Source: Heliocidaris erythrogramma
Taxonomy: Eukaryota > Echinodermata > Echinoidea > Camarodonta > Echinometridae
Length of the DNA stretch: 64,000 nt
Reading direction: 5' to 3'
Assembly: GCA_025617745.1 (NCBI GenBank)
Contig: CM046853.1
Span: 11,982,974-12,046,973 of the forward strand
In this document: piece after piece, positions 1 through 64,000 of the stretch
Numbering within the stretch: the stretch's first letter is position 1
Layout: the number at the start of each line of letters is the position of its first letter
The notes under the pieces: generated by a model
The model's input: the letters and a program-made list of their open reading frames with translations, nothing else
Told to the model about the DNA's origin: nothing
The model's database searches: none
Program-made: the position numbers and the translations under genes

Positions 1-1370
1 AATTAAGAACAAGTCATGTATATATGCACGATTAATATACACTTCACCTGGGTGTGATTATTGTGTGTGACGTGTACCACATTTCATCTATTGTATATTG
101 AGATTCGATAATGAATATTGTAATACATGTACTTTGATTGGATAAGGTATACAAAGATAATATATTTTAAAGGATCCGGACCGTATTCATTTTTCACACA
201 CACAATAAGCTGAAGGTAAATACAGAATAAGCTTGAAGCAATTACATGAATCTTAGGACTTTCGCCTGAATCTAACACATAATATAAGTCATGGTCTCTC
301 AAAGCTTATTTCATACTCACCTGAAATAGTTGTCAGCAGATTAGATAAAGAATCCTCGATACATGATGATCCTATAATCCGTAATCAATTCATTCGTCTT
401 ATACATTTTTAGCAATGAGTAATCATGGTTTTATTAACCTATATATCCATCATAGGCTGTGGGCTGTGCCCCAGTTCTTTTTCTTGCCAGGCTGGAATGG
501 AAATGTCACGAAATAATGTTGATCATTCTCCTTGCATAGGGGAATGGTGTCCGCGCAGGCAATGTTGGGAGGGGTAGGGGCGTTGACGAACGAAATTCTA
601 AGTCTGAAGACGTGTTGATATATAGGAGCACGCAGATGGGTGTCCAGACCCGTTCTTTATTTTATGGCCAGTGTGTCCTTTATCCAGGGATAACAACTCC
701 CGAGCTTATCAAAGGCGGCACACAACCAAGATAAATGAGGGGAATGGAGTGACACCTTTTGTTTGTAGAAGAAAGGCTTGAAGAAGCGCATTTTTCTTAT
801 ACCACTACATCCATTGTTCGGTTACACAAACGAGACTGTCGCCGAACAATTCATCGGTTACGGTTGCTCTCACTATATTGATTATATGTCTCATGTCTTT
901 CTTTGATACGGCCCAATGTTTCGGGATGGGTCAGAAAGTCAACATCTATCTATTCATTAACAATAGCCAGGCATTGATGTAGTCCTATTGAACATTCATT
1001 ACGTGATCTCGAGGGGGGTCATTCCGAAATATATTATTCATTAACGAAGAACACAGTCGTCATCAATGAATGTACATGTGATTCACTTTGCATTAATAAT
1101 AAAGCACAATATAGTATTAGATTATTTGCTCTAAATAAACAAAACAAATTCCACAAATTCCTTAATAAAATATCACAATCTGATGCTATGTAGGCCTACT
1201 ATCAACTAAAAACTTACCATAATATTTTCTTCTTAAAATCTTAAAATCTTCATCCAAGATGAAGGCAACAAAAATGTGTGCGTTATTTTTTTTTTAGATA
1301 CTGGCCTACAGCGACACACTATAAATTTTGTATAGTTTTAAAGTATCAGTGGATTACATAACTGCTCATA
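1..1370. other. Intergenic, no gene seen
   Basis: AT-rich sequence with no convincing open frame on either strand. The longest frames are under 75 codons with no family resemblance. No microsatellite or terminal repeat stands out. Confidence 0.6.
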
Positions 1371-1378
1371 CCGTACAT

Positions 1379-1595
1379 CCCACCTATGGTGACAGGGCAT
1401 TCGCATGTGGGGGTCCAAAACTTTGGAACGCTCTCCCATGACTGATGTTGAAGTTTTTAAGAGAGCGCTGAAAACTTACCTTTTTGATGAATGGTTCCTA
1501 TGAGTGTAAACATTGAACATTGTAAAGCGCTTTGAGAGGGCCTACGGTCCTGAAAGGCGCTATAGAAGAACGAACTATTATTATTATTATTATTT
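1379..1595 (+). mobile_element. 5'-truncated CR1/L2-like LINE 3' end
   Basis: The + strand reads a short segment typical of the C-terminus of LINE reverse transcriptases: GDRAFACGGPKLWNALP, then, after a frame change, DVEVFKRALKTYLFDEWF and a stop near 1503. This is the region after the reverse-transcriptase catalytic core in CR1/L2-type elements (GP.LWN.LP and FK..LK..L). After it comes a short 3' untranslated part with AAAGCGCTTTGAG and GAAAGGCGCTATA, ending in (ATT)n at about 1577-1595. That layout is the usual 3' end of this LINE group. The frame change and lack of upstream coding sequence show a dead, 5'-truncated copy. Confidence 0.75.
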
Positions 1596-2263
1596 TCCAG
1601 CAAACGTACGTCTTCGATCCATACCGCCAGTAAGACAGAATGCTGCCAAAAAATGAAATGAAAGAGGGCAGCAAATCGAACTTTATGGCTGTGCTTTGTG
1701 GCGTTACTGCCTTTATCGACTTTCTCACATAATGATTAAATTTCGAGGAAAACCTTCAAATTATTTTGGTGGGTATAGTGAAACGCAGTAGTATAATAAG
1801 GGAGATATATATGAAGTTCAATACATATATTTAATAGGAATGCTATAGAAAGAGGTGCACATGAAGGCAACCTGTTTGAACAAAAACAATAAACAACGTG
1901 AAAGACTAGAAGCAATGGCATTTGAGTCTTTGCATATAATGTACGATATCTTAAAGTAGGGTAGGAATGCATTTTTAATGGGGTGAATCTCTTAGGGAAG
2001 GATAATATTTCATATGCAGATGGTCACTGACGTACTGTTGGGGGGCCTTGTTCTACGACCAACACAAAAATCGAGAAAAGGAAGGAAAAGAAAATAGAAA
2101 AAGAAAGAAAGAGAGAAAGAGAAAATTACATCATTTTTATTTACCTCTGCCTAGAAATAATGGATTTTTATGATTACGGTAGTACTTCTTTTATAACATA
2201 TAAATGGCTGAAATGTTTTAGTATCTCCCCTTCCACAAACATTATGCCTCTTTTGCATGCAAG
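1596..2263. other. Intergenic, no gene seen
   Basis: AT-rich DNA with an A/G-rich run (GAAAGAAAGAGAGAAAG type) near 2080-2125. Short open frames on both strands look like chance. Confidence 0.5.
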
Positions 2264-3027
2264 CAGTGGCGTATCTACGGGGGCAGAGGGGGCACGTGCC
2301 CGGGCGGCACTTGAAGGGGGGGGGCGCAAAATACAAAAAGAGAGAAAGAAAAGGGGAAGAAATACAAGAAATGTTATGGTCTTTTAGGGTTATTTGCGCC
2401 CCAGTCAAGAACAAAGTGCGTACATATTGTGTTTTATAGGGTTTGTGATGCGAAAATTTTCTACAGCTCGGCCGCTTTGCGCCCTCGCATAATTACGTTC
2501 AAGATCTAGCTATTTCGCACCCAAAATGGCGTTTTTAAAGTGTTAACCATTAATTGACTCTAGTTGCTTTGCCACCCCCCCCCCCCCCCCCCGCATAAGG
2601 CAGGAGCTTGTTAAATTTTGCTCCCCCAGATGGGATATAAGTGCATAAAAGCACCTTCAAGGTAAGCCTCTAGTACATTCGAAATAAATCATAAATTGCC
2701 TTCCAATTGCCTTACTAAATTCCTCAAATTTATTTCCTCAGGGTTTTTATTTATTTTGCGCCCCCAAAGTAGGAATGTTCAAAATTTCAACAAAAAGGTA
2801 AAATACATAAGAAATTTCAATTTGAGGGGTGGAAAGGGGGGGGGGGGATCTGCCGCTCGGTCGCGTTGCTCCCTCGCTTATACAATAAATCATCAAATTT
2901 GGGCTAAAAATTAACCCCGTCTTATGTGCATCAAAACTCATTTTCATGTAGTGTCATCATTTCTAAATTTAAAACGCTCATTAATCTGAGTCTGGGTTTG
3001 GTGTGTGTGTGGGGGGGGGGGGGGGAG
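2264..3027. repeat. Degenerate DNA-transposon-like block with G/C tracts
   Basis: It begins with CAGTGGCGTATCTACGG at 2264-2280, close to the CAGNG-starting ends of hAT-type transposons and similar to ends at 9201, 6157 and 27111. Inside, two related segments recur: GCTCGGCCGCTTTGCGCCCTC near 2466 and GCTCGGTCGCGTTGCTCCCTC near 2855. Long C and G runs sit near 2574-2592, 2838-2847 and 3011-3025. No transposase frame is visible. The extent of the element is uncertain because no matching opposite end was found. Confidence 0.4.
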
Positions 3028-4122
3028 GGGTGTTTTTTGTTCAGTTGTTGCTAGCTGACAAAGAACAAACTCATGACTGCAGGTGTTTTTATTCACAGAA
3101 CAACTCTCATATATACAGTATATGCACAGGGTAGTTACATAATATACAGCTGGTGTTTGCCCTGAATGGATTAGTCGATGTTGTTTGAGCAGGGATTAGT
3201 AAGATAGGAAACAGGCAAAGAGATTAGGGTAGGAGATTGAAAACAAACAAGAAAGAGTGTGGGAACAGGATGATGAAGATGTGGACTGAAATAAGATGAA
3301 ATGATGAGAAAACAATATCATCAGAACACAATATCCCTTTTCTTCTTTAGATAAAAAGTACCATCAACAACCGGCTCAACTGAACTACTTTGCGCATAGA
3401 TGGAAATACAAGTCTATCAAGGTAAAATATGAGAGTGTACCTTAACCTAAAATAAAACTATGCTATCAAATGTATGTTCTCGGAGTATTTGGGTGTAATG
3501 GTGACACAAAACAATAAGAGTAAAGAGCAATATAGGCTCGCTCGGAGAAGCATAACTAGAAAGTGCATAATTAAAACAGAGTATGATTTCAAACCAAGTT
3601 GTACCGAAGTTATCAGTAAACTACAACATAACATTTGTCAACAAAATATGGATTTACCAAAACCCATGTAAGAATATCCTGATTTAATCAAAGTGATAAG
3701 TTGAGAAGTAATCATAAGAAATATAAAGCCATAAAATGCTTAACTTTAACACAATTCTCCTGAGTAGGAATAACTTTCAAAATTGTAATCACAATCTATA
3801 CATAGATAGAAGGCAGAGTAGAATTAAATAGACTGTAGAGGTGTAGGTAAAGAATAGAATATAGTACACTGGAAATTTGCAAGATAGATTGCGAAATAAT
3901 GTCAAAACATGGCATCATAAAACATGGCATAAAATAAACAATGCATGTATATAGCGTAGAAATAGGCACATAGATAAACATAATATAGCATGAGCATGGC
4001 ATCGATCGCATAAAAATATAACATTTGAATGTTCAGTCCTTCTTTTCTTTACTAAGTTCACTTCAATGCGTATTTATAGTTTATCGTTCATGATCAAAAT
4101 ACATGTAATTATCGTCCGGGGG
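3028..4122. other. Intergenic, no gene seen
   Basis: AT-rich sequence without recognisable coding, RNA or repeat structure. Frames at 3474-3671 (+) and 3796-4011 (-) are short and low in complexity. Confidence 0.5.
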
Positions 4123-4519
4123 GCGAATTTTTTTCCCCTGTACCTTTGGGTCTATCCAATATGAATATTCATGACTTGGGTCTTAGAGGTGAGAGTACGC
4201 ATGCGCATGACAAGTAATACGGTTTATTCCGTCAAGACTAGTCGGCATGAATATTCATGAAAACGAACTGTAAGGGTATGATAAAACGAGCAAGGCTGAG
4301 CAGCTGTTCTCTGTGGCGCAATCGGATAATCTGGTGCGCTATCACTGAAAGGACCGCGAGTTCGAATCTCGGCAGAGGAATGAATATATTATGAAATTTT
4401 CTTTTGCTGATTTAAAAATAAGGTGAAACTGAGTAAGAAAATGCAAGTCCGATACTTGTAGTCTCTTTCATGAATATTCATATTGGATAGCCCCAAAGGT
4501 ACAGGAAAAAAAAATTCGC
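4123..4519. mobile_element. MITE with ~50-bp terminal inverted repeats
   Basis: The left end (4123-4175) and the reverse complement of the right end (4467-4519) match almost base for base. Both read GCGAATTTTTTT, then CCTGTACCTTTGG, CTATCCAATATG and AATATTCATGA. The element is about 397 bp and has no protein-coding capacity, so it fits a non-autonomous DNA transposon. A G-run of about 17 follows the right end. No clear target-site duplication is visible. A tRNA-like sequence with pol III boxes lies inside it. Confidence 0.75.
4307..4380 (+). tRNA. tRNA-like sequence, probably a pseudo-tRNA or tRNA-derived promoter
   Basis: The ends form a complete 7-bp acceptor stem (TTCTCTG at 4307-4313 with CAGAGGA at 4373-4379, one T-G pair). 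Box A (TGGCGCAATCGG, 4314-4325) and box B (GTTCGAATCTC, 4360-4370) are both good RNA polymerase III internal promoter matches. The T-arm has four pairs and a G-G mismatch. The middle does not fold as a standard cloverleaf: the D-loop is too long, and the best anticodon stem (TGGTG/CACTG) leaves a 6-base loop. I therefore do not assign an anticodon. It lies inside a MITE, which suggests a captured or tRNA-derived sequence and not an ordinary host tRNA gene. Confidence 0.55.
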
Positions 4520-4870
4520 GTCGGAGGGGGGGGGGGGGGGGGGTCATCGTCGATATCGCGATCCTCATTGTATACACTAGCTTCCATACCATTTCTTGAA
4601 ATCACTGAGCCAGTTCACTAGCTGTTGTAATGTTTCAATACTAGTAGCACATTAATGGCAATGTTCTATCTCATAATATTCATTGAGGCCATCAATATAT
4701 AATAATCTATCAAATCTCCTGTAGAATAACTGGTACACATTCTCTTTTCCAGTTATACAATGTTCCAAGCTGTAGAATATAAATCCGTTGTCATTGGGCA
4801 GTCCGTCGTCAACAAAATCGAAGCATTACTCCTCTCTATTTGGGCAAAGATAAACACAAACATATAATCC

Positions 4871-5035
4871 CTATCTCACTCGCTTATTCTTCGCGGGATC
4901 GAGGTCTGCTTTGGTGAACTTCACGAACATCGTGATGATGTCTAGCGTTGTGTAGACAGGCACAAGGTACCGATTGTCTTCTTCGTCGACGTTGTCATGC
5001 TCTCTTGCTCTTGTGGACATGGGGTCATTGTCGTT
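4871..5035 (-). other. In-frame coding-like extension beyond a TAG of the acidic-repeat gene
   Basis: Reading the - strand in the same frame as the acidic CDS past its TAG (5038-5036) gives 54 more sense codons before the next TAG at 4873-4871. The peptide has ordinary protein composition (it includes REHDNVDEEDNRYLVPVY and KFTKADLDPAKNKRVR), and the DNA is GC-richer than its surroundings. It looks like the natural C-terminus of the upstream frame. Possible explanations are a nonsense mutation in a pseudogene or allele, a base-call error, stop readthrough, or an intron that removes the TAG. Confidence 0.5.
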
Positions 5036-5661
5036 CTAAGTCGCCGTGGTCATGGCAGGGTGTTCGTTGTCTGTCTCATTAGCTGTGTGCGGATTCTGCG
5101 CAGCGTCTATATGTAGCTGGAATTCGTCGTCGAGACTGTGATCATGGTGATACAGGCACTCCTTGTCATTATTGTTCTGCACCGCTTCTGGCTGGCCGCA
5201 GTAATCCTCGAGGCTGTGGTACAGGCGATCGTTGTCTGTGTCATGCTTGGCGGCGTCTGGCTGGCCGCAGTCATCCTCAAGTTTGTTGTAGAGGCTTTCG
5301 TTATCTTCTCTATTCTGCATAGCGTCTGGCTGGCAGTCTTTGATGAGGACGTGAGGCAGGTCCTCGTTCTTTTCCTCGTGCTGGGAGCTTTCGTCGCCGT
5401 TGTGGCAGATGTCGGGCTCCTGAGCAGCGTCTGGCTCTAGCTGGCAGTCCTGGTTGAGGCCGTGAGGCAGGCTCTCGTTCTCCTCCTCGAGCTGGAAGTT
5501 GTCCTGGTCGTCAAAGCCGTCCTGGCTGCTGGCCAAGGGTTTCAGTCCGGCATTAGCTGGCACCGCGACTGGTTCAGGGTAATTGACGTAATAAATCTCA
5601 ACGTCGTCGTTGTCATCGCCCTCGACTTGGCTGTTGACTAGGGGGTTGATACAATAGGCTT
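5036..5661 (-). CDS. Exon of an unrecognised acidic repeat protein
   Basis: A - strand frame runs open from an in-frame ATG at 5794 to a TAG at 5038-5036 (252 codons). The first 40 or so codons are AT-rich and intron-like. A splice acceptor (TTGTAG, AG at 5663-5662) makes 5661 the likely exon start, though this is a choice and not proven. The protein is strongly acidic and rich in Asp, Glu, Asn and Gln. About five degenerate repeats of 20-28 residues fill frame residues 107-250. Each centres on a core such as DCQPDAMQ, DCGQPDAAK or YCGQPEAVQ, preceded by LPH or LYH. I do not recognise the family. There is no signal peptide, catalytic motif or clear membrane segment in the coding-like part. 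The earlier exons would lie above 5661 and were not found. Purine-rich, GC-richer codon use sets it apart from its surroundings. Confidence 0.6.
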
Positions 5662-5799
5662 CTACAATATCATGAAATTTCTTTCGAAATGAGAAAATAA
5701 TATGTGTGAAATTAATGTGAAATATTACTGCAAGCAGGGGCATAATATGACGGGATTGACTGGGTGACATGTACCAAGGATAATTGGAAAACATGAAAA

Positions 5800-6157
5800 A
5801 TACATGTACTTAGCAAGTAATGAGATAATAATGAGGCTACAGCACACTATTTTAGCTCTGAAGTGATCAAGAATACACAGTTTCAAACCATGAAACGTAA
5901 AATATTCTGGCTCAGTCGCTACGTGACCTCGCAAAATAGAATACTTAATGTACCAAGGGCGTTGATAAAATGCGACATCGTCATGATACAGCAAAATGCA
6001 AAGTATTCTTATTTGTTGGACAAGGGGGTGTCCCCCCCCCCCGGCTTTCAAAGAATTTACGAGTATATTATGTAAGCGTTCCTGGCGCTTTAGAAAATGT
6101 ATTCATTATTTTACTGGCCTCAGCCCCCTCAAATGTTTTGGCTCATAACGCCACTGC
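5800..6157 (-). repeat. Probable hAT-type end fragment with a C tract
   Basis: The - strand at 6157-6141 reads CAGTGGCGTTATGAGCC, another copy of the CAGNGGCG end motif seen at 2264, 9201 and 27111. A C-run sits at about 6030-6042. No transposase frame and no partner end were identified, so the left boundary is a guess. Confidence 0.3.
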
Positions 6158-8046
6158 AGATGGTGCGCCCGATACTCGATACTGTAAGTATAACAAAGAA
6201 CATATCATTTAGTAATAGCAACGTACATGCATGAATGTTTTATTAATTCAATCTATTTTGTTACATGTTCTTATACGTTCGCGGGGGAATACGAGTTGAT
6301 CATTTCCACATACATGTATTTCTTATATTTCTTATATCTCATATGATACTCCCTCCTAATTTTTTGCGTCATGTCATTGCAGTATATATTAATATGACCT
6401 TTCAGTTGACATTAAGAGCTGGAGGGGTATATGGATCAAACGAATCAAACCAGACAGGCAGACAAAAATTGACATTTTTCAAGACTAAGAGCTTAGCCTA
6501 CATATCACGTCACACCCGCGATTGGTAGATTTGGAAAAGTCGATTTTAAAGCTGTGACCTCGGAAGTGTTTCCAGATAGAGAGGTAATCTTGAGAGCGTG
6601 AGGGATGATTGTGAAGAGAAGAAGGATGAGAAGGAGGAAGAAACGGAAGAGGATTGGATGAGGGGGAGGCATACGTGCTGTTAGGACGGAAAATGGTCTC
6701 AGTTTTTGGTTCCTGTTCCAAATATGGCGGGATATTGAAGAAAGGGCATTTCTTATTATAGAGGGTGATATTTATTTTATTAACTTTTTGCAGAGCCATA
6801 CATACAGAGAGTTTGGCCAACTTGGATCAAATGGGTGACAATATGGCGCATGTTGCTTTGTTAGACAAGCATAAAAATGAGTATACGCCAGGTTGTGCTG
6901 AGTTGGCCACACTGTGTGTATCGATGGCTCTGACTTTTTTTAAATGCTCGTTTATATAAATTTATCAGTTTTTTGTGGATATGGGCTGGAGAGTTTTTTT
7001 TTCTTTAATACAAGTCATTATGCGTAAGCATGCATTGGATTATGGAAGGGGAGACATTCTTGAAATATGTTCATGATGCTGATCTCCGAAGCTTTTTGAC
7101 GGGTCAAGTATCGATTTTAATCTTTATAGTTGATATAGTTCCATGGCCTAAATGAAAAAGATAAGACAAATGAAATGTATACGCTTTTTATCCATTCATG
7201 CCCTTTTGCTCTCCTTTATTAAAAAATATTTCCATATACGGTATCCTACAAGCATCATTCACGAATGATACAAAGTACAGCTTCATACAGTTTAACTTTC
7301 AACATTTGATAGTTATCCCTCCAAAAGGTAGTCTATTGAATCCATTGTCTTATTTCAAGAATTGTTGTAAAATTCTGTTACTTTTCACCTATTAGAAACG
7401 TGATTTGCAACAAAAAAAAATTATTCTATCATGTGCTTTGAGAATATGCTTTTTGGGAAAGTTTCACCTCCTTATAACGTTATTTCGAAGAATGCTTTGT
7501 TACTCTAAATAATACCAACCAACAGTTTCTTATGCGTGGCTTAACAATGCAAGCAATATATACCGTAACAGAGCAGGCGAGCAACTTTGGAATTGTCTGA
7601 ACCAAGGAGTTAATGTCTGAACTAAAATGGATTTCCCAGACAGTCAATGCACGGCAAACAACTGCTTAGTGACAGCGCCATCTACCACCAGCTGAAAAAT
7701 AGGTTTCTCCGTGTCTTTGGACTCGACTTCGAGAAATTCATTTTAGTGAACATGAAGTGAAATAGATCGCATAATATTACGTACATCATACCAAATTCTT
7801 ATTTTGACATAATACATCGCCAATATTTCAATCTTGATTCCTTGTAATGTATTGGATATAATCCCTGGTTCCTGCCGTGAAAATGTGCCATTTCCAAAGT
7901 AAAATGGATAGTTGGGGAATAACATTCCAGAGACCGTACCGTTTTGCGGAGAAAGGGCAAGCGCCACCGCAAATAATAATGGTCATAATAACAATAATAA
8001 TGACGAATATGATGATTATGATGAAAACAATAACAATAGTTATAAT
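6158..8046. other. Intergenic, no gene seen
   Basis: Mostly AT-rich unique-looking sequence. Short frames near 6485-6820 (-) and 6765-6959 (+) have no family resemblance. I see no RNA gene or structured repeat. Confidence 0.5.
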
Positions 8047-8048
8047 AA

Positions 8049-8067
8049 AGAATAATAATAATAATAA

Positions 8068-8098
<31 letters not shown>

Positions 8099-8109
8099 AA
8101 GAAGAAGAA
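8049..8109. repeat. Compound microsatellite (AAT)n then (AAG)n
   Basis: AATAATAAT repeats pass directly into about ten GAA units. Diffuse ATAATGA-type repeats lie just upstream (7968-8048). Homopolymeric frames across it are artefacts of the repeat. Confidence 0.95.
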
Positions 8110-9200
8110 CGCAAAATGACAATTAAATCGATAGAAAGAACACATCTCAAAGGAGAATACACAAAATACACTCTAAAGAAAGTGTATTTTACCAACATAT
8201 AGGGTAATTTCACGCAATATTGGGTTGAGATATACCCAAGAAATATGCATGTTCCCTTTTTTTTCTCCAAACTTGAGCAAAAAATAATTTTATCCAACAT
8301 TGTTTAGAGAGAAATAAAAAGGAAAGAATTATTTGTTGACAAAACAATGTATCACGCCTTTGTCGTAACGAATAAAAATAGGATATGAAGGACACACTAA
8401 GAAACGATGTCGTCAGAGAGGGGAGGGGGTGGTATTTCTGTACGGAACACTTGTTCCCTTGCTCCCCCCCCCCCCCTTCTCTCTCCTTTCGTACCATATG
8501 ACATAAATCATGGTAATGCTTTTATCCTTCATGTTCATTAGGCTACATGCAGTACCAGGCAACCTTTTCTAATAATTTGTATCTTCTTCAAATCAACACA
8601 CTCAAGTGATTCATGTTAAGAGTGCAGCGGAATGAGAGGTATATCAGTGTATATTGAATTATCACATTATCAAGGTTCAAAGCGTCAAAGTCAACTTCAA
8701 TGACGAAGCTCGATCGAGATATGCAGGTTTGAAGTTCGATTTTCTTGGGTGCAAATACAAATCTCGAAAGCTGTCACTGAAAATGATTATAATGCATTTC
8801 ATTCATGGAAAGAAAAGAATCATTCGCGTGCGCCATTATTTTTCTTCATTATAATTTCTTTACTATGAAGGTACAGATCAGGCAACGTAAATACAGGCAA
8901 CGTGGCTCCATTCGACCAAGCTCCCCTAATACCATTTTATATCAAAATGAGCCGATTTTACTGTTAGAAAGTTTTCATACCAAATGTGTCATATTATATA
9001 ATAATAAGGTATTAAAGCAGTTGCAACATTGCCTCTTGAGACTACAAACTTTCATTCAAACTCCTATAGTGTCCAATCCAATTATTAAAAATTGCACAAT
9101 TTTAGCTACTAATAACTTGCCTCATTGTGTGACAGATTTTATCAAGTGTGTTTCCCATTATTTATGAAAAGCACTCTTCATCAAAAGAATTTGATCAATC
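8110..9200. other. Intergenic, no gene seen
   Basis: AT-rich with a C-run near 8464-8476. The 120-codon + frame at 8805-9167 has no recognisable domain, and its codon use matches the background. Confidence 0.45.
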
Positions 9201-9350
9201 CAGGGGCGGATCCAGGATTGAGTAAAAGAGGGGGCACAAAAATGAAATGAAAAATGAAAGTTTGTCAAAATGTACACCCGTATTTTTTGGGTCTCGCCAG
9301 CTTCTCCAAAAGTCGCTCAGCGGGGGGGGGGGGGGGGGGGGGGGGGGGAG
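9201..9350 (+). mobile_element. hAT-type transposon end fragment with a G27 tract
   Basis: CAGGGGCGGATCCAGG at 9201-9216 fits the CAGNG start of hAT-superfamily inverted repeats and resembles the ends at 2264 and 27111. The fragment runs into 27 consecutive G at 9322-9348. It replaces the last part of a LINE reverse-transcriptase fragment on the other strand, so it probably inserted into that LINE copy. No second end was found. Confidence 0.45.
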
Positions 9351-9359
9351 TTTATTTCG

Positions 9360-9800
9360 ATATCGTTCTGTATTGCATTTAATTGTAGGGAAGCCAGTCA
9401 TGTTACGAAGCTGTCTTAAATTTGAATTACATCTAGGGACGGGAAGAAGGTGTTTGTGGTGATCAGAGTTTTTGAGTTTTTGTCCAAAGCTTAGCAAAAG
9501 GGAATCTCTTCTATCAGATAGAGTATTGAGTTTAGTTATGGCAAGGGCATTGGCATAAGTCACGTTATGGCCTACAATTATTTTGAGGGCCCGCTTTTGA
9601 AAAAATTCCAATTTATTATTCTCATTTAGGGTAATAGAGGTGTGCCAAACAGGGGAACCATATTCGAGTATGGGTCTTATGTACCTAGTGTAGACAGTTA
9701 CCATATCCACCAGGCTTGCCTTAGATTTTCTAAGGATACATAATGTGTACAATCTTCGGGATGCTTTTGACACAATATCTGAGATAATGGGCATCGATTC
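9360..9800 (-). pseudogene. LINE reverse transcriptase C-terminal fragment (CR1/L2/Jockey group)
   Basis: The - strand encodes a continuous stretch typical of the thumb and C-terminal region of non-LTR reverse transcriptases: SKASRRLYTLCILRKS, then YTRYIRPILEYGSPVW, then EFFQKRALKIIVG, and finally NTERYRNK. The catalytic palm (F/YADD) is absent because the copy is truncated at about 9800, where a minisatellite begins. The 3' part is broken near 9350 by a G-tract and an hAT-like end. This is a dead fragment. The protein resemblance is from recognised family motifs; the exact clade is not settled. Confidence 0.8.
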
Positions 9801-9998
9801 TCGGACAAATATCCCCGGACAACCAAGTATGGAAAACAACTAGGATTATTACCTCGGGAAAACTACCCGGGGCTACTACCAAGGACAACTACACATGGGC
9901 AACTATCCTTGGACAACTGCCCCTATAGTACACTGACTCCGGACAACTATCCCCGACGAGCCACCCTTTGGAAATATTACTCCCGGACAACTATTCCT
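9801..9998. repeat. Degenerate minisatellite, GGACAACTAYCC unit
   Basis: At least eight diverged copies of a roughly 15-base unit based on GGACAACTAYCCC occur. They include the copies in TCTCGGACAAATATCC, CCCCGGACAAC, AAGGACAACTAC, TTGGACAACTGCCCC and CTCCGGACAACTATCCCC. The neighbouring LINE fragment stops exactly where the array starts. Confidence 0.6.
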
Positions 9999-10023
9999 AA
10001 GTGAAGACGATTACTCTCTGGGG

Positions 10024-10150
10024 CGGCATTCTGAAAACTATGTTAACTTCTATGTTAAGTTCTATGTTAAGTCCCGGAGTTAACATACCGTTAACATACC
10101 TCTAAATCGGTATTCTGAAAAGTATATTAAGGGTATATGTTATATTTTCT
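10024..10150. repeat. Small repeat block of TATGTTAAST and GTTAACATAC words
   Basis: TATGTTAA occurs three times (10040-10073) and is followed by two copies of the opposite orientation, GTTAACATAC. A flanking direct repeat, CGGCATTCTGAAAACTATG and CGGTATTCTGAAAAGTAT, brackets them. It probably derives from a small mobile element or foldback, but the ends are not clear. Confidence 0.35.
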
Positions 10151-10304
10151 TAGGTTATGCCCCCGACACGCCTATTTCTCATTGATTCCCCAGTCATAAT
10201 CGCCATTTGTCGTATACACCCAAATATTGAATTCCATTTTTCTCCTTTGCTTCTTTTTCCCTCGGGGCACCACTCAAAATATATTGTACATGTAGATAGC
10301 ACAT

Positions 10305-11013
10305 TGTAAGATTTGATTTGATTTGATTTGAATTTATTCTCATATTTCACAAAATAAGTAAAATATCAACACAATATAAGACAATACATTTGATTATAAC
10401 AATACAGTGTGGCAAAGTAATTTCAGTATAGCAAAAAATGGCAGTAGATTGTAACAATGACAATAAATGAGTTCGAAATATGAAGGAACCTGCATAAAAA
10501 GCAGAGCTTGTAAAGTCTGCAGGTTCCTTTAAAATATTATGAAATCAGCAATCAAGGAGACGGAACACAAAAAATCAGACTACATTGGAAGAGCCAAAGG
10601 TAAGTGAAAAGAAATTGTGGGGTAAAGAATGAGAAGAAAATGGAGAAGCTATAAGAATAAGAGAGAGAGAGAGGGGGTAAGAAAAGAGAGAGAGAAAATT
10701 CAATACTAACGCAGTAACGTACTTTTAAAAAAAGATACAAGGGTAGAAAACTTTGTTCAGCCAGTGCGTCTTAACTGGGTCCATAACTGGACAAAAGAGA
10801 GCATTTTAATTTACATTTAAACGTATTTAAGGATAAACAGTTGATTATTTCGTTAGGAAGATGATTCCAAAACCTGGGTCCGTCGAATACAATTGTTCTT
10901 TGAGCAAATAATGTACGAGGTCCTCCAAAAGGCAAAATATCATACAGAGTTATACATTTTGAAAAATTGACATTTAAGTCATGTGTGTTGGAACGAATGG
11001 GAAAGCTGACCAC
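10305..11013 (-). mobile_element. 5'-truncated LINE: reverse transcriptase C-terminus plus 3' UTR
   Basis: On the - strand, 11013-10771 encodes a typical LINE C-terminal motif (FDGPRFWNHLPNEI, then FKCKLKCSLLSSY) that ends at a stop. The - strand 3' untranslated part then runs down to a tail of CAAAT units (+ strand GATTTGATTTGATTTG) at 10310-10332. The 3' part shares a stem-loop and tail type with the element at 58439-59408, so both belong to one family. The copy lacks the catalytic domain and is not mobile on its own. Confidence 0.75.
10483..10529 (-). other. Conserved LINE 3' UTR stem-loop, copy 1
   Basis: AAGGAACCTGCA (10483-10494) pairs perfectly with TGCAGGTTCCTT (10518-10529) around a 23-base loop containing AGCTTGTAAAGT. 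The same loop and a stem of the same length occur at 58659-58706 with different paired bases. In stringent LINEs a 3' hairpin is what the reverse transcriptase recognises on its RNA; that role here is inference. Confidence 0.75.
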
Positions 11014-11454
11014 CGCTACATCACAGTGACCGTACCGATTTGGCCAAGTTTAAATTCTCATAATATGTATAGTGATTACAACTTTAAAAAAAAAATCTCA
11101 ACTTTCTTATTGTTTGTCCGATTTTGTTCACTTTCACCATTCTGCTTCCCTAAGTTTTCTGCTTTCACACAAATCAAATTATTACAAAGGTTGCTTTACA
11201 TCATTTACAGTTGCTTTACATGCACTCTACTATCATACCTATATTTTGTTGCTTATAATTATTCATAACATACGATGATGGTATACTTGTATTATTGTAA
11301 ATAAAAAAGGTACCCTGAATGTTATGTCGGGGGATAGTATAGGGCTGATCTTGGAGTTGGGAAATGGGGGGAGGCGACTTTCGGAATGTTAAAAAGTGAC
11401 ACTTATCATGCTGTAATGGTACTAGAAATACCACTCTTGACAGTGTGATTGTAT
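11014..11454. other. Intergenic, no gene seen
   Basis: AT-rich sequence between a LINE remnant and a box-array repeat. No coding or RNA signal was seen. Confidence 0.5.
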
Positions 11455-11458
11455 TGGT

Positions 11459-11757
11459 TTTCCCGGCCAATTTCACACTTTTGTCAGTCAGTTTAATAAA
11501 ACGTTCATTCAATTTAGCAAAAACATCTTTTACCACAGCTTCTGTCATTCAAAAATGTATTCAAGTCATTCAATTTAGCGTTTCGAGCAAGGGATTTTGC
11601 TTTTATATCATTCAAATTCATTTCCGTGCATTCAAATTAGCACGTTTGTAAGAATCATTCAAATTCATCGTCAGCTGCCGAAAGGACTCCTCGGGCGTTC
11701 GAATTCGGCAATGGGAAGTCAAATTCGGAACATGTTCATTCAATTTAACACGCAAGT
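11459..11757 (+). repeat. CATTCAAATTC box array, single arm
   Basis: It starts with GGTTTTCCCGGCCAATTTC, the same terminal word as the foldback at 13643-14731. It carries about nine copies of CATTCAAATTC or CATTCAATTTAGC. Spacings between successive box starts run close to 40, 21, 42, 20, 27 and 40 bases, the same order as in the right arm of the 13.6-kb element. No opposed partner arm is evident, so this is probably a solo or half element. Confidence 0.7.
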
Positions 11758-13524
11758 TATCAACCCCATGTTTTGGTTCATAATTCCCCTATTAATAAGG
11801 CTGGTTTCGGATTTCATTTCCTTTTTGAGTCCATAATATATAGTAGACATTATTGTCCTGTATAGGCTAGTTGTAAAGTTTAAAGGATGAATTGTATTCT
11901 GTAGATTTCCCAAAACCACGCAAGTTGGGAAAAATACCTGAAGGGTTAATTTGAAAATATAGGCCTACTTTAAACGAGAAAATTCATGCACCTAAGCACA
12001 GGCGACAATCTCTCCCTAGGAAGGAGTAGACAAACACAATGTCAGAAAAACAGCATTTCCTTATGTTGTCTTTTTTCTCATCTAACTATTATATGGGTAA
12101 CTTTTAAAACCCTTCTCTTTATCTACTTAAAAGATGAGGTTACATTTTCTTTATCATATCCTGTATGAAATAGCAGTGAAAGAGCTTTCATTTGTCTTCT
12201 TGTCTTCTAAAATGCCTTCTGAAATTTAGTGTTTAGAAGTTAGTCAAGGTCATCGCCTTTATATAAGATAGAGGGAGTGCAGTGTCCTCATCAATAGGTC
12301 AACTGCAATACATGTACTTCAAATGCCACCATTATGTCCATCTCAAGTGCGAAATCCTAAGGCAAATAATGGGAATATATTACATGAGACATATAAGTCA
12401 GTCGTATTGTAAAGTATATAATACTATGCTATGGATATTTCACGTAGAATTAAAATAGTAAATGTATAACTTCTACATGGTTGTCATGGTTGTTATGTAT
12501 TGAAAATAAGATAAGCAGTCTACTTCGGAATGAGGTCAATCCCGAAACTGAATGGAGCAGTCTATGATTTCGCTGCTTCCCGTCTTTCACCATGCCAATT
12601 TGTAATGCTTTCTGAAGATAATTCCCTCCGGAAATTAAACTCTTCAACACATTCAGTCGGAGACCGCCATGTTTAGTTTGAGTAAACTTTCTTCCTCTTT
12701 TTCCCCTTCTTCATCGTCAAGCTATAGGCGCCTTTCGACCTTCTTTTTCTTGCTGTTTTTCCCAAAGGAAACATACTGATTTTAGGTCGTTTTTGTTATG
12801 AAGAAGTATCCCATTTCCCTCCCCACCCCTAAAAAGTATAAAAAGACAAGTTAATTGCTTTTTAAAATATTGGGGATTTTAATAAGTCCAAAAGGAAGAC
12901 AGTATATATAGGTTAAAACTAGTTTACAGAAATGAAAAATCATCATGCGTTCTAATATAATGATTGTAGCATTCAGTCGTACCAAATCGTAAAAACACAC
13001 GAGCATTCTCGTAATCTAGTGCTTCAAAATGTTTTTACAAAATAAATTTACCTTTAATATCATGACTATGTTTAAGATATAAGTAAATAATATTTACATA
13101 ATTTTGTCTGGTGAGAAGTTATGTAAAAATATGTTATTTCATAATGTACCATGGACAGAAATGTCCCTCTAATTTTTTCTTCTAATCGGGTCAATTTCTT
13201 AGAAAGATCACTCCCCCCTTTAATTTTAGCCTCACCCACGATAATTATTAGGCAAGCCATCAGTTTCTCCTCTACGTGAACATTAATTTAGTCAAATGGT
13301 CAACACAAAATGGAAATGAGATTGTTTCGAATCCCCGGCACAGCATGGTCATTTGGCAAGAGTTTATTTTTGCCACTCTCGACTCAGGTGTACAATGGAT
13401 CACCGGTAGTTAAAGGCTTTGAGTGCCATGTTGCTTGGTGACGATGTTTAAACCACTTGCGCCATCTCCAGGCCTCTGTGGTATTTAGTTCATTCATTCA
13501 ACACAGAGAAATTGTAGGTATCAT
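11758..13524. other. Intergenic, no gene seen
   Basis: AT-rich DNA without convincing coding sequence. A box-A-like word on the - strand near 13461 lacks a correctly spaced box B. Confidence 0.5.
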
Positions 13525-13562
13525 CAAGGAGGTACTAGGCAAGCTTGTCTAGTACCTCCTTG
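13525..13562. repeat. Short near-perfect hairpin
   Basis: CAAGGAGGTACTAG (13525-13538) pairs with CTAGTACCTCCTTG (13549-13562) around a 10-base loop centred on AAGCTT. A second hairpin with a similar CCAAGGAG arm occurs at 26701-26729. It may be a tiny MITE or a palindrome. Confidence 0.7.
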
Positions 13563-13642
13563 GTTTCATATTGCAAACTGTTGATTAAATAACAATCAAG
13601 TCGAAATCACAAAAATATTCATAATTAGAAGGCTGAAATATA

Positions 13643-14731
13643 GGTTTTCCCGGTCAATTTCGTAAGATCGTCAGTCAATTTCATTTTGCGTGCATTCAAT
13701 TTCAAGGATTTAGGTCGCGCACAGCCGATTTGTAATTCAAATTCATTTTCATATCATTCGAATTCGTATTTATGTCATTTGAATCTAAGTTTTTGTCAAT
13801 CAAATTCGCACTAAATGCACCTAGTTCGCAAAACGTTCATTCAATTTAGCAAAGAATGGCAAGGGAATTGCGCAATACTGTTATTCCAGCATTCAATTTC
13901 ATTTCGGATCATTCAACTTAACACGTTGAGCATTCAAAATCAAATGTAGTTCCAGTAAATTTTGTCAGTTGATAATTATTTGGTATTTTCATTCTTTCCT
14001 TATGAGTTTTCTGCACACATGGGTGTGTTTTTCTATAATCAATAACATTCTTTTATTTTTCTTCTGATTTATTATTTTTATTTTATTTTCTTCTGATTTA
14101 TCATCATTTTGAAATTTAGTTCTAGGAATTTTTGTTCTTCATTTCTAACGTTTATAGTGCCTGCAGAATTGCAGATTTTCTTGATTGATTTTTATTTTTT
14201 TTCATAATCTTTTTTTTCATTTATTTTCTTGATTGATTTTTATTCTTTTTCATGTCTAACTATATATATATATAGTGAGTGTGTCACTGTGTTGGCTGTC
14301 AATGTATACTCTGAAAAATGTTATTCATAACGTACATGTAGTTATCATGAATTATGTTATATATATAATGTTTCCTTTGTATAGTAGGCCTATGTCATGT
14401 TGGGCAATGTATCTCTTTATTTATAGATGAGCAAAAACACACAAACGCTAAATACATGCTAAATTGAATGAACTCATTACGAATTCGAATGCCCACGTGC
14501 GAATTTGAATGCTCGAAAAGACGCTTCCAAGCGAGGTAGCGAATTTGAATGCTCGCCACGCATATTTGAATTTGAATGATGTAAACGCTAAATGTCTTGA
14601 CCGAAGTGCGAATTTGAATGACCTCAAAATGAATTTGAATGATAAATTTCATGGCACAGATCTTTTTCGCGAATTTGAATGACTCCCTTATCAAATTGAA
14701 TGACAAATCTGCGAAATTGACCGGGAAAACC
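13643..14731. mobile_element. Foldback-type element with box-array arms, TATA flanks
   Basis: The left end GGTTTTCCCGGTCAATTTCG (13643-13662) is the exact inverse of the right end (14712-14731). Each side is flanked by TATA (13639-13642 and 14732-14735), which suggests a 4-bp target duplication. Each arm (about 13643-13950 and 14460-14731) is an array of CATTCAAATTC-type boxes separated by spacers, so the arms pair in organisation more than in sequence. The centre is AT- and T-rich, with (TA)n near 14263-14275, and has no transposase. Foldback elements with sub-repeated outer arms (TU elements) are known from sea urchins; membership is inference. Confidence 0.75.
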
Positions 14732-15772
14732 TATAGTATCTTATAAATATGTTTGGGTATTGTTTTGTTGTTTGTTCTTTGTATCTTTTGCCCTACAAGT
14801 CGCGTAAACTGGTTTTGATTCATTTACCAAATACCTCCTATGTATATATCAAGCCCATGTGCAGTCCTTTCAAGATACCCAACAAAAAGTCTTTTTGACA
14901 GCTTGTTTATACTTAATCATCTCAAACTACGAACATTATAACATTTCTGTAAGATGTGAATTGAAGCAAAGTGAAATAGCTATATTGATATCATAAAAGA
15001 GATGTCCTGAAGCTTTATCTGTGCCGTACAGGATGATTTTTTTGTCAACAGATAAATCGGGGGACAGTCCAGTTATTCGGAAGGGCTACAGACCACGAGA
15101 TCGACATCCCATGATACTGATAAAACCAGTCTTATCAAAAGGTCCATGGTCTTATGGACCTTCGTATCACTTTTCTTTTCAGACGGTTCACCAGACCGAC
15201 CATATTGGTCATCCTCCGAAAAGTGACACAGAAGGGCCGTCAGTCTCGTGGGCCTTCTTGTCATTTCAAAGGGTTTACTAGACCCACAACCCAATACCGA
15301 CGACACATGAAACTGGCATTGTTTATCCTTTTCTATGAATTTCTTACCCCCCCCCCCTTCCTCCCTCTCATCTTTTTTCTTTCCTTACTGCATTTTCCCA
15401 TATACCGTCTCTTCTTATTTATTTTATATAGGAAATGATTCACAAAATGAAATACTGGTTGACAAATCAAGAGCATCCAGAGGTTATTTCAAGAATTCAC
15501 TATAAATCATTTATTAAGTAAATAACTAAAAATTTGTTGCTGCGATTCTGTAACATTTATTTACATATTGTAAATACAAATTTTGAGCACCGGTTGTTTT
15601 TGTTATTCGTGAATAAAAACCAATCATTAATCAATTTTTATAAATTCTTTCGTTTTCTATTTCTGTTCATCCCGGGTTTTTTTCTTTTTGCTCCTTCTAC
15701 AATTTTCTCTTTCTATATTTTGTGATTTATTTTCTTTTTCATTTCTCTTTCTTTTTCTTTTTTATTTTATAT

Positions 15773-15808
<36 letters not shown>

Positions 15809-17220
15809 AGGGACGAGAAAGAGGGACGTACGAGAACGGAAACATGCCCAAAAGCATTTAGGCCCTCTTGCTAAGCTTTAAAAAATTTGGGCAATTAGAA
15901 GATTTACTTTCGTTTTTTCCAAGACGCACGGAATACCAACTAGAAATTATGGTTCTCGTAAATGATATTATGATATAGGCTATAAAAAAATAAGAAAGAA
16001 AAAGAGAAAGAATGAAAACAAAATGTCACAGAACATAAAAGTAGATTTGACGCTAGTGTTATTGATGGTATTTATTGTCCTTTATGTACTTCCAAAGATA
16101 TTGGAGATGAATATCATTATATTTTTGTTTGTTCCTTTTTTTCATGACTTGAGACATACTTATTTACCAAAGAACTTAATTGTTAAAAGGCAGAGTATGT
16201 ACATTGAGCATGAACAAGCTTTTTAATCTGTCTAATACTTGCCAGCTGAGAAAATTATCAAAATTTGTAAGTATTATCATGTCATATTTTGCTAACTTGA
16301 AGAAATCAAACGATGAAGATTACATAGATATAAACTCAAAACAAAGTATTTGTATAGGTCTACCCGCAGTGGTAGAAGGGTTAAATGCCCATATAGGTTT
16401 AACTTGTAAATTTGTAAAATATGTTTGGTGTGTTACTACATGCTCTTTATGTTTTTTATAACTTGTATATATGTTTAGTATTATTCCTTTTTTATAACTT
16501 GTCCAGGTTGATTGTATAACTTGTATATGCGTTGATTGATTGTACTCTCCCTATACCTAATTGCGCATCTGTTAAATCTTATGCATTGAAGTGAACGCTT
16601 TATTTGCGGAAATCTGTGAAACAGTCACGTAATCCAGTTGTAGTTTGTTTTGTGCGGTTTTTCAATGGCTTTGAATACATTTTGAAAAATGCCCTTTCCA
16701 CCTCGCTCTCCATTCTTCATTACAAGAGCTGAACCCCTGTGTGAATAGCTTCGACGTGAAAAGCTTTCCCTATTTCGGATTTCGTTCATTACCGTGTCCG
16801 GATTAGCCTAATTGATTGTCATAGAATTTGATTTTGGTGCTACAACCAGGGCTCTTTGGGGCCTAATAACTCAACAAAAGACACATTAACCTATTATCAC
16901 TGAATAGAGGAATTACATTCAGGTTTTTTCACTCAATGTTTAAACACATTCCGGATTAAAATGTCCCACTGTGAGACAGACTTTTCACTTGCCAAATCAG
17001 AGAACTAACGAAGGCCTTATACATAAACCTAAAGTGGAAGTAAATATGTGTGCAAGAGAATGTAACCACAGGCACAGTAGACACAGGTCGTCTGTTTTTT
17101 TGAAAGTAAAGTATAGAATAATTTTTTGTAGTATCTTGCTGAGTTTGAATGCTTGAGGGTAAAACGCTGCCAACCGCACGAACCAAAAGAAACCTCCTCC
17201 AAATGCACGCCTGGCTAGTC
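14732..17220. other. Intergenic upstream of the F-box gene, minor repeats
   Basis: Holds a repetitive block at about 15040-15310 (AGGGCC, TTCACCAGACC and TTTCATTTC-like words recur in both orientations, giving open frames on both strands), a C-run at about 15350 and (GA)n at 15775-15804. The remainder is AT-rich. No gene was recognised. Confidence 0.5.
15775..15804. repeat. (GA)n microsatellite
   Basis: About 14 GA units followed by purine-rich AAGGAGGGACGAGAAAG sequence. Confidence 0.9.
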
Positions 17221-17675
17221 GGAAAGAATTACTGCACCGTAACTCGCCGCGTTTGCCTCGGTCACGTGACTTATTGATGCATGCTAGCGCCTAAGGCCAC
17301 TATAGCGCTGTTCACAGTAGTTTTGAATGGCACACACACGCATACGTTCTACACACAAACATTGCATTGGTCTCTACTGCACACAGTCTTCGCTGACACA
17401 AGCCGCGACCCAAGCGGCCCCGTTGCATCTGCTCATCGCTCTGTGTAATGTGCAACACGGCCTGTGAATTGATCCCAATGCAGGCATGCATGCTCATTCA
17501 TCGTACTTGTGTTGTATCATATGCACCTATGCGGCACAGCGTGCAGAGAGAATGTGGCTTGTGCACCGACATCGCCCATGGTGGCAGAGGATTCTTGCAT
17601 GGAAAGCAACACAAATGTGAAGCCGTTGGGACCCGAAGAAGTCGTCGAAACAGAGTCAGTCACTCTGTGGACGAA
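17221..17675 (+). promoter_or_regulatory. Candidate promoter and 5' UTR of the FBXL14-like gene
   Basis: The base composition becomes markedly GC- and CpG-richer here than in the flanks. GTCACGTGAC at 17261-17270 is a perfect palindromic E-box of the USF/MITF type. No TATA box is obvious, which fits a CpG-type promoter of a broadly expressed gene. The frame upstream of the chosen ATG stays open back to an ATG at 17448, but that extension is rich in Cys, His and Arg and unlike the family. A second frame (ATG at 17578, ending 17742) overlaps the start and would act as an upstream ORF if transcribed. The transcription start was not located. Confidence 0.45.
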
Positions 17676-18877
17676 ATGCCCTTCGAAAAGTACCAAGAGG
17701 AAACTCACATTTCATGTTTGTTTCCTGAAGTGCTCGCGCTAATATTCGGTTATTTGGACGTGCGTGATAAGGGTCGGGCAGCACAAGTGTGCCGTGCATG
17801 GAGGGACGCTTCGTATCACCGTTCGGTATGGAGAGGTGTGGAAGCCAAGTTACATTTACGACGGTCAAACCCCTCTTTGTTTCCCAGTCTTGTGGCGAGG
17901 GGGATCAAACGTGTCCAGATACTAAGTCTTCGAAGGAGTTTGAGCCATGTCATGCAGGGAATGCCGAGCATTCAAAGTCTAAACCTGAGTGGTTGCTACA
18001 ACCTGACTGATGTGGGACTCTCACACGCCTTCTCAAAGGAGATCCCAACACTGACAGTACTCAACCTTAGTCTATGCAAGCAGATCACTGACACTAGCCT
18101 TTGGAGGATAGAGCAGTATTTGAAGCAGTTGGAGGTGCTAGATCTTGCAGGATGCAGTAACATCACAAATACTGGTCTTTTGGTGATTGCAAGGGGACTC
18201 CACAAACTGAAGGGTTTGAATTTGAGGAGTTGTCGACACATATCTGATGTGGGTATTGGATATCTTGCTGGAGTGAGTGTCGAGGCAGCAAGAGGAACAC
18301 GAGATCTTGAACTTCTAGTGCTGCAAGATTGCCAAAAATTGAGTGACACTGCTCTCATGAGTATCGCCAAAGGACTCCATAAACTTAGAAGTTTGAATCT
18401 GAGTTTCTGCTGTGGAATCACAGACACTGGTATGATAAGCCTGTCACGGATGCCAAGTTTGAGAGAACTTAACTTGCGAAGTTGTGACAACATCAGTGAC
18501 ATCGGTCTCGCACACCTGGCTGAGTACGGAGGACATTTCACAACGCTTGATGCCAGCTTCTGTGACAAGATAGGGGATGCAGCGCTCTCACACATCTCTC
18601 AGGGAATGCCAAATTTGACGAATGTCAGTCTCAGTTCTTGCCATATCACCGATGAAGGTGTCGGGAGGTTAGTACGCAGTCTTCACAATATGACCACTTT
18701 AAACATTGGCCAGTGTGTTCGAGTAACTGACAAAGGACTAGCTTTGATAGCTGAACACCTCAAGGAGTTGAAGTGCATTGATCTCTATGGATGCACCATG
18801 ATCACGACTGTTGGACTGGAGCGTATCATGCAGCTCCCCTGCTTAACTGTTCTCAATCTGGGACTCTGGCATAAAAG
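17676..18877 (+). CDS. FBXL14: FBXL14-like F-box and leucine-rich-repeat protein, main exon
   Basis: This encodes the substrate-binding subunit of an SCF (SKP1-CUL1-F-box) ubiquitin ligase. FBXL14 and fly Ppa target transcription factors such as Snail-family proteins and Paired. The start at 17676 has G at -3 and gives MPFEKYQEETHISCLF, matching the family's ETHISCLFPE opening. Residues 12-60 form the F-box (LFPEVLALIFGYLDVRDKGRAAQ-type, then CRAWRDASYHRSVW). From about residue 90 to the end, some eleven leucine-rich repeats of the cysteine-containing type follow (L..LNLS.C..ITD.GL), including LNLSGCYNLTDVGL and CDNISDIGL. The frame closes at a TAG (18879-18881) after LNLGLWHKR. The family normally has a longer tail, and a splice donor (AAAAG|GTAGTA, GT at 18878-18879) precedes that TAG, so the exon probably ends at 18877 in phase 2. 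Identification of the family is secure; the 3' structure is less so. Confidence 0.93.
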
Positions 18878-18881
18878 GTAG

Positions 18882-21800
18882 TACTTGCTGTCTTGTTCAG
18901 CACTCCGGGCAAAAGAATAAGCTGAACAACGAACATGACGAATATAGGCCTATGCTATGAGTCTTTTTAACGATTCACAAAGTTTATAATAATGATTTTT
19001 TAACATTATTTTTCACTTTATAATTATACATTATGATGTACGTAGCCTTTTAGGTATACAATACGTTTGTAAAACATCGGTTTTGAATTTAATAGAGGAC
19101 GGCCCACCGACCATGATTTATTTTTTAAAGAATTTTTCATTAAAAAGCTATCAAAGCTCATGATAACTTTAAAGCCAAAAGATACATTTTCTCTTGGAAT
19201 CTGATTTTTTTTTCTCCAAACTTTTCACCGTTCTGAATTAACAAAAAATGAATTCAAACCATATTTAAAGAAAAGTTATTCTGAGTTTACTTTACATTAT
19301 TTTGTTAAATGTGTTGACAAGATGCCACATGGCAATACAACATCGAGATCTTGATTAAAATTTCATGACGGATGTCAGAATGCGTTATGAAAAAACCGGG
19401 CGTTGAACAAAGTCAGAAAAGTAATCGTGAAATTTTGGTTTATAACTTGAGGGAATGTTTAATTGGTTAAGTCTTCTTTGGCTGCTTGATTTGTTAGACA
19501 ATGATAATTGTGCGGGTAGTAACAGACCTGTAACTCTATATTGTTTATTACACTTCAGGGATACACAAGACTGATATTTACATACACGTACATGGAAGTC
19601 AGCTTCAGTTTTCCTTATCCAAAGTACTGATTATTTTTAACCCAACCAGACAGAGTCAAATTAATAATGTTTTTTGAGACATAACTGGATATCATGAAAC
19701 CCTGTACATTTAGGAATACGCCTATTCATTTACATGGGCAAATGCTGGTTGGTTGTTCTCGGTTTATGGTTGTGAAGTATTAAATAACACACAGCAATAT
19801 ACTGCAGCCTGTCTTGGTATTGTGAGCAGTCGGATCGAGCGGTCAAAGGTCACCGAGTGTAGCCTTTGACCTTGGTTGTTTTGACAAGCTGAAAAGAACT
19901 TGACTAAATAAAGCTCGATCTCACAGCATAGCTCGCTGCTCCACAATACCACAGCATTGCAGGGAACAATCGCTTGCTGAGATCTGCTGAGGAAATGCCC
20001 TTGGCTTCCATGGCATGATTTGTTATTTTACTTCTCAGGAAAGCAAAGAGAAACTACATGAAATTATAGGCATATACATTGGAGGCTGGAATATAGTAGA
20101 CCAGCAATAGCAGTTCATAAATCTGCTACACACTCAGTACTAGTGTAAAACACTCGTTACTAGGTCTATCACTTTAGTATCAGGCAAATTATCTCACAGA
20201 TCCTTGTAGAATTGTCGTTATCGTGCACGTGGCAAAGGACTTTACAAATCTAACCGTCAAAAATGTTTATGAGCAGTTCCCTTGTATTTTGAGTGGAAGA
20301 TTTAAAGATATGAGAAGCTTCCTGAAATGGGCTCAGGAACGCAGGATTTCAGAATTTACCTACTAACTGTATTTAGTAATTTATGGGAAAATATAAAGGG
20401 AGAGCGAGAGGGAAAACGCGCTTTTAAGTCTTGACCCGAGTACTGGAAAAGAGCGGAACTCAAGATTGCGTTGAGTCTTCGTTATCTAGCGCAGATATTC
20501 ATTTCCTATGTGTATGTCACGTTGGGTAATGTGCTAAAGGCAAAGGGGATATGACGATTTTGCTCTTTACTCTTGAGCTCCACTTGATTCTCTACATGCT
20601 GGGAGGTGTGTTCATATTTCCCAACTGACTATCCTACATTTTCTGTCCTATATTAAACACAAATGTTAAGTTTAACTAATTTACAAAGTTTACAAACTTG
20701 TTATTCTCATTGTCTTTCCACAAAGTAGGTTTTTTGTAATTATTTCAAACAAAAACTTCATGAATGTACATGTAACTGCTAAAACAATCTTTACAAATTA
20801 ATTACACACTACTGCACGTAGCCCAAAACGTCTCAAAACAGAGGAAATTGTAAAGGTTGAATGGTAGTTCAAATAAATGTACAAATAAACAGCCATTTTT
20901 CTACCCCATCGACCATGTGAATATTATGAATATTACTCCTTTCCTTATTTTTTCCGAAGAATTAGAACTAACATCGCATTTAGTAACATTTAGTGCAACC
21001 ATGAAAATTTCTTTGCATGGGATCAAGCTATGCATTATATATTGCAATGGTCTATGTCGGGTACTCTTAGGCAAGCTTTGAGCCATGATATATGAATTTT
21101 TGTTAAGACATAAGATTTGAAATCAATATTGAATCTGTCAGGACGTATAACATACAACGGTAAATATTTGTACTTCTAATAAGGCCCGCATGTTATGAAA
21201 ATAGATATCCTTTATAGGCTCGTAAACTATATGTGGGAAGGGGGGGGGGGGGTCTCGGTTATAAGTGAAATCTGGTCAACGAACAAACATTTTGACAATC
21301 TTCCAAGGTTCAGTTTATCCTGTTATCCAAACTAAGCTCAAATGTCAGCAGGAAAAGGAAAAGACTAAGATGATGGAAAAAACAACTCTAAGCATACCTC
21401 ATTGTTGAAAGTCTGTATTAATAATTTATTATTTATCTTGTTAACCAGACCGTGAATCACGTTTGATGTCTTAGCCTGAGGTACACAAAAATATCGTTGG
21501 AAACAGAGATTTAGATAATACAGGTATGACGTGGATATGTAGGATATATGGTCAACTTTAAAGTTTATTCTCTAATTATTATGATACATGTACATGTATA
21601 TGCCTACATGTACATGACTTGTATTTCAGTTATCATGGTTATTTACATTTTCATTTGTGTTGCAGTAACATTTGTGTTAAGTTTTATGTAAAGAGAGAAA
21701 GGATCCAGTCCAGAATCATGACATTTTAATTACATATGGAATATTTTTTCAGCCAATTTGGCAACTAAGGAAGAGACAATGAGATTGTTTTGAGTTATCC

Positions 21801-23398
21801 GTCGTTGCGCACAGTCAGATAAGGGGACGAGGAATGACCCTAGATTTCACGAACATGAATTTTTTAATATTTGCGTAATACATGTTTATTTTCGACAAAG
21901 TACATGTATACATGCATGACAGTTATTGAATCCTTTTCATTCCAGTGGCCACTGCTCTTCCCTCACCCTTTGTCCATTATGTTCCATTACCAATATATTT
22001 ACTATAAATGTGTTAACGATTATTCGGCTTGTTAAATGCAGCCACATAAATTATGTATGGGTATGTGAAAGTACGTAAATTTTATAAAATTATCAGCACA
22101 ATAGATGATTTTAGACTTCTAGATTTACTACCTCATTTAATATACTTTTGAATATGAAATGACATGTTCCTTTGGTTAGTAATGAACATAAAGAGATGGA
22201 CATGGATTCCATTTATTAGTATGAGTATTGTATTTCTTTCAAAGAAGTAAACGATGATGTACAATGTATGAGTTTACCACAAGAATTCCAAAAAAAAATT
22301 ATATATTTCAAGGATTTAACGTTTCCCACTTCTCAATGTACTTTGTATTTACGTACATGTATTATACTGATTTTATTATTGCAGGTAATTCTTTATCTTG
22401 GTTACGGATTCACGGAATGTATACATACTATGTCTCATCATTTTCAAACATAATTATTAAAAAAATAATTCTGTTTACTTTGATGTAATGAAATATGCCA
22501 TGCTATTTCATTGTTAAATTTAGAGATGACAGGAAGACATTTTTAATTTTTATTCTCATGAATACTACTGTATTATAGCCAATATGTTTCATCATGTTGG
22601 TTTTTAAAGTCTTGTCATATTTTATACAATTATATGCGACAAAAAATCTCAAAGTTGATACACCGTACATGTATACGCATTTTGCAAAAGTTTTTTAACT
22701 TTGTTGTAGCCTTATGAATCAATTGACATCCTGAAAATGATGTTTTTATCTTTTGTCAGATGTATGTAGCTTCATTGATTATATTGGGAATATAAAATTC
22801 AATATATATATTAAAAATAATGCAAACCGAAAACTTTTTGAATATATTGACTACTTTGTTTATGTGTGAATGCTACATGTAAGACCAAACTATGATCATC
22901 ACAGTACACAACATGCTGTTGAAATCCATGACACGTATTTTTTTCTCTGAAAGCAACTCTTGAAAAGGAGATTACCAGTACGTGTACAGCTTTACAAGGC
23001 CTTTTGCACATTATGTGGATTATGAATAAGAAAAGTGTGTATATAGGAGTCATTTTCAGGACCTTTCTCACAATGCACTCCTTCGCAGCAGACGTTGTAT
23101 TCAGGCTTGCATCCTCATTGCGTGAATAAGAGGGGTTTGTTAAGGTCATGCGATTACATTGTGAAAGGAAACTGCCTCAAATAAATAGACCGCTTCTGTA
23201 ATATATACAAATTTATGCACATATATTCTCTGAGCACCTAGTGACGAGCTATTCCATGAACCTGCTTTTTATAAATGAGCCTCAATGCTTGGAATCCAGT
23301 TTGCATACATTATTTGTTGCTATGTCCGGCAAGCTTAAGAACAACCTTTGTTTGAAAGGTATGCATAAAATTTGCAAACATTACCAAAGTAGTCTATT
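18882..23398. other. Probable FBXL14 intron, no other gene seen
   Basis: AT-rich, with ACATGTACATGTA words (e.g. 21588-21614) and a G-run at about 21240-21252. Small frames on both strands show background composition. No RNA gene or mobile element with clear ends was recognised. Confidence 0.5.
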
Positions 23399-23703
23399 GG
23401 GAAAGGTTGATTATATAGTACACAAAAAATTGGTGTAAGCTGTAAGGTTCTAGAATCACCAAAATGAGAAGAAATTGACTCAATCCTGCTGAGAGTCAAA
23501 TGCACTGCACACAAAAATGTGTATATGGGACTACACCCACATGTTCGGCCCGAACATTTCTGCCATTTCTTGTCATATTTTGAATGTGAAGGCATTTGAA
23601 GAGCAATACTTTTCAGGGGACAATTATACTATGAGGTTCTTCAAAATTGACATAAAAGTAATGGGAAAGCTCACAAATTATTTTTCACCTTTCCTAGAAC
23701 TCA
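23399..23703 (+). repeat. Dispersed repeat A, copy 1
   Basis: From GGGAAAGGTTGATTAT to CACCTTTCCTAGAACTCA this segment aligns in the same orientation with 52886-53154. Shared blocks include GGCATTTGAAGAGCAATNCTTTT and GACTACANNNACATGT. It is non-coding and has no terminal inverted repeats, so it is an interspersed repeat of unknown type, diverged by point changes and small indels. Confidence 0.7.
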
Positions 23704-24436
23704 ACGTCTTGACATGTATTGTAGTTTTCTTTCCTTTATCTCTTCAAGGTATCTTTAACGTTTGAAAATTCATGTTGAAGAAAAAAAAACCCAGTTCCAA
23801 CAGGTGATATCATTTGAATACATGTGAAAAGGGAGTAAATCATATATGAACAAATTACACATCGCACAATCCAAATACGGTCACTGCCGAACAGGCAATT
23901 ATACACCGATGACGAGTGAGATGAACGTCGGTAATTTAACATGAAACTTTTAAAAGAAGGGTTAATAAAAGTTCCTATTTTGTCATCATTGCATGTTTTA
24001 AAATAATGATTGAATATTAGTGTAACAAATGGGATCGTGTGGAAGACTGTCCCACAACCGTAGACCACTGTGCCCAACAAACTGATTGGGTTCGAACTTC
24101 GAATGTTATGGTGTTGAATGAATCTATTGACAACAACATAAACATTTTTGTTGTTGCATGAGTTGCAATCAAATTTCTTGTATTTTAATTATCTTGAAGC
24201 TTTACTTTATGAACTTGCACTCTTTCCCTGAATACATGTTGCTTACGTCTGATAACTAAGCTTAAATGACGGTTGTACTTTTATATGCTGTTTTTGGCCA
24301 AGTTATGAATCTTTTTTTAATGTAATACAATATAAGAACTGAATTCAGAATATACACAATTAAGTAAAGCAAAAGTATTCTGACCTAATAAAAAATTGAG
24401 GATTTATATGAACCCCTGATTTCTAAAGGACTACAT
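23704..24436. other. No gene seen
   Basis: AT-rich sequence without recognisable structure. The 114-codon - frame at 23736-24080 has no domain resemblance. Confidence 0.45.
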
Positions 24437-24797
24437 AATAACTGTCAATCATTTATCACTCGACATTCTTCTTCCCTGATAAAGGCAAGTATTTGTCTCT
24501 TTGAGTATCCAATATGACTTATGATTTATGACCTCCGGGAATTTAGATTTTAGAAGATGGACATCTTTTGTTTGCAACTTCTCGTGTTTATTATTTCATT
24601 GGTTTTCGTCTCGCTCATCTTCTCTTCTGTATTCTTTTTTCCCCATGTATCGTTACGATAATTTTCTCCATGTTTGTTCCCTTTGTTCTCTTCCTTCATG
24701 TAATCAATTCTTCAAGACTTCCACTTTCTCTTCTTCCCGACTTCTCATCTGCGGATTACGTCTAGCCTCAAGTATCTCTGGAACACACATGATAAAC
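24437..24797 (+). repeat. Dispersed repeat B, copy 1
   Basis: Aligns in the same orientation with 30560-30898. Shared blocks include TCTTTGAGTNTNCAATAT, CCTCCACTTTCTCTTCTT-like sequence near the end and CTGATAAACA. T/C-rich and non-coding, without inverted ends, so probably an unclassified interspersed repeat. Confidence 0.7.
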
Positions 24798-25549
24798 AAC
24801 GACGCATGTAGGTTAACTTCTTATGACTAAATAAATGGTCAGTCGCTTTCTCCGAAGATTCCTGACACAAATAAACACCTTTTCATCGTAAAATACATGC
24901 AGTCATAAAATGACATTATGCCAGTACAGACCGACCGCCCCCGAGACCGACAGGGCCCCGATTCATCATTTATCACTAACAAGTTACAATAATAATTGTT
25001 AAAAGCTACTGAAATCCTTAAAACTGATTGGCTGAGAGCGAATTTTTCATATAAATGAGGCAGTTGTTACCGACCCAGGAGGCCCTAGAGCTAGAGATGG
25101 GCACATTGGTGTCGTGATTTGTCAAATACTTTTCAGAATGCGCTCGAGACCGACATCGTGAGTTCTTGCAATGGGTCATATTATGCGGAAGTATGCTCTT
25201 GTGGACATCATGACAAACATTATGACTATACTCGGGTGTTTGTCAAACTGTTTGCTATCTAGTGTAGTTCGGCAGATTCATTTCGCTTGTGTAACCTCAG
25301 ATGAAGAGTAAAAATAATACAAAGTTATGCCTGACTATTTAATCAAACTGAACGGAAATTGATCTGGATCAAAGTAAAGCGGCGTGAGCCCAGGGGGAGG
25401 GGAGGGGGTGGCTGGATACGTGCCCCGCACAAAATTTTCCAGTACCCCCCCCCCCAGCCTCCTCGATTTTTTTATAGGGGAAATACAATCTAGGTATTAC
25501 TAGAGTATTAGCTGTAATGTTAAAAATGCATTTTTGGGGTCATATAAAG
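24798..25549. other. No gene seen
   Basis: Unique-looking sequence with a C-run near 25446-25455. Contains the word CGACCGACCGCCCCCGAGACC near 24930 but no defined feature. Confidence 0.4.
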
Positions 25550-25827
25550 CCAAGTAAAAAAAATACATGTTTAGCGTCCCCGCCCGCTTCCTTTTTGGAG
25601 GCTGCCTGCTTTTTTTTTTTTTTTTTTTTTTTTTTTTGGGGGGGGGGTCGTAGATTTTTATAAAAGTCGTAGTATTTATATATTATCCGTACGACGATGT
25701 AATTCGGCAAGCCGTGCATGTTGTAGTTCAGTGTCGGTCGGCCATTTAAAGAAAAAAAATTAAAAAGGGCCGCCTCCTCCTTTTTTCCAAAAAGGCAGGA
25801 CGCTAAACATGTATTTTTTTTATTTGG
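25550..25827. mobile_element. MITE with 30-bp terminal inverted repeats
   Basis: CCAAGTAAAAAAAATACATG followed by TTTAGCGTCC (25550-25579) is the inverse of 25798-25827 with one mismatch in 30. A second inner pair (TTCCTTTTTGGAGGC against CCTTTTTTCCAAAAAGG) extends the arms. The interior has T(27)-G(9). It is 278 bp long with no coding capacity. The long - strand frame across it is an artefact of the homopolymers. Confidence 0.8.
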
Positions 25828-26117
25828 TCTAAGTTCATTTGCATAAAATAACATTTTAGAATTAATGTTATTTAACAATTCATAATCCCTATCGGTCACT
25901 ATTAAAAGGTTATGAGTTTGATTTACATTCTGTGTAAAGTCTGTGTGAGCCTTTGTACACATATCGTTCAAAAGTTGTACGTGCAGTTTTCAGTATGAAT
26001 CCGATAAATGCACACAGGCTCACCGAGAGCGGACATGTATAATGAATGAATGGACACTTCATTTCTTTTATATGCATGTGTACATGTATGATAAACGAAT
26101 TTCCTAGATTCTTCTCT

Positions 26118-26212
26118 TATTTATTTATTTATTTAAATCACATATTTAAAAAAGGACTGGGTAGCCCAAATCAGCTAATATTTGCTGGTTTTCATTGGGG
26201 CCCTTTAAAATA
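26118..26212 (-). mobile_element. LINE 3' terminus, minus orientation
   Basis: On the - strand the order is GGGCCCCAATG, CCAGCAAATATTAGCTG, GGGCTACCC, then an (AAAT)n-type tail at about 26138-26118. This parallels the + strand terminus at 54546-54624 (GGGCCTCATGG, CACCAAATTGGTG, GAGCCACCC and (AAAT)n). The short hairpin stem is kept with a swapped pair. Only the tip of the element is present. Confidence 0.6.
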
Positions 26213-26700
26213 CAAACAAAGGTAATCCTTACTATAATTTGGCTAATGTGTGTCTGTCTGTCCGTCCGTTTGTTTGAAAGCGCTTTTCTCCGTGATGTTC
26301 CACTCAATCAAGCTGGGTTTTTTTTAAACGTGGTTAAATATTGTTCCCAGATTGTCATGAGGGGGGGGGGGGGGGGGGGTGTTTTTTGCCGGTATTTTGG
26401 TCGTATTATTTAAAGGTTTTTTTACAATTCGTAACTTTCTTTGGCAGGCCCCGAGTAAAGCTTCGAAGTTCCCAGTCCTTTTTCGGGTCAGCAAATTACA
26501 TAGGCATAAGTTTCACGTACGGTACGCTTCGCACCGTGCACCGTCTATTTGAAGCTGCTTAATACACGTAAAGCTATATGCTGATGAATGAACCGTCGCA
26601 CTGCGTGTACATAGATCTACACACTCGACCTTCAGTCAGTGTGTTTCCGTCCACGTGCAGTAAATGTGTACATGACATGGTTATACCAGGAATGGTTATA

Positions 26701-26729
26701 CCAAGGAGTTATCTGTGATAACTCCTTGG
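26701..26729. repeat. Short perfect hairpin
   Basis: CCAAGGAGTTATC (26701-26713) pairs with GATAACTCCTTGG (26717-26729) around TGT. It is flanked by GGTTATA words, including ATGGTTATACCAGGA just upstream. It resembles the CCAAGGAG hairpin at 13525. Confidence 0.75.
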
Positions 26730-26920
26730 TTATACACGTTTTAATTTGTCTATGGGTTATACATGTAACGTTAGATCTAATCTGAAAAGTGTTCAACATT
26801 CAGAAATTACCGGTGCTAATGCACATCCCGCCTGAATCTAGATCTACAAGTACAACTAGCACCTAATTTCAGTCACATCGGACATCGGGAACGGCTCTAT
26901 TTCGGCTTCGATGTCGTGTG

Positions 26921-27111
26921 GGTGGGGGGGGGGGGGGGGGTATGGGGGTCCAGTTTCCCTCCACAATTCTCTGACAAGCAAAGAAAAAGAAAAAGAGAGA
27001 GAAAAAAAGGTTTTCGTTCTAAAGGGGGGGGGGGGGCACAACATACTTTTCTTCCAAGGGGGGGGGGGGGGGGGTTGCACGGGCCGGATGTGCCCCCCTA
27101 AATCCGCCACT
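26921..27111 (-). repeat. hAT-type end fragment with three G tracts
   Basis: The - strand at 27111-27095 reads AGTGGCGGATTTAGG, matching the CAGTGGCG end motif family. Three G-runs lie near 26924-26940, 27025-27036 and 27059-27074, separated by a GA-rich stretch. No transposase frame is present. Confidence 0.4.
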
Positions 27112-27237
27112 ACATACACCTGTCAATATTGTTATTTATATGAATGGAAACTGAATATTGTATTCGAATAAGTAGAAAACCAAAACATGCCAGTGGAAGC
27201 CCTAAAAATCTTACCACTTTTCATCACAGCAGCTAAA

Positions 27238-27390
27238 CCCTCTCTCTCTCTCTCTCCTGTATTCTTTATAATTTCTATCTATCCCCCTGCATGTCTTTTT
27301 TCCTCTCTCTCTCTCATTTTTCCCACTCTCTCTCACTCATTTTCCCCACTAGTGTTTCCCACTGTATCACTCTCTCACTCTAGTTTACCA
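27238..27390. repeat. Imperfect (CT)n-rich block
   Basis: Runs of CTCTCTCTCT alternate with TTTTCC and CACT words. Open frames here are low-complexity artefacts. Confidence 0.7.
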
Positions 27391-27542
27391 TTCTTTATAT
27401 AGATTTTGATTTCACTCCGCAATGATATTCAAGTTCTTCCCCCAGTTGCTATGAATCAATTGTTCAAATATGTTTTATCAACAAACTAATTGCCTTTCAT
27501 GTGAATGGGTTCTTGGGATGTACATAGGAGAAGACCACCCAA

Positions 27543-27561
27543 CCCCCCCCCCCCCCCCCCC
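27543..27561. repeat. C19 homopolymer
   Basis: Nineteen consecutive C, one of the many long G/C runs in the window. Confidence 0.95.
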
Positions 27562-27723
27562 ATGGTGCCACGGGTAATTTTTGCTAGTAGTGAATAATAC
27601 ATTGAATACTGCAGATACAACAAATTAAATATCAAATGCGTAATTGAACGTAATATACATATACATCAAGAAAAGAGGAAGAAGAAGTGTTAACCTTAAC
27701 ATACTTAATGCATGTGACAGATG

Positions 27724-27774
27724 GGTGTGTGTGTGTGTGGGGGGGGGGGGGGGGTGTCTGTCTGTCTGTGAGGG
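27724..27774. repeat. (GT)n, G-run, (TCTG)n compound repeat
   Basis: GTGTGTGTGTG passes into about 16 G and then TGTCTGTCTGTCTG. Confidence 0.9.
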
Positions 27775-28241
27775 TGAGTGTGCGTGTATGTTTCCGTACG
27801 AGGTTGTAAAGTCGGTGTGATTGTAATAGTGTGTACCAGTTGACATGTGTAAATAGAAGTGGAAATATTAAGCGAATAAGTAGGTCATAGAGAAAAGATC
27901 AAAATATACACATTCTGGAATTCTATCAAGTAAAGATAAGCTAAGTAACGGGTACGAGACATTGCTAGCGGGATGAGGCGCTGTCATTGTGGGAGAATGT
28001 CTATATTTCAACCCAGTTCATAGTTTGTTCTTAAATGTATAGCAGATTTGGGGGACACCGGATATCTATTGGGAGATCACTCCAGTTGGCAATGCCTGAA
28101 TTAACGAACAAACCCTTATAGAATTCTGTTTTGCATTTACATGGTTTCAATTTCAGTTGAGTTTCGTGTTATCCGTACTGCAACTTCATCGTGGAGAATA
28201 AATTTGTCTGCCAGAATAGGGGTGCTAGATGATGGACACAT

Positions 28242-28848
28242 TTAAAGACCATGCACACCTTTTTGGTACAATTCCTGCAGAGATGGCCAGTTAAGTTGCG
28301 ATAAAACATGCTCTGACGGAGTCATCCAAGAACAGCCAGATATAATGTCGGCTGCTCGCTTGAGCAGTTTAGTCAATATCTCATAGTTATTCTGTGATCT
28401 GTTTGACCAAACATTGCAACAATACATCGCATGGGGAAAAATATAGCCCCAATATAACATACTTAGATACCGTGTATTGAATGTACTTTTAAGTTTTCTG
28501 ATAACTCTTAGTTTCAGTTTCATCTGCTACGCTACTCTGTCAATATGGTTAGAGAAAGACAAGTAATTGTACAATACTACACCAAGACATTTTATACTCA
28601 CTAACTGATTCAACCGGTACCGTTCTAATATGAACATTAAGTTTATTTTCATTAAGAGTTTGGATTTTTTGTCTTGACCATAATTATCTTGACCTTGGAT
28701 TTGTCAGTATTCAGTATAAGTTTATACCTCTGAGTCGAATAATGAAATTCATATAATGCTTGATTCCATTTAGATTTAATGTCAGTAACTGAAAACCCAT
28801 GAAATGAGAGGGTTGCATCGTCCGCAAAAAATAAATCACCACAACTAA
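28242..28848 (-). pseudogene. LINE reverse transcriptase, palm-to-C-terminal part
   Basis: The - strand reads CGDLFFADDATLSFHGF near 28846-28795, carrying the FADD catalytic motif of non-LTR reverse transcriptases. Further on come NTDKSKVKI, then KCLGVVLYNYLSFSNHIDRV, and the C-terminal stretch with LKRAADIISG. At least one in-frame stop (about 28533) and a frame change interrupt it. It continues the element whose N-terminal half lies at 29806-30504. About 110 residues expected between the halves, including the usual D of motif A and the PQGS-type motif, are missing and replaced by unrelated DNA. Dead copy. Confidence 0.8.
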
Positions 28849-29080
28849 GAGCCCTTTCACACTCACTTCGTTAGAGCGCTCCAAGTAAGAACCGTTCCTC
28901 AGGAGCGGTTCCCAGGTGAGTGTGAATGCTCAAGTGGTCCAGGAAGCGTTCTTCTGGAGCGCTCCAGAAGACCACCTCGCGAGGTGGTCTTGAGGAACGG
29001 TTCTTAGTTAGACCGCTCCAAGGTGCAGTGTGCAAGCGAAAGCGATCCAAAAGCGTACTTCAACCGGAAGTGAGTGTGTG
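28849..29080. mobile_element. Foldback MITE with nested palindromes
   Basis: Outer arms CACACTCACTTC (28858-28869) and GAAGTGAGTGTG (29067-29078) are inverse, as are TAAGAACCGTTCCTCA (about 28886) and TGAGGAACGGTTCTTA (about 28991). Two perfect palindromes abut in the centre: a 22-bp one centred on GGAGCGCTCC (28950-28971) and a 24-bp one centred on CCACCTCGCGAGGTGG (28968-28991). The element is GC-rich and sits inside a LINE reverse-transcriptase gene. Confidence 0.75.
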
Positions 29081-29117
29081 TATTTCGCGGGAAATCTCGT
29101 GTGATTTTCGTTGATTG

Positions 29118-29745
29118 TCCTATAAGTGCAGGCCATCGATAGAAAGAAAACACAAGGAAAGATAGAAAGATAAAATGACAGAATGATAAAAACAAAGAAA
29201 GATATAGAAAGAGAAAACGATAGAATGATGAAAACAAGGAAAGATAGAAGAGAAAATGATACAATGATAAGAAATCTAAAGAAAGAAAAGACGACAGAAT
29301 AATGAAAACAAAGAAAAACAAAAGAAAACAAGGAAAGAGAGAAGAGAAAATGATAGAATGATAAAAACAAAGAAAAACAAATGAAAACAAGGAAATATAG
29401 AGAGATAGAATGATAGAATGATAAAAACAAAGAAAAACATAAGAAATCTAAAGAAAGAAAAGACGGCAGAATGATGAAAACAAAGAAATACAAAAGAAAA
29501 CAAGGAAATTAGATAGAAGAGAAAATGAAAGAATGATAAAAACAAAGAAAAACGAAATAAAATAAGGAAAGAAAAGACGATAGGATGATAAAAACAAAGA
29601 AAAACAAATGAAAACAAGGAAAGATAGAAAGATAAAACGATAGAATGATAAAAACAAAGAAAAGCATAAGAAGTCTAAAGAAAGAAAAGACGATAGGATG
29701 ATGAAAACAAAGAAAGAAAAAAAAGAAGCCTTGGAAAAAATAGAA
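29118..29745. repeat. Purine-rich minisatellite (GAAAGATAGAAA / GATGAAAACAAAG)
   Basis: About 630 bases of almost pure A/G sequence built from recurring words such as GATAGAATGATAAAAACAAAG, AAACAAGGAAAGATAGAA and AATCTAAAGAAAGAAAAGACG, in higher-order units of roughly 60-90 bases. The long - strand frames rich in Phe, Leu and Ser here are translations of the repeat and not genes. Confidence 0.85.
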
Positions 29746-29805
29746 ATAAATGCATCAGGCAGGCAGTATACGGTTTGATTTCCGCGCGAAAAAATTGACC
29801 CGCTT

Positions 29806-30504
29806 ACCTGCATGAGCTGTCATACAGAGTAAACCAGTTTCACAAGAGTGATTTGGGCGGAACCCAAATAATTATATCAAGGATATCATGCTCCAAAAGA
29901 TATTCTTGGAGTGCAGTGTGTACTGCTCTCTCCAATATCTTTGAAATAATTGTTAATAGGGAAATCGGTCGATAATTTTCGACACTTTGTTTATTTCCAG
30001 AGTTGAATATAGGTTTTACGCGAGTAATCTTCCATTCATTTGGGAAAACACCCTTCAACAGAGACAACTTGAAAATATACACAAGACATTCGATTAACTC
30101 AGGAGAAGTGCATGCACATTTTAAAGGTCTAATCGAAATACCGTCGGGCCCGGTAGCCTTTTTCGTGGGTAGGCCATTGATTTCTTTTATCACAAACTCG
30201 TTCGTAATTACTAGAAGATAAAATGATTCATGAGACACAAATTCTGAAGTGTTTCTAACATCATCTTTAGGAGCATCATACACCTGATCGTCGCTCTCAT
30301 ATTCATTGGAATTAAATGGATTTAACAAATTACCAACAGAATTTACAAAATAGTGGTTTAGATGCTGTGCTATGTCTTCGGGGTCAGTGACCTCCTGTTC
30401 ATCCACTTCTAATGTTTCCTTTTTTTTATTTGCTGATGATATTAATTTTAAAGTTTTCCACATAGCATTAGGGGTTCCACTATACTCGTCTAGTACTTTC
30501 TTTT
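29806..30504 (-). pseudogene. LINE reverse transcriptase, N-terminal part
   Basis: The - strand encodes DEYSGTPNAMWKTLK, a linker with HLNHYFVNSVG, the motif-0/1 region KKATGPDGISIRPLK, and motif 2 (WKITRVKPIF, then ENYRPISLL and KILERAVH). After a frame change near 29862 it continues as FRPNHSCETGLLCMTAHAG and stops matching at about 29806. These are standard early blocks of CR1/L2/Jockey-type reverse transcriptases. The endonuclease domain is absent (5' truncation at about 30505). The remainder of the enzyme lies at 28242-28848 beyond an inserted block. Confidence 0.85.
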
Positions 30505-30559
30505 AACTTCGTCGATGTCGTTAAAAACGCCAACTGATTCTGATTACATGAAAGTGCAA

Positions 30560-30898
30560 AAACAACTCTCAATAATCTTTTACTTGACATTATTCTTCCT
30601 TGTAAAGTCAAGTATTTCTCTTTGAGTGTTCAATATATGGTTTATGACCCGCGGGAATCTAGGAGGTGATCACCTCTTGTTTTGAGCTTATTGTTTTCGT
30701 TTTATAATCGCTTGTCATCTCACTCATATTTTTCTCTTGTCTTCATGTATAACTTTACAATGTTATTCTTATTATTTTCATTTGTCTTCCTCCTTCTTCA
30801 CTTCTTCAATCTCTAAGACCTCCACTTTCTCTTCTTTCCCGCTCCTCATCTGCTGATTATGTCTGCCTCAAGTATTCCAGGAGCACTCCTGATAAACA
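30560..30898 (+). repeat. Dispersed repeat B, copy 2
   Basis: Same-orientation partner of 24437-24797; it runs from AACAACTCTCAAT to CCTGATAAACA. It begins about 55 bases beyond the truncated 5' end of the neighbouring LINE. Confidence 0.7.
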
Positions 30899-32340
30899 GG
30901 TCGGAGTTTTTAAAAAGACCAAAGAAATTGTCTTTCCTTTTTCTTTAAAGACTTCATGGCATGAATTTGATGTTGTCGTAAAATGCACAAAAATTGGAAT
31001 CCCCATGCACCCTTTTTCTCAAGGTAATAGCTACAAGTATATAGGCTTGTGCTTCAAAATGCTGGCTCTGCAATTGCTGTTCAGCAGCTTCTTTTTGTTT
31101 GTTAAAATAAGCCACCCATAAATAAACATAACCAAGAGAAAATGTACTGAGGAATTTTTTCTGATATTTATTAAAATTGATGTGGCAATACATACATACC
31201 GTACATTATATAACCAAAGCCTTGCTATTGCTTTTTTAATATATAGTATTTGGCGTGCATCCACCCCAACTCCAACTTTCAGCAATTGCTGCTATAACTG
31301 TACAGACCTAAATATGATGCATATCAATGTTTAAAACATGATATTTTCAGATCTCAAATTGTAAGTTCCAAGTAGGAAAAACAAAATGTTATTGTGTTCG
31401 ACCATATAGATCAATCTGAACGGAAGTCATACATAACACGGTATACTAGCTCTGCAATGCATCAGAATGCAAAGTTTCATTTTTTAAAAACGATTTTTGT
31501 TATCGCTATGTCCCTTAACACTCACTCTCATACTAAATAAATTTATTAATGTTATTATATAAAAAATTATAATAATTTATGAGCCTAATCTACGATAAAT
31601 AAATATAACTATGATCAATCTATCACAACTTGGGTTGGGATTTTCCCGTTTAAACTTGCCCTATAACGCACAATTTTTGTACAGTAACAATGCAAGAAAA
31701 ATCTTATATACACGTAGCTGGCAGGGGGAAAACCCTTCTTAGATCCTCCGCTAAGGCGGTCGGTTGACTAGCTAGTATATGTATATTCATAAAAATATTA
31801 ACAAAGTTATTATACAAAGCGTTGTATACCATCATTATTATCAATATTCCCCCTTTTTCCTTTTTATTCTACAGCTATGTAGCATTTTACTTTTCGTGCG
31901 CTCATTATAGTAATCAAGATTTTCATTTTCAGTATTACGAAATGCAAAGCTTTCATTTTTGGATGCAACAATCCCTTGCAGCTTAAAAATATAATCTTAA
32001 CACCATATATAGAAATGCGCGCGCTCTCTCTCTCTATCTCTCTTTCTCTCTCTCATGTAGACACTTCAGGCTTGTCATGCTTGTATAAGTCGTTATTAAA
32101 GATAGGTCATCATAACAATAAATCGTCGTCCCTGTACCATTATAAGATATACATTTTTTAGCGATGCTGTTTGCGCCTAGCTGCTCAAATGCATATGGAG
32201 CTACAAACGTTGACTGTTAAATTAGAACAATTACCAAACAAAAAATTATTATTATATCAGCTTTAAACAGTATTTCTGTGAAGAGATTTTACAAATTAAA
32301 TTAGTCCACGCTCTCGTACGCGCACTCAAGCGCATGGAAG
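30899..32340. other. No gene seen
   Basis: AT-rich, with a short (CT)n block near 32023-32054. Small open frames have background composition. Confidence 0.5.
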
Positions 32341-33032
32341 TTAAAGGGCAAGTCCGGTCCCAGAATAACTTGCTTTTAATATAGAAGCAGAACAAATTGA
32401 CAAACAGATCAAAAAAGGTTTTAGGAAAGTCGGACAACTAATAAGAAAGTTATTAATTTTTTAATGACATGAAAACTAGAGAAAAACAATCAAAATCACG
32501 AGACAAATTGGCAACTCGGTAAATGAGTTGGTGATGCCATTGCCTCACAACACACAAACTAATTTGTTTATATTATAACACATATTTTCCATTTTCTCCA
32601 AGAATATGATTTCCTCATAACTTGAACCAAGTTATATTTATAGTAATATGTTTTTGCATATATACACTAACATCACAGTCATGACTGTACTGTAGAAATC
32701 ATGAAAAATATGATTTTATTATATAGAATACTCACATGTATTAAACATTATGATGAATATGTAAATTTAAAAAAAAATCTCGATATTTTGAGTTCGTTAA
32801 ATATTTTGTGAAGGTGTATAATTGGTGTGTTTTGAGGCTATGACATCACAAACTCATTACCGAGTTGCCAATCTGTCTCGTGATTTGCATTGTTTTCTCT
32901 AGTTTACATGTCACTAAAATTAATAACTTTCTTATTAGTTGTCCGATTTTTCTCAAACTTTTTTTGATCTGTTTGTTTGATTTTTCTGCTTCTATTGAAA
33001 GCAATCTATCTAGGACCGGACTTGCATTTTAA
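32341..33032. mobile_element. MITE with ~190-bp inverted arms, TTAA at both ends
   Basis: Left arm (32345 to about 32530) begins AGGGCAAGTCCGGTCC. The inverse of the right arm (about 32840-33028) begins AATGCAAGTCCGGTCC, and the two match through blocks such as CAACTAATAAGAAAGTTATT and CACGAGACAAATTGGCAACTCGG. TTAA occurs immediately outside each end (32341-32344 and 33029-33032), compatible with a TTAA target duplication as in piggyBac elements, although the terminal bases are not the classic CCC. No coding capacity. Confidence 0.8.
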
Positions 33033-34044
33033 TACAGACCTTAATATGAAATAATTTCCTCCTAATAATCCTTCATCATTTCAATGTCTCGTATAGTTTG
33101 GGGGTTATTAAATGTGTGCTAACGATATACAAATTATTATAATTTTCTTCTTTGTATATGATAAGGCGCTTTAAAATATATTTTCTAAATAATAAAATGA
33201 CAAGTGTAAACGGAGAAAGAGCAAGAAGCCTGGTAATTCACATGCCTCGTGTGCCAGCCCCCCCCCCCCCCCCCCCCCAGCAAAGTGATGCCCTCATCCC
33301 GCTGAAAAACATGTCCCCTCTTAAGCACATCGTAACAATGGACGGATGAGCTAGCAATTAAAATTTTGTGCATTTATTATTCCATAGTTTACACTATTTC
33401 CTACTTATTATGGGTAGTGTTTGCATAAAAATACATATAAAAGTTATTTTTCAACCTCATATTATCTTAATGACGCTATCAATATAGTCTTTTGGAAATT
33501 CTTTCAATAAGAGGAAATTCAGTTTATCGCGACTTAAATTTAACTGTTGCACATTCTTCAAAATAAAGAACAAGAAGCTTTTAGCTCTGTCTCCACGCCT
33601 ACGAAATCTCCTTTATTTTGACTCTTTAAGCATATGACTTTTTGAGAGTTTGTGATTGGTTGGCTCGGATTCCCATTCACCTTTCTCTCTCCCACACCGT
33701 CACGTTAAGAGCGAGGGTGAACACACGTGTTCTCATGACACAAAATTCATCTCAAGACAATCTCTGAAAGAGCCTAAAAGATTCGGGGTCGAGAACAAGG
33801 ATCGATAAGCTTTCTCCCACGTGGGTACAATTGATTCTTTATCTGACCATCAGCGAAAATGAGGATGGTAATACTTGAAAATATTTATCGGTGTCATCAG
33901 ATGAAAACTAAAGAAGAAATCTAAACTACAACAAACATAGCTGCAAATATCGTCACAAAAATAATTATACCATTTGTCTAGACTATGGGCCTTTACCATA
34001 CTTACGACGTCTTCTACAATGTATACTAGTACTATACCAATTCC
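33033..34044. other. No gene seen; C21 tract
   Basis: Contains C21 at 33258-33278. A moderately GC-richer part at 33580-33860 has an inverted CCAAT word (GATTGGTTGG) and CACGTGG E-box words and could be regulatory, but there is no further support. Confidence 0.35.
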
Positions 34045-34216
34045 ACTACTACTACTACTACTACTACCACTACTTCCACTACTACTACTACTACTATACT
34101 ACTACTACTACTTCCACTACTAATACTACTACCACTACTTCCACTACTACTACTACTACTATATACTACTACTACTACTACCACTACTTCCACTACTACT
34201 ACTACTACTACTACTT

Positions 34217-34256
<40 letters not shown>

Positions 34257-34381
34257 CACTACTACTACTACTACTGCTACTACTACTTCCACTACTACTA
34301 CTACTACTACTACCACTACTTCCACTACTACTACCACTACTTCCACTACTAGTACTACTACTACTACTACTACCACTACTT

Positions 34382-34420
<39 letters not shown>

Positions 34421-34421
34421 T
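34045..34421. repeat. (ACT)n microsatellite, left array
   Basis: About 375 bases of ACT units interrupted by CCACTACTTCC variants. Poly-Val and poly-Ser frames on the - strand are repeat artefacts. Confidence 0.97.
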
Positions 34422-34918
34422 TACACTCTAAAAAGTTAAGTGATGTATAGAGCACTTTTTGAGGGCATGCATAGGGACTGCACTCAGAGTGCTATTGGAA
34501 TACACACAGCGTGCTATTTCAGCACTTTCACGGGAGCTGGACCGGCTCCTTAAACTGCTAAACATTCATAAAAAAATCGTGATGTTGGCCAGCCTCGAAC
34601 CAGGGTCCGCTGATCGAGAATTGCTGGCATTACCGCTAGACTAACTCATATCGTACGAATTAGGGCGGATCATATTGTTACATAGTGAATTTACGACACC
34701 ACATAGTTCATGTTATCTACTTGACTCCCATGACTAAACTGGATTGCAAGAAGCATTCGTTAGTCTACCGGTAACGTCAGCGCCTCTCAATCAGCGGAAC
34801 CTGGTTCGAGGCCCGCCACGGTCACATTTTTTTTTTGCTGGTAAATTAGCACATTACAGCATTTCAGGTGCAGTCACTATACATGCCCCGAAAAAGTAGC
34901 ACTTCAGTTTTTACAGTG

Positions 34919-34920
<2 letters not shown>
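34422..34920. mobile_element. Inverted-repeat element with two opposed tRNA-like sequences
   Basis: The left end (TACACTCTAAAAAGTTAAGTG from 34422) and the inverse of the right end (TACACTGTAAAAACTGAAGTG from 34920) match, with further shared words AGCACTTTTT/CTACTTTTT and GGGCATG.ATAG.GACTGCAC. Between the arms are two tRNA-like sequences pointing at opposite strands. On the - strand there is box A TAGTCTAGCGG (near 34644) and box B GGTTCGAGGCT (near 34602). On the + strand there is TAGTCTACCGG (34761) and GGTTCGAGGCC (34803). Both share the anticodon-side word ATCAGCGGA. (ACT)n arrays directly border each end. This may be a composite SINE/MITE; no coding capacity. Confidence 0.65.
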
Positions 34921-34957
<37 letters not shown>

Positions 34958-34961
34958 TAAC

Positions 34962-34993
<32 letters not shown>

Positions 34994-35022
34994 TAACACT
35001 ACTACTACTACTACCACTACTA

Positions 35023-35058
<36 letters not shown>

Positions 35059-35143
35059 TTACTACTTCCACTACTACTACTACTACCACTACTACTACCA
35101 CTACTACTACCACTACTACTACTACTACTACTTCTACTAACTA
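34921..35143. repeat. (ACT)n microsatellite, right array
   Basis: About 220 bases of the same trinucleotide in the same strand phase as the left array, with CTTCTACTAACA variants. Confidence 0.97.
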
Positions 35144-36465
35144 CCACTTCTACTTCTATAGAAGAGAGAGATACAATAATATTTCTAATTCAATCAGAGA
35201 TTGTGCCCATTAAATTTCTTCAATTTCAAATCAAGGACATCCGTTATTATTGTACATCTTTTTAAAGAGATAAAGAGTCATCTATTACAGGAAATAATTC
35301 TTAAACTTATCCCACTATGTCTACAATCTTTACGATTCACCATGTTAGAAAAATTCTACGATTACGATGAAAATATTCGTAATATTATATCATAATAAAA
35401 AGTAACCAGATTTGACTTTGCCACATTCCTGACGTCATTAAAAGCTATGATAAACGATCTATTCCGATACATATTTTGACGAACCAATTTTATATTGATT
35501 TGAAAGACAAACAAAATTATTCAAATATCATGAGGTGTGGGAGAGAGCTATAGTGACCGCAGGTATGCTCTTTTACTTCGGGGAAAAAAGGTCATCTTTA
35601 TTTCAGTGTGCCCCTCTCCACTTTCAAAGCAGCTCTGCCGCCCCTACAATCCGATAAGTCATCTATAGCAAGCAATATATTGCTTATGACCTTTTCAAAA
35701 GAATAAGCCCTCAGCGCCAACTGTTCCTCGGTGAATATCTAACAATAATATAACCAACACAGGAAAATTTATTTAGCAATTTTGGCATAAAAATGTGTTA
35801 ACGAAACGCACAAAAAGTAAACAAGCATAAACCAAAAAAAAGAGACTAATTTTTATTGTTATTTTTGTACATTTAACGATAATTTTTTGCTTAAAACTAA
35901 AAGTTTTAGATATATCTTCGCAAAATTTAACAATCTATTTTTTTTAATCGAAACGTGATACAGTACCTTCAATGTTGGAAGTGCAGGAAAAGAAATGACA
36001 TCGTAAATAATAACCCTTTGAAAATTGACGTCACGATCAGGTACACGTGTGATGCCACGACTCTGAAATTCATGTTTGTAATCAAGAGCACTTAAAATTT
36101 ATCTTCAAGTCATTACGAGGTCTCTTAAAGTTTTGGCGGGAATCATATTAATTCATTCAAGGTATATGAAGAAAACAATCTGTTTCCTAGTCACGATAAT
36201 GACGAAATCTAACCAGATAAGGCGACGTCATACCAAGAAAACACGTGCAATGGCACGATTTATGTACTATCTGCCGGCGATCAAAAGCTTACTTCGTTAC
36301 CTTTGATTCAGAACCAGGCTGTGTAGGTGTTGTGAATGGAGTAGTAATGCGTAGGAACTAATATTTACATTATTTATGATAAAGGCCTGTTAACTTGGTT
36401 AAAATATCTTCATTCAAATGTGATTGATTAAATCAAGTGTTATTATTCCATCTCCCCCTACACTT
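35144..36465. other. No gene seen
   Basis: AT-rich sequence with no recognisable gene or repeat. Confidence 0.5.
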
Positions 36466-36915
36466 TCTTTTTTTTTTCTTTTCTAGTCATTTAAAAAAAA
36501 AAAAAAAAATTGTCATGCTTTTTCTTCTTCTCGGAATTGTGAGCGCACCCTTTTTAAATTTTTTAATCCTAGTATTTTTAATCTTTTTGAATCAAAATCC
36601 ACAATCCGCCTATGTATTAATAATGAGATTTGATACCATTCAATATGGGCGTTATGAATACTGTGTCAGCAAAGGAATACCTCCCCCCCCCCCCAAAAAA
36701 AAAAATAATAATAATAAATAAAAAAAATAAAAAATAAATTAAAAAGAAATGAAAAAATAAAATAAATAAATAAAATAAAATAAATAAATTCTTTAAAAAA
36801 TTAACAAATAAATATAAACAAAATGAATAAATAAATATTTAAGACATAAACAAATAAACAAAAAGATAAATAAATACAAGTGAATAATCAATAACTAAAT
36901 AACTAACTAAATTTT
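36466..36915. repeat. Low-complexity A/T block with (AATA)n
   Basis: T-run, A-run, C10 then A9 near 36681-36703, and about 200 bases of AAATAAATAAAAT words up to 36910. Possibly a decayed LINE or SINE tail. Confidence 0.6.
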
Positions 36916-38640
36916 AAAAATAAAAATGAACACATAAATAGATAACATTAAACAAAATTAGAAAGAGCAATTGTAAACTGTTTTTGGTTTTGTTTTGATT
37001 TTTGTGATAATTAGGGCCATTCTTAATGCGTTTGACAAACGCACGTACAAAACAACAACAACAACAAAGGCATTTTAAGATAGAATCATGCACTGTCCAA
37101 TCACTTCTATTTTTACTGAAAAAAAACCAACTAAACATTAACTTTAAGTTTCACAGCAAGGAGAGTCAAGGACAAAAACACGACAACCTGAGAATTTCTC
37201 GGATGCACCCTTTGACAAGAAAATTAACAGGAATAGTCGAGATTGCTTTTATTACATGATTGCATTTTTGTCATATCAAACATACAAAAATGATATTTAT
37301 AGCTATAAAATACGGGATAAGTATTTGCCCTATGGTATCAATCAAAGGGTGCATGCACTAATTAGATACTAATCTCCCTCATTTTTCTTTCAAAATACGT
37401 AAGAAAAAAGAAGATTAAGAAATGATTAGTTTGTGAAGATGAATGAATAATCATGTTTCACGATAGGACGGTTACAAGCAAATTAACTAGCACATCAACA
37501 TTTTAAGATGAAGGTTATTTCACAAAATGACAAAAAGAAAAAAAAATAACAGAAATGCTCCCCACAGAATGGTGTGTTTTCTCGAGTTGTTGTAATGGAG
37601 AAACTGCTCTTGCCAGCCCCACGAACAGTTGTGTTTTGTAATTTAACAAGTTGCCTACCATATGGTTTTCGAGTAAGCAGAACTTTCAATCAAACCCGTT
37701 GTTTGCTGTTTGGAACATATGTATCCACACTGCCTGTCGGCGGATATTGAATTAATACAGAATTGAGGCAAGAATCGGGTGAAAACGATCAACAGCCCTT
37801 CAAAAAAAAAGAGGGAAAACGCCTAAATGGTACAATAAAATTGTCGGGGAAATTTAAAATCGATTTACTGCAACGTCAAAGTACTTTCCCCTTCATCACC
37901 TGTACGCTCAACACAGCTTAAGTCTTAAAGCATTTATAATGCAGTTTTGGGAACAATAAGTATTGTTGTCTCGTAGACATGACAAAAAGTGAGGATGAAA
38001 TATTAAATAAACACAGCCAGGACAATGAATTATTAGATATTTTATTGAACAAAAGTACTTTGTTTTCGTGGACTTACCGGTGTCCAAGCAAAACTTAATT
38101 TACTTTATACATGCATTTGTTGTCAATTTTCGGCAATTTAATACCATGAAATTAGTGATTATGTAATATTTTGTACGGAAAATACCATTAAGATGATAAC
38201 AGCACGCTTACTAAACCCTATATTCGAGAGGCATGAAAAATAAGATTTTCAAGAGACAACGAAGATGACTATAACCATGTCACTCGCATAAACTGACAGT
38301 GCAGTGGACTTTTTGAAATGAGAACCTTACATTTTGATAAATAAATGAACAGGTTATACCACTAAGTTTCTTCCTCGAAGTTTCCTTACTCTTTCACTGC
38401 GGGTAAATTAGATCTTTTAACATATCTTGACCCCTCATCGGGTAATTCGGTTTCATGTAAGTAAATAGTTGGACTGCTATACCCACGCAGTATACATATC
38501 AAGGTGGTTGCACTGTCATAGAATCCATATGAACGATTTAACAGCATTTCAAGCGTTATAGGCAACGATATTGAAGAGAAGAGCACATTGCTGTCGATCC
38601 GACAGTCCTCCCTCCCAGCTCTCTGTAATTCGATTTGACA
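36916..38640. other. No gene seen
   Basis: AT-rich with (CAA)n at about 37051-37067. No coding signal. Confidence 0.5.
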
Positions 38641-38648
38641 GACTATTA

Positions 38649-38727
38649 ATTTTGATAGCTCGATGGTCAGACCTGTTGTCTTATGGAATCGAGAAATCCT
38701 GGGTTCGAGACCACACCAGTGCGGTTT
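38649..38727 (+). repeat. tRNA-derived SINE head
   Basis: TAGCTCGATGG (38656-38666) and GGTTCGAGACC (38702-38712) are box A and box B of an RNA polymerase III internal promoter at near-tRNA spacing (46 bases). The acceptor stem does not close, so it is better read as the head of a SINE than as a tRNA gene. The downstream body extends perhaps to about 38800 without a clear tail. Confidence 0.55.
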
Positions 38728-40679
38728 AGTGGCATGATACAGTCCATTGCTTAGGAAGTCAATTTTTCAGCAGGATTTCTTCTTGGAATCTATTTGTAGG
38801 GAATATCAAGAAGCTCCTTGGTAATAATCATTATTTTGGACTTTGGCAGAATATCCATCAATGGCATTTCTTTAAAAAATATTTCTGTTGCGTAAGAACT
38901 TTGCAGGAAATTTTGAAAAAAATGCTTAAAACGTAAAAGAGATTCAAATTTTTACTTTTAACACAGTTAATGATCATCGTTTTGCCTGAATTTTTCAGAT
39001 ATCCTGTTAAGCATATTCATGCACAGTTCAGTCACTTTCATTTTATAATCGAAATTGTTTAAAAGTAATCATATTTGTCACATAAACATTTAGACACTGC
39101 TACTTTTTGGGGGTACTTTACCATGCATAAACATATTTTATTCAGTGCATTCATTGTTTACCTGTATCTGTATATTGTTTCAAATGCACTGTGTTCTTCG
39201 TTGCTTTTTTTTTTTAACAGTTATTGGAAATATTATCTGTATATCTTTCTCTATACCCTTTTCCTTCCCCTCTCCTCTCGTATCTCTTTCTCTCTTCCCC
39301 TTCCCTCTCTCTCTCTCTCTCTCTCTCTCTCGCTCTTTATGTATATTTTCACACTGTCTCTCTTTGTAGCTCTATGTCCGTCTATAAATCCTCACAATAA
39401 GTTTTTTTTATGAGTGACAATGCCAACTAACCCCTGGCTACGCAATCCAGCGGAATATACAAGTTAATGGCCCAGTAGTCTCCACACAACGCAGATCCTC
39501 AAATAAACTTGATTCCGCTGGGAAAGAAGAGAGGGTTTGTTGAGCCATTAACAGAGATGGCATCAGGATGCTTCTGGCATGGCGCCGTTTGACCCCATTT
39601 ACATCTTAAAGATCTCGATTCTTATTACATCCGTCACTTGCAGACAACTGGATTTACAGTCATGTAGGAGGATGAGATTATTTTCGATGCTGACATAATA
39701 AGATCCGTGTGCCAGATCTATCATGTGCACATCGCATCTGATTACAGGGCAAAATTTTGGGATTTCAAGACCACCTTGCCGTGTCTCACGAATGAGTAAA
39801 TGCAAAATATGCATTATTACATTTGAATATGTTCAAAGAGTTTACTATCAAACTCACTTGCTTGACTATCAGAATATTGTTTCCTATATAGATAACTACT
39901 AACGGAAATTATAGCAAATGTATAAAATCGATGTTTACTATTGATGCATTATTATTGTTTAATAGTGTTCAATATTAAATTATGGAATCACTCTGAAGCC
40001 AAGAAAGAAATGAGTAATTCCTGTTTCACTACGGCTTGCCCTTTGGTGGAATATTCAGTTTCTATGCATTTTTTGGACATGTTGAATACTAATCATCTTA
40101 CTATGCTTACATAGAACTAATAATTCTCATCCCTAAACTGATTTAGTTGATTTAGATGATGAAAAATCACAATTGTGTGCCAAGTTTCAGTTTCACAATG
40201 GATAGACTCTATATTATCATAAAAACCAAAACCCGCCCACCCCATTCACACAAGGTGCCCTCTCATAATAGCTTACTATTTTTCTGTTATGAACGACAGA
40301 TCGCTATACCATTGTACTTGCACTCACCGAACGGTGTATATTTAGGCAGTTGAGCAAATCAACGAGAGTGAAAGTATACGGTAAGGGAAGTAAGAGATTG
40401 TGTAATGTTTGACTCTTGTCTTTTTTTTAGAACGTTAAAGTAAACAATTCTAAGTGACATACACATGTAATCTTAATCTTTGAAGTCTAGAGAAAGAGGG
40501 AAGTATATCGAGGGACACAAGAAGTTTGAGCGGATCTTGTGAAGTGGAGTTAGTTAGCAATAATTATCATAAGATGAAACTGTTGCTTTATGTGAGTGAA
40601 TTAAGCAGGAGCAGGGAAGTCTGAATTCGTTGTGGTTAAAACCATTCATGAAACTATCAGAATCTTAATTAATTTTATT
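38728..40679. other. No gene seen; (CT)n at 39305-39332
   Basis: Contains a pyrimidine-rich block with (CT)n. A GC-richer patch at 39420-39800 has no recognisable frame. Confidence 0.45.
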
Positions 40680-41757
40680 ACAAATATGGCAGATAATGTA
40701 TCACTATAAACTGGGAAGCTTACAGATGGCAATCGTACAAGTTTTACGTCAACTGCGTCTGCGTATCTGATGATTATCAAAATAACATAAATAAAAGTTC
40801 TACTCAGCATCTAGAATATCTGAGCGATTCGCCAGAAATATAGCGATGTTTTGATGATGTCACACCGGAGACCAATCCTGCTTAAGCAGACGACGTCCTA
40901 TAACGAATGAACGTAATTGCAATGCAATTATTTATCAAATTAGAGTTTGGTATATTTAAACATGACCTTATTTCACACCATTCTAAAAGGGAAGTGAAAC
41001 TGATTCTGATAATTAAAACCGCTTGATTGTAAATATACAGGATAAGGGTCAATGATCAATGAAATAAACCACACTTTCAATTTGAAAAGCCCTCCGAATA
41101 ATAGCATGGACGATATTCGTTCCCTCTTGCAACGCCGAACATGCCTCAGTGCAAGCAGCTGAAAATACAATGGCGTCTTATTTTGTCTACAAGTGACTGA
41201 TTCCTTTATATTATAACGCTGCATTTTTCATCAAAATAATACCATACACGAAGTTAGTAGCGAGGCAAAAGACTAACATTTCCGGTCACTTGCATAATTT
41301 ACTTTTGTGAAGGATATGATGATTCTGAAGTGTTCCCCCCCGGGCTTCATTTTTACACCATATTACATACACTGATATAGCATGTAAGGCCAGGCAGCTC
41401 AGATTTTATCAAGCCTCTACAAAGTTACCAAATCACTCTTAAGACTGACGCTAGTGAAGTAAGAGAAATAAGTGAAGAGGAGGTGACAAAACAGGCACTG
41501 AAAAATGTGTAAAATGTTATTGGACATCGTCTGTTTAGACAGGATTGGTCTTCCGGTGTGACGTGACACATCTCAGCAGCGTTCGAGGAGCTCTTCGGGT
41601 GCTATATCGGGGCTGTATTTTACCGTTTTATAATTGATAATAATCATTACTTCAAATGTTTCCAAGCGTTGAATTTTGATAACCTTGTTTAATTTATGGC
41701 ATATGCAATAATAAGAATTAAGCCAATATTTAAAATCAATAAAGTTCTACTTTAATA
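40680..41757 (+). mobile_element. Left arm of a 5.4-kb inverted-repeat structure
   Basis: From ACAAATATGGC (40680) through AAACTGGGAAGCTTACAGAT, CTTAAGCAGACGACGTCCTAT and CATTTGAAGT-type blocks to AATCAATAAAGTTCTACTTTA at about 41757, this arm matches the reverse complement of 45130-46048 with many small indels and substitutions. The left arm is about 150 bases longer, so one arm has internal indels. No coding capacity. Confidence 0.85.
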
Positions 41758-44700
41758 ACTTCTTGTATTTTCACTGTATAATTCCAAAATCATAGATATT
41801 GATAGAACACATGCATGTGGTCTACTACGGATTTCGCAGAAAATCATTGCTTCGCACGAATGGGTATGTTTTTTTTCCAAGTACATAGGGGCACGCAAGG
41901 AGGCTGTTGGACATGTTAAACAATCTATGCATGTGGCTACGTGTTCTGAGGAACGCACGTCACACATGCAGCCATCATACTTCCTGCACGTGCTTCTTGC
42001 GAGCATCGCACGGGCTTCTTGCGGAGGTGTCAAGTAGCCCAGTGGCTCCATACGCGTCGGTTGCGTCGGTACCTGTGCGGGGGCTGTACGTTCGTCTCAA
42101 GAGCTCTTGCAGGTAAGAGGGGCTATGTTTATGAGGAGGGTGCAAAGCACCAAAGAGGAGATACAAATAGGTGCAGTTGTGACCATGACAAACGAAGGGC
42201 GTACTAATCGCAGGCGAAAATCATCCAATCACCGATGGAAATCGCCATCAAACCAACCAACAACAACAACAGCACCAGGAGTTGGCCCACAGCCGATCAC
42301 AGCTGCGGACACGCAAAATCACGCACGATCAGTTGTGACCGTATCATTAGGAAAAGAAGATCTTGAAAGAGTACACTCGGGGTAATGGGACTGAGAATGT
42401 GTGGTATGATATGAATGCATTAAAAAATAAAAGCAACTGTGGAACGGTTTTCAATAGTAAAGAACTAATTACGGTACTGATACCTACACATCATATCAAA
42501 ACTATTTTTTTTCTCTGAAAATAAGCACCTCTGTGATAAATGTATGCAAATAAAATATTGTTGTGACAAACCTTTATTTTAACGTCAATGTTTCGTCAGT
42601 GAAAATAATTCAAAGTTACGTTTACATCTTAAATACCCTCTTTCGAGCGATATACAATCGTCTTTTCTTGGGAATAATATACGGTATACCATATAACTGA
42701 TGCCAAACAATTCGAATGCAATGACACGCTTAATAATAAGAAAGAAACCCAAAGAGGGATTTTTTTCTTTTCTTTTCAAAATAAACAGTTTCAGTTTCAG
42801 TTTTCATCGAATGGTGCATTTACATCAAGTTTTGATGAAATTTATACAATAATCTTAAACTCATACAAAATGTTGTTAAATGTTTCTTACTTGTAAAATG
42901 AGGCACTCCGGCCCAAAATATTACAATCTTTATCATAATGTGGAAAATGAGAAAACTGTCACTCAAGTCCAATGCTTCATGTAGAAAACCCGGCGCCAAT
43001 TCTAGCATATGCATGCTTACAAAATGGCGCCTATCTTAAAGCAATCCTCGTAGAGTAACATGTGTCAGGTGTGCATACAAACCCTTCGCTGAGTCAAACA
43101 AACATGAAACTCTAGGGCAAAACACATAGACACCGACTCACGAGGAGTAAATAAGCAGACTTTAAAAACCTTTCAGAATCTGTTCACACTTTCATTTCAT
43201 TATTGAGTATTAAACTATTGTAAATGCACACAACACACACTCACGTTTGACGCCATACTGAATAGCATTAAATTTGTGCGCCGCGGACGTGAAACCGCCT
43301 GCTTTGAAATGGGAACGACCCCGTTTTATAACTTTAAATTCGGACAGGATTTCAGTGGAGATTTTCCCCGAGCTTGTCCAAACATCCAACCACTTTACCC
43401 CCTTCCTCGTTCATACACGAAATTTCCCTCCTTTAATCTAGATTATGCATGAGTTGTTCTGCACTGGATAGTCTCTCTTGAATAGCATTGACTGACTGTC
43501 CCAAAGGGAAAGCAAGACTCAGAAAAACTTTTAAAACACATTGTAAGTAGAAAGACTGTCGATCAAGATGATTAAAAGCGGAACTATCTTTTATAGAACA
43601 GTTTAAATCATCTGCATTAGCTTAAAACCCATCATCAAGCATCCAAAATCATCCCGTCTAATTTCTCTGATGATAGATAGCAAGATATTCCTAATTCTTA
43701 TGATGACCATGAAATAATAGTCATCCCAATCATCTATGTTGTTTCTTTATTTTTCAATTCCTATCAATTCTGGGGCCTGTAACATGAAAAGATACAATCA
43801 ATCTTACGATCAATTGTAACTCTTCAGTACATGGTTTGCCATAGACTCAATCGTAAGATTGATTGTATCTCTTTATGTTACAGGCCCCTGTATTCCATGC
43901 ATTTAAAGAATATGAACCCTTAAAAAAACATAGTAGTTAACGCAAACAAATCGAATTGCTGCAATAAATTGTTTCTTATGTCATACAGGTCAACGTTTCA
44001 CTGTTCAACTTAACCCGCATATTCACTGACATGGTATTTTTTAAGAGAATCGACCGTGCATTTCATTGTTCTTTGAATTACATTATAGTACCCAAACATT
44101 TTCTGGAAATATTGTAATTAGAAGATATGCTTAGCACGGTCGCGACCCGACCAAAACTTAGCATTTATTCATTTATCCATTAACTTGCATTATCACCTCG
44201 ATCGTTTTCCTAAGGATAGTACGGTATAGAGGCTATTGCACTTGAGCATTGTCTTAGGGACGTGAAATCAAGGCAGTCTGATTATACAAAGCGCAGACAA
44301 CAAGCAGGTGTGAAGAATTATTGGCAGACCAACGCGGGAGTAAGCTGGTTCCTGCTATATACAGATATGGTATCAATCAGAATAACGAAACAGAAAACAT
44401 AATACCAGACAATGACGACTGTGTATATATATTGGCAGCACATGGTATCGTCAGTTTAGCATTATGTAGCGATACCGAGATCCATATTTTTATCAGCTTT
44501 GAATGATGCACAATATACATGGTTTTTTTTCCTAATGAATAGCGGAGCCTCCCACGGCGCGCGTGCGAGAGAGAGAGGGAGAGAGAGCAGCTCAGATCGT
44601 TGCACGTGATTAATTTCTTCGTTTGTTTTCAATTTCTGATGACTTGATTGCGAGCATGATGATAGTCCCAAAGTTGGATTTAAGCATTAAAGGATTTAAG

Positions 44701-45129
44701 TGTTCTGACTGGCCAGGAAATTAGTGCCATGTTTGTAGAGTCAGACACAAATCATTCTGAGGAAAAAACAAACAATCATATTGTGAGATAGAGATAAGTT
44801 ATTCATCTTGCTCTTACCATAATTATATTAAAGCCAAATAATTCTGGTATGAGTTAGGTATTAATGATAAATTGAAGACATAGAAGATAAAAAGGGATAC
44901 ACACAGCTCAAAATGTGTATTTTCTAAAGTGGGGGTAATAAACAATAAAAGAAGCGAAGAACAGTCTATAATTCCTGGCCGACATACATATACAATAGTA
45001 GTTATTTACAAAAATATATTAAAATAAATACTATATTTTTGTAAAGCTTCTGAAGTCTTTACTAATCGTATAAATTTCTACCCATAATTTATGATTCTTT
45101 TCTATAATTTTTATTTCACTGCAAGTTCT
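41758..45129. other. Interior of the inverted-repeat structure, no transposase seen
   Basis: About 3.4 kb. A GC- and CpG-richer patch lies at about 41880-42390; it ends one open frame at a strong splice donor (TTGCAG|GTAAGA, GT at 42113) and holds a 92-codon + frame at 42107-42385 rich in Arg, Thr and Ser. No known domain was recognised. A small MITE lies at 43772-43888. The rest is AT-rich. Confidence 0.45.
43772..43888. mobile_element. 117-bp palindromic MITE
   Basis: GGGGCCTGTAACAT at the left is the inverse of ATGTTACAGGCCCC at the right. The inner parts also pair: GATACAATCAATCTTACGAT with CGTAAGATTGATTGTATC. The single-stranded form would be an almost complete hairpin. No coding capacity. 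Confidence 0.85.
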
Positions 45130-46048
45130 ATATTTAAAGTAGAACGTTGATGATTTTAAATATTGGCTTAATACTTATTATTGCATAGATGGCATAAATT
45201 AAACAAGGTTATCCAAATTCAACGCTTGGAAACATTTGAAGTAATGATTATTATCAATTATAAAACGGTAAAATACAGCCCCCGATATAGCAGCTGAAGA
45301 GCTCCTCGAACGCTGCTGAGATATGTGACGACACACCCTGGACCAGTCCTGGCTAAGCAGACGATGTCCCATAACATCTTACACATTTTTCAGAGCCTAT
45401 TTTGTCATCTCCTCTTCACTTATTTCTCTTCCTTCACTAGCGTCAGTCTTAATGTTAGTCTGTTGCCTCACTCTTAACTTCGTGTATGGTATTATTTTGA
45501 TGAAAAATGCAGCGTTAAAAAAATAAAGGAATCAGTCACTTGTAAACAAAATAAGACGCCATTGTATTTTCAGCTGTTTGCACCGGGGCATGTTCGGCGT
45601 TTCAAGAGGGAACGAATACCATCCTGCTATTATTCGGAGGGCTTTTCAATTGAAAGTGGGGTTTATTTCATTGATCATTGACCCTTCTCCTATGTATTTA
45701 CAATCAAACGGTTTTAGCTATCAGAATCAGTTTCACTTTCCCTTTATAATGGTGTGAAATAAGGTCATGTTTAAATACACCAAACTCTTTATAATTTGAT
45801 AAATAATTGCATTGCAATTACGTTCATTCATTATAGGACGTCGTCTGCTTAAGCAGGATCGATCCCGAGTGTGACGACATCAAAACATCGCTATATTTCT
45901 GGCGAATCCTCGGATATTCCAGATGCTGAGAAGAGCTTTTATTTGTGTTGTTTTTATAATCACCAGATACGCAGTTGACATAAAACTTATAAGATTGCCA
46001 TCTGTAAGCTTCCCAGTTTCTAGTGATACATTAATTGCCATATTTGTG
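45130..46048 (-). mobile_element. Right arm of the 5.4-kb inverted-repeat structure
   Basis: Inverse partner of 40680-41757, ending in GCCATATTTGT at 46038-46048. Arm matching stops within a few bases on both sides, but the flanks (ATTTTATT and GATTTTCT) give only an imperfect candidate target duplication. Confidence 0.85.
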
Positions 46049-46846
46049 ATTTTCTTTGAATATCTACTTTAAAACGATATTGTATCTCGCTCATGAAGTG
46101 CAAGAAAAATTGCGACAAGGGAGTTTGGATATTTTTGCATTTTCCCTCGCCTCTCAAAATAATTTCCATCTCAAATCGCCTTAACTCTTTTCTTTCCTCC
46201 GTTGAAGTTTTTACTTGTTTTATGCAAATGATCTCAAGGGTATCAGATATGATACTTGTCTCATCATAAGGCGAGATGATGTGGGGCAAAAATATAAAAT
46301 TCCCACCGGTCAGGCCATTGAAAATTAGGTCATCGTATATTTTTTTTATGTATTGTAGGAGGTTGGCGGTACATCAGTTCAAATTCTTTTCCCACAAAGC
46401 TCAGTAGCCATTATGTGATATACTTAGAGCTGTTAACACTGAGCTCCCTTTGCACAAACATATTTATGTGTTCTATACCCATTAATCTTTATGATGTTTG
46501 ATTTACAGAGGGCTTTCTCTTTTAGTAATTAACAACTTTACGAGTGAGCATTATATTATACAATAAAAATACGAGAAGTTATTAAACTACTGCAATATGC
46601 AGTACAATGGAATATACAATACAAAAATGGATTTTAAGGGGGAATTTATTTTATGCGTTCCCTCCAAAAATGATTATTTATATTCTGCAAATTAAAAAAA
46701 AAATAACATGAACATAAAGATTATACAATAATATTCTACATATTGCATTTAGGGAAACATTTCTTTAGTGTGTTAACAATAACAATATCATATTCTTACA
46801 CATTTATTTATTCTATCTTTCTCCTTGTCAATACATTGTTCTTTAG

Positions 46847-46961
46847 CGGATCCATCCCCGCCGCGGACGAATCTTCGAATGCGGTCACGGTCTTGTCGAG
46901 CCATGTTCCAGGCCGACGGTCTAGTGGGGAGATGGCGTCGGTGACCTGGGTCTTCCTCTAG
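46847..46961 (+). CDS. FBXL14: Candidate terminal coding exon of the FBXL14-like gene
   Basis: A pyrimidine-rich stretch ends in TTCTTTAG (AG at 46845-46846) and is followed by a sharply GC-rich segment (around 60% against AT-rich flanks) open to TAG at 46959-46961. Joined to the phase-2 end of the exon at 18877, it restores an AGC codon and then reads GSIPAADESSNAVTVL, ending in TWVFL. The join gives a protein of 438 residues, near the roughly 400-420 of vertebrate FBXL14. The phase match has a one-in-three chance of being accidental and the tail is not conserved enough for me to identify. It could instead be an exon of another gene. Confidence 0.45.
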
Positions 46962-47734
46962 GGCCTACATTCCAATCTACTACAGCATGAGGTCATAAGG
47001 TCATCACGATTGGGCTTCAGGCTCGTCCGAGAAATCGTTCTCCTCGAATAATGAGCTATCGTATTGTATTATATTAATTTCAACATGATCAATTCAACTA
47101 TCGCCCATGTACGCCCATCCAAACACGCAACCACCTCATCTCACATACACTTGCTTTATTGTTAATTTTGTTTTCAGAAGTTTTTATTATTTTTTCTCAT
47201 AAAGAAAACTGAACATAATTTGAAACATTTCATACACTATAACATGGAAGATGACAACGATAACAAAGATCAAGTCTGTTCGTTAATAGCATCAATACAA
47301 ATATATATATATAATAATTATTATTATTTAGAGCTGCCAGGGTCTAGTTGATTATAATTATAAGCAATGTTTGGCAAAAAAAAAAAAAAAAAAAAAACAC
47401 AGTCACCTTTGGCAAGTCACTATAATACATGTGCCACTCTTTACCCAAGTGCAGAAAATAGCTTCGTGTTATTGCTAGATGCTTACGCGCCTTATCGTGG
47501 CTGATATACTGTAAAGACAGGGTCACGGAAATATCCATTGCCTTGTATTCTTTAGGAAAATTCTTAACTTTATGGAAAGTACAACGTCTAGAAATATATT
47601 ACAGTGTAGTAGGATGTTGCTTGCTAATTGTAGCTTTTTTACTTCGAAATTCATAAAGCAACAAAATTAAACATTTAAATCTAGACTTTCTATGCAGTTA
47701 GTAAAATGAAAGTAATTACATTCACCCTACAAAC
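46962..47734. other. Candidate 3' UTR then AT-rich DNA
   Basis: The sequence stays GC-richer to about 47045 (possible 3' UTR) and then becomes AT-rich, with an A20-type run at about 47377-47397. No clear polyadenylation signal was tied to it. Confidence 0.35.
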
Positions 47735-47736
47735 TC

Positions 47737-47908
47737 AAATATTAAATCTACATTTAAAAAGTTTTTTAAAATGGTAAATTAACACTTTTAACATGCTGGA
47801 TCTAATAGTTTAAAGGCTGGATTCAGCATGTTAAAAGTGTTCAATAACCATTTTGAAAATGTTGTCACCCCTCCAACCTTTTAAATGGAGATTTAACATT
47901 TGACTTTT
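47737..47908. mobile_element. Small MITE with a perfect 18-bp inner stem
   Basis: AACACTTTTAACATGCTG (47781-47798) is the exact inverse of 47824-47841. Pairing continues outward with mismatches (AAAATGGT against ACCATTTT) to ATTTAAA words near both ends. No coding capacity. Confidence 0.75.
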
Positions 47909-50900
47909 TAGAGCTCCAAATTGAATTAAACGATGACATGTGGTTACCCCAGTTTCATGATTAGTACATTTTTTAAAATTGTATTCTGTTTGGGCGGATG
48001 GTAGTGCTGTAATGAGTAAACCAAAGACGAAATGTCAAATTTTCCAGTACAAAACAAATGTAGGTCACTTTAACATGCGATAATGCCTCTTTTAAAGCTT
48101 CTGCGCTCTATATCACCGCAGCCGACAAAATGAAGCTGGCGACGTTTCCATGGTTTCTCGCTTTCTAGCGCCTCTATTTTCAGGGAGCTGTAATTTAATC
48201 TCCGGCCCGTGTAATTTTCGGCGTACGTTTTGGGATATATACCACAAACACGATCTCTGAATGCGCCCAGATTATTGGATGCACATCGTGTAAAAGAAAA
48301 GAGAGAATAAAAACAAAACAATCCGTAATGAGGCCTGAAAGTCAGGGGAAACTAAAAAATCATAATTACTTCGAAAATGAGGAATAATTGGACGTGAACG
48401 AAGTAGGCAGCGTTGCGTATCACTAAGGCTGAGAGTGTGTAATGCATGCACGGATAGAAGAGAGTACATCAACAGTTGTATGATTATGGGTCTCTTCACC
48501 CTACATCTTCTATTTATTTGTTTCTATTTGCATCCATTTTTTTCTTCTCATTTGTGCTCGTGGAAAAGAGTAATACCTATAGTTTACTTTTCGAGAAGTA
48601 AAACAATGATACTAGTGGTTATACGGGATCAGATACTTTCGTAAGTTGCATTATTTTGTAAACATCATAAATAAGTTTGAATTGTACAGCTAAAGTAGAA
48701 TACAATGTCTTTACTTTCATTCTGATGATTCATATATCTCGTTTTATCTTCCTCACTCGTTTTTATTATACAAATATATACTCATATATATATATTTGAG
48801 CGTAATACTATCTAAATTTATAATGTATTGTTTCTTTGATTTAGACCACAGATTTCAAGATACGCTATTCTAAGCGACTGCAATGTTTGTCATAATTCTA
48901 AAATGGATTATATAAGTAAAGTAACGAGTTATATATAATTTGGATCATTGGCCGCGGTCGAAAATGCCTTATGATTTTCCAAACTCCTGTCATAATTCTG
49001 TTACGTGAAAATTCTCATTCATTTCTACCTGCATCCAACAGATAAAGAGGATTATGCTATATTTTCTTCATTATTCAGTATTTTCTGATGAAAAACATAA
49101 AAGTATATAATATGTAGTGAAGCTTATGTTCATTTCTACCTATCACTGAATCCACATATTTCTCAATACTGATGTCAACAATTGTGCATGCTTTATACAT
49201 TTACTACATGAATATGTAAATATGCAACTATGCTGCAAAATGTATCTGCTATTGTGTACATAACACATAATAAACCATTGAATAAATAAATAAATAAAAT
49301 TATATCCTTTATTATTGTGTCGTTCATATTATTGCCTTTAATGTGTGAGTCATCAGGGTTTAGTTGCGCTTCGTGGGCGACGAGTAAGGGGGGGGGGGTG
49401 AGGAGGAGGGGTCGGAGGTTGGACATCGTGACCGTGACAGAGCTCCGTTTCAAGGTCGGTGGAAACGCGTTATCTCGTCATCCTCGTGTAGGCCTACCTT
49501 CATTTTCATGTTTATCTCTTTTATATATTCATTCACTCTTTCCTTTTTGTATATCTTTCTATAATTGTTGATACAATTTACATAAAATACATCTCTCGAG
49601 ATACAATTCTCTTTGAAAATAGCAAAATTTTAGTTCGGTATATCACGTATCATAAAGCCCACTTGGCAAACCCTTTACTGGATGTTGTATTATTATGATT
49701 TATGGAATTCCGCCCATCAAACAACGTGACATGCCCAGACCATATGGACCCAGATGAACACGACAAAATTCTATAAACTAGAATATAATGAATCTCACGC
49801 TTCATTTAGAAAGTTGTGTATAAATGTGTATGTTTCAACCACGAAGATGGTGTATCACGTATGGTATTTTAGAATTCCCTCCATTTATTTTAATAAGGGA
49901 AGGCATTTTCTGATGAATTCTTTTTTATGACGACCTCGCTTATAAAATAATATGGAATTACAATGCATGTTTTGTTTTGTTCTTCTCTTTTTATAGTTTT
50001 TGTTTAACTCTCTTTTTTTAGAAACTAAAATAATAAGCATGGAAACGCTAGGGAGAGATCCAAAGTTACAGATAATTGGATATCGGTGCCCCTTAGTCGA
50101 GAACAGTAAAACCTAGGGGAAGGCCTCCATATGGCATTAAATGACAGATTCACCAATCAATTATTGCAGTTGTGCTACTGCGTCAAAAACAGGTACATGA
50201 AAATACCCGATAATGTATTCTCTCAACAATAGATTAATATTTAGGTTCAGATATGGTATTGTGAAGTTGTTAAAAAGCTTGTATTTATTGGATGATTTCG
50301 ACAATATGCTAACTTTTGTTACGTTATTCTGTTACTTTCTAATTGTGTTCCCTGGGCTCTTTTAAAGAAGTTTTAGAGTGGATTTGGAGTTGATTCACAT
50401 TATGTTCTAGATTTTTAATCAAGTAAAATATATGCAGATACAACAACATACAACGCTAGGTATTTGGGGAGAGGGCTGGTAGTTTGGGGATTTTAGTTTG
50501 ATCTTTCTGAGCTTTTAGAAATATCCATGCATGCAAACCTAGTGACCAAGAGAAAGATTTAGGTTGGAGGTGAAAATATTCAATTGAGCAGCCCTCTATG
50601 GAGGCGCCAAAATGCATTTCATACAACACGATAGTCTGTCGAAAAAAGAGAGACCTCCCTCACCTGCAGGATGGTTGCCATAGTTACCTCCACACATTCT
50701 GAATTATTGATCCTGTCCATTCCGCGTGAGCCTCAAACCATATAGATTAAAGTTTTGTGTTTAGTGTTATACTTTCATTTCATATAATATTCTGCTTCTT
50801 GTAGAAAGCAGTCAGAAAGTTGTAATTTAAGATGAAAAATATGATTGTGCTGCCGCTTGACAATTTTTTTCCCCCGCGTAAAATATTGAGGTGTCGCCTG

Positions 50901-52100
50901 CGCCATGGTGTAACCGAAGACTTTGTGTGCCTGGAGGTCAAGCCCAATGTTTCTGGTTTTGTTTTGCAGGTTGTAACCCGAGCCAGCTGCATCATGATCA
51001 TGGGATGGCGTGAATTTCATGCAGACGAACATTTCTGACGAAATGGCGTCGCCAAAAGGATGAACGGGAGCGATCACACCTCTTATAATTACCAAGAGAA
51101 TCTCCAAATCCCCTATTTTCGTTTGATGAAAAAGCATTAAACATGTTTATCGTGGTGTAATACTTAGTCGTGTAATCATCATATGGCCCCTGGAATCCAA
51201 GTACTGGTTATGCCCACTTAAAGATGATTTTCACCGGAAGATCAATAGAATTTTAGCGTCGGTTTAGAGATGGAATTTCAGCATAGTCATAGGCAGAAAC
51301 AAGAGAATAGAAAGAGGAAACACGCCTTCGATAGAATTGCTAAATTTAAGTTTGCTTCAGTCGAGCGTTCGTTGAACTTTAGAAAACTACCTGATCATTG
51401 AGTTCTACAATGATTTATGTTGATTTATGTTGAGAGCATGAATAAGCCAGTAGTCGTCATTCTAAGAATGAAACCCTGGGAAAAAAATCAGTTTTAATGA
51501 AAAAAGAGGATAGAGAGAAGCAATTTAAAAAAGGTTCCATCAAAATCGCTTACGAAATGTGAAAGTTATGAAAGTTTGAAAGGTCTCAATTTACTTTCTC
51601 TGGCGATCCTCAAGTTGGCAATGTTGCTTCAAAGTGACAGATTGCTGCCAATATGAAGAACAAAATGTGAATTTAGCCCTTAAATAATTCCTGTCCTGAA
51701 AGGGTTAAAAGCTTGTCAAGGGAGAGGTGCATTTATCAACAAAAACGTGAATTTCTAGGCTGAATCCAATCCGTGCTGCCTTCCATTGTACTCGCTTGTA
51801 ATAGATTCTTGAATGGATCGGTTATGATTCATAATTCAAACATATTCACACAAGCTAGGACGTTGACCTGAAGACTCCTAACTGATGAGGCAGACGTATC
51901 ATGTTTTTGCATTCATCTTTCTCTCTTTCTTTGTTGTATACAGCTTTACATAAAATACCGATAGAGTTATTGTGTCTTTGTCATCTTTCCATATTTCTAA
52001 AGAACATCTGTCTTTCTAGTAATCTCCGACTGTCTGTGAAAATCTGGCGCAGTTATTCTTTCTCGCATGAAGAGAAGGGTTGCTGGTTTGTGTGAGTGTC
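47909..52100. other. No gene recognised; two GC-richer patches
   Basis: Mostly AT-rich. Patches at 48080-48270 and 50850-51080 are GC-richer and word-diverse, which fits conserved non-coding elements or unrecognised exons. The second holds a 68-codon + frame (50832-51038) with no known motif. An (AAAT)n run ends at about 49300 and a G-run lies near 49389-49397. Confidence 0.4.
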
Positions 52101-52101
52101 T

Positions 52102-52148
52102 TTTTTTTTTTTTCTTTCTTTTTTTTTTTTTTTGGGGGGGGGGGGGGT
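52102..52148. repeat. T-rich then G15 homopolymer block
   Basis: Two T-runs split by C bases pass directly into about 15 G, the same T-then-G order seen in the MITE at 25550-25827. Confidence 0.9.
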
Positions 52149-52351
52149 TACATTCAAACTTTAAACTTCTGTCCTAAATGCCAGTACTTTTGAGGGCAAA
52201 TTTGATAATTCGAGGACTATTTGTATACTGGTCGACAAATGCAAAAAAACACAAAAACCCAACCCCCTCCCCCCCAAAAAAAAAGGGAAAAAAAAGAAAA
52301 AAAAAAAGAAAAACAGGACCTTTGTATTTTAATTAACAGAAAAGGAAATAA

Positions 52352-52462
52352 ATGATGATGATAATAATAATAACAACAACAACAATAATAATAATAATAA
52401 TAATAATAATAACTGTAATAATAATAATAATAATAATCATAATAATAATCATAATAATAATG

Positions 52463-52496
<34 letters not shown>

Positions 52497-52532
52497 TAAT
52501 AATAATAATAATAATAATAACAATAATAATAA
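52352..52532. repeat. (AAT)n microsatellite
   Basis: About 180 bases of ATA/AAT units with AAC and ATC variants. Poly-Ile, poly-Tyr and poly-Leu frames here are artefacts. Confidence 0.97.
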
Positions 52533-52701
52533 TTTGAAACCATACAGAAAGCAAGCCTGCTCGGGACAGCACATATTCTGCGAAAGGTTATGGACTAGAA
52601 TGAAATTGACAATTACGAATAAGATGAGGACTTGTTGAAACAAAGAAAAATATTAACTGCAAGATCATTTATGTTTTAAAATTCTTTTTTATCTGTTATA
52701 G

Positions 52702-52897
52702 CTTATTGGACTTTGTTGAAAGCCGACTACCACCCACCCCACCCACAGTGCATGTAGAATGTTCTGGTGACGGCTTTCAATTCAGTATCCTAGCTCGGTT
52801 GCAAGGACAATCATACAATGAGTTAAAGATAAAGTTGAGATCTGGTCAAGGATTACATCGTGAAAGAAACTGTCTAGAAGCAACCGGGAAAGGTTGA
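52702..52897 (+). CDS. Possible coding exon, unrecognised
   Basis: A good acceptor (TTTTTTATCTGTTATAG, AG at 52700-52701) is followed by a frame open for 65 codons to TGA at 52895-52897. It reads LLDFVESRLPPTPP, HVECSGDGFQFSILARL and KIKLRSGQGLHRERN. Its phase would also accept the exon ending at 18877. The last dozen bases enter dispersed repeat A, which argues against a conserved exon end. No family was recognised, so it may be chance. Confidence 0.25.
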
Positions 52898-53154
52898 TTA
52901 TGTAGTACCGTACATAAGAATGTTATGTTTTAGAATCTTTCAAAATGAGAATAGACTGACTTAATCTTTTGAAAATCACATGCACTGCCCTCGGATATGG
53001 GTATATCATGGGACTACAAAAACATGTGCTATAACAGTTTTGTCCAAACTTTTCAGCTATTTCTCGTCATATTTCGAATATGGGGGCATTTGAAGAGCAA
53101 TCCTTTTAAGAATGAGAAAGTTCCCAAATTAATTTTCACCTTTACCAGAACTCA
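52886..53154 (+). repeat. Dispersed repeat A, copy 2
   Basis: Same-orientation partner of 23399-23703, shorter by an internal deletion between GAGCAATCCTTTT and TCCCAAATTAATTTTCACC. Confidence 0.7.
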
Positions 53155-54545
53155 GTCCTCGATTAAAAAATCAAATCGATGTAAAAGGTATCAGGCATTG
53201 TAGTACATCGTGACAAAATCATTGTATTGTCATTAAATTGCTCACCATGCTCACGATTAACATTTACTGTTTTATGTTTACCTCAAATGGTCCTACGTGT
53301 TTGGGTGGTTTTTTATATTCATGGGGCAAGGAAAAGGGGAAGCCGTTGTCAGTATGGACAGGTGACGACTGTTGCGGTTACATCACGTCAATACTCATCT
53401 GTGTGATTGATACCTGGATGATAATATTATTCGTATTCCATTCAAATCACGTAAGGGTACCTGCAGAGGTCTCTTGGCTAAAATTGTGTGTGTACGCAAG
53501 CCCATGGATCAGGAATACACCACTAGTCGTTAAAGATATTGCAGATTCAAAATTAGCTCTTGTTATTTAACATGGGGAGGGACATTTTGAGAGAGAAGTG
53601 CTTCACTAAAAAGCTTGCTGGTCAACACAAAACAACAACAAAATCAAGTCCCACATCACTCAACCCAAATAGACGCCTTCTTCAACAGAAGTTCTGGGGG
53701 GGGGGGGGGGTCTTTAGGCTTGCATCACAATTTTACTACAAAGTTTTACCTGTTTTGTTACAAATCGATAGCGTAGTCCTGTTTATGTACATGTACATAA
53801 TTATGATTTAAATGCAGTTTAAATTCAGACATCTGGTGTTTTAGCGTTCACTTTCCGTTTTTAATCGCCTATTTGTCCTTTAAATTTCTTGAATCATCTA
53901 CCTGACCGAAGCGCATGCATAACAAGAGGCCATGGTGTATTGAGTTATTCACTGTCAACGTCAATTATCTGTTCTGTAAGCTGAAGGCCTCACAGGTACC
54001 TTGCCTTTACATCAACGGAACCACAGAGACTGTACCTCGCAGGTGAGCAAAATAATCCAGGGTCTCTGTCACCTCTTTTATGTTCAAGTTTATCTTCTTG
54101 CCAGAGCCAAGGAGTACCGATTTCCCGACTTCTTTCTGCCGATCCTTCTTTTTATGACAAATGAATGCATCTTCACTTTCTCCTCACATTACATTTTCGT
54201 TCTCGTTCTTCTGCACCAACTTAGACTCATCAATATTTACATCTGTTATCTGCAGAGGAGATGTAAGCTGTGAACTATATGGGGATATTATGCATAGCAA
54301 CTTCTTTGGTATATGTTTTGTTAATTAATTATTTCCCCCTCATTTTGATGTGTGGTTATCATCCATATTTTAATTTCACAGTTTACAATGCTAATAATCT
54401 TTAATTTAAAATTCAATTCGAAAATTCTTGTAAATAGTCAATGAATATTACTGAATGATACCGATTAATGTGTATTATACGTGTTTATGCTTGTGTATTA
54501 TATATTGATTATTGTTGATGTTATTTGTTTTATTGTTACCAAACA
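53155..54545. other. No gene recognised
   Basis: A 110-codon + frame (53238-53570) includes a hydrophobic stretch, YITSILICVIDTWMIILFVF, but has no family match. A G-run of about 16 lies near 53696-53711. The part from 54000 may belong to the LINE whose 3' end follows. Confidence 0.35.
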
Positions 54546-54624
54546 GGGCCTCATGGAAGACCACCAAATTGGTGATATGAGCCACCCTGTATAAATATCA
54601 GAAATAAATAAATAAATAAATAAA
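54546..54624 (+). mobile_element. LINE 3' terminus with (AAAT)n tail
   Basis: GGGCCTCATGG, the hairpin CACCAAATTGGTG (54562-54574), GAGCCACCC and an (AAAT)n tail at about 54602-54624 give the standard end of a non-LTR retrotransposon. It parallels the - strand terminus at 26118-26212. No reverse-transcriptase frame was identified upstream in this copy. Confidence 0.65.
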
Positions 54625-56984
54625 AATATTTCATTTATTCTACATCGCTTACATTTACAATCTTCTGAATTGTCATTATTAAAGAGGAGCTGAATACAAT
54701 TTGGAATCGTATTAAGTGAATAATGAATAAATCAAGAATTTTTATTTTAAATATTTTATTTGTCCTTATATTATATGAAAGAAGCAAGTTTTCAAAGGAC
54801 TTCCCCCAAAATGAGAAAATCCGACATAAGTTTTGAGAATTAAGGAAAATGATTGACGAAGGCATCATTGAAATATGTAAAATCAGAACCATGTTCCATT
54901 CATATCTTCTTCTTCTTCTTCTTCTTTTTTGCTGCCTTTATGTAGCTCTGAATTGCGACTGTTAAATATAGCAATCTCTCTTCATTTTATCGTCGCATAT
55001 AATTATATAACAGATCACAAGGCAGAGAAGAAGAGCTGACATTTCTTGACTTCGGTCGAATATAATATGTTGACAGGTTTCAGTAATTTTTCAAGCAGTA
55101 ACGCCCCGGGGTTTCCCCAAACATCAAGATGTTGTTTTTGCTGTTCGATAATTGTCCTTCTTTTATGTTTTCATCAAACTTACTTTTCGTAAACTAGATC
55201 TCTTCTTTTCGAGGTCCGAGAAAAAGCAGACGTTCATTTGCGCAACTCGTTAGGTTGTTGCCTTTCTCCGAGCAATTTGTGGAATGACTTTCTCGCTTCT
55301 ACGCAACGTTAGTCTGATTCTCGCCTGCGCTGACGGCGTGGCGGACACAAACGTGGTCTGATTTTGCAATTTGTTTCCTGATTTTGCCGCCGCCGGGCAT
55401 GCGCATATTTATTGCATTAGTTCGGAGCTGTGTAACCACAATTTTCGCTAGAGAGCGCGCGAATCGAGTGCTCTTGTTAAATTTCGCTCATTTTCACGCC
55501 ACGACTGTGACAAACAGAAGATAAGGAATACAAGAGAGGGAGGAAACGAATGGCAGATCGCTGAAAAAAGGGCACAAGGAGTCATGTAAGAATGCTGTAA
55601 CGAGCTGGCATTATGTTTTTGTAATGTGTTCACGGGTTATTTTAATACGGGTCAAAAAGTACATCGGGTGCTACGCTGTACTTTGTCGACTAGAGAATAT
55701 GTTTCGCCCGAGGCTGATAGTTCAGTTGCTCTCCAAACCGTATGGTAGCATAAATGCGTCAATACATTACCAATGTCTGTTATAAACGTCTAACATTGGT
55801 AACATTCATTCAGTACCCTCAATACACTCAAAACGCTACACACTCATTACAATTGCAAATCAAAATATTCATAACTAATGTGTTATTGTAAAGACGAGGA
55901 ACGAATTTTCGGAATTTAATAATTTCTCTACGAATGAGCCAATCCTCTCCTCTCGATCGCCAGCTGATCTTTAGTCATTTCGTAGTTGAAAAGGTCTAAT
56001 CGAACTTATGTAAATAACTTGACTATCATCAACTACATTTCCTTCGTTCAAATTTACATACCATATATTATACTTATACACTTTTTATACGATCACATTA
56101 TTTTATGCAAACTTTTATACAAGGCGGACTCACAATGCCGCACAAACGAGAAAGATTATTATCAGTTTTTCGTGATTAGAGATCTAATGGACTTTAATTG
56201 CCTTTTCTGCGAGAGAATAATACAGGGTAATAAAGAGATATACATGTAGGGCCAGCCATTCTGATCAGGCCCAGCAAAGAAGCAATCGAAAATAATATCA
56301 GCTATACGACATCTGTCAGCATCTCCACAACTGTGATCCCGCCAAAATATCATCAGCAAAGGAGTCGTCTGCGACCTGATCTCAACTGCCAAGGAGAGAA
56401 TGGATGCTGTGTATAGGAAGACTGGTAAACTCATATTTCCCTGGTAGGTATATAGGCCTTCAATACACGATGAAGCAAATGAAGGCATAATACAAGGCTA
56501 CATTTCCTATACCTATAGGCCTATAAACCTGGACCTAATTGATAGTTTAATCCATTATTTTCTTTAGGCGATTTCAAATTATGGAATTCAGAGATAATAA
56601 TTACTAACCGGAAGACCTAACTGTAGAAGTTGACTCTCATTACACTTTTTTATTCTCGAAAATAAGTGACCTTAATAGCATTTGGAAAACATGGTACTTC
56701 ATTTTCCTTAGGTTCTTCACATATAATTACAATAATTCTTTTTGCAGTGTGCATTTTTTGGTAATATATATCTCTTCAAAAAAAGAGAATGGTCACGAGA
56801 ATTGGTAGCTAATAGACTCTCTCAGTAAGAGTATTATTTTGCAGCTTTTTTTTATTTTGTGATGGTCTTTGTATATGCTCTGTCATTCGACGACAGCTCA
56901 TTGATATGCCTGATGATATAAGTTTATTACTGAACATGCTGAATGCAAGTACCAGGTGACACTTCAAATGTGGAATAAACATTA
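54625..56984. other. No gene recognised; CpG-rich patch at 55230-55480
   Basis: The patch at 55230-55480 is GC- and CpG-rich with GCCGCCGCCGGGCATGCGC and could be a promoter or conserved element. The rest is AT-rich. Confidence 0.35.
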
Positions 56985-57088
56985 CTCGGAGAGGACTTAA
57001 AGCCGTCGGTCCCCTGGTTGCTCACTTACAAGCATACACATGCTTTCTTAGCATGTTAAATAAACCATCATCATCAATCATCATCACA
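56985..57088 (+). repeat. Possible SINE/LINE 3' end with (CAT)n tail
   Basis: A GC-richer stretch with GACTTAAAGCCGTCGGTCCC is followed by AGCATGTTAAATAAACC and then CATCATCATCAATCATCATCA at 57067-57087, a tail layout common in retroposons. No head or frame was found. Confidence 0.35.
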
Positions 57089-58108
57089 TTTTGAATGTAA
57101 AAGGAAAATTGATCTTATTTCCCATTTACAGTGAATTTTTTTTGTAATACTCAGAACTAGACAAAAGCATGCAAATCCGCGGAATGCATGGGGAAACATT
57201 CAATAAGGCAGTAAGCATCTCTCTCTCCCTCCCCCCCCCCCCTCTCTCTCTCTCTAAGTAAGCATCTCGCTTTGGAACAACTAAAAAAGGAAATAAGGAT
57301 GAAGAAACAGATGAAGAGACATAAGATAAGGAGAGGTAGAAAGACATGCTATCACATTGACCTCAATACTGCATGAGATGGAGTAGGGATAGACTCGTCT
57401 GGAACAGCGCAAATGATATTTTGCTAGCTTCCTCAGATGTTGACTTTGCCTACTCCTGGCTTTGCTCGTTGATGGGATCACATAGACTCTTCCCAGTCGC
57501 TTTGAGATTAATGGAATTGCATACATACAGTACTTTTACTGCATGCTTATTCTTACCTATCAACAAATCTTGGTCTTTTCAACTAACGTTCATAACTTAA
57601 GATTCGTCATAGATTATGAATTTAATCTTAAATTATTATCGTCGTTGTAGTTACTAAATGAAATTATATTTTGATTTAAAAATAGGAGTAGATAAATTGT
57701 ATCCACCCCCATTTTTTCACATTGTATATAAAACTGTTATACCAAAAAGGGCCCGCACGAAACCCAACTCGGACTTTGGTTTCGGACTTTTGGTTTTCTT
57801 CATACTCTTTAACCATTAACTCATTGAATGCCAGGTAGTTTTATAAGGTTGATTTTATACATTCGAGCTTTTCCTTTAAAGGCATATTGGAAAGTAGGAG
57901 GCCCAAAAAATAATACAATTTATTGAGAATTTGTCTTTTCCCCATTCACTAAACAAATTTCGTATCAGAAACAATTTTCAGGTTATAAAAAGGTCCTAAA
58001 TTAACAATGATTTTTCCCACTTATATACTGCACCTGGTGCTTATTTTAATTGATTATCTTGATGTTTTATACGCCATTTACATAATAAAGAAGTTTCCGA
58101 AATAAGAT
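57089..58108. other. No gene seen
   Basis: AT-rich, with C11 and (CT)n near 57229-57255. No coding signal. Confidence 0.5.
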
Positions 58109-58438
58109 AATATTTATTTATTTATTTATTTATTTATTCTTTTTTCCGTTTCACATGAACAAAATATAAAGAAACATGACATGATAAATATAATACAGCA
58201 AAGTTGTTAGAACATGTGTCATATAGAATACATGAAAATATCATAATTCTTGAAAAAAGGATCAGCAATATGACAATACAAAATTAAAAACACTTTAGCT
58301 TATAATAAGTGTAATATGAATGTAAAAAAAGGAACATTTCGGAAATGAGCTGAAAAAAGGGACAGAAAAAAAAAGAGAATAAGAATAAAGAAACGTCAAA
58401 TAACTCCCGCATATGATAAACAATCACATAGATGTTGA
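58109..58438 (-). repeat. Probable retroelement 3' fragment with (AAAT)n tail
   Basis: On the - strand the sequence ends in (AAAT)n (+ strand TTATTTATTTATTTATT at about 58111-58139), as expected for a LINE 3' end. It abuts the TTCAA tail of the next element, so it may be a second, nested copy. Confidence 0.4.
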
Positions 58439-59408
58439 ATTGAATTGAATTGAATTGAATTTATTTTTCACATTTCACAACGAAAATATACAAAGGTGTC
58501 ACGTCTGGACGAAGAATAATTTTTCACATACAGTTCAAGCATATACATAAAGGACAAGGTAAGAATAGTAAAATATTCATTAAAGTATACAATGCACAAA
58601 TCAAGTGTATAATTTAACCAAATATATAAGTCCATACCAAAATAAACAGTGAAATGTGTAGGAACCAACTAAAAAGCAAGGCTTGTAAAGTGAAAGTTGG
58701 TTCCTACTGAGCTGGAGTGCATCCTAAAGCAATGAAGTGTATTTCAAATATACTTATAACAATATGCTTAGTAAACTTGAAATTCAAATTCTGCCAAGTT
58801 ATTACTAAAAATAAAATAATAATAATACAGTACCATGTTTGATTTAATGAGCATCTAACCGGTTATTACAGGTTGAAGACTAATAAAAACAAAAATAGTA
58901 TCAGCTTAAATCTTAAATCTGCCTGAACGCTGATGAGTGAAAGGGTGTTTAATTGTACGAATGATGTTATTATGGTTGCAAAGTATAAGTAGTATTATAC
59001 GTTATATTTTTGTAACAAGAAAGATTTCAGTCTATTTTTAAAACTGTATAGTGAAGGGCTAGTGATGAGTTCACTTGGAAGTTCGTTCCAGAATTTAGGT
59101 CCGTTATACTTAATTGTTTTCTGGGCGAAGACTGTTCTTGTTCTTGGAAGATGATAGGAGTGACTTTGTCGAGTTGGATAAGTATGGAGAAAATCATTTC
59201 TCATGAACAAGGTTGAAAATACATCAGGGAGGTCGTCTGAGGATAATTTATACATAAAAACACCAACATTGAACAAAAACAATTCAGTTATTTTGAATAC
59301 TTTGTTTGAAGAATACTTTGAGAAGAATAATTCATTTGTATGAGCAAGAAATGGTTTCCGGTTGACTATTCTTATAGTCTTATATGTTCGAATGTGTTGC
59401 GCAAGCAT
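58439..59408 (-). mobile_element. 5'-truncated LINE: reverse transcriptase C-terminus plus 3' UTR
   Basis: The - strand frame from about 59408 to 58995 reads a LINE C-terminal domain: NRKPFLAHTNELFF, VFMYKLSSDDLPDVF, YNGPKFWNELPSEL and FKNRLKSFLLQKY, then a stop. A roughly 550-base 3' untranslated part follows with the conserved stem-loop (58659-58706) and a TTCAA-unit tail (+ strand TTGAATTGAATTGAATTGAA, 58438-58460). It is the same family as 10305-11013. The palm domain and endonuclease are absent. Confidence 0.8.
58659..58706 (-). other. Conserved LINE 3' UTR stem-loop, copy 2
   Basis: TAGGAACCAACT (58659-58670) pairs perfectly with AGTTGGTTCCTA (58695-58706) around a 24-base loop containing GGCTTGTAAAGT. 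Compared with copy 1, inner stem bases differ on both sides in a way that keeps all pairs. Confidence 0.75.
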
Positions 59409-62400
59409 GATGAAAAATGAAGAATGGTCTGGTAATACGTCTAGGCAAGCTTCAAGCTTTAAGTAACAGGTTGATTGGTGATCATTGCGTTCAGTACAGA
59501 GAGAAAAGGGACTAATAGATTTTCAAATTTCTACTTATTTAGCATAGATGAAGTGATCAATTCACACAGGATATATGATGAGTTCTCTTAAGTCTGACAG
59601 CTCCTTCATCGGACAATTCAATTCAAATTCTTGGAGATACCTTTCTTGACTAGACACCAAGGCATACATAAACGTTTTATGATAGAATCCACTTTACTGA
59701 AGATCAACGTACTTCAAGCTTGTATTGTATAGTCTAGGAAAAGGACATTCTGTGGAAAAGAGATCAAATACAATTTATTTCATAATTGAACGCTATTGCT
59801 TTAACTATTTGATTTGGTATTCCAAAATGATAACATAATAGATGTAATATGAAAAAACGAGAAAATGCCTATTCCAAACTGTCTTTCATGATCATCTAAA
59901 GGCTAAGAAACAAACACGCCCATATTCAAGCCCCTAAATATTTGTTTTACACTACATTACATACACGTACATACTCTCTACTGTATATTTTCACGTTTGG
60001 CAAAGTAAGTTGAGTTACTCTTTGTTCTTTACTCATGTATTAAGTAGAGGGAGAAAACTGTCAGTCACCACATTTCCTTAGGCATAGTAGAAGGGAGGCT
60101 TTACTCTCATCTCATCTTTCTAGTAATTTGATCCTCGAAACAAAATTTACTCTGCCTCGGCTTCACAAAACCTATGAACTCTTCTTCCGATGACTTTGCA
60201 AATATCATTTTCTGATGAAGAAAAAGAAAATATACAATCATGATTTGTTTTCCCCTATCTTTCATCAAGCTCAAGTCAGGATTTGCTTGGGAAACAAACA
60301 AGTACTTATAATGTGTATGTGTGATTGTTTGTGCTGATTCAAGCGCGTTGTGTACTTGATATAATAAATGCATTGACTTTTCATCTCAATCCCTCGTTAT
60401 TGTTATGACTTTACTGTACGAGTGGAAAATGCAGATCAAAACACTCCACTACAAAACGTTAAATTTACCTTCAAATATTTCAACTATTTTCATTCTATTG
60501 CTCTGATATTTTGATTTTCGTACATCTTCGTACAATGTGATATTGAAATATTACTGTCTTGCTTTGAGCAAAGGTCATGAACTTTATGAGTGTAAGAAAT
60601 TAGAGGATCGAAACATAGGGGTTAGTCGAAAGGGTTTTATTTCGTAAGATGAGAAGGGGATGATGTCGTAAACGAGACGCTGGATGACTAACATGAAAGA
60701 GGTCAAAGTTATCTCTAATGTCTCCTCTATCTTCTGATTCATCTCACCACTCTTCTTGTTTTACAATATATGCATAGAGAACGTTCCCATTCCCAACTTT
60801 TTTTTCTTCAATATAATTATTTCCAAAATAATTTCTGAATATCTCTATACTTATTGTTAAAATTAATGTGATTCCGTTATATGCCCATTTAGTTTTAGAA
60901 GGAATGGACAGGCTGTCGTTACAAGAAGGTTGTAATTTAGTTATATCAGTCGAACAATAATTGGTGCTGTAGAAGTGTAAAACTAGTGACTATTACACCT
61001 CAGCATCACCACATCACTCTTGTGGGAACACAGTGATTCTATTATGAACAACCTCATATAGAACTAGCATTTCGATTTTCAAAATAAGACAGACGATATC
61101 ATGACCAAAGGGTAAATTAGTTAATTGATTCTTTAACAAGCATACAATTGATATTGGAATTATTTTTCTATATTTCGTTGAAGTATAAAGGATAGTGCGA
61201 ATTGTTTTGAAAACATCATTATACACAGGATGAATTAATTTTTACCCCTCTCTCTCCTCTAGCTAGATCAACGGAGTCTTTGCATCTCATCCCATTCACC
61301 TGCTCGCATCCTAGTCATCAGCCCACTCCATCACTCATCGGGATATTTGGCTGGAAGATAGAATGGTCCTCAGTCCTCAGTGGTCTCTGTTCTCGTCCCA
61401 GATTCTCCCATCCTTCTTCGATATGAGGTCAGGAATTAAGGAAGAAATGGGTCGAGCTGTCGAAAGTCTGGTATGGCGCGTGGTCCGTCGACGACAGCAC
61501 AACAGCATGCGTGTGTGGGACTGGCGGCTATCTAAAAGTCTTCGAGCCTACTCGGCGCCCCCCCCCCCCCCCTCCTTGCCCTTCGATCACATATATACTT
61601 CTTCAATGTACCTGTGTACGTTGGAAAGTTAATGTCAAATTAATTTTGTCTGCTGTCTGCAGTCAAAGACCGACAGACCTTCAAAAAAGAAAACGCCATT
61701 TAAAGGATATCATTCTGTCCTTTAGGCTTACACAATTATTAGACAAATCATAGAATTTCACCTGGGATTTTTTTTAACCCCCTATCATGAATAGCCAAAC
61801 ATGCTTTTAAAACCTGATAATCCTTTTTTCTTTATAGGTTTTTTGTTTACACAAAATGGTTCATGAAAATGTGAAAACCCCTTTTCTGCTTTTCATAGTT
61901 TTTTTCAGACGTGTGCCCCTAACAAAACTCTGGCACTGCCCCTGCGTGAAGCCGATCTCATTGTAGTGACGTGAATAAAAAAGATATCCCTATAATAGCA
62001 TATCGTATTGGAAAATATGTACTTCAACATCATGCAATAATCAAAAAGAAGATGAAATATACAATTTGGTTTAAAAATCAGTGATAGAAAATACGGACAG
62101 CTAGGGAGATTCAGATATTTTCCCCAATTCATGCCAAAGTAGTTAAGTTGTATATAGAAATATTGTATAAATGAAACTGAGATAGAGTAATTTGTGCTAA
62201 GCAAAAAAAAAAAATAATAATAAAAAATCGATTATCACTAACTCATCTAAATTTGACAGGAACGAGTAGATCACGATTGCAAGTGATAGTGAAAATGAAA
62301 TACTGTAGAAATTCTTAATGTGTCAGTCAGAGACTCTCCACAAAATATTTAAGAAGGAACAAAGAAAAATAGAATGGCTATAGTCATCACGAAAAGTCAA

Positions 62401-64000
62401 ATGTGGAGCTTGAAATATGAAAAGTCATCATGAGAAACGGAGAAAAGCCTTTAGCTCGACTTGAACCCGACTTCTGGGGGTGATAGCAATGTGATTTTCA
62501 TTTCCTTTCCGGCAATCGAGTTAATTGATAGATCCGGTTTAGATTTAGCAATCGCTAAATTAGATTAAGAAGCATCAGCCACATTGGAATGTCACAAGCC
62601 TTAATCGAATCTAGGTTTTTTCTGAGGGTGACTCTCGCCTGCCAAGATTATTTGATTTGGAATACAATAATATTACCTGTGACTATTCTTTTGTCATACT
62701 TGTCAATATTTTGTATCTCTAGTGATAATCTAATCTACTCTTGAACTGACGCGTTTGACGCGTTTCTATTCACGTTACAAGTCTATTTTCAAATTTTACT
62801 GTTTCCGTTAAATGGGAATTCTATTACATTTATTATTTGCGATACAGAATCAAAACCACTGGTTGATTCACAGTGTGTAATGCTTTTAGAAATCTCATTA
62901 TATGTCTTATCCACTGCGGGAAATGCATGCACATAGTTTACCAAATAAATGCACTGCAGATTGTGACTGGTGATTGGACAAAAATTATACTGCAATTTGA
63001 ACTATATCGACGCACAAACTCAATGTTTATATGAATAAACTGCACGATAATTTTTGGATTTTGGTAATACTCTAGATTTTTGCTAAATCATTTTCACGTA
63101 TCAAATGTGTCTCAGGGGACCAAATCTAATCAAGAAGCTTACAGATCTATATCTTTCCGCATGATGTGATCTTGTTTTTTAAACTCGCAAGACGGGGAAG
63201 AAATTATTCAGTGATTAGTTTCTTTTGGTAACAAGTAGAAATGTCAGTGAGAGCTATTGTTCAGTATAACTGCATTTCATATTTCATTATCGACCCTATC
63301 ATCTACGTAAAAGAATATATGTCTTATTCGCATATTGTAAATATAACGATAAGATGGTAAGATATCATTAGACAGAGAGGGAGGGGGAAAAAGCAATAGC
63401 ATGAAAAGAATTAGAGAGCAAAAGGTTAATGACATAAGAAAGCATTGAGGAGAAGTTTAAGAAAGAGACAGAAGCATTGTCTGAGGTACATGCACGTAAA
63501 AACAGTAAATTCAGCGCCATGAAATGTTGACGCCACAGGACAAATGAAATCTTGGGTAAGTTACTAAACCCCTTTGTCCAGGTGGCCTCCCCCTCCACAA
63601 TCCCCTAACCACTCTACCACAGCTAGTATTCTCCTTCCTACACACGTGTTCTATAGTTTGAGGTTTAGATGCAGCTGCAGCCTGCACCTGACTGGTCTGG
63701 CTTCGAAGCTGTCATCCCAAATGTGTGCCATCCCTCCACCACATGTAATAGAGGATTCAAGGACTGTTTACATTAGACTCGAGTAATTCTATGATAATTC
63801 TAAAATTACTATATAGCATAACATTTCAATTAAGGAAGCTATTAAATGCATGTTATAGCTCCGTCAAAATTCTAAATATTCAGTTCAGTCCATTTTGAGA
63901 CCTTTTGGGCGTTTTTCATATTTTGTCAGGAGTTTGTACAAAAAATATTCCAAAATAATAAGAGCAACAACAACTACAAAGAGAGGGGGAATAAAAGATT
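59409..64000. other. No gene recognised
   Basis: Mostly AT-rich. A GC-richer stretch at 61255-61560 follows an acceptor-like CTCTCTCCTCTAG and is open in some frames, but every frame meets a stop before the next donor, so it is at best non-coding exon or chance. C16 lies at about 61557-61572. No structured repeat was identified to the window end. Confidence 0.4.

Follow-up and report, generated by a model that had tools for sequence, protein, structure and literature searches.

Comparable 3' recognition hairpins are described in several LINE groups. In zebrafish L2 elements, experiments show that the loop is essential and specific, while the stem tolerates exchange but not disruption (PMC4176376). 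The eel element UnaL2 requires both its stem-loop and its repeat tail (PMC5135761), and a monocot L1 lineage displays compensatory stem changes with fixed loop letters (PMC3747384).

The window analysed here, a 64,000-nt stretch of Heliocidaris erythrogramma DNA, holds two LINE ends, A and B, each with a hairpin in its 3' UTR. ZfL2-1 and ZfL2-2, both L2-clade LINEs, resemble A and B in having a 3' UTR hairpin with a specific loop and an exchangeable paired stem, a likeness of architecture (PMC4176376). Their hairpin lies in the 3' tail and its binding by ORF2 is shown, whereas the hairpins of A and B lie 144-192 nt before AATAAA and their binding is putative (PMC4176376). UnaL2 shares with A and B a stem-loop combined with a pentanucleotide-repeat tail; its loop is GGAUA, whereas that of A and B is CTTTACAAGC-NN-TGCTTTTTA, contains an inner AAGC/GCTT stem and stands well away from the repeat tail (PMC5135761). 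The hairpin of monocot L1 elements and of maize and sorghum SINEs likewise marks a conserved 3' end in otherwise diverged elements, but it belongs to another clade, differs in sequence, occupies the last ~45-50 nt and was compared across several families (PMC3747384). In R2, 3' UTR RNA with more than one helix is recognised to start reverse transcription, a further likeness to A and B as interpreted below, although R2 is rDNA-specific and, in R2Tg, the 3' 67 nt of the UTR contain a pseudoknotted element (PMC12222951).

Elements A and B and their hairpins

Both elements lie on the minus strand, their approximate 5' limits being taken from the first-pass annotation:

10310..11013, minus strand: element A, a 5'-truncated LINE end with ORF2 end, 3' UTR, AATAAA and (AAATC)n tail
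58435..59408, minus strand: element B, a 5'-truncated LINE end with ORF2 end, 3' UTR, AATAAA and (AATTC)n tail
10310..10338, minus strand: AATAAA of A with its 5-bp repeat tail
58435..58465, minus strand: AATAAA of B with its 5-bp repeat tail

We tentatively take A and B to be CR1/L2-like LINEs, a clade label suggested by the general look of such ORF2 ends and tails. The ORF2 ends are open over 92 codons in A and 175 codons in B, stop to stop, and both copies, being 5'-truncated, lack the RT domain as well as the parts of the protein that would bind the hairpin, an absence that counts against a recognition function. No Pfam family was found in the 137 aa of B, no target-site duplication of at least 6 bp in the examined flanks of A and B, and no Rfam match at gathering scores in the whole window. 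The hairpins and their loops are placed as follows:

10483..10529, minus strand: 12-bp hairpin of A (helix 1), whose 23-nt loop includes an AAGC/GCTT mini-stem
58658..58707, minus strand: 13-bp hairpin of B (helix 1), whose 24-nt loop includes an AAGC/GCTT mini-stem
10495..10515, minus strand: conserved loop motif of A
58670..58690, minus strand: conserved loop motif of B, its final A pairing in the stem

The arms of hairpin A form a perfect inverted repeat (10483-10494/10518-10529) with 23 nt between them, and those of hairpin B another (58658-58670/58695-58707) with 24 nt between them. The first-pass annotation had reported perfect 12-bp stems in both, which holds for A while B has 13 bp, and loops of 23-24 bases, which agrees with the inverted repeats. 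It had also recognised that the outer stem GGAACC and a loop word are the same in both; the outer stem GGAACC/GGTTCC is indeed common to A and B, and the shared minus-strand loop is longer than noted, with all 19 of its 19 specified letters exact in both hairpins. Allowing up to 3 mismatches, the loop motif matched the window twice, at A and B and exactly in each case, compared with a mean of 0.05 matches in 100 shuffles, one of which had two.

In the predicted folds, a 4-bp AAGC/GCTT end stem is followed by an asymmetric internal loop (8/4 unpaired nt in A, 10/3 in B) and then by the longer stem, so that the asymmetric internal loop, set 4-6 bp away from the terminal loop, that characterises stringent-type LINE hairpins is predicted in both. 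Both hairpins are far more stable than their shuffles, with fold z values of about -5.4 and none of 200 shuffles folding as stably as either, which favours a recognition function. The opposite strand also folds stably (z -6.29 and -3.94), and folding alone is therefore no proof of an RNA role. The hairpins stand in the middle of the UTR, away from the tail, with 144 nt (A) and 192 nt (B) between them and AATAAA.

The window contains seven perfect hairpins of at least 12 bp with 3-30 nt loops, including A and B, compared with one across 12 shuffled windows. The five others count against a recognition function, since such an excess implies that perfect hairpins are created or preserved by a process widespread in this genome. 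Scanned for the geometry itself, a 4-bp mini-stem within an outer stem of at least 12 bp, the window yielded A and B only. A third, degenerate copy was sought among six hits with an outer stem of at least 8 bp, two of them overlapping, and was rejected, as only A and B reach 12 bp; six shuffles gave 0-4 hits at 8 bp and none at 12 bp. Besides A and B, the 64-kb window yielded neither another loop or hairpin nor, hence, a partner SINE of the kind known for some such LINEs, a point against a recognition function.

Beyond the window, a collection of viral contigs (viral_contigs) held no match to the exact loop pattern, and none to the terminal-block or the loop-plus-stem pattern. Ten stretches there combine GGAACC with the first half of the loop; they were rejected as copies, since all 10/10 segments lack both the second half TGCTTTTTA and a complete GGTTCC arm. 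Two of these stretches (L120, L121) could pair GAACC with GGTTC. A search of viral_contigs for protein relatives of B gave six pattern matches, of which none was confirmed. A loose pattern matched at least 116 stretches in genome_contigs, which were judged to be chance; among the matches listed, the best flanking stem was 10 bp of A/T only and the next 8 bp. A literature search with the letters of the loop motif returned no LINE paper, judged by the titles of the matches.

Divergence of the two lineages

BLASTN of A against B gave low E values for the hairpin (42 nt at 83%) and the terminal tail (44 nt at 84%), together with a weak coding match (75 columns, 69%, E 0.007). The ORF2 ends are identical at 25/45 amino acids (56%), and their codons differ at 14, 14 and 28 of 45 first, second and third positions, most differences falling at the third. 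The A-B alignment score was reached by 459/500 shuffles for the interval from stop codon to hairpin, by 219/500 for that from hairpin to tail, and by 0/500 for the hairpin itself. Copies of a single family should align along their shared length, and A and B do not. Judged from their sequences, A and B are two diverged LINE lineages and not the copies of one family that the first-pass annotation had taken them for; with this, its premise of independent copies of a neutral repeat falls too, and the comparison concerns source lineages instead. The open ORF2 ends and the third-position excess are what one would predict if the source elements of both lineages had remained functional.

Significant alignment within the 3' UTRs is confined to the hairpin and the tail, which argues for a recognition function and makes the hairpin an island preserved between diverged lineages, supporting selection in source elements as far as two sequences allow. 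Coincidental similarity and pairing, picked out by eye, would be a concern with n=2 and a pattern chosen after reading, yet we give it almost no credence, as 0/200 shuffles fold as well, 0/500 align as well, and the loop motif is expected 0.05 times in the window.

Paired differences in the stem

With pair 0 defined as the first G of GGAACC and the helices held in register, pairs -2, +6, +7 and +9 differ on both sides between A and B. Thus 8 of the 12 shared pairs are identical, the other 4 differ in both arms and no pair is broken, bearing out the earlier observation that several pairs changed together. In B, pair +9 takes an A that sequence alignment puts in the conserved loop, so three of the four double-sided changes are unambiguous; MAFFT run on the two sequences alone displaced the 3' arm. 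Beyond the shared 7-bp core, A has 5 and B has 6 more Watson-Crick pairs (P 0.0074 and 0.0027 against random flanks). Under free substitution, the chance of four double-sided changes is about 0.0055 (0.272^4), a value computed post hoc on two sequences. Two further stringent-type traits are thus seen here: a conserved loop on a variable yet paired stem (n=2), and a 3' UTR stem-loop conserved between related elements (2/2 elements).

Paired changes can also arise apart from RNA function or selection, when a template switch within an imperfect hairpin rewrites one arm from the other, which perfects the stem and alters several pairs in a single event. Such an origin, which we consider distinctly unlikely, would suit two perfect stems with no G-U pair, three changed pairs within four neighbouring positions, and five other perfect hairpins of at least 12 bp in the window, far above shuffles. 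It leaves unexplained the shared loop (19/19) and outer stem amid otherwise non-aligning 3' UTRs, and pair -2, which lies outside the inner block, has changed on both sides too. A recent common origin or module exchange, in which 3'-end recombination shared a hairpin younger than the rest and under little constraint, appears very unlikely. Alignment of only the hairpin and tail is what a swapped 3' piece would leave, but the 126-170 nt from hairpin to terminal block are unaligned (219/500), so that one exchanged block does not fit, and recent sharing gives no reason to expect four pairs changed in both arms with none broken.

Probable recognition by the LINE enzyme and a candidate second helix

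The observations to be explained are the hairpin, its shared loop and paired differences, the lack of other 3' UTR similarity, AATAAA and the tandem tail. On our analysis, the hairpin probably serves a pair of related, long-separated CR1/L2-like LINE lineages as their 3' recognition element, a reading weakened by the comparison of only two sequences. The LINE protein, its putative partner, would bind this hairpin on the RNA that encodes the protein, recognising the fixed loop and requiring the stem to be paired, whatever its letters, and target-primed reverse transcription would then start at the tandem tail. Acting on source elements, selection rather than mutation would hold the loop and keep the stem paired while its letters change pairwise, and the copies in the window would have inherited the outcome. 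Selection on a source-element RNA hairpin, probably for the reverse transcriptase, had been proposed at first pass; it survives as the best available reading and fits stringent-type LINE biology, shorn of its one-family premise.

A selected RNA element could instead serve mRNA 3'-end formation, stability, export or translation, an alternative we hold to be unlikely. The mid-UTR position, 144-192 nt before AATAAA and unlike that of the tail-adjacent recognition hairpins in the papers cited, speaks for such a role; the fixed loop on an exchangeable paired stem, however, matches the zebrafish L2 recognition hairpins, and the remaining strongly conserved 3' UTR block is the tail, where reverse transcription starts.

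The position of a recognition hairpin could be accommodated by a long-range helix 2, whose exploratory candidate strands are:

10475..10482, minus strand: first strand in A, CATATTTC
10341..10348, minus strand: second strand in A, GAAATATG
58649..58658, minus strand: first strand in B, CACATTTCAC
58469..58478, minus strand: second strand in B, GTGAAATGTG

The first strand abuts helix 1 without a gap and the second ends 2-3 nt before AATAAA. Eight paired positions are common to A and B; at one of these both bases differ, T-A in A against C-G in B, and two extra pairs occur in B. Folded from the hairpin to the end, B is predicted to form helix 2 at a probability of 0.83-0.99, but the helix is no longer predicted once the fold takes in its entire 3' UTR; in A its predicted probability is 0.02, a local hairpin with the same terminal block being preferred. 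An 8-bp helix somewhere 3' of the hairpin occurs in 19% of A shuffles and a 10-bp helix in 2.5% of B shuffles, and post-hairpin folding is unremarkable (z +1.14 in A, -0.99 in B). A two-part 3' RNA signal, in which helix 1 and helix 2 dock the hairpin beside the tail, is accordingly offered as a tentative possibility. By closing over 126-170 nt of freely evolving sequence as a loop, helix 2 would let the hairpin stack beside the tail, bringing this far-upstream structure close to the priming site in space. If true, this would account for the action of a mid-UTR hairpin at the 3' end.

A loop and a paired stem kept across lineages would provide a handle for naming families with one recognition code. 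The same handle could point to SINEs that may borrow that code.

Hairpins of two LINE ends

Two 5'-truncated LINE ends, A and B, share a layout of open ORF2 end, TAA stop, 3' UTR, AATAAA and a tail of 5-bp repeats, and each carries a hairpin in its 3' UTR. Both are presumably CR1/L2-like; the RT domain is absent from both.

~11013 down to 10310, minus strand: LINE end A, upper limit approximate
10483-10529, minus strand: hairpin of A, perfect, 12 bp, 23 nt between arms
~59408 down to 58435, minus strand: LINE end B, upper limit approximate
58658-58707, minus strand: hairpin of B, perfect, 13 bp, 24 nt between arms

The first-pass annotation had described perfect 12-bp stems with loops of 23-24 bases, which stands for A and for the loop of B, the stem of B being one pair longer. 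The minimum free energies are -20.5 kcal/mol for A (z -5.48) and -20.9 kcal/mol for B (z -5.41), with 0 of 200 shuffles folding as well in either case. The plus strand folds stably too (A -22.9 kcal/mol, z -6.29; B -21.0 kcal/mol, z -3.94), so it is the LINE, and not the fold, that fixes the orientation of the hairpins.

Both elements carry the loop motif CTTTACAAGC-NN-TGCTTTTTA without a mismatch, flanked in each by AGGAACC/GGTTCCT, bearing out the earlier claim of a common outer stem GGAACC and loop word. Within the motif, AAGC and GCTT are predicted to pair into a 4-bp mini-stem enclosing 3 nt, and no further match with up to 3 mismatches occurs in the window (shuffle mean 0.05). With the hairpin stems (helix 1) in register, 12 pairs form in both elements, of which 8 are identical and none is broken or G-U, B having one outer pair more. 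The remaining four differ on both sides, as the annotation had held for several pairs: counting the first G of GGAACC as 0, these are -2 (A-T in A, T-A in B), +6 (T-A, A-T), +7 (G-C, A-T) and +9 (A-T, T-A), the last being least secure, since its 3' partner in B is the loop motif's final A. Calculated post hoc, with the pattern already known, four freely replaced pairs would all match by chance with a probability of 0.272^4 = 0.0055 at the base frequencies of both 3' UTRs, and random flanks reach A's extension of the 7-bp core in 0.74% of trials and B's in 0.27%.

Other 3' ends and hairpins in the window

Other 3' ends in the window also carry hairpins, two of them in related near-tail segments, C and D.

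1325-1594, plus strand: LINE end, presumably L2-like, with ORF2 remnant 1325-1438 (GGPKLWNALP) and TAT tail 1576-1594
1526-1561, plus strand: AGCGC...GCGCT hairpin directly before that tail
54546-54587, plus strand: C, preceding an AATA-type tail at 54602-54624
26159-26203, minus strand: D, preceding an AATA-type tail at 26117-26135

Around the AGCGC...GCGCT hairpin, the 101 nt from 1490 to 1590 have a folding z of -2.70, matched by 5 of 200 shuffles. The C-D alignment score is reached by 0 of 1000 shuffles, indicating relatedness; visual inspection shows both sides changed at one or more inner pairs (CACC/GGTG vs CAGC/GCTG), and the predicted pairings are similar, not identical. C and D form a second case resembling the A/B pattern. 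Upstream of the AT-rich tails 49281-49298 (plus) and 58111-58138 (minus), 500 nt hold no comparably stable hairpin (best -10.2 and -10.0 kcal/mol). In this window, then, A and B are not the only 3' ends with hairpins, of which some show paired changes, nor do all 3' ends have one.

Perfect 14-bp hairpins at 13525-13562 and 26700-26730 have a common outer arm (CAAGGAG/CTCCTTG), differing inner arms and loops of 10 and 3 nt. A perfect 18-bp inverted repeat at 47781-47841, extended by pairing of its flanks to a predicted -46.2 kcal/mol (101 nt, plus strand), is perhaps a small inverted-repeat element. Remains resembling another LINE (28245-30463, minus) comprise an RT start at 29840-30463 (RVT_1 16.6 bits, under the Pfam cut-off of 29.6), separated by low-complexity tandem repeats (29138-29727) from a later RT-like piece at 28245-28526. 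An uninterrupted 477-aa frame at 17448-18881 (plus), which we take to be FBXL14-like, exceeds the Pfam cut-offs for F-box-like and LRR_6.

Divergence of A and B and probable hairpin recognition

A and B had been read as copies of one family, a view that does not survive comparison: their ORF2 ends are identical at 25/45 residues (56%), differing at codon positions 1, 2 and 3 by 14, 14 and 28 over 45 codons, and most of the 3' UTR is unalignable. Low-E BLASTN matches are confined to hairpin and tail, plus a weak one in a short coding stretch. Outside tail and hairpin, 3' UTR alignment scores are matched by 459/500 and 219/500 shuffles, that is, at chance level, and the hairpin score exceeds all 500. 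The hairpin is thus a conserved island between lineages whose other 3' UTR sequence has turned over. Such an island is better evidence of source-element constraint than a comparison of sister copies, and it rests on one comparison.

In stringent-type LINEs, the element's own protein must locate a stem-loop in its RNA, and a LINE protein would likewise bind the hairpin of A/B-type RNA. In PMC4176376, deleting or swapping the stem-loop of zebrafish ZfL2-1 and ZfL2-2 abolishes retrotransposition, the loop being essential and specific and the stem exchangeable for the other element's; a disrupted ZfL2-2 stem fails, and altered stem sequence sharply cut the rate of UnaL2, which shows that stem sequence is constrained in some elements. 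The fixed loop and partly exchanged, paired stem of A and B are the pattern expected from a ZfL2-type mechanism. The predicted A/B shape, with an asymmetric internal loop adjoining the 4-bp end stem, agrees with the hallmark given in PMC5135761, and in a monocot L1 lineage compensatory changes are likewise reported alongside fixed loop letters (PMC3747384). The recognition hairpins described in these three papers lie at the RNA end, whereas those of A and B are separated from AATAAA by 144 and 192 nt.

A candidate long-range helix

The sequence immediately 3' of the hairpin (CATATTTC in A, CACATTTCAC in B) is complementary to a block ending 2 nt (GAAATATG, A) or 3 nt (GTGAAATGTG, B) before AATAAA. 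This candidate helix 2 has 8 common pairs, B reaching 10; one common pair changed on both sides (T-A in A, C-G in B), and the first C of CACATTTCAC is able to pair in helix 1 or helix 2. It would loop out 126 nt in A and 170 nt in B, stacking the hairpin beside the tail. When shuffling was confined to two stretches, 16 nt following the GGTTCC arm and 30 nt preceding AATAAA, helices that long arose with P 0.0065 (A, at least 8 bp) and 0.00026 (B, at least 10 bp). Counting against it, with places left free, 8-bp helices arise in 19% of A shuffles and 10-bp helices in 2.5% of B shuffles. Folding after the hairpin is no more than ordinary (z +1.14 in A, -0.99 in B). Helix 2 of B is predicted at 0.83-0.99 when folding from hairpin to end and is absent from the predicted fold of the complete 3' UTR; its pairs in A are predicted at about 0.02, a local hairpin being preferred. 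It is A's single 8-bp helix of such range, located at the place homologous to B's. Docking of the hairpin by the tail is a lead and not a result.

LINE 3' hairpins that show conservation and compensatory change are already known as a kind. Searches of viral and bacterial collections for further copies and protein relatives gave nothing, or chance matches among those listed. No mention of this loop turned up in the literature listings searched or in the papers cited here; it may nonetheless be published. The A/B hairpin is real and probably adds a member to this known kind, its points of interest being its location in mid-UTR and a possible docking helix, which, if true, may answer the hairpin's distance from the RNA end.
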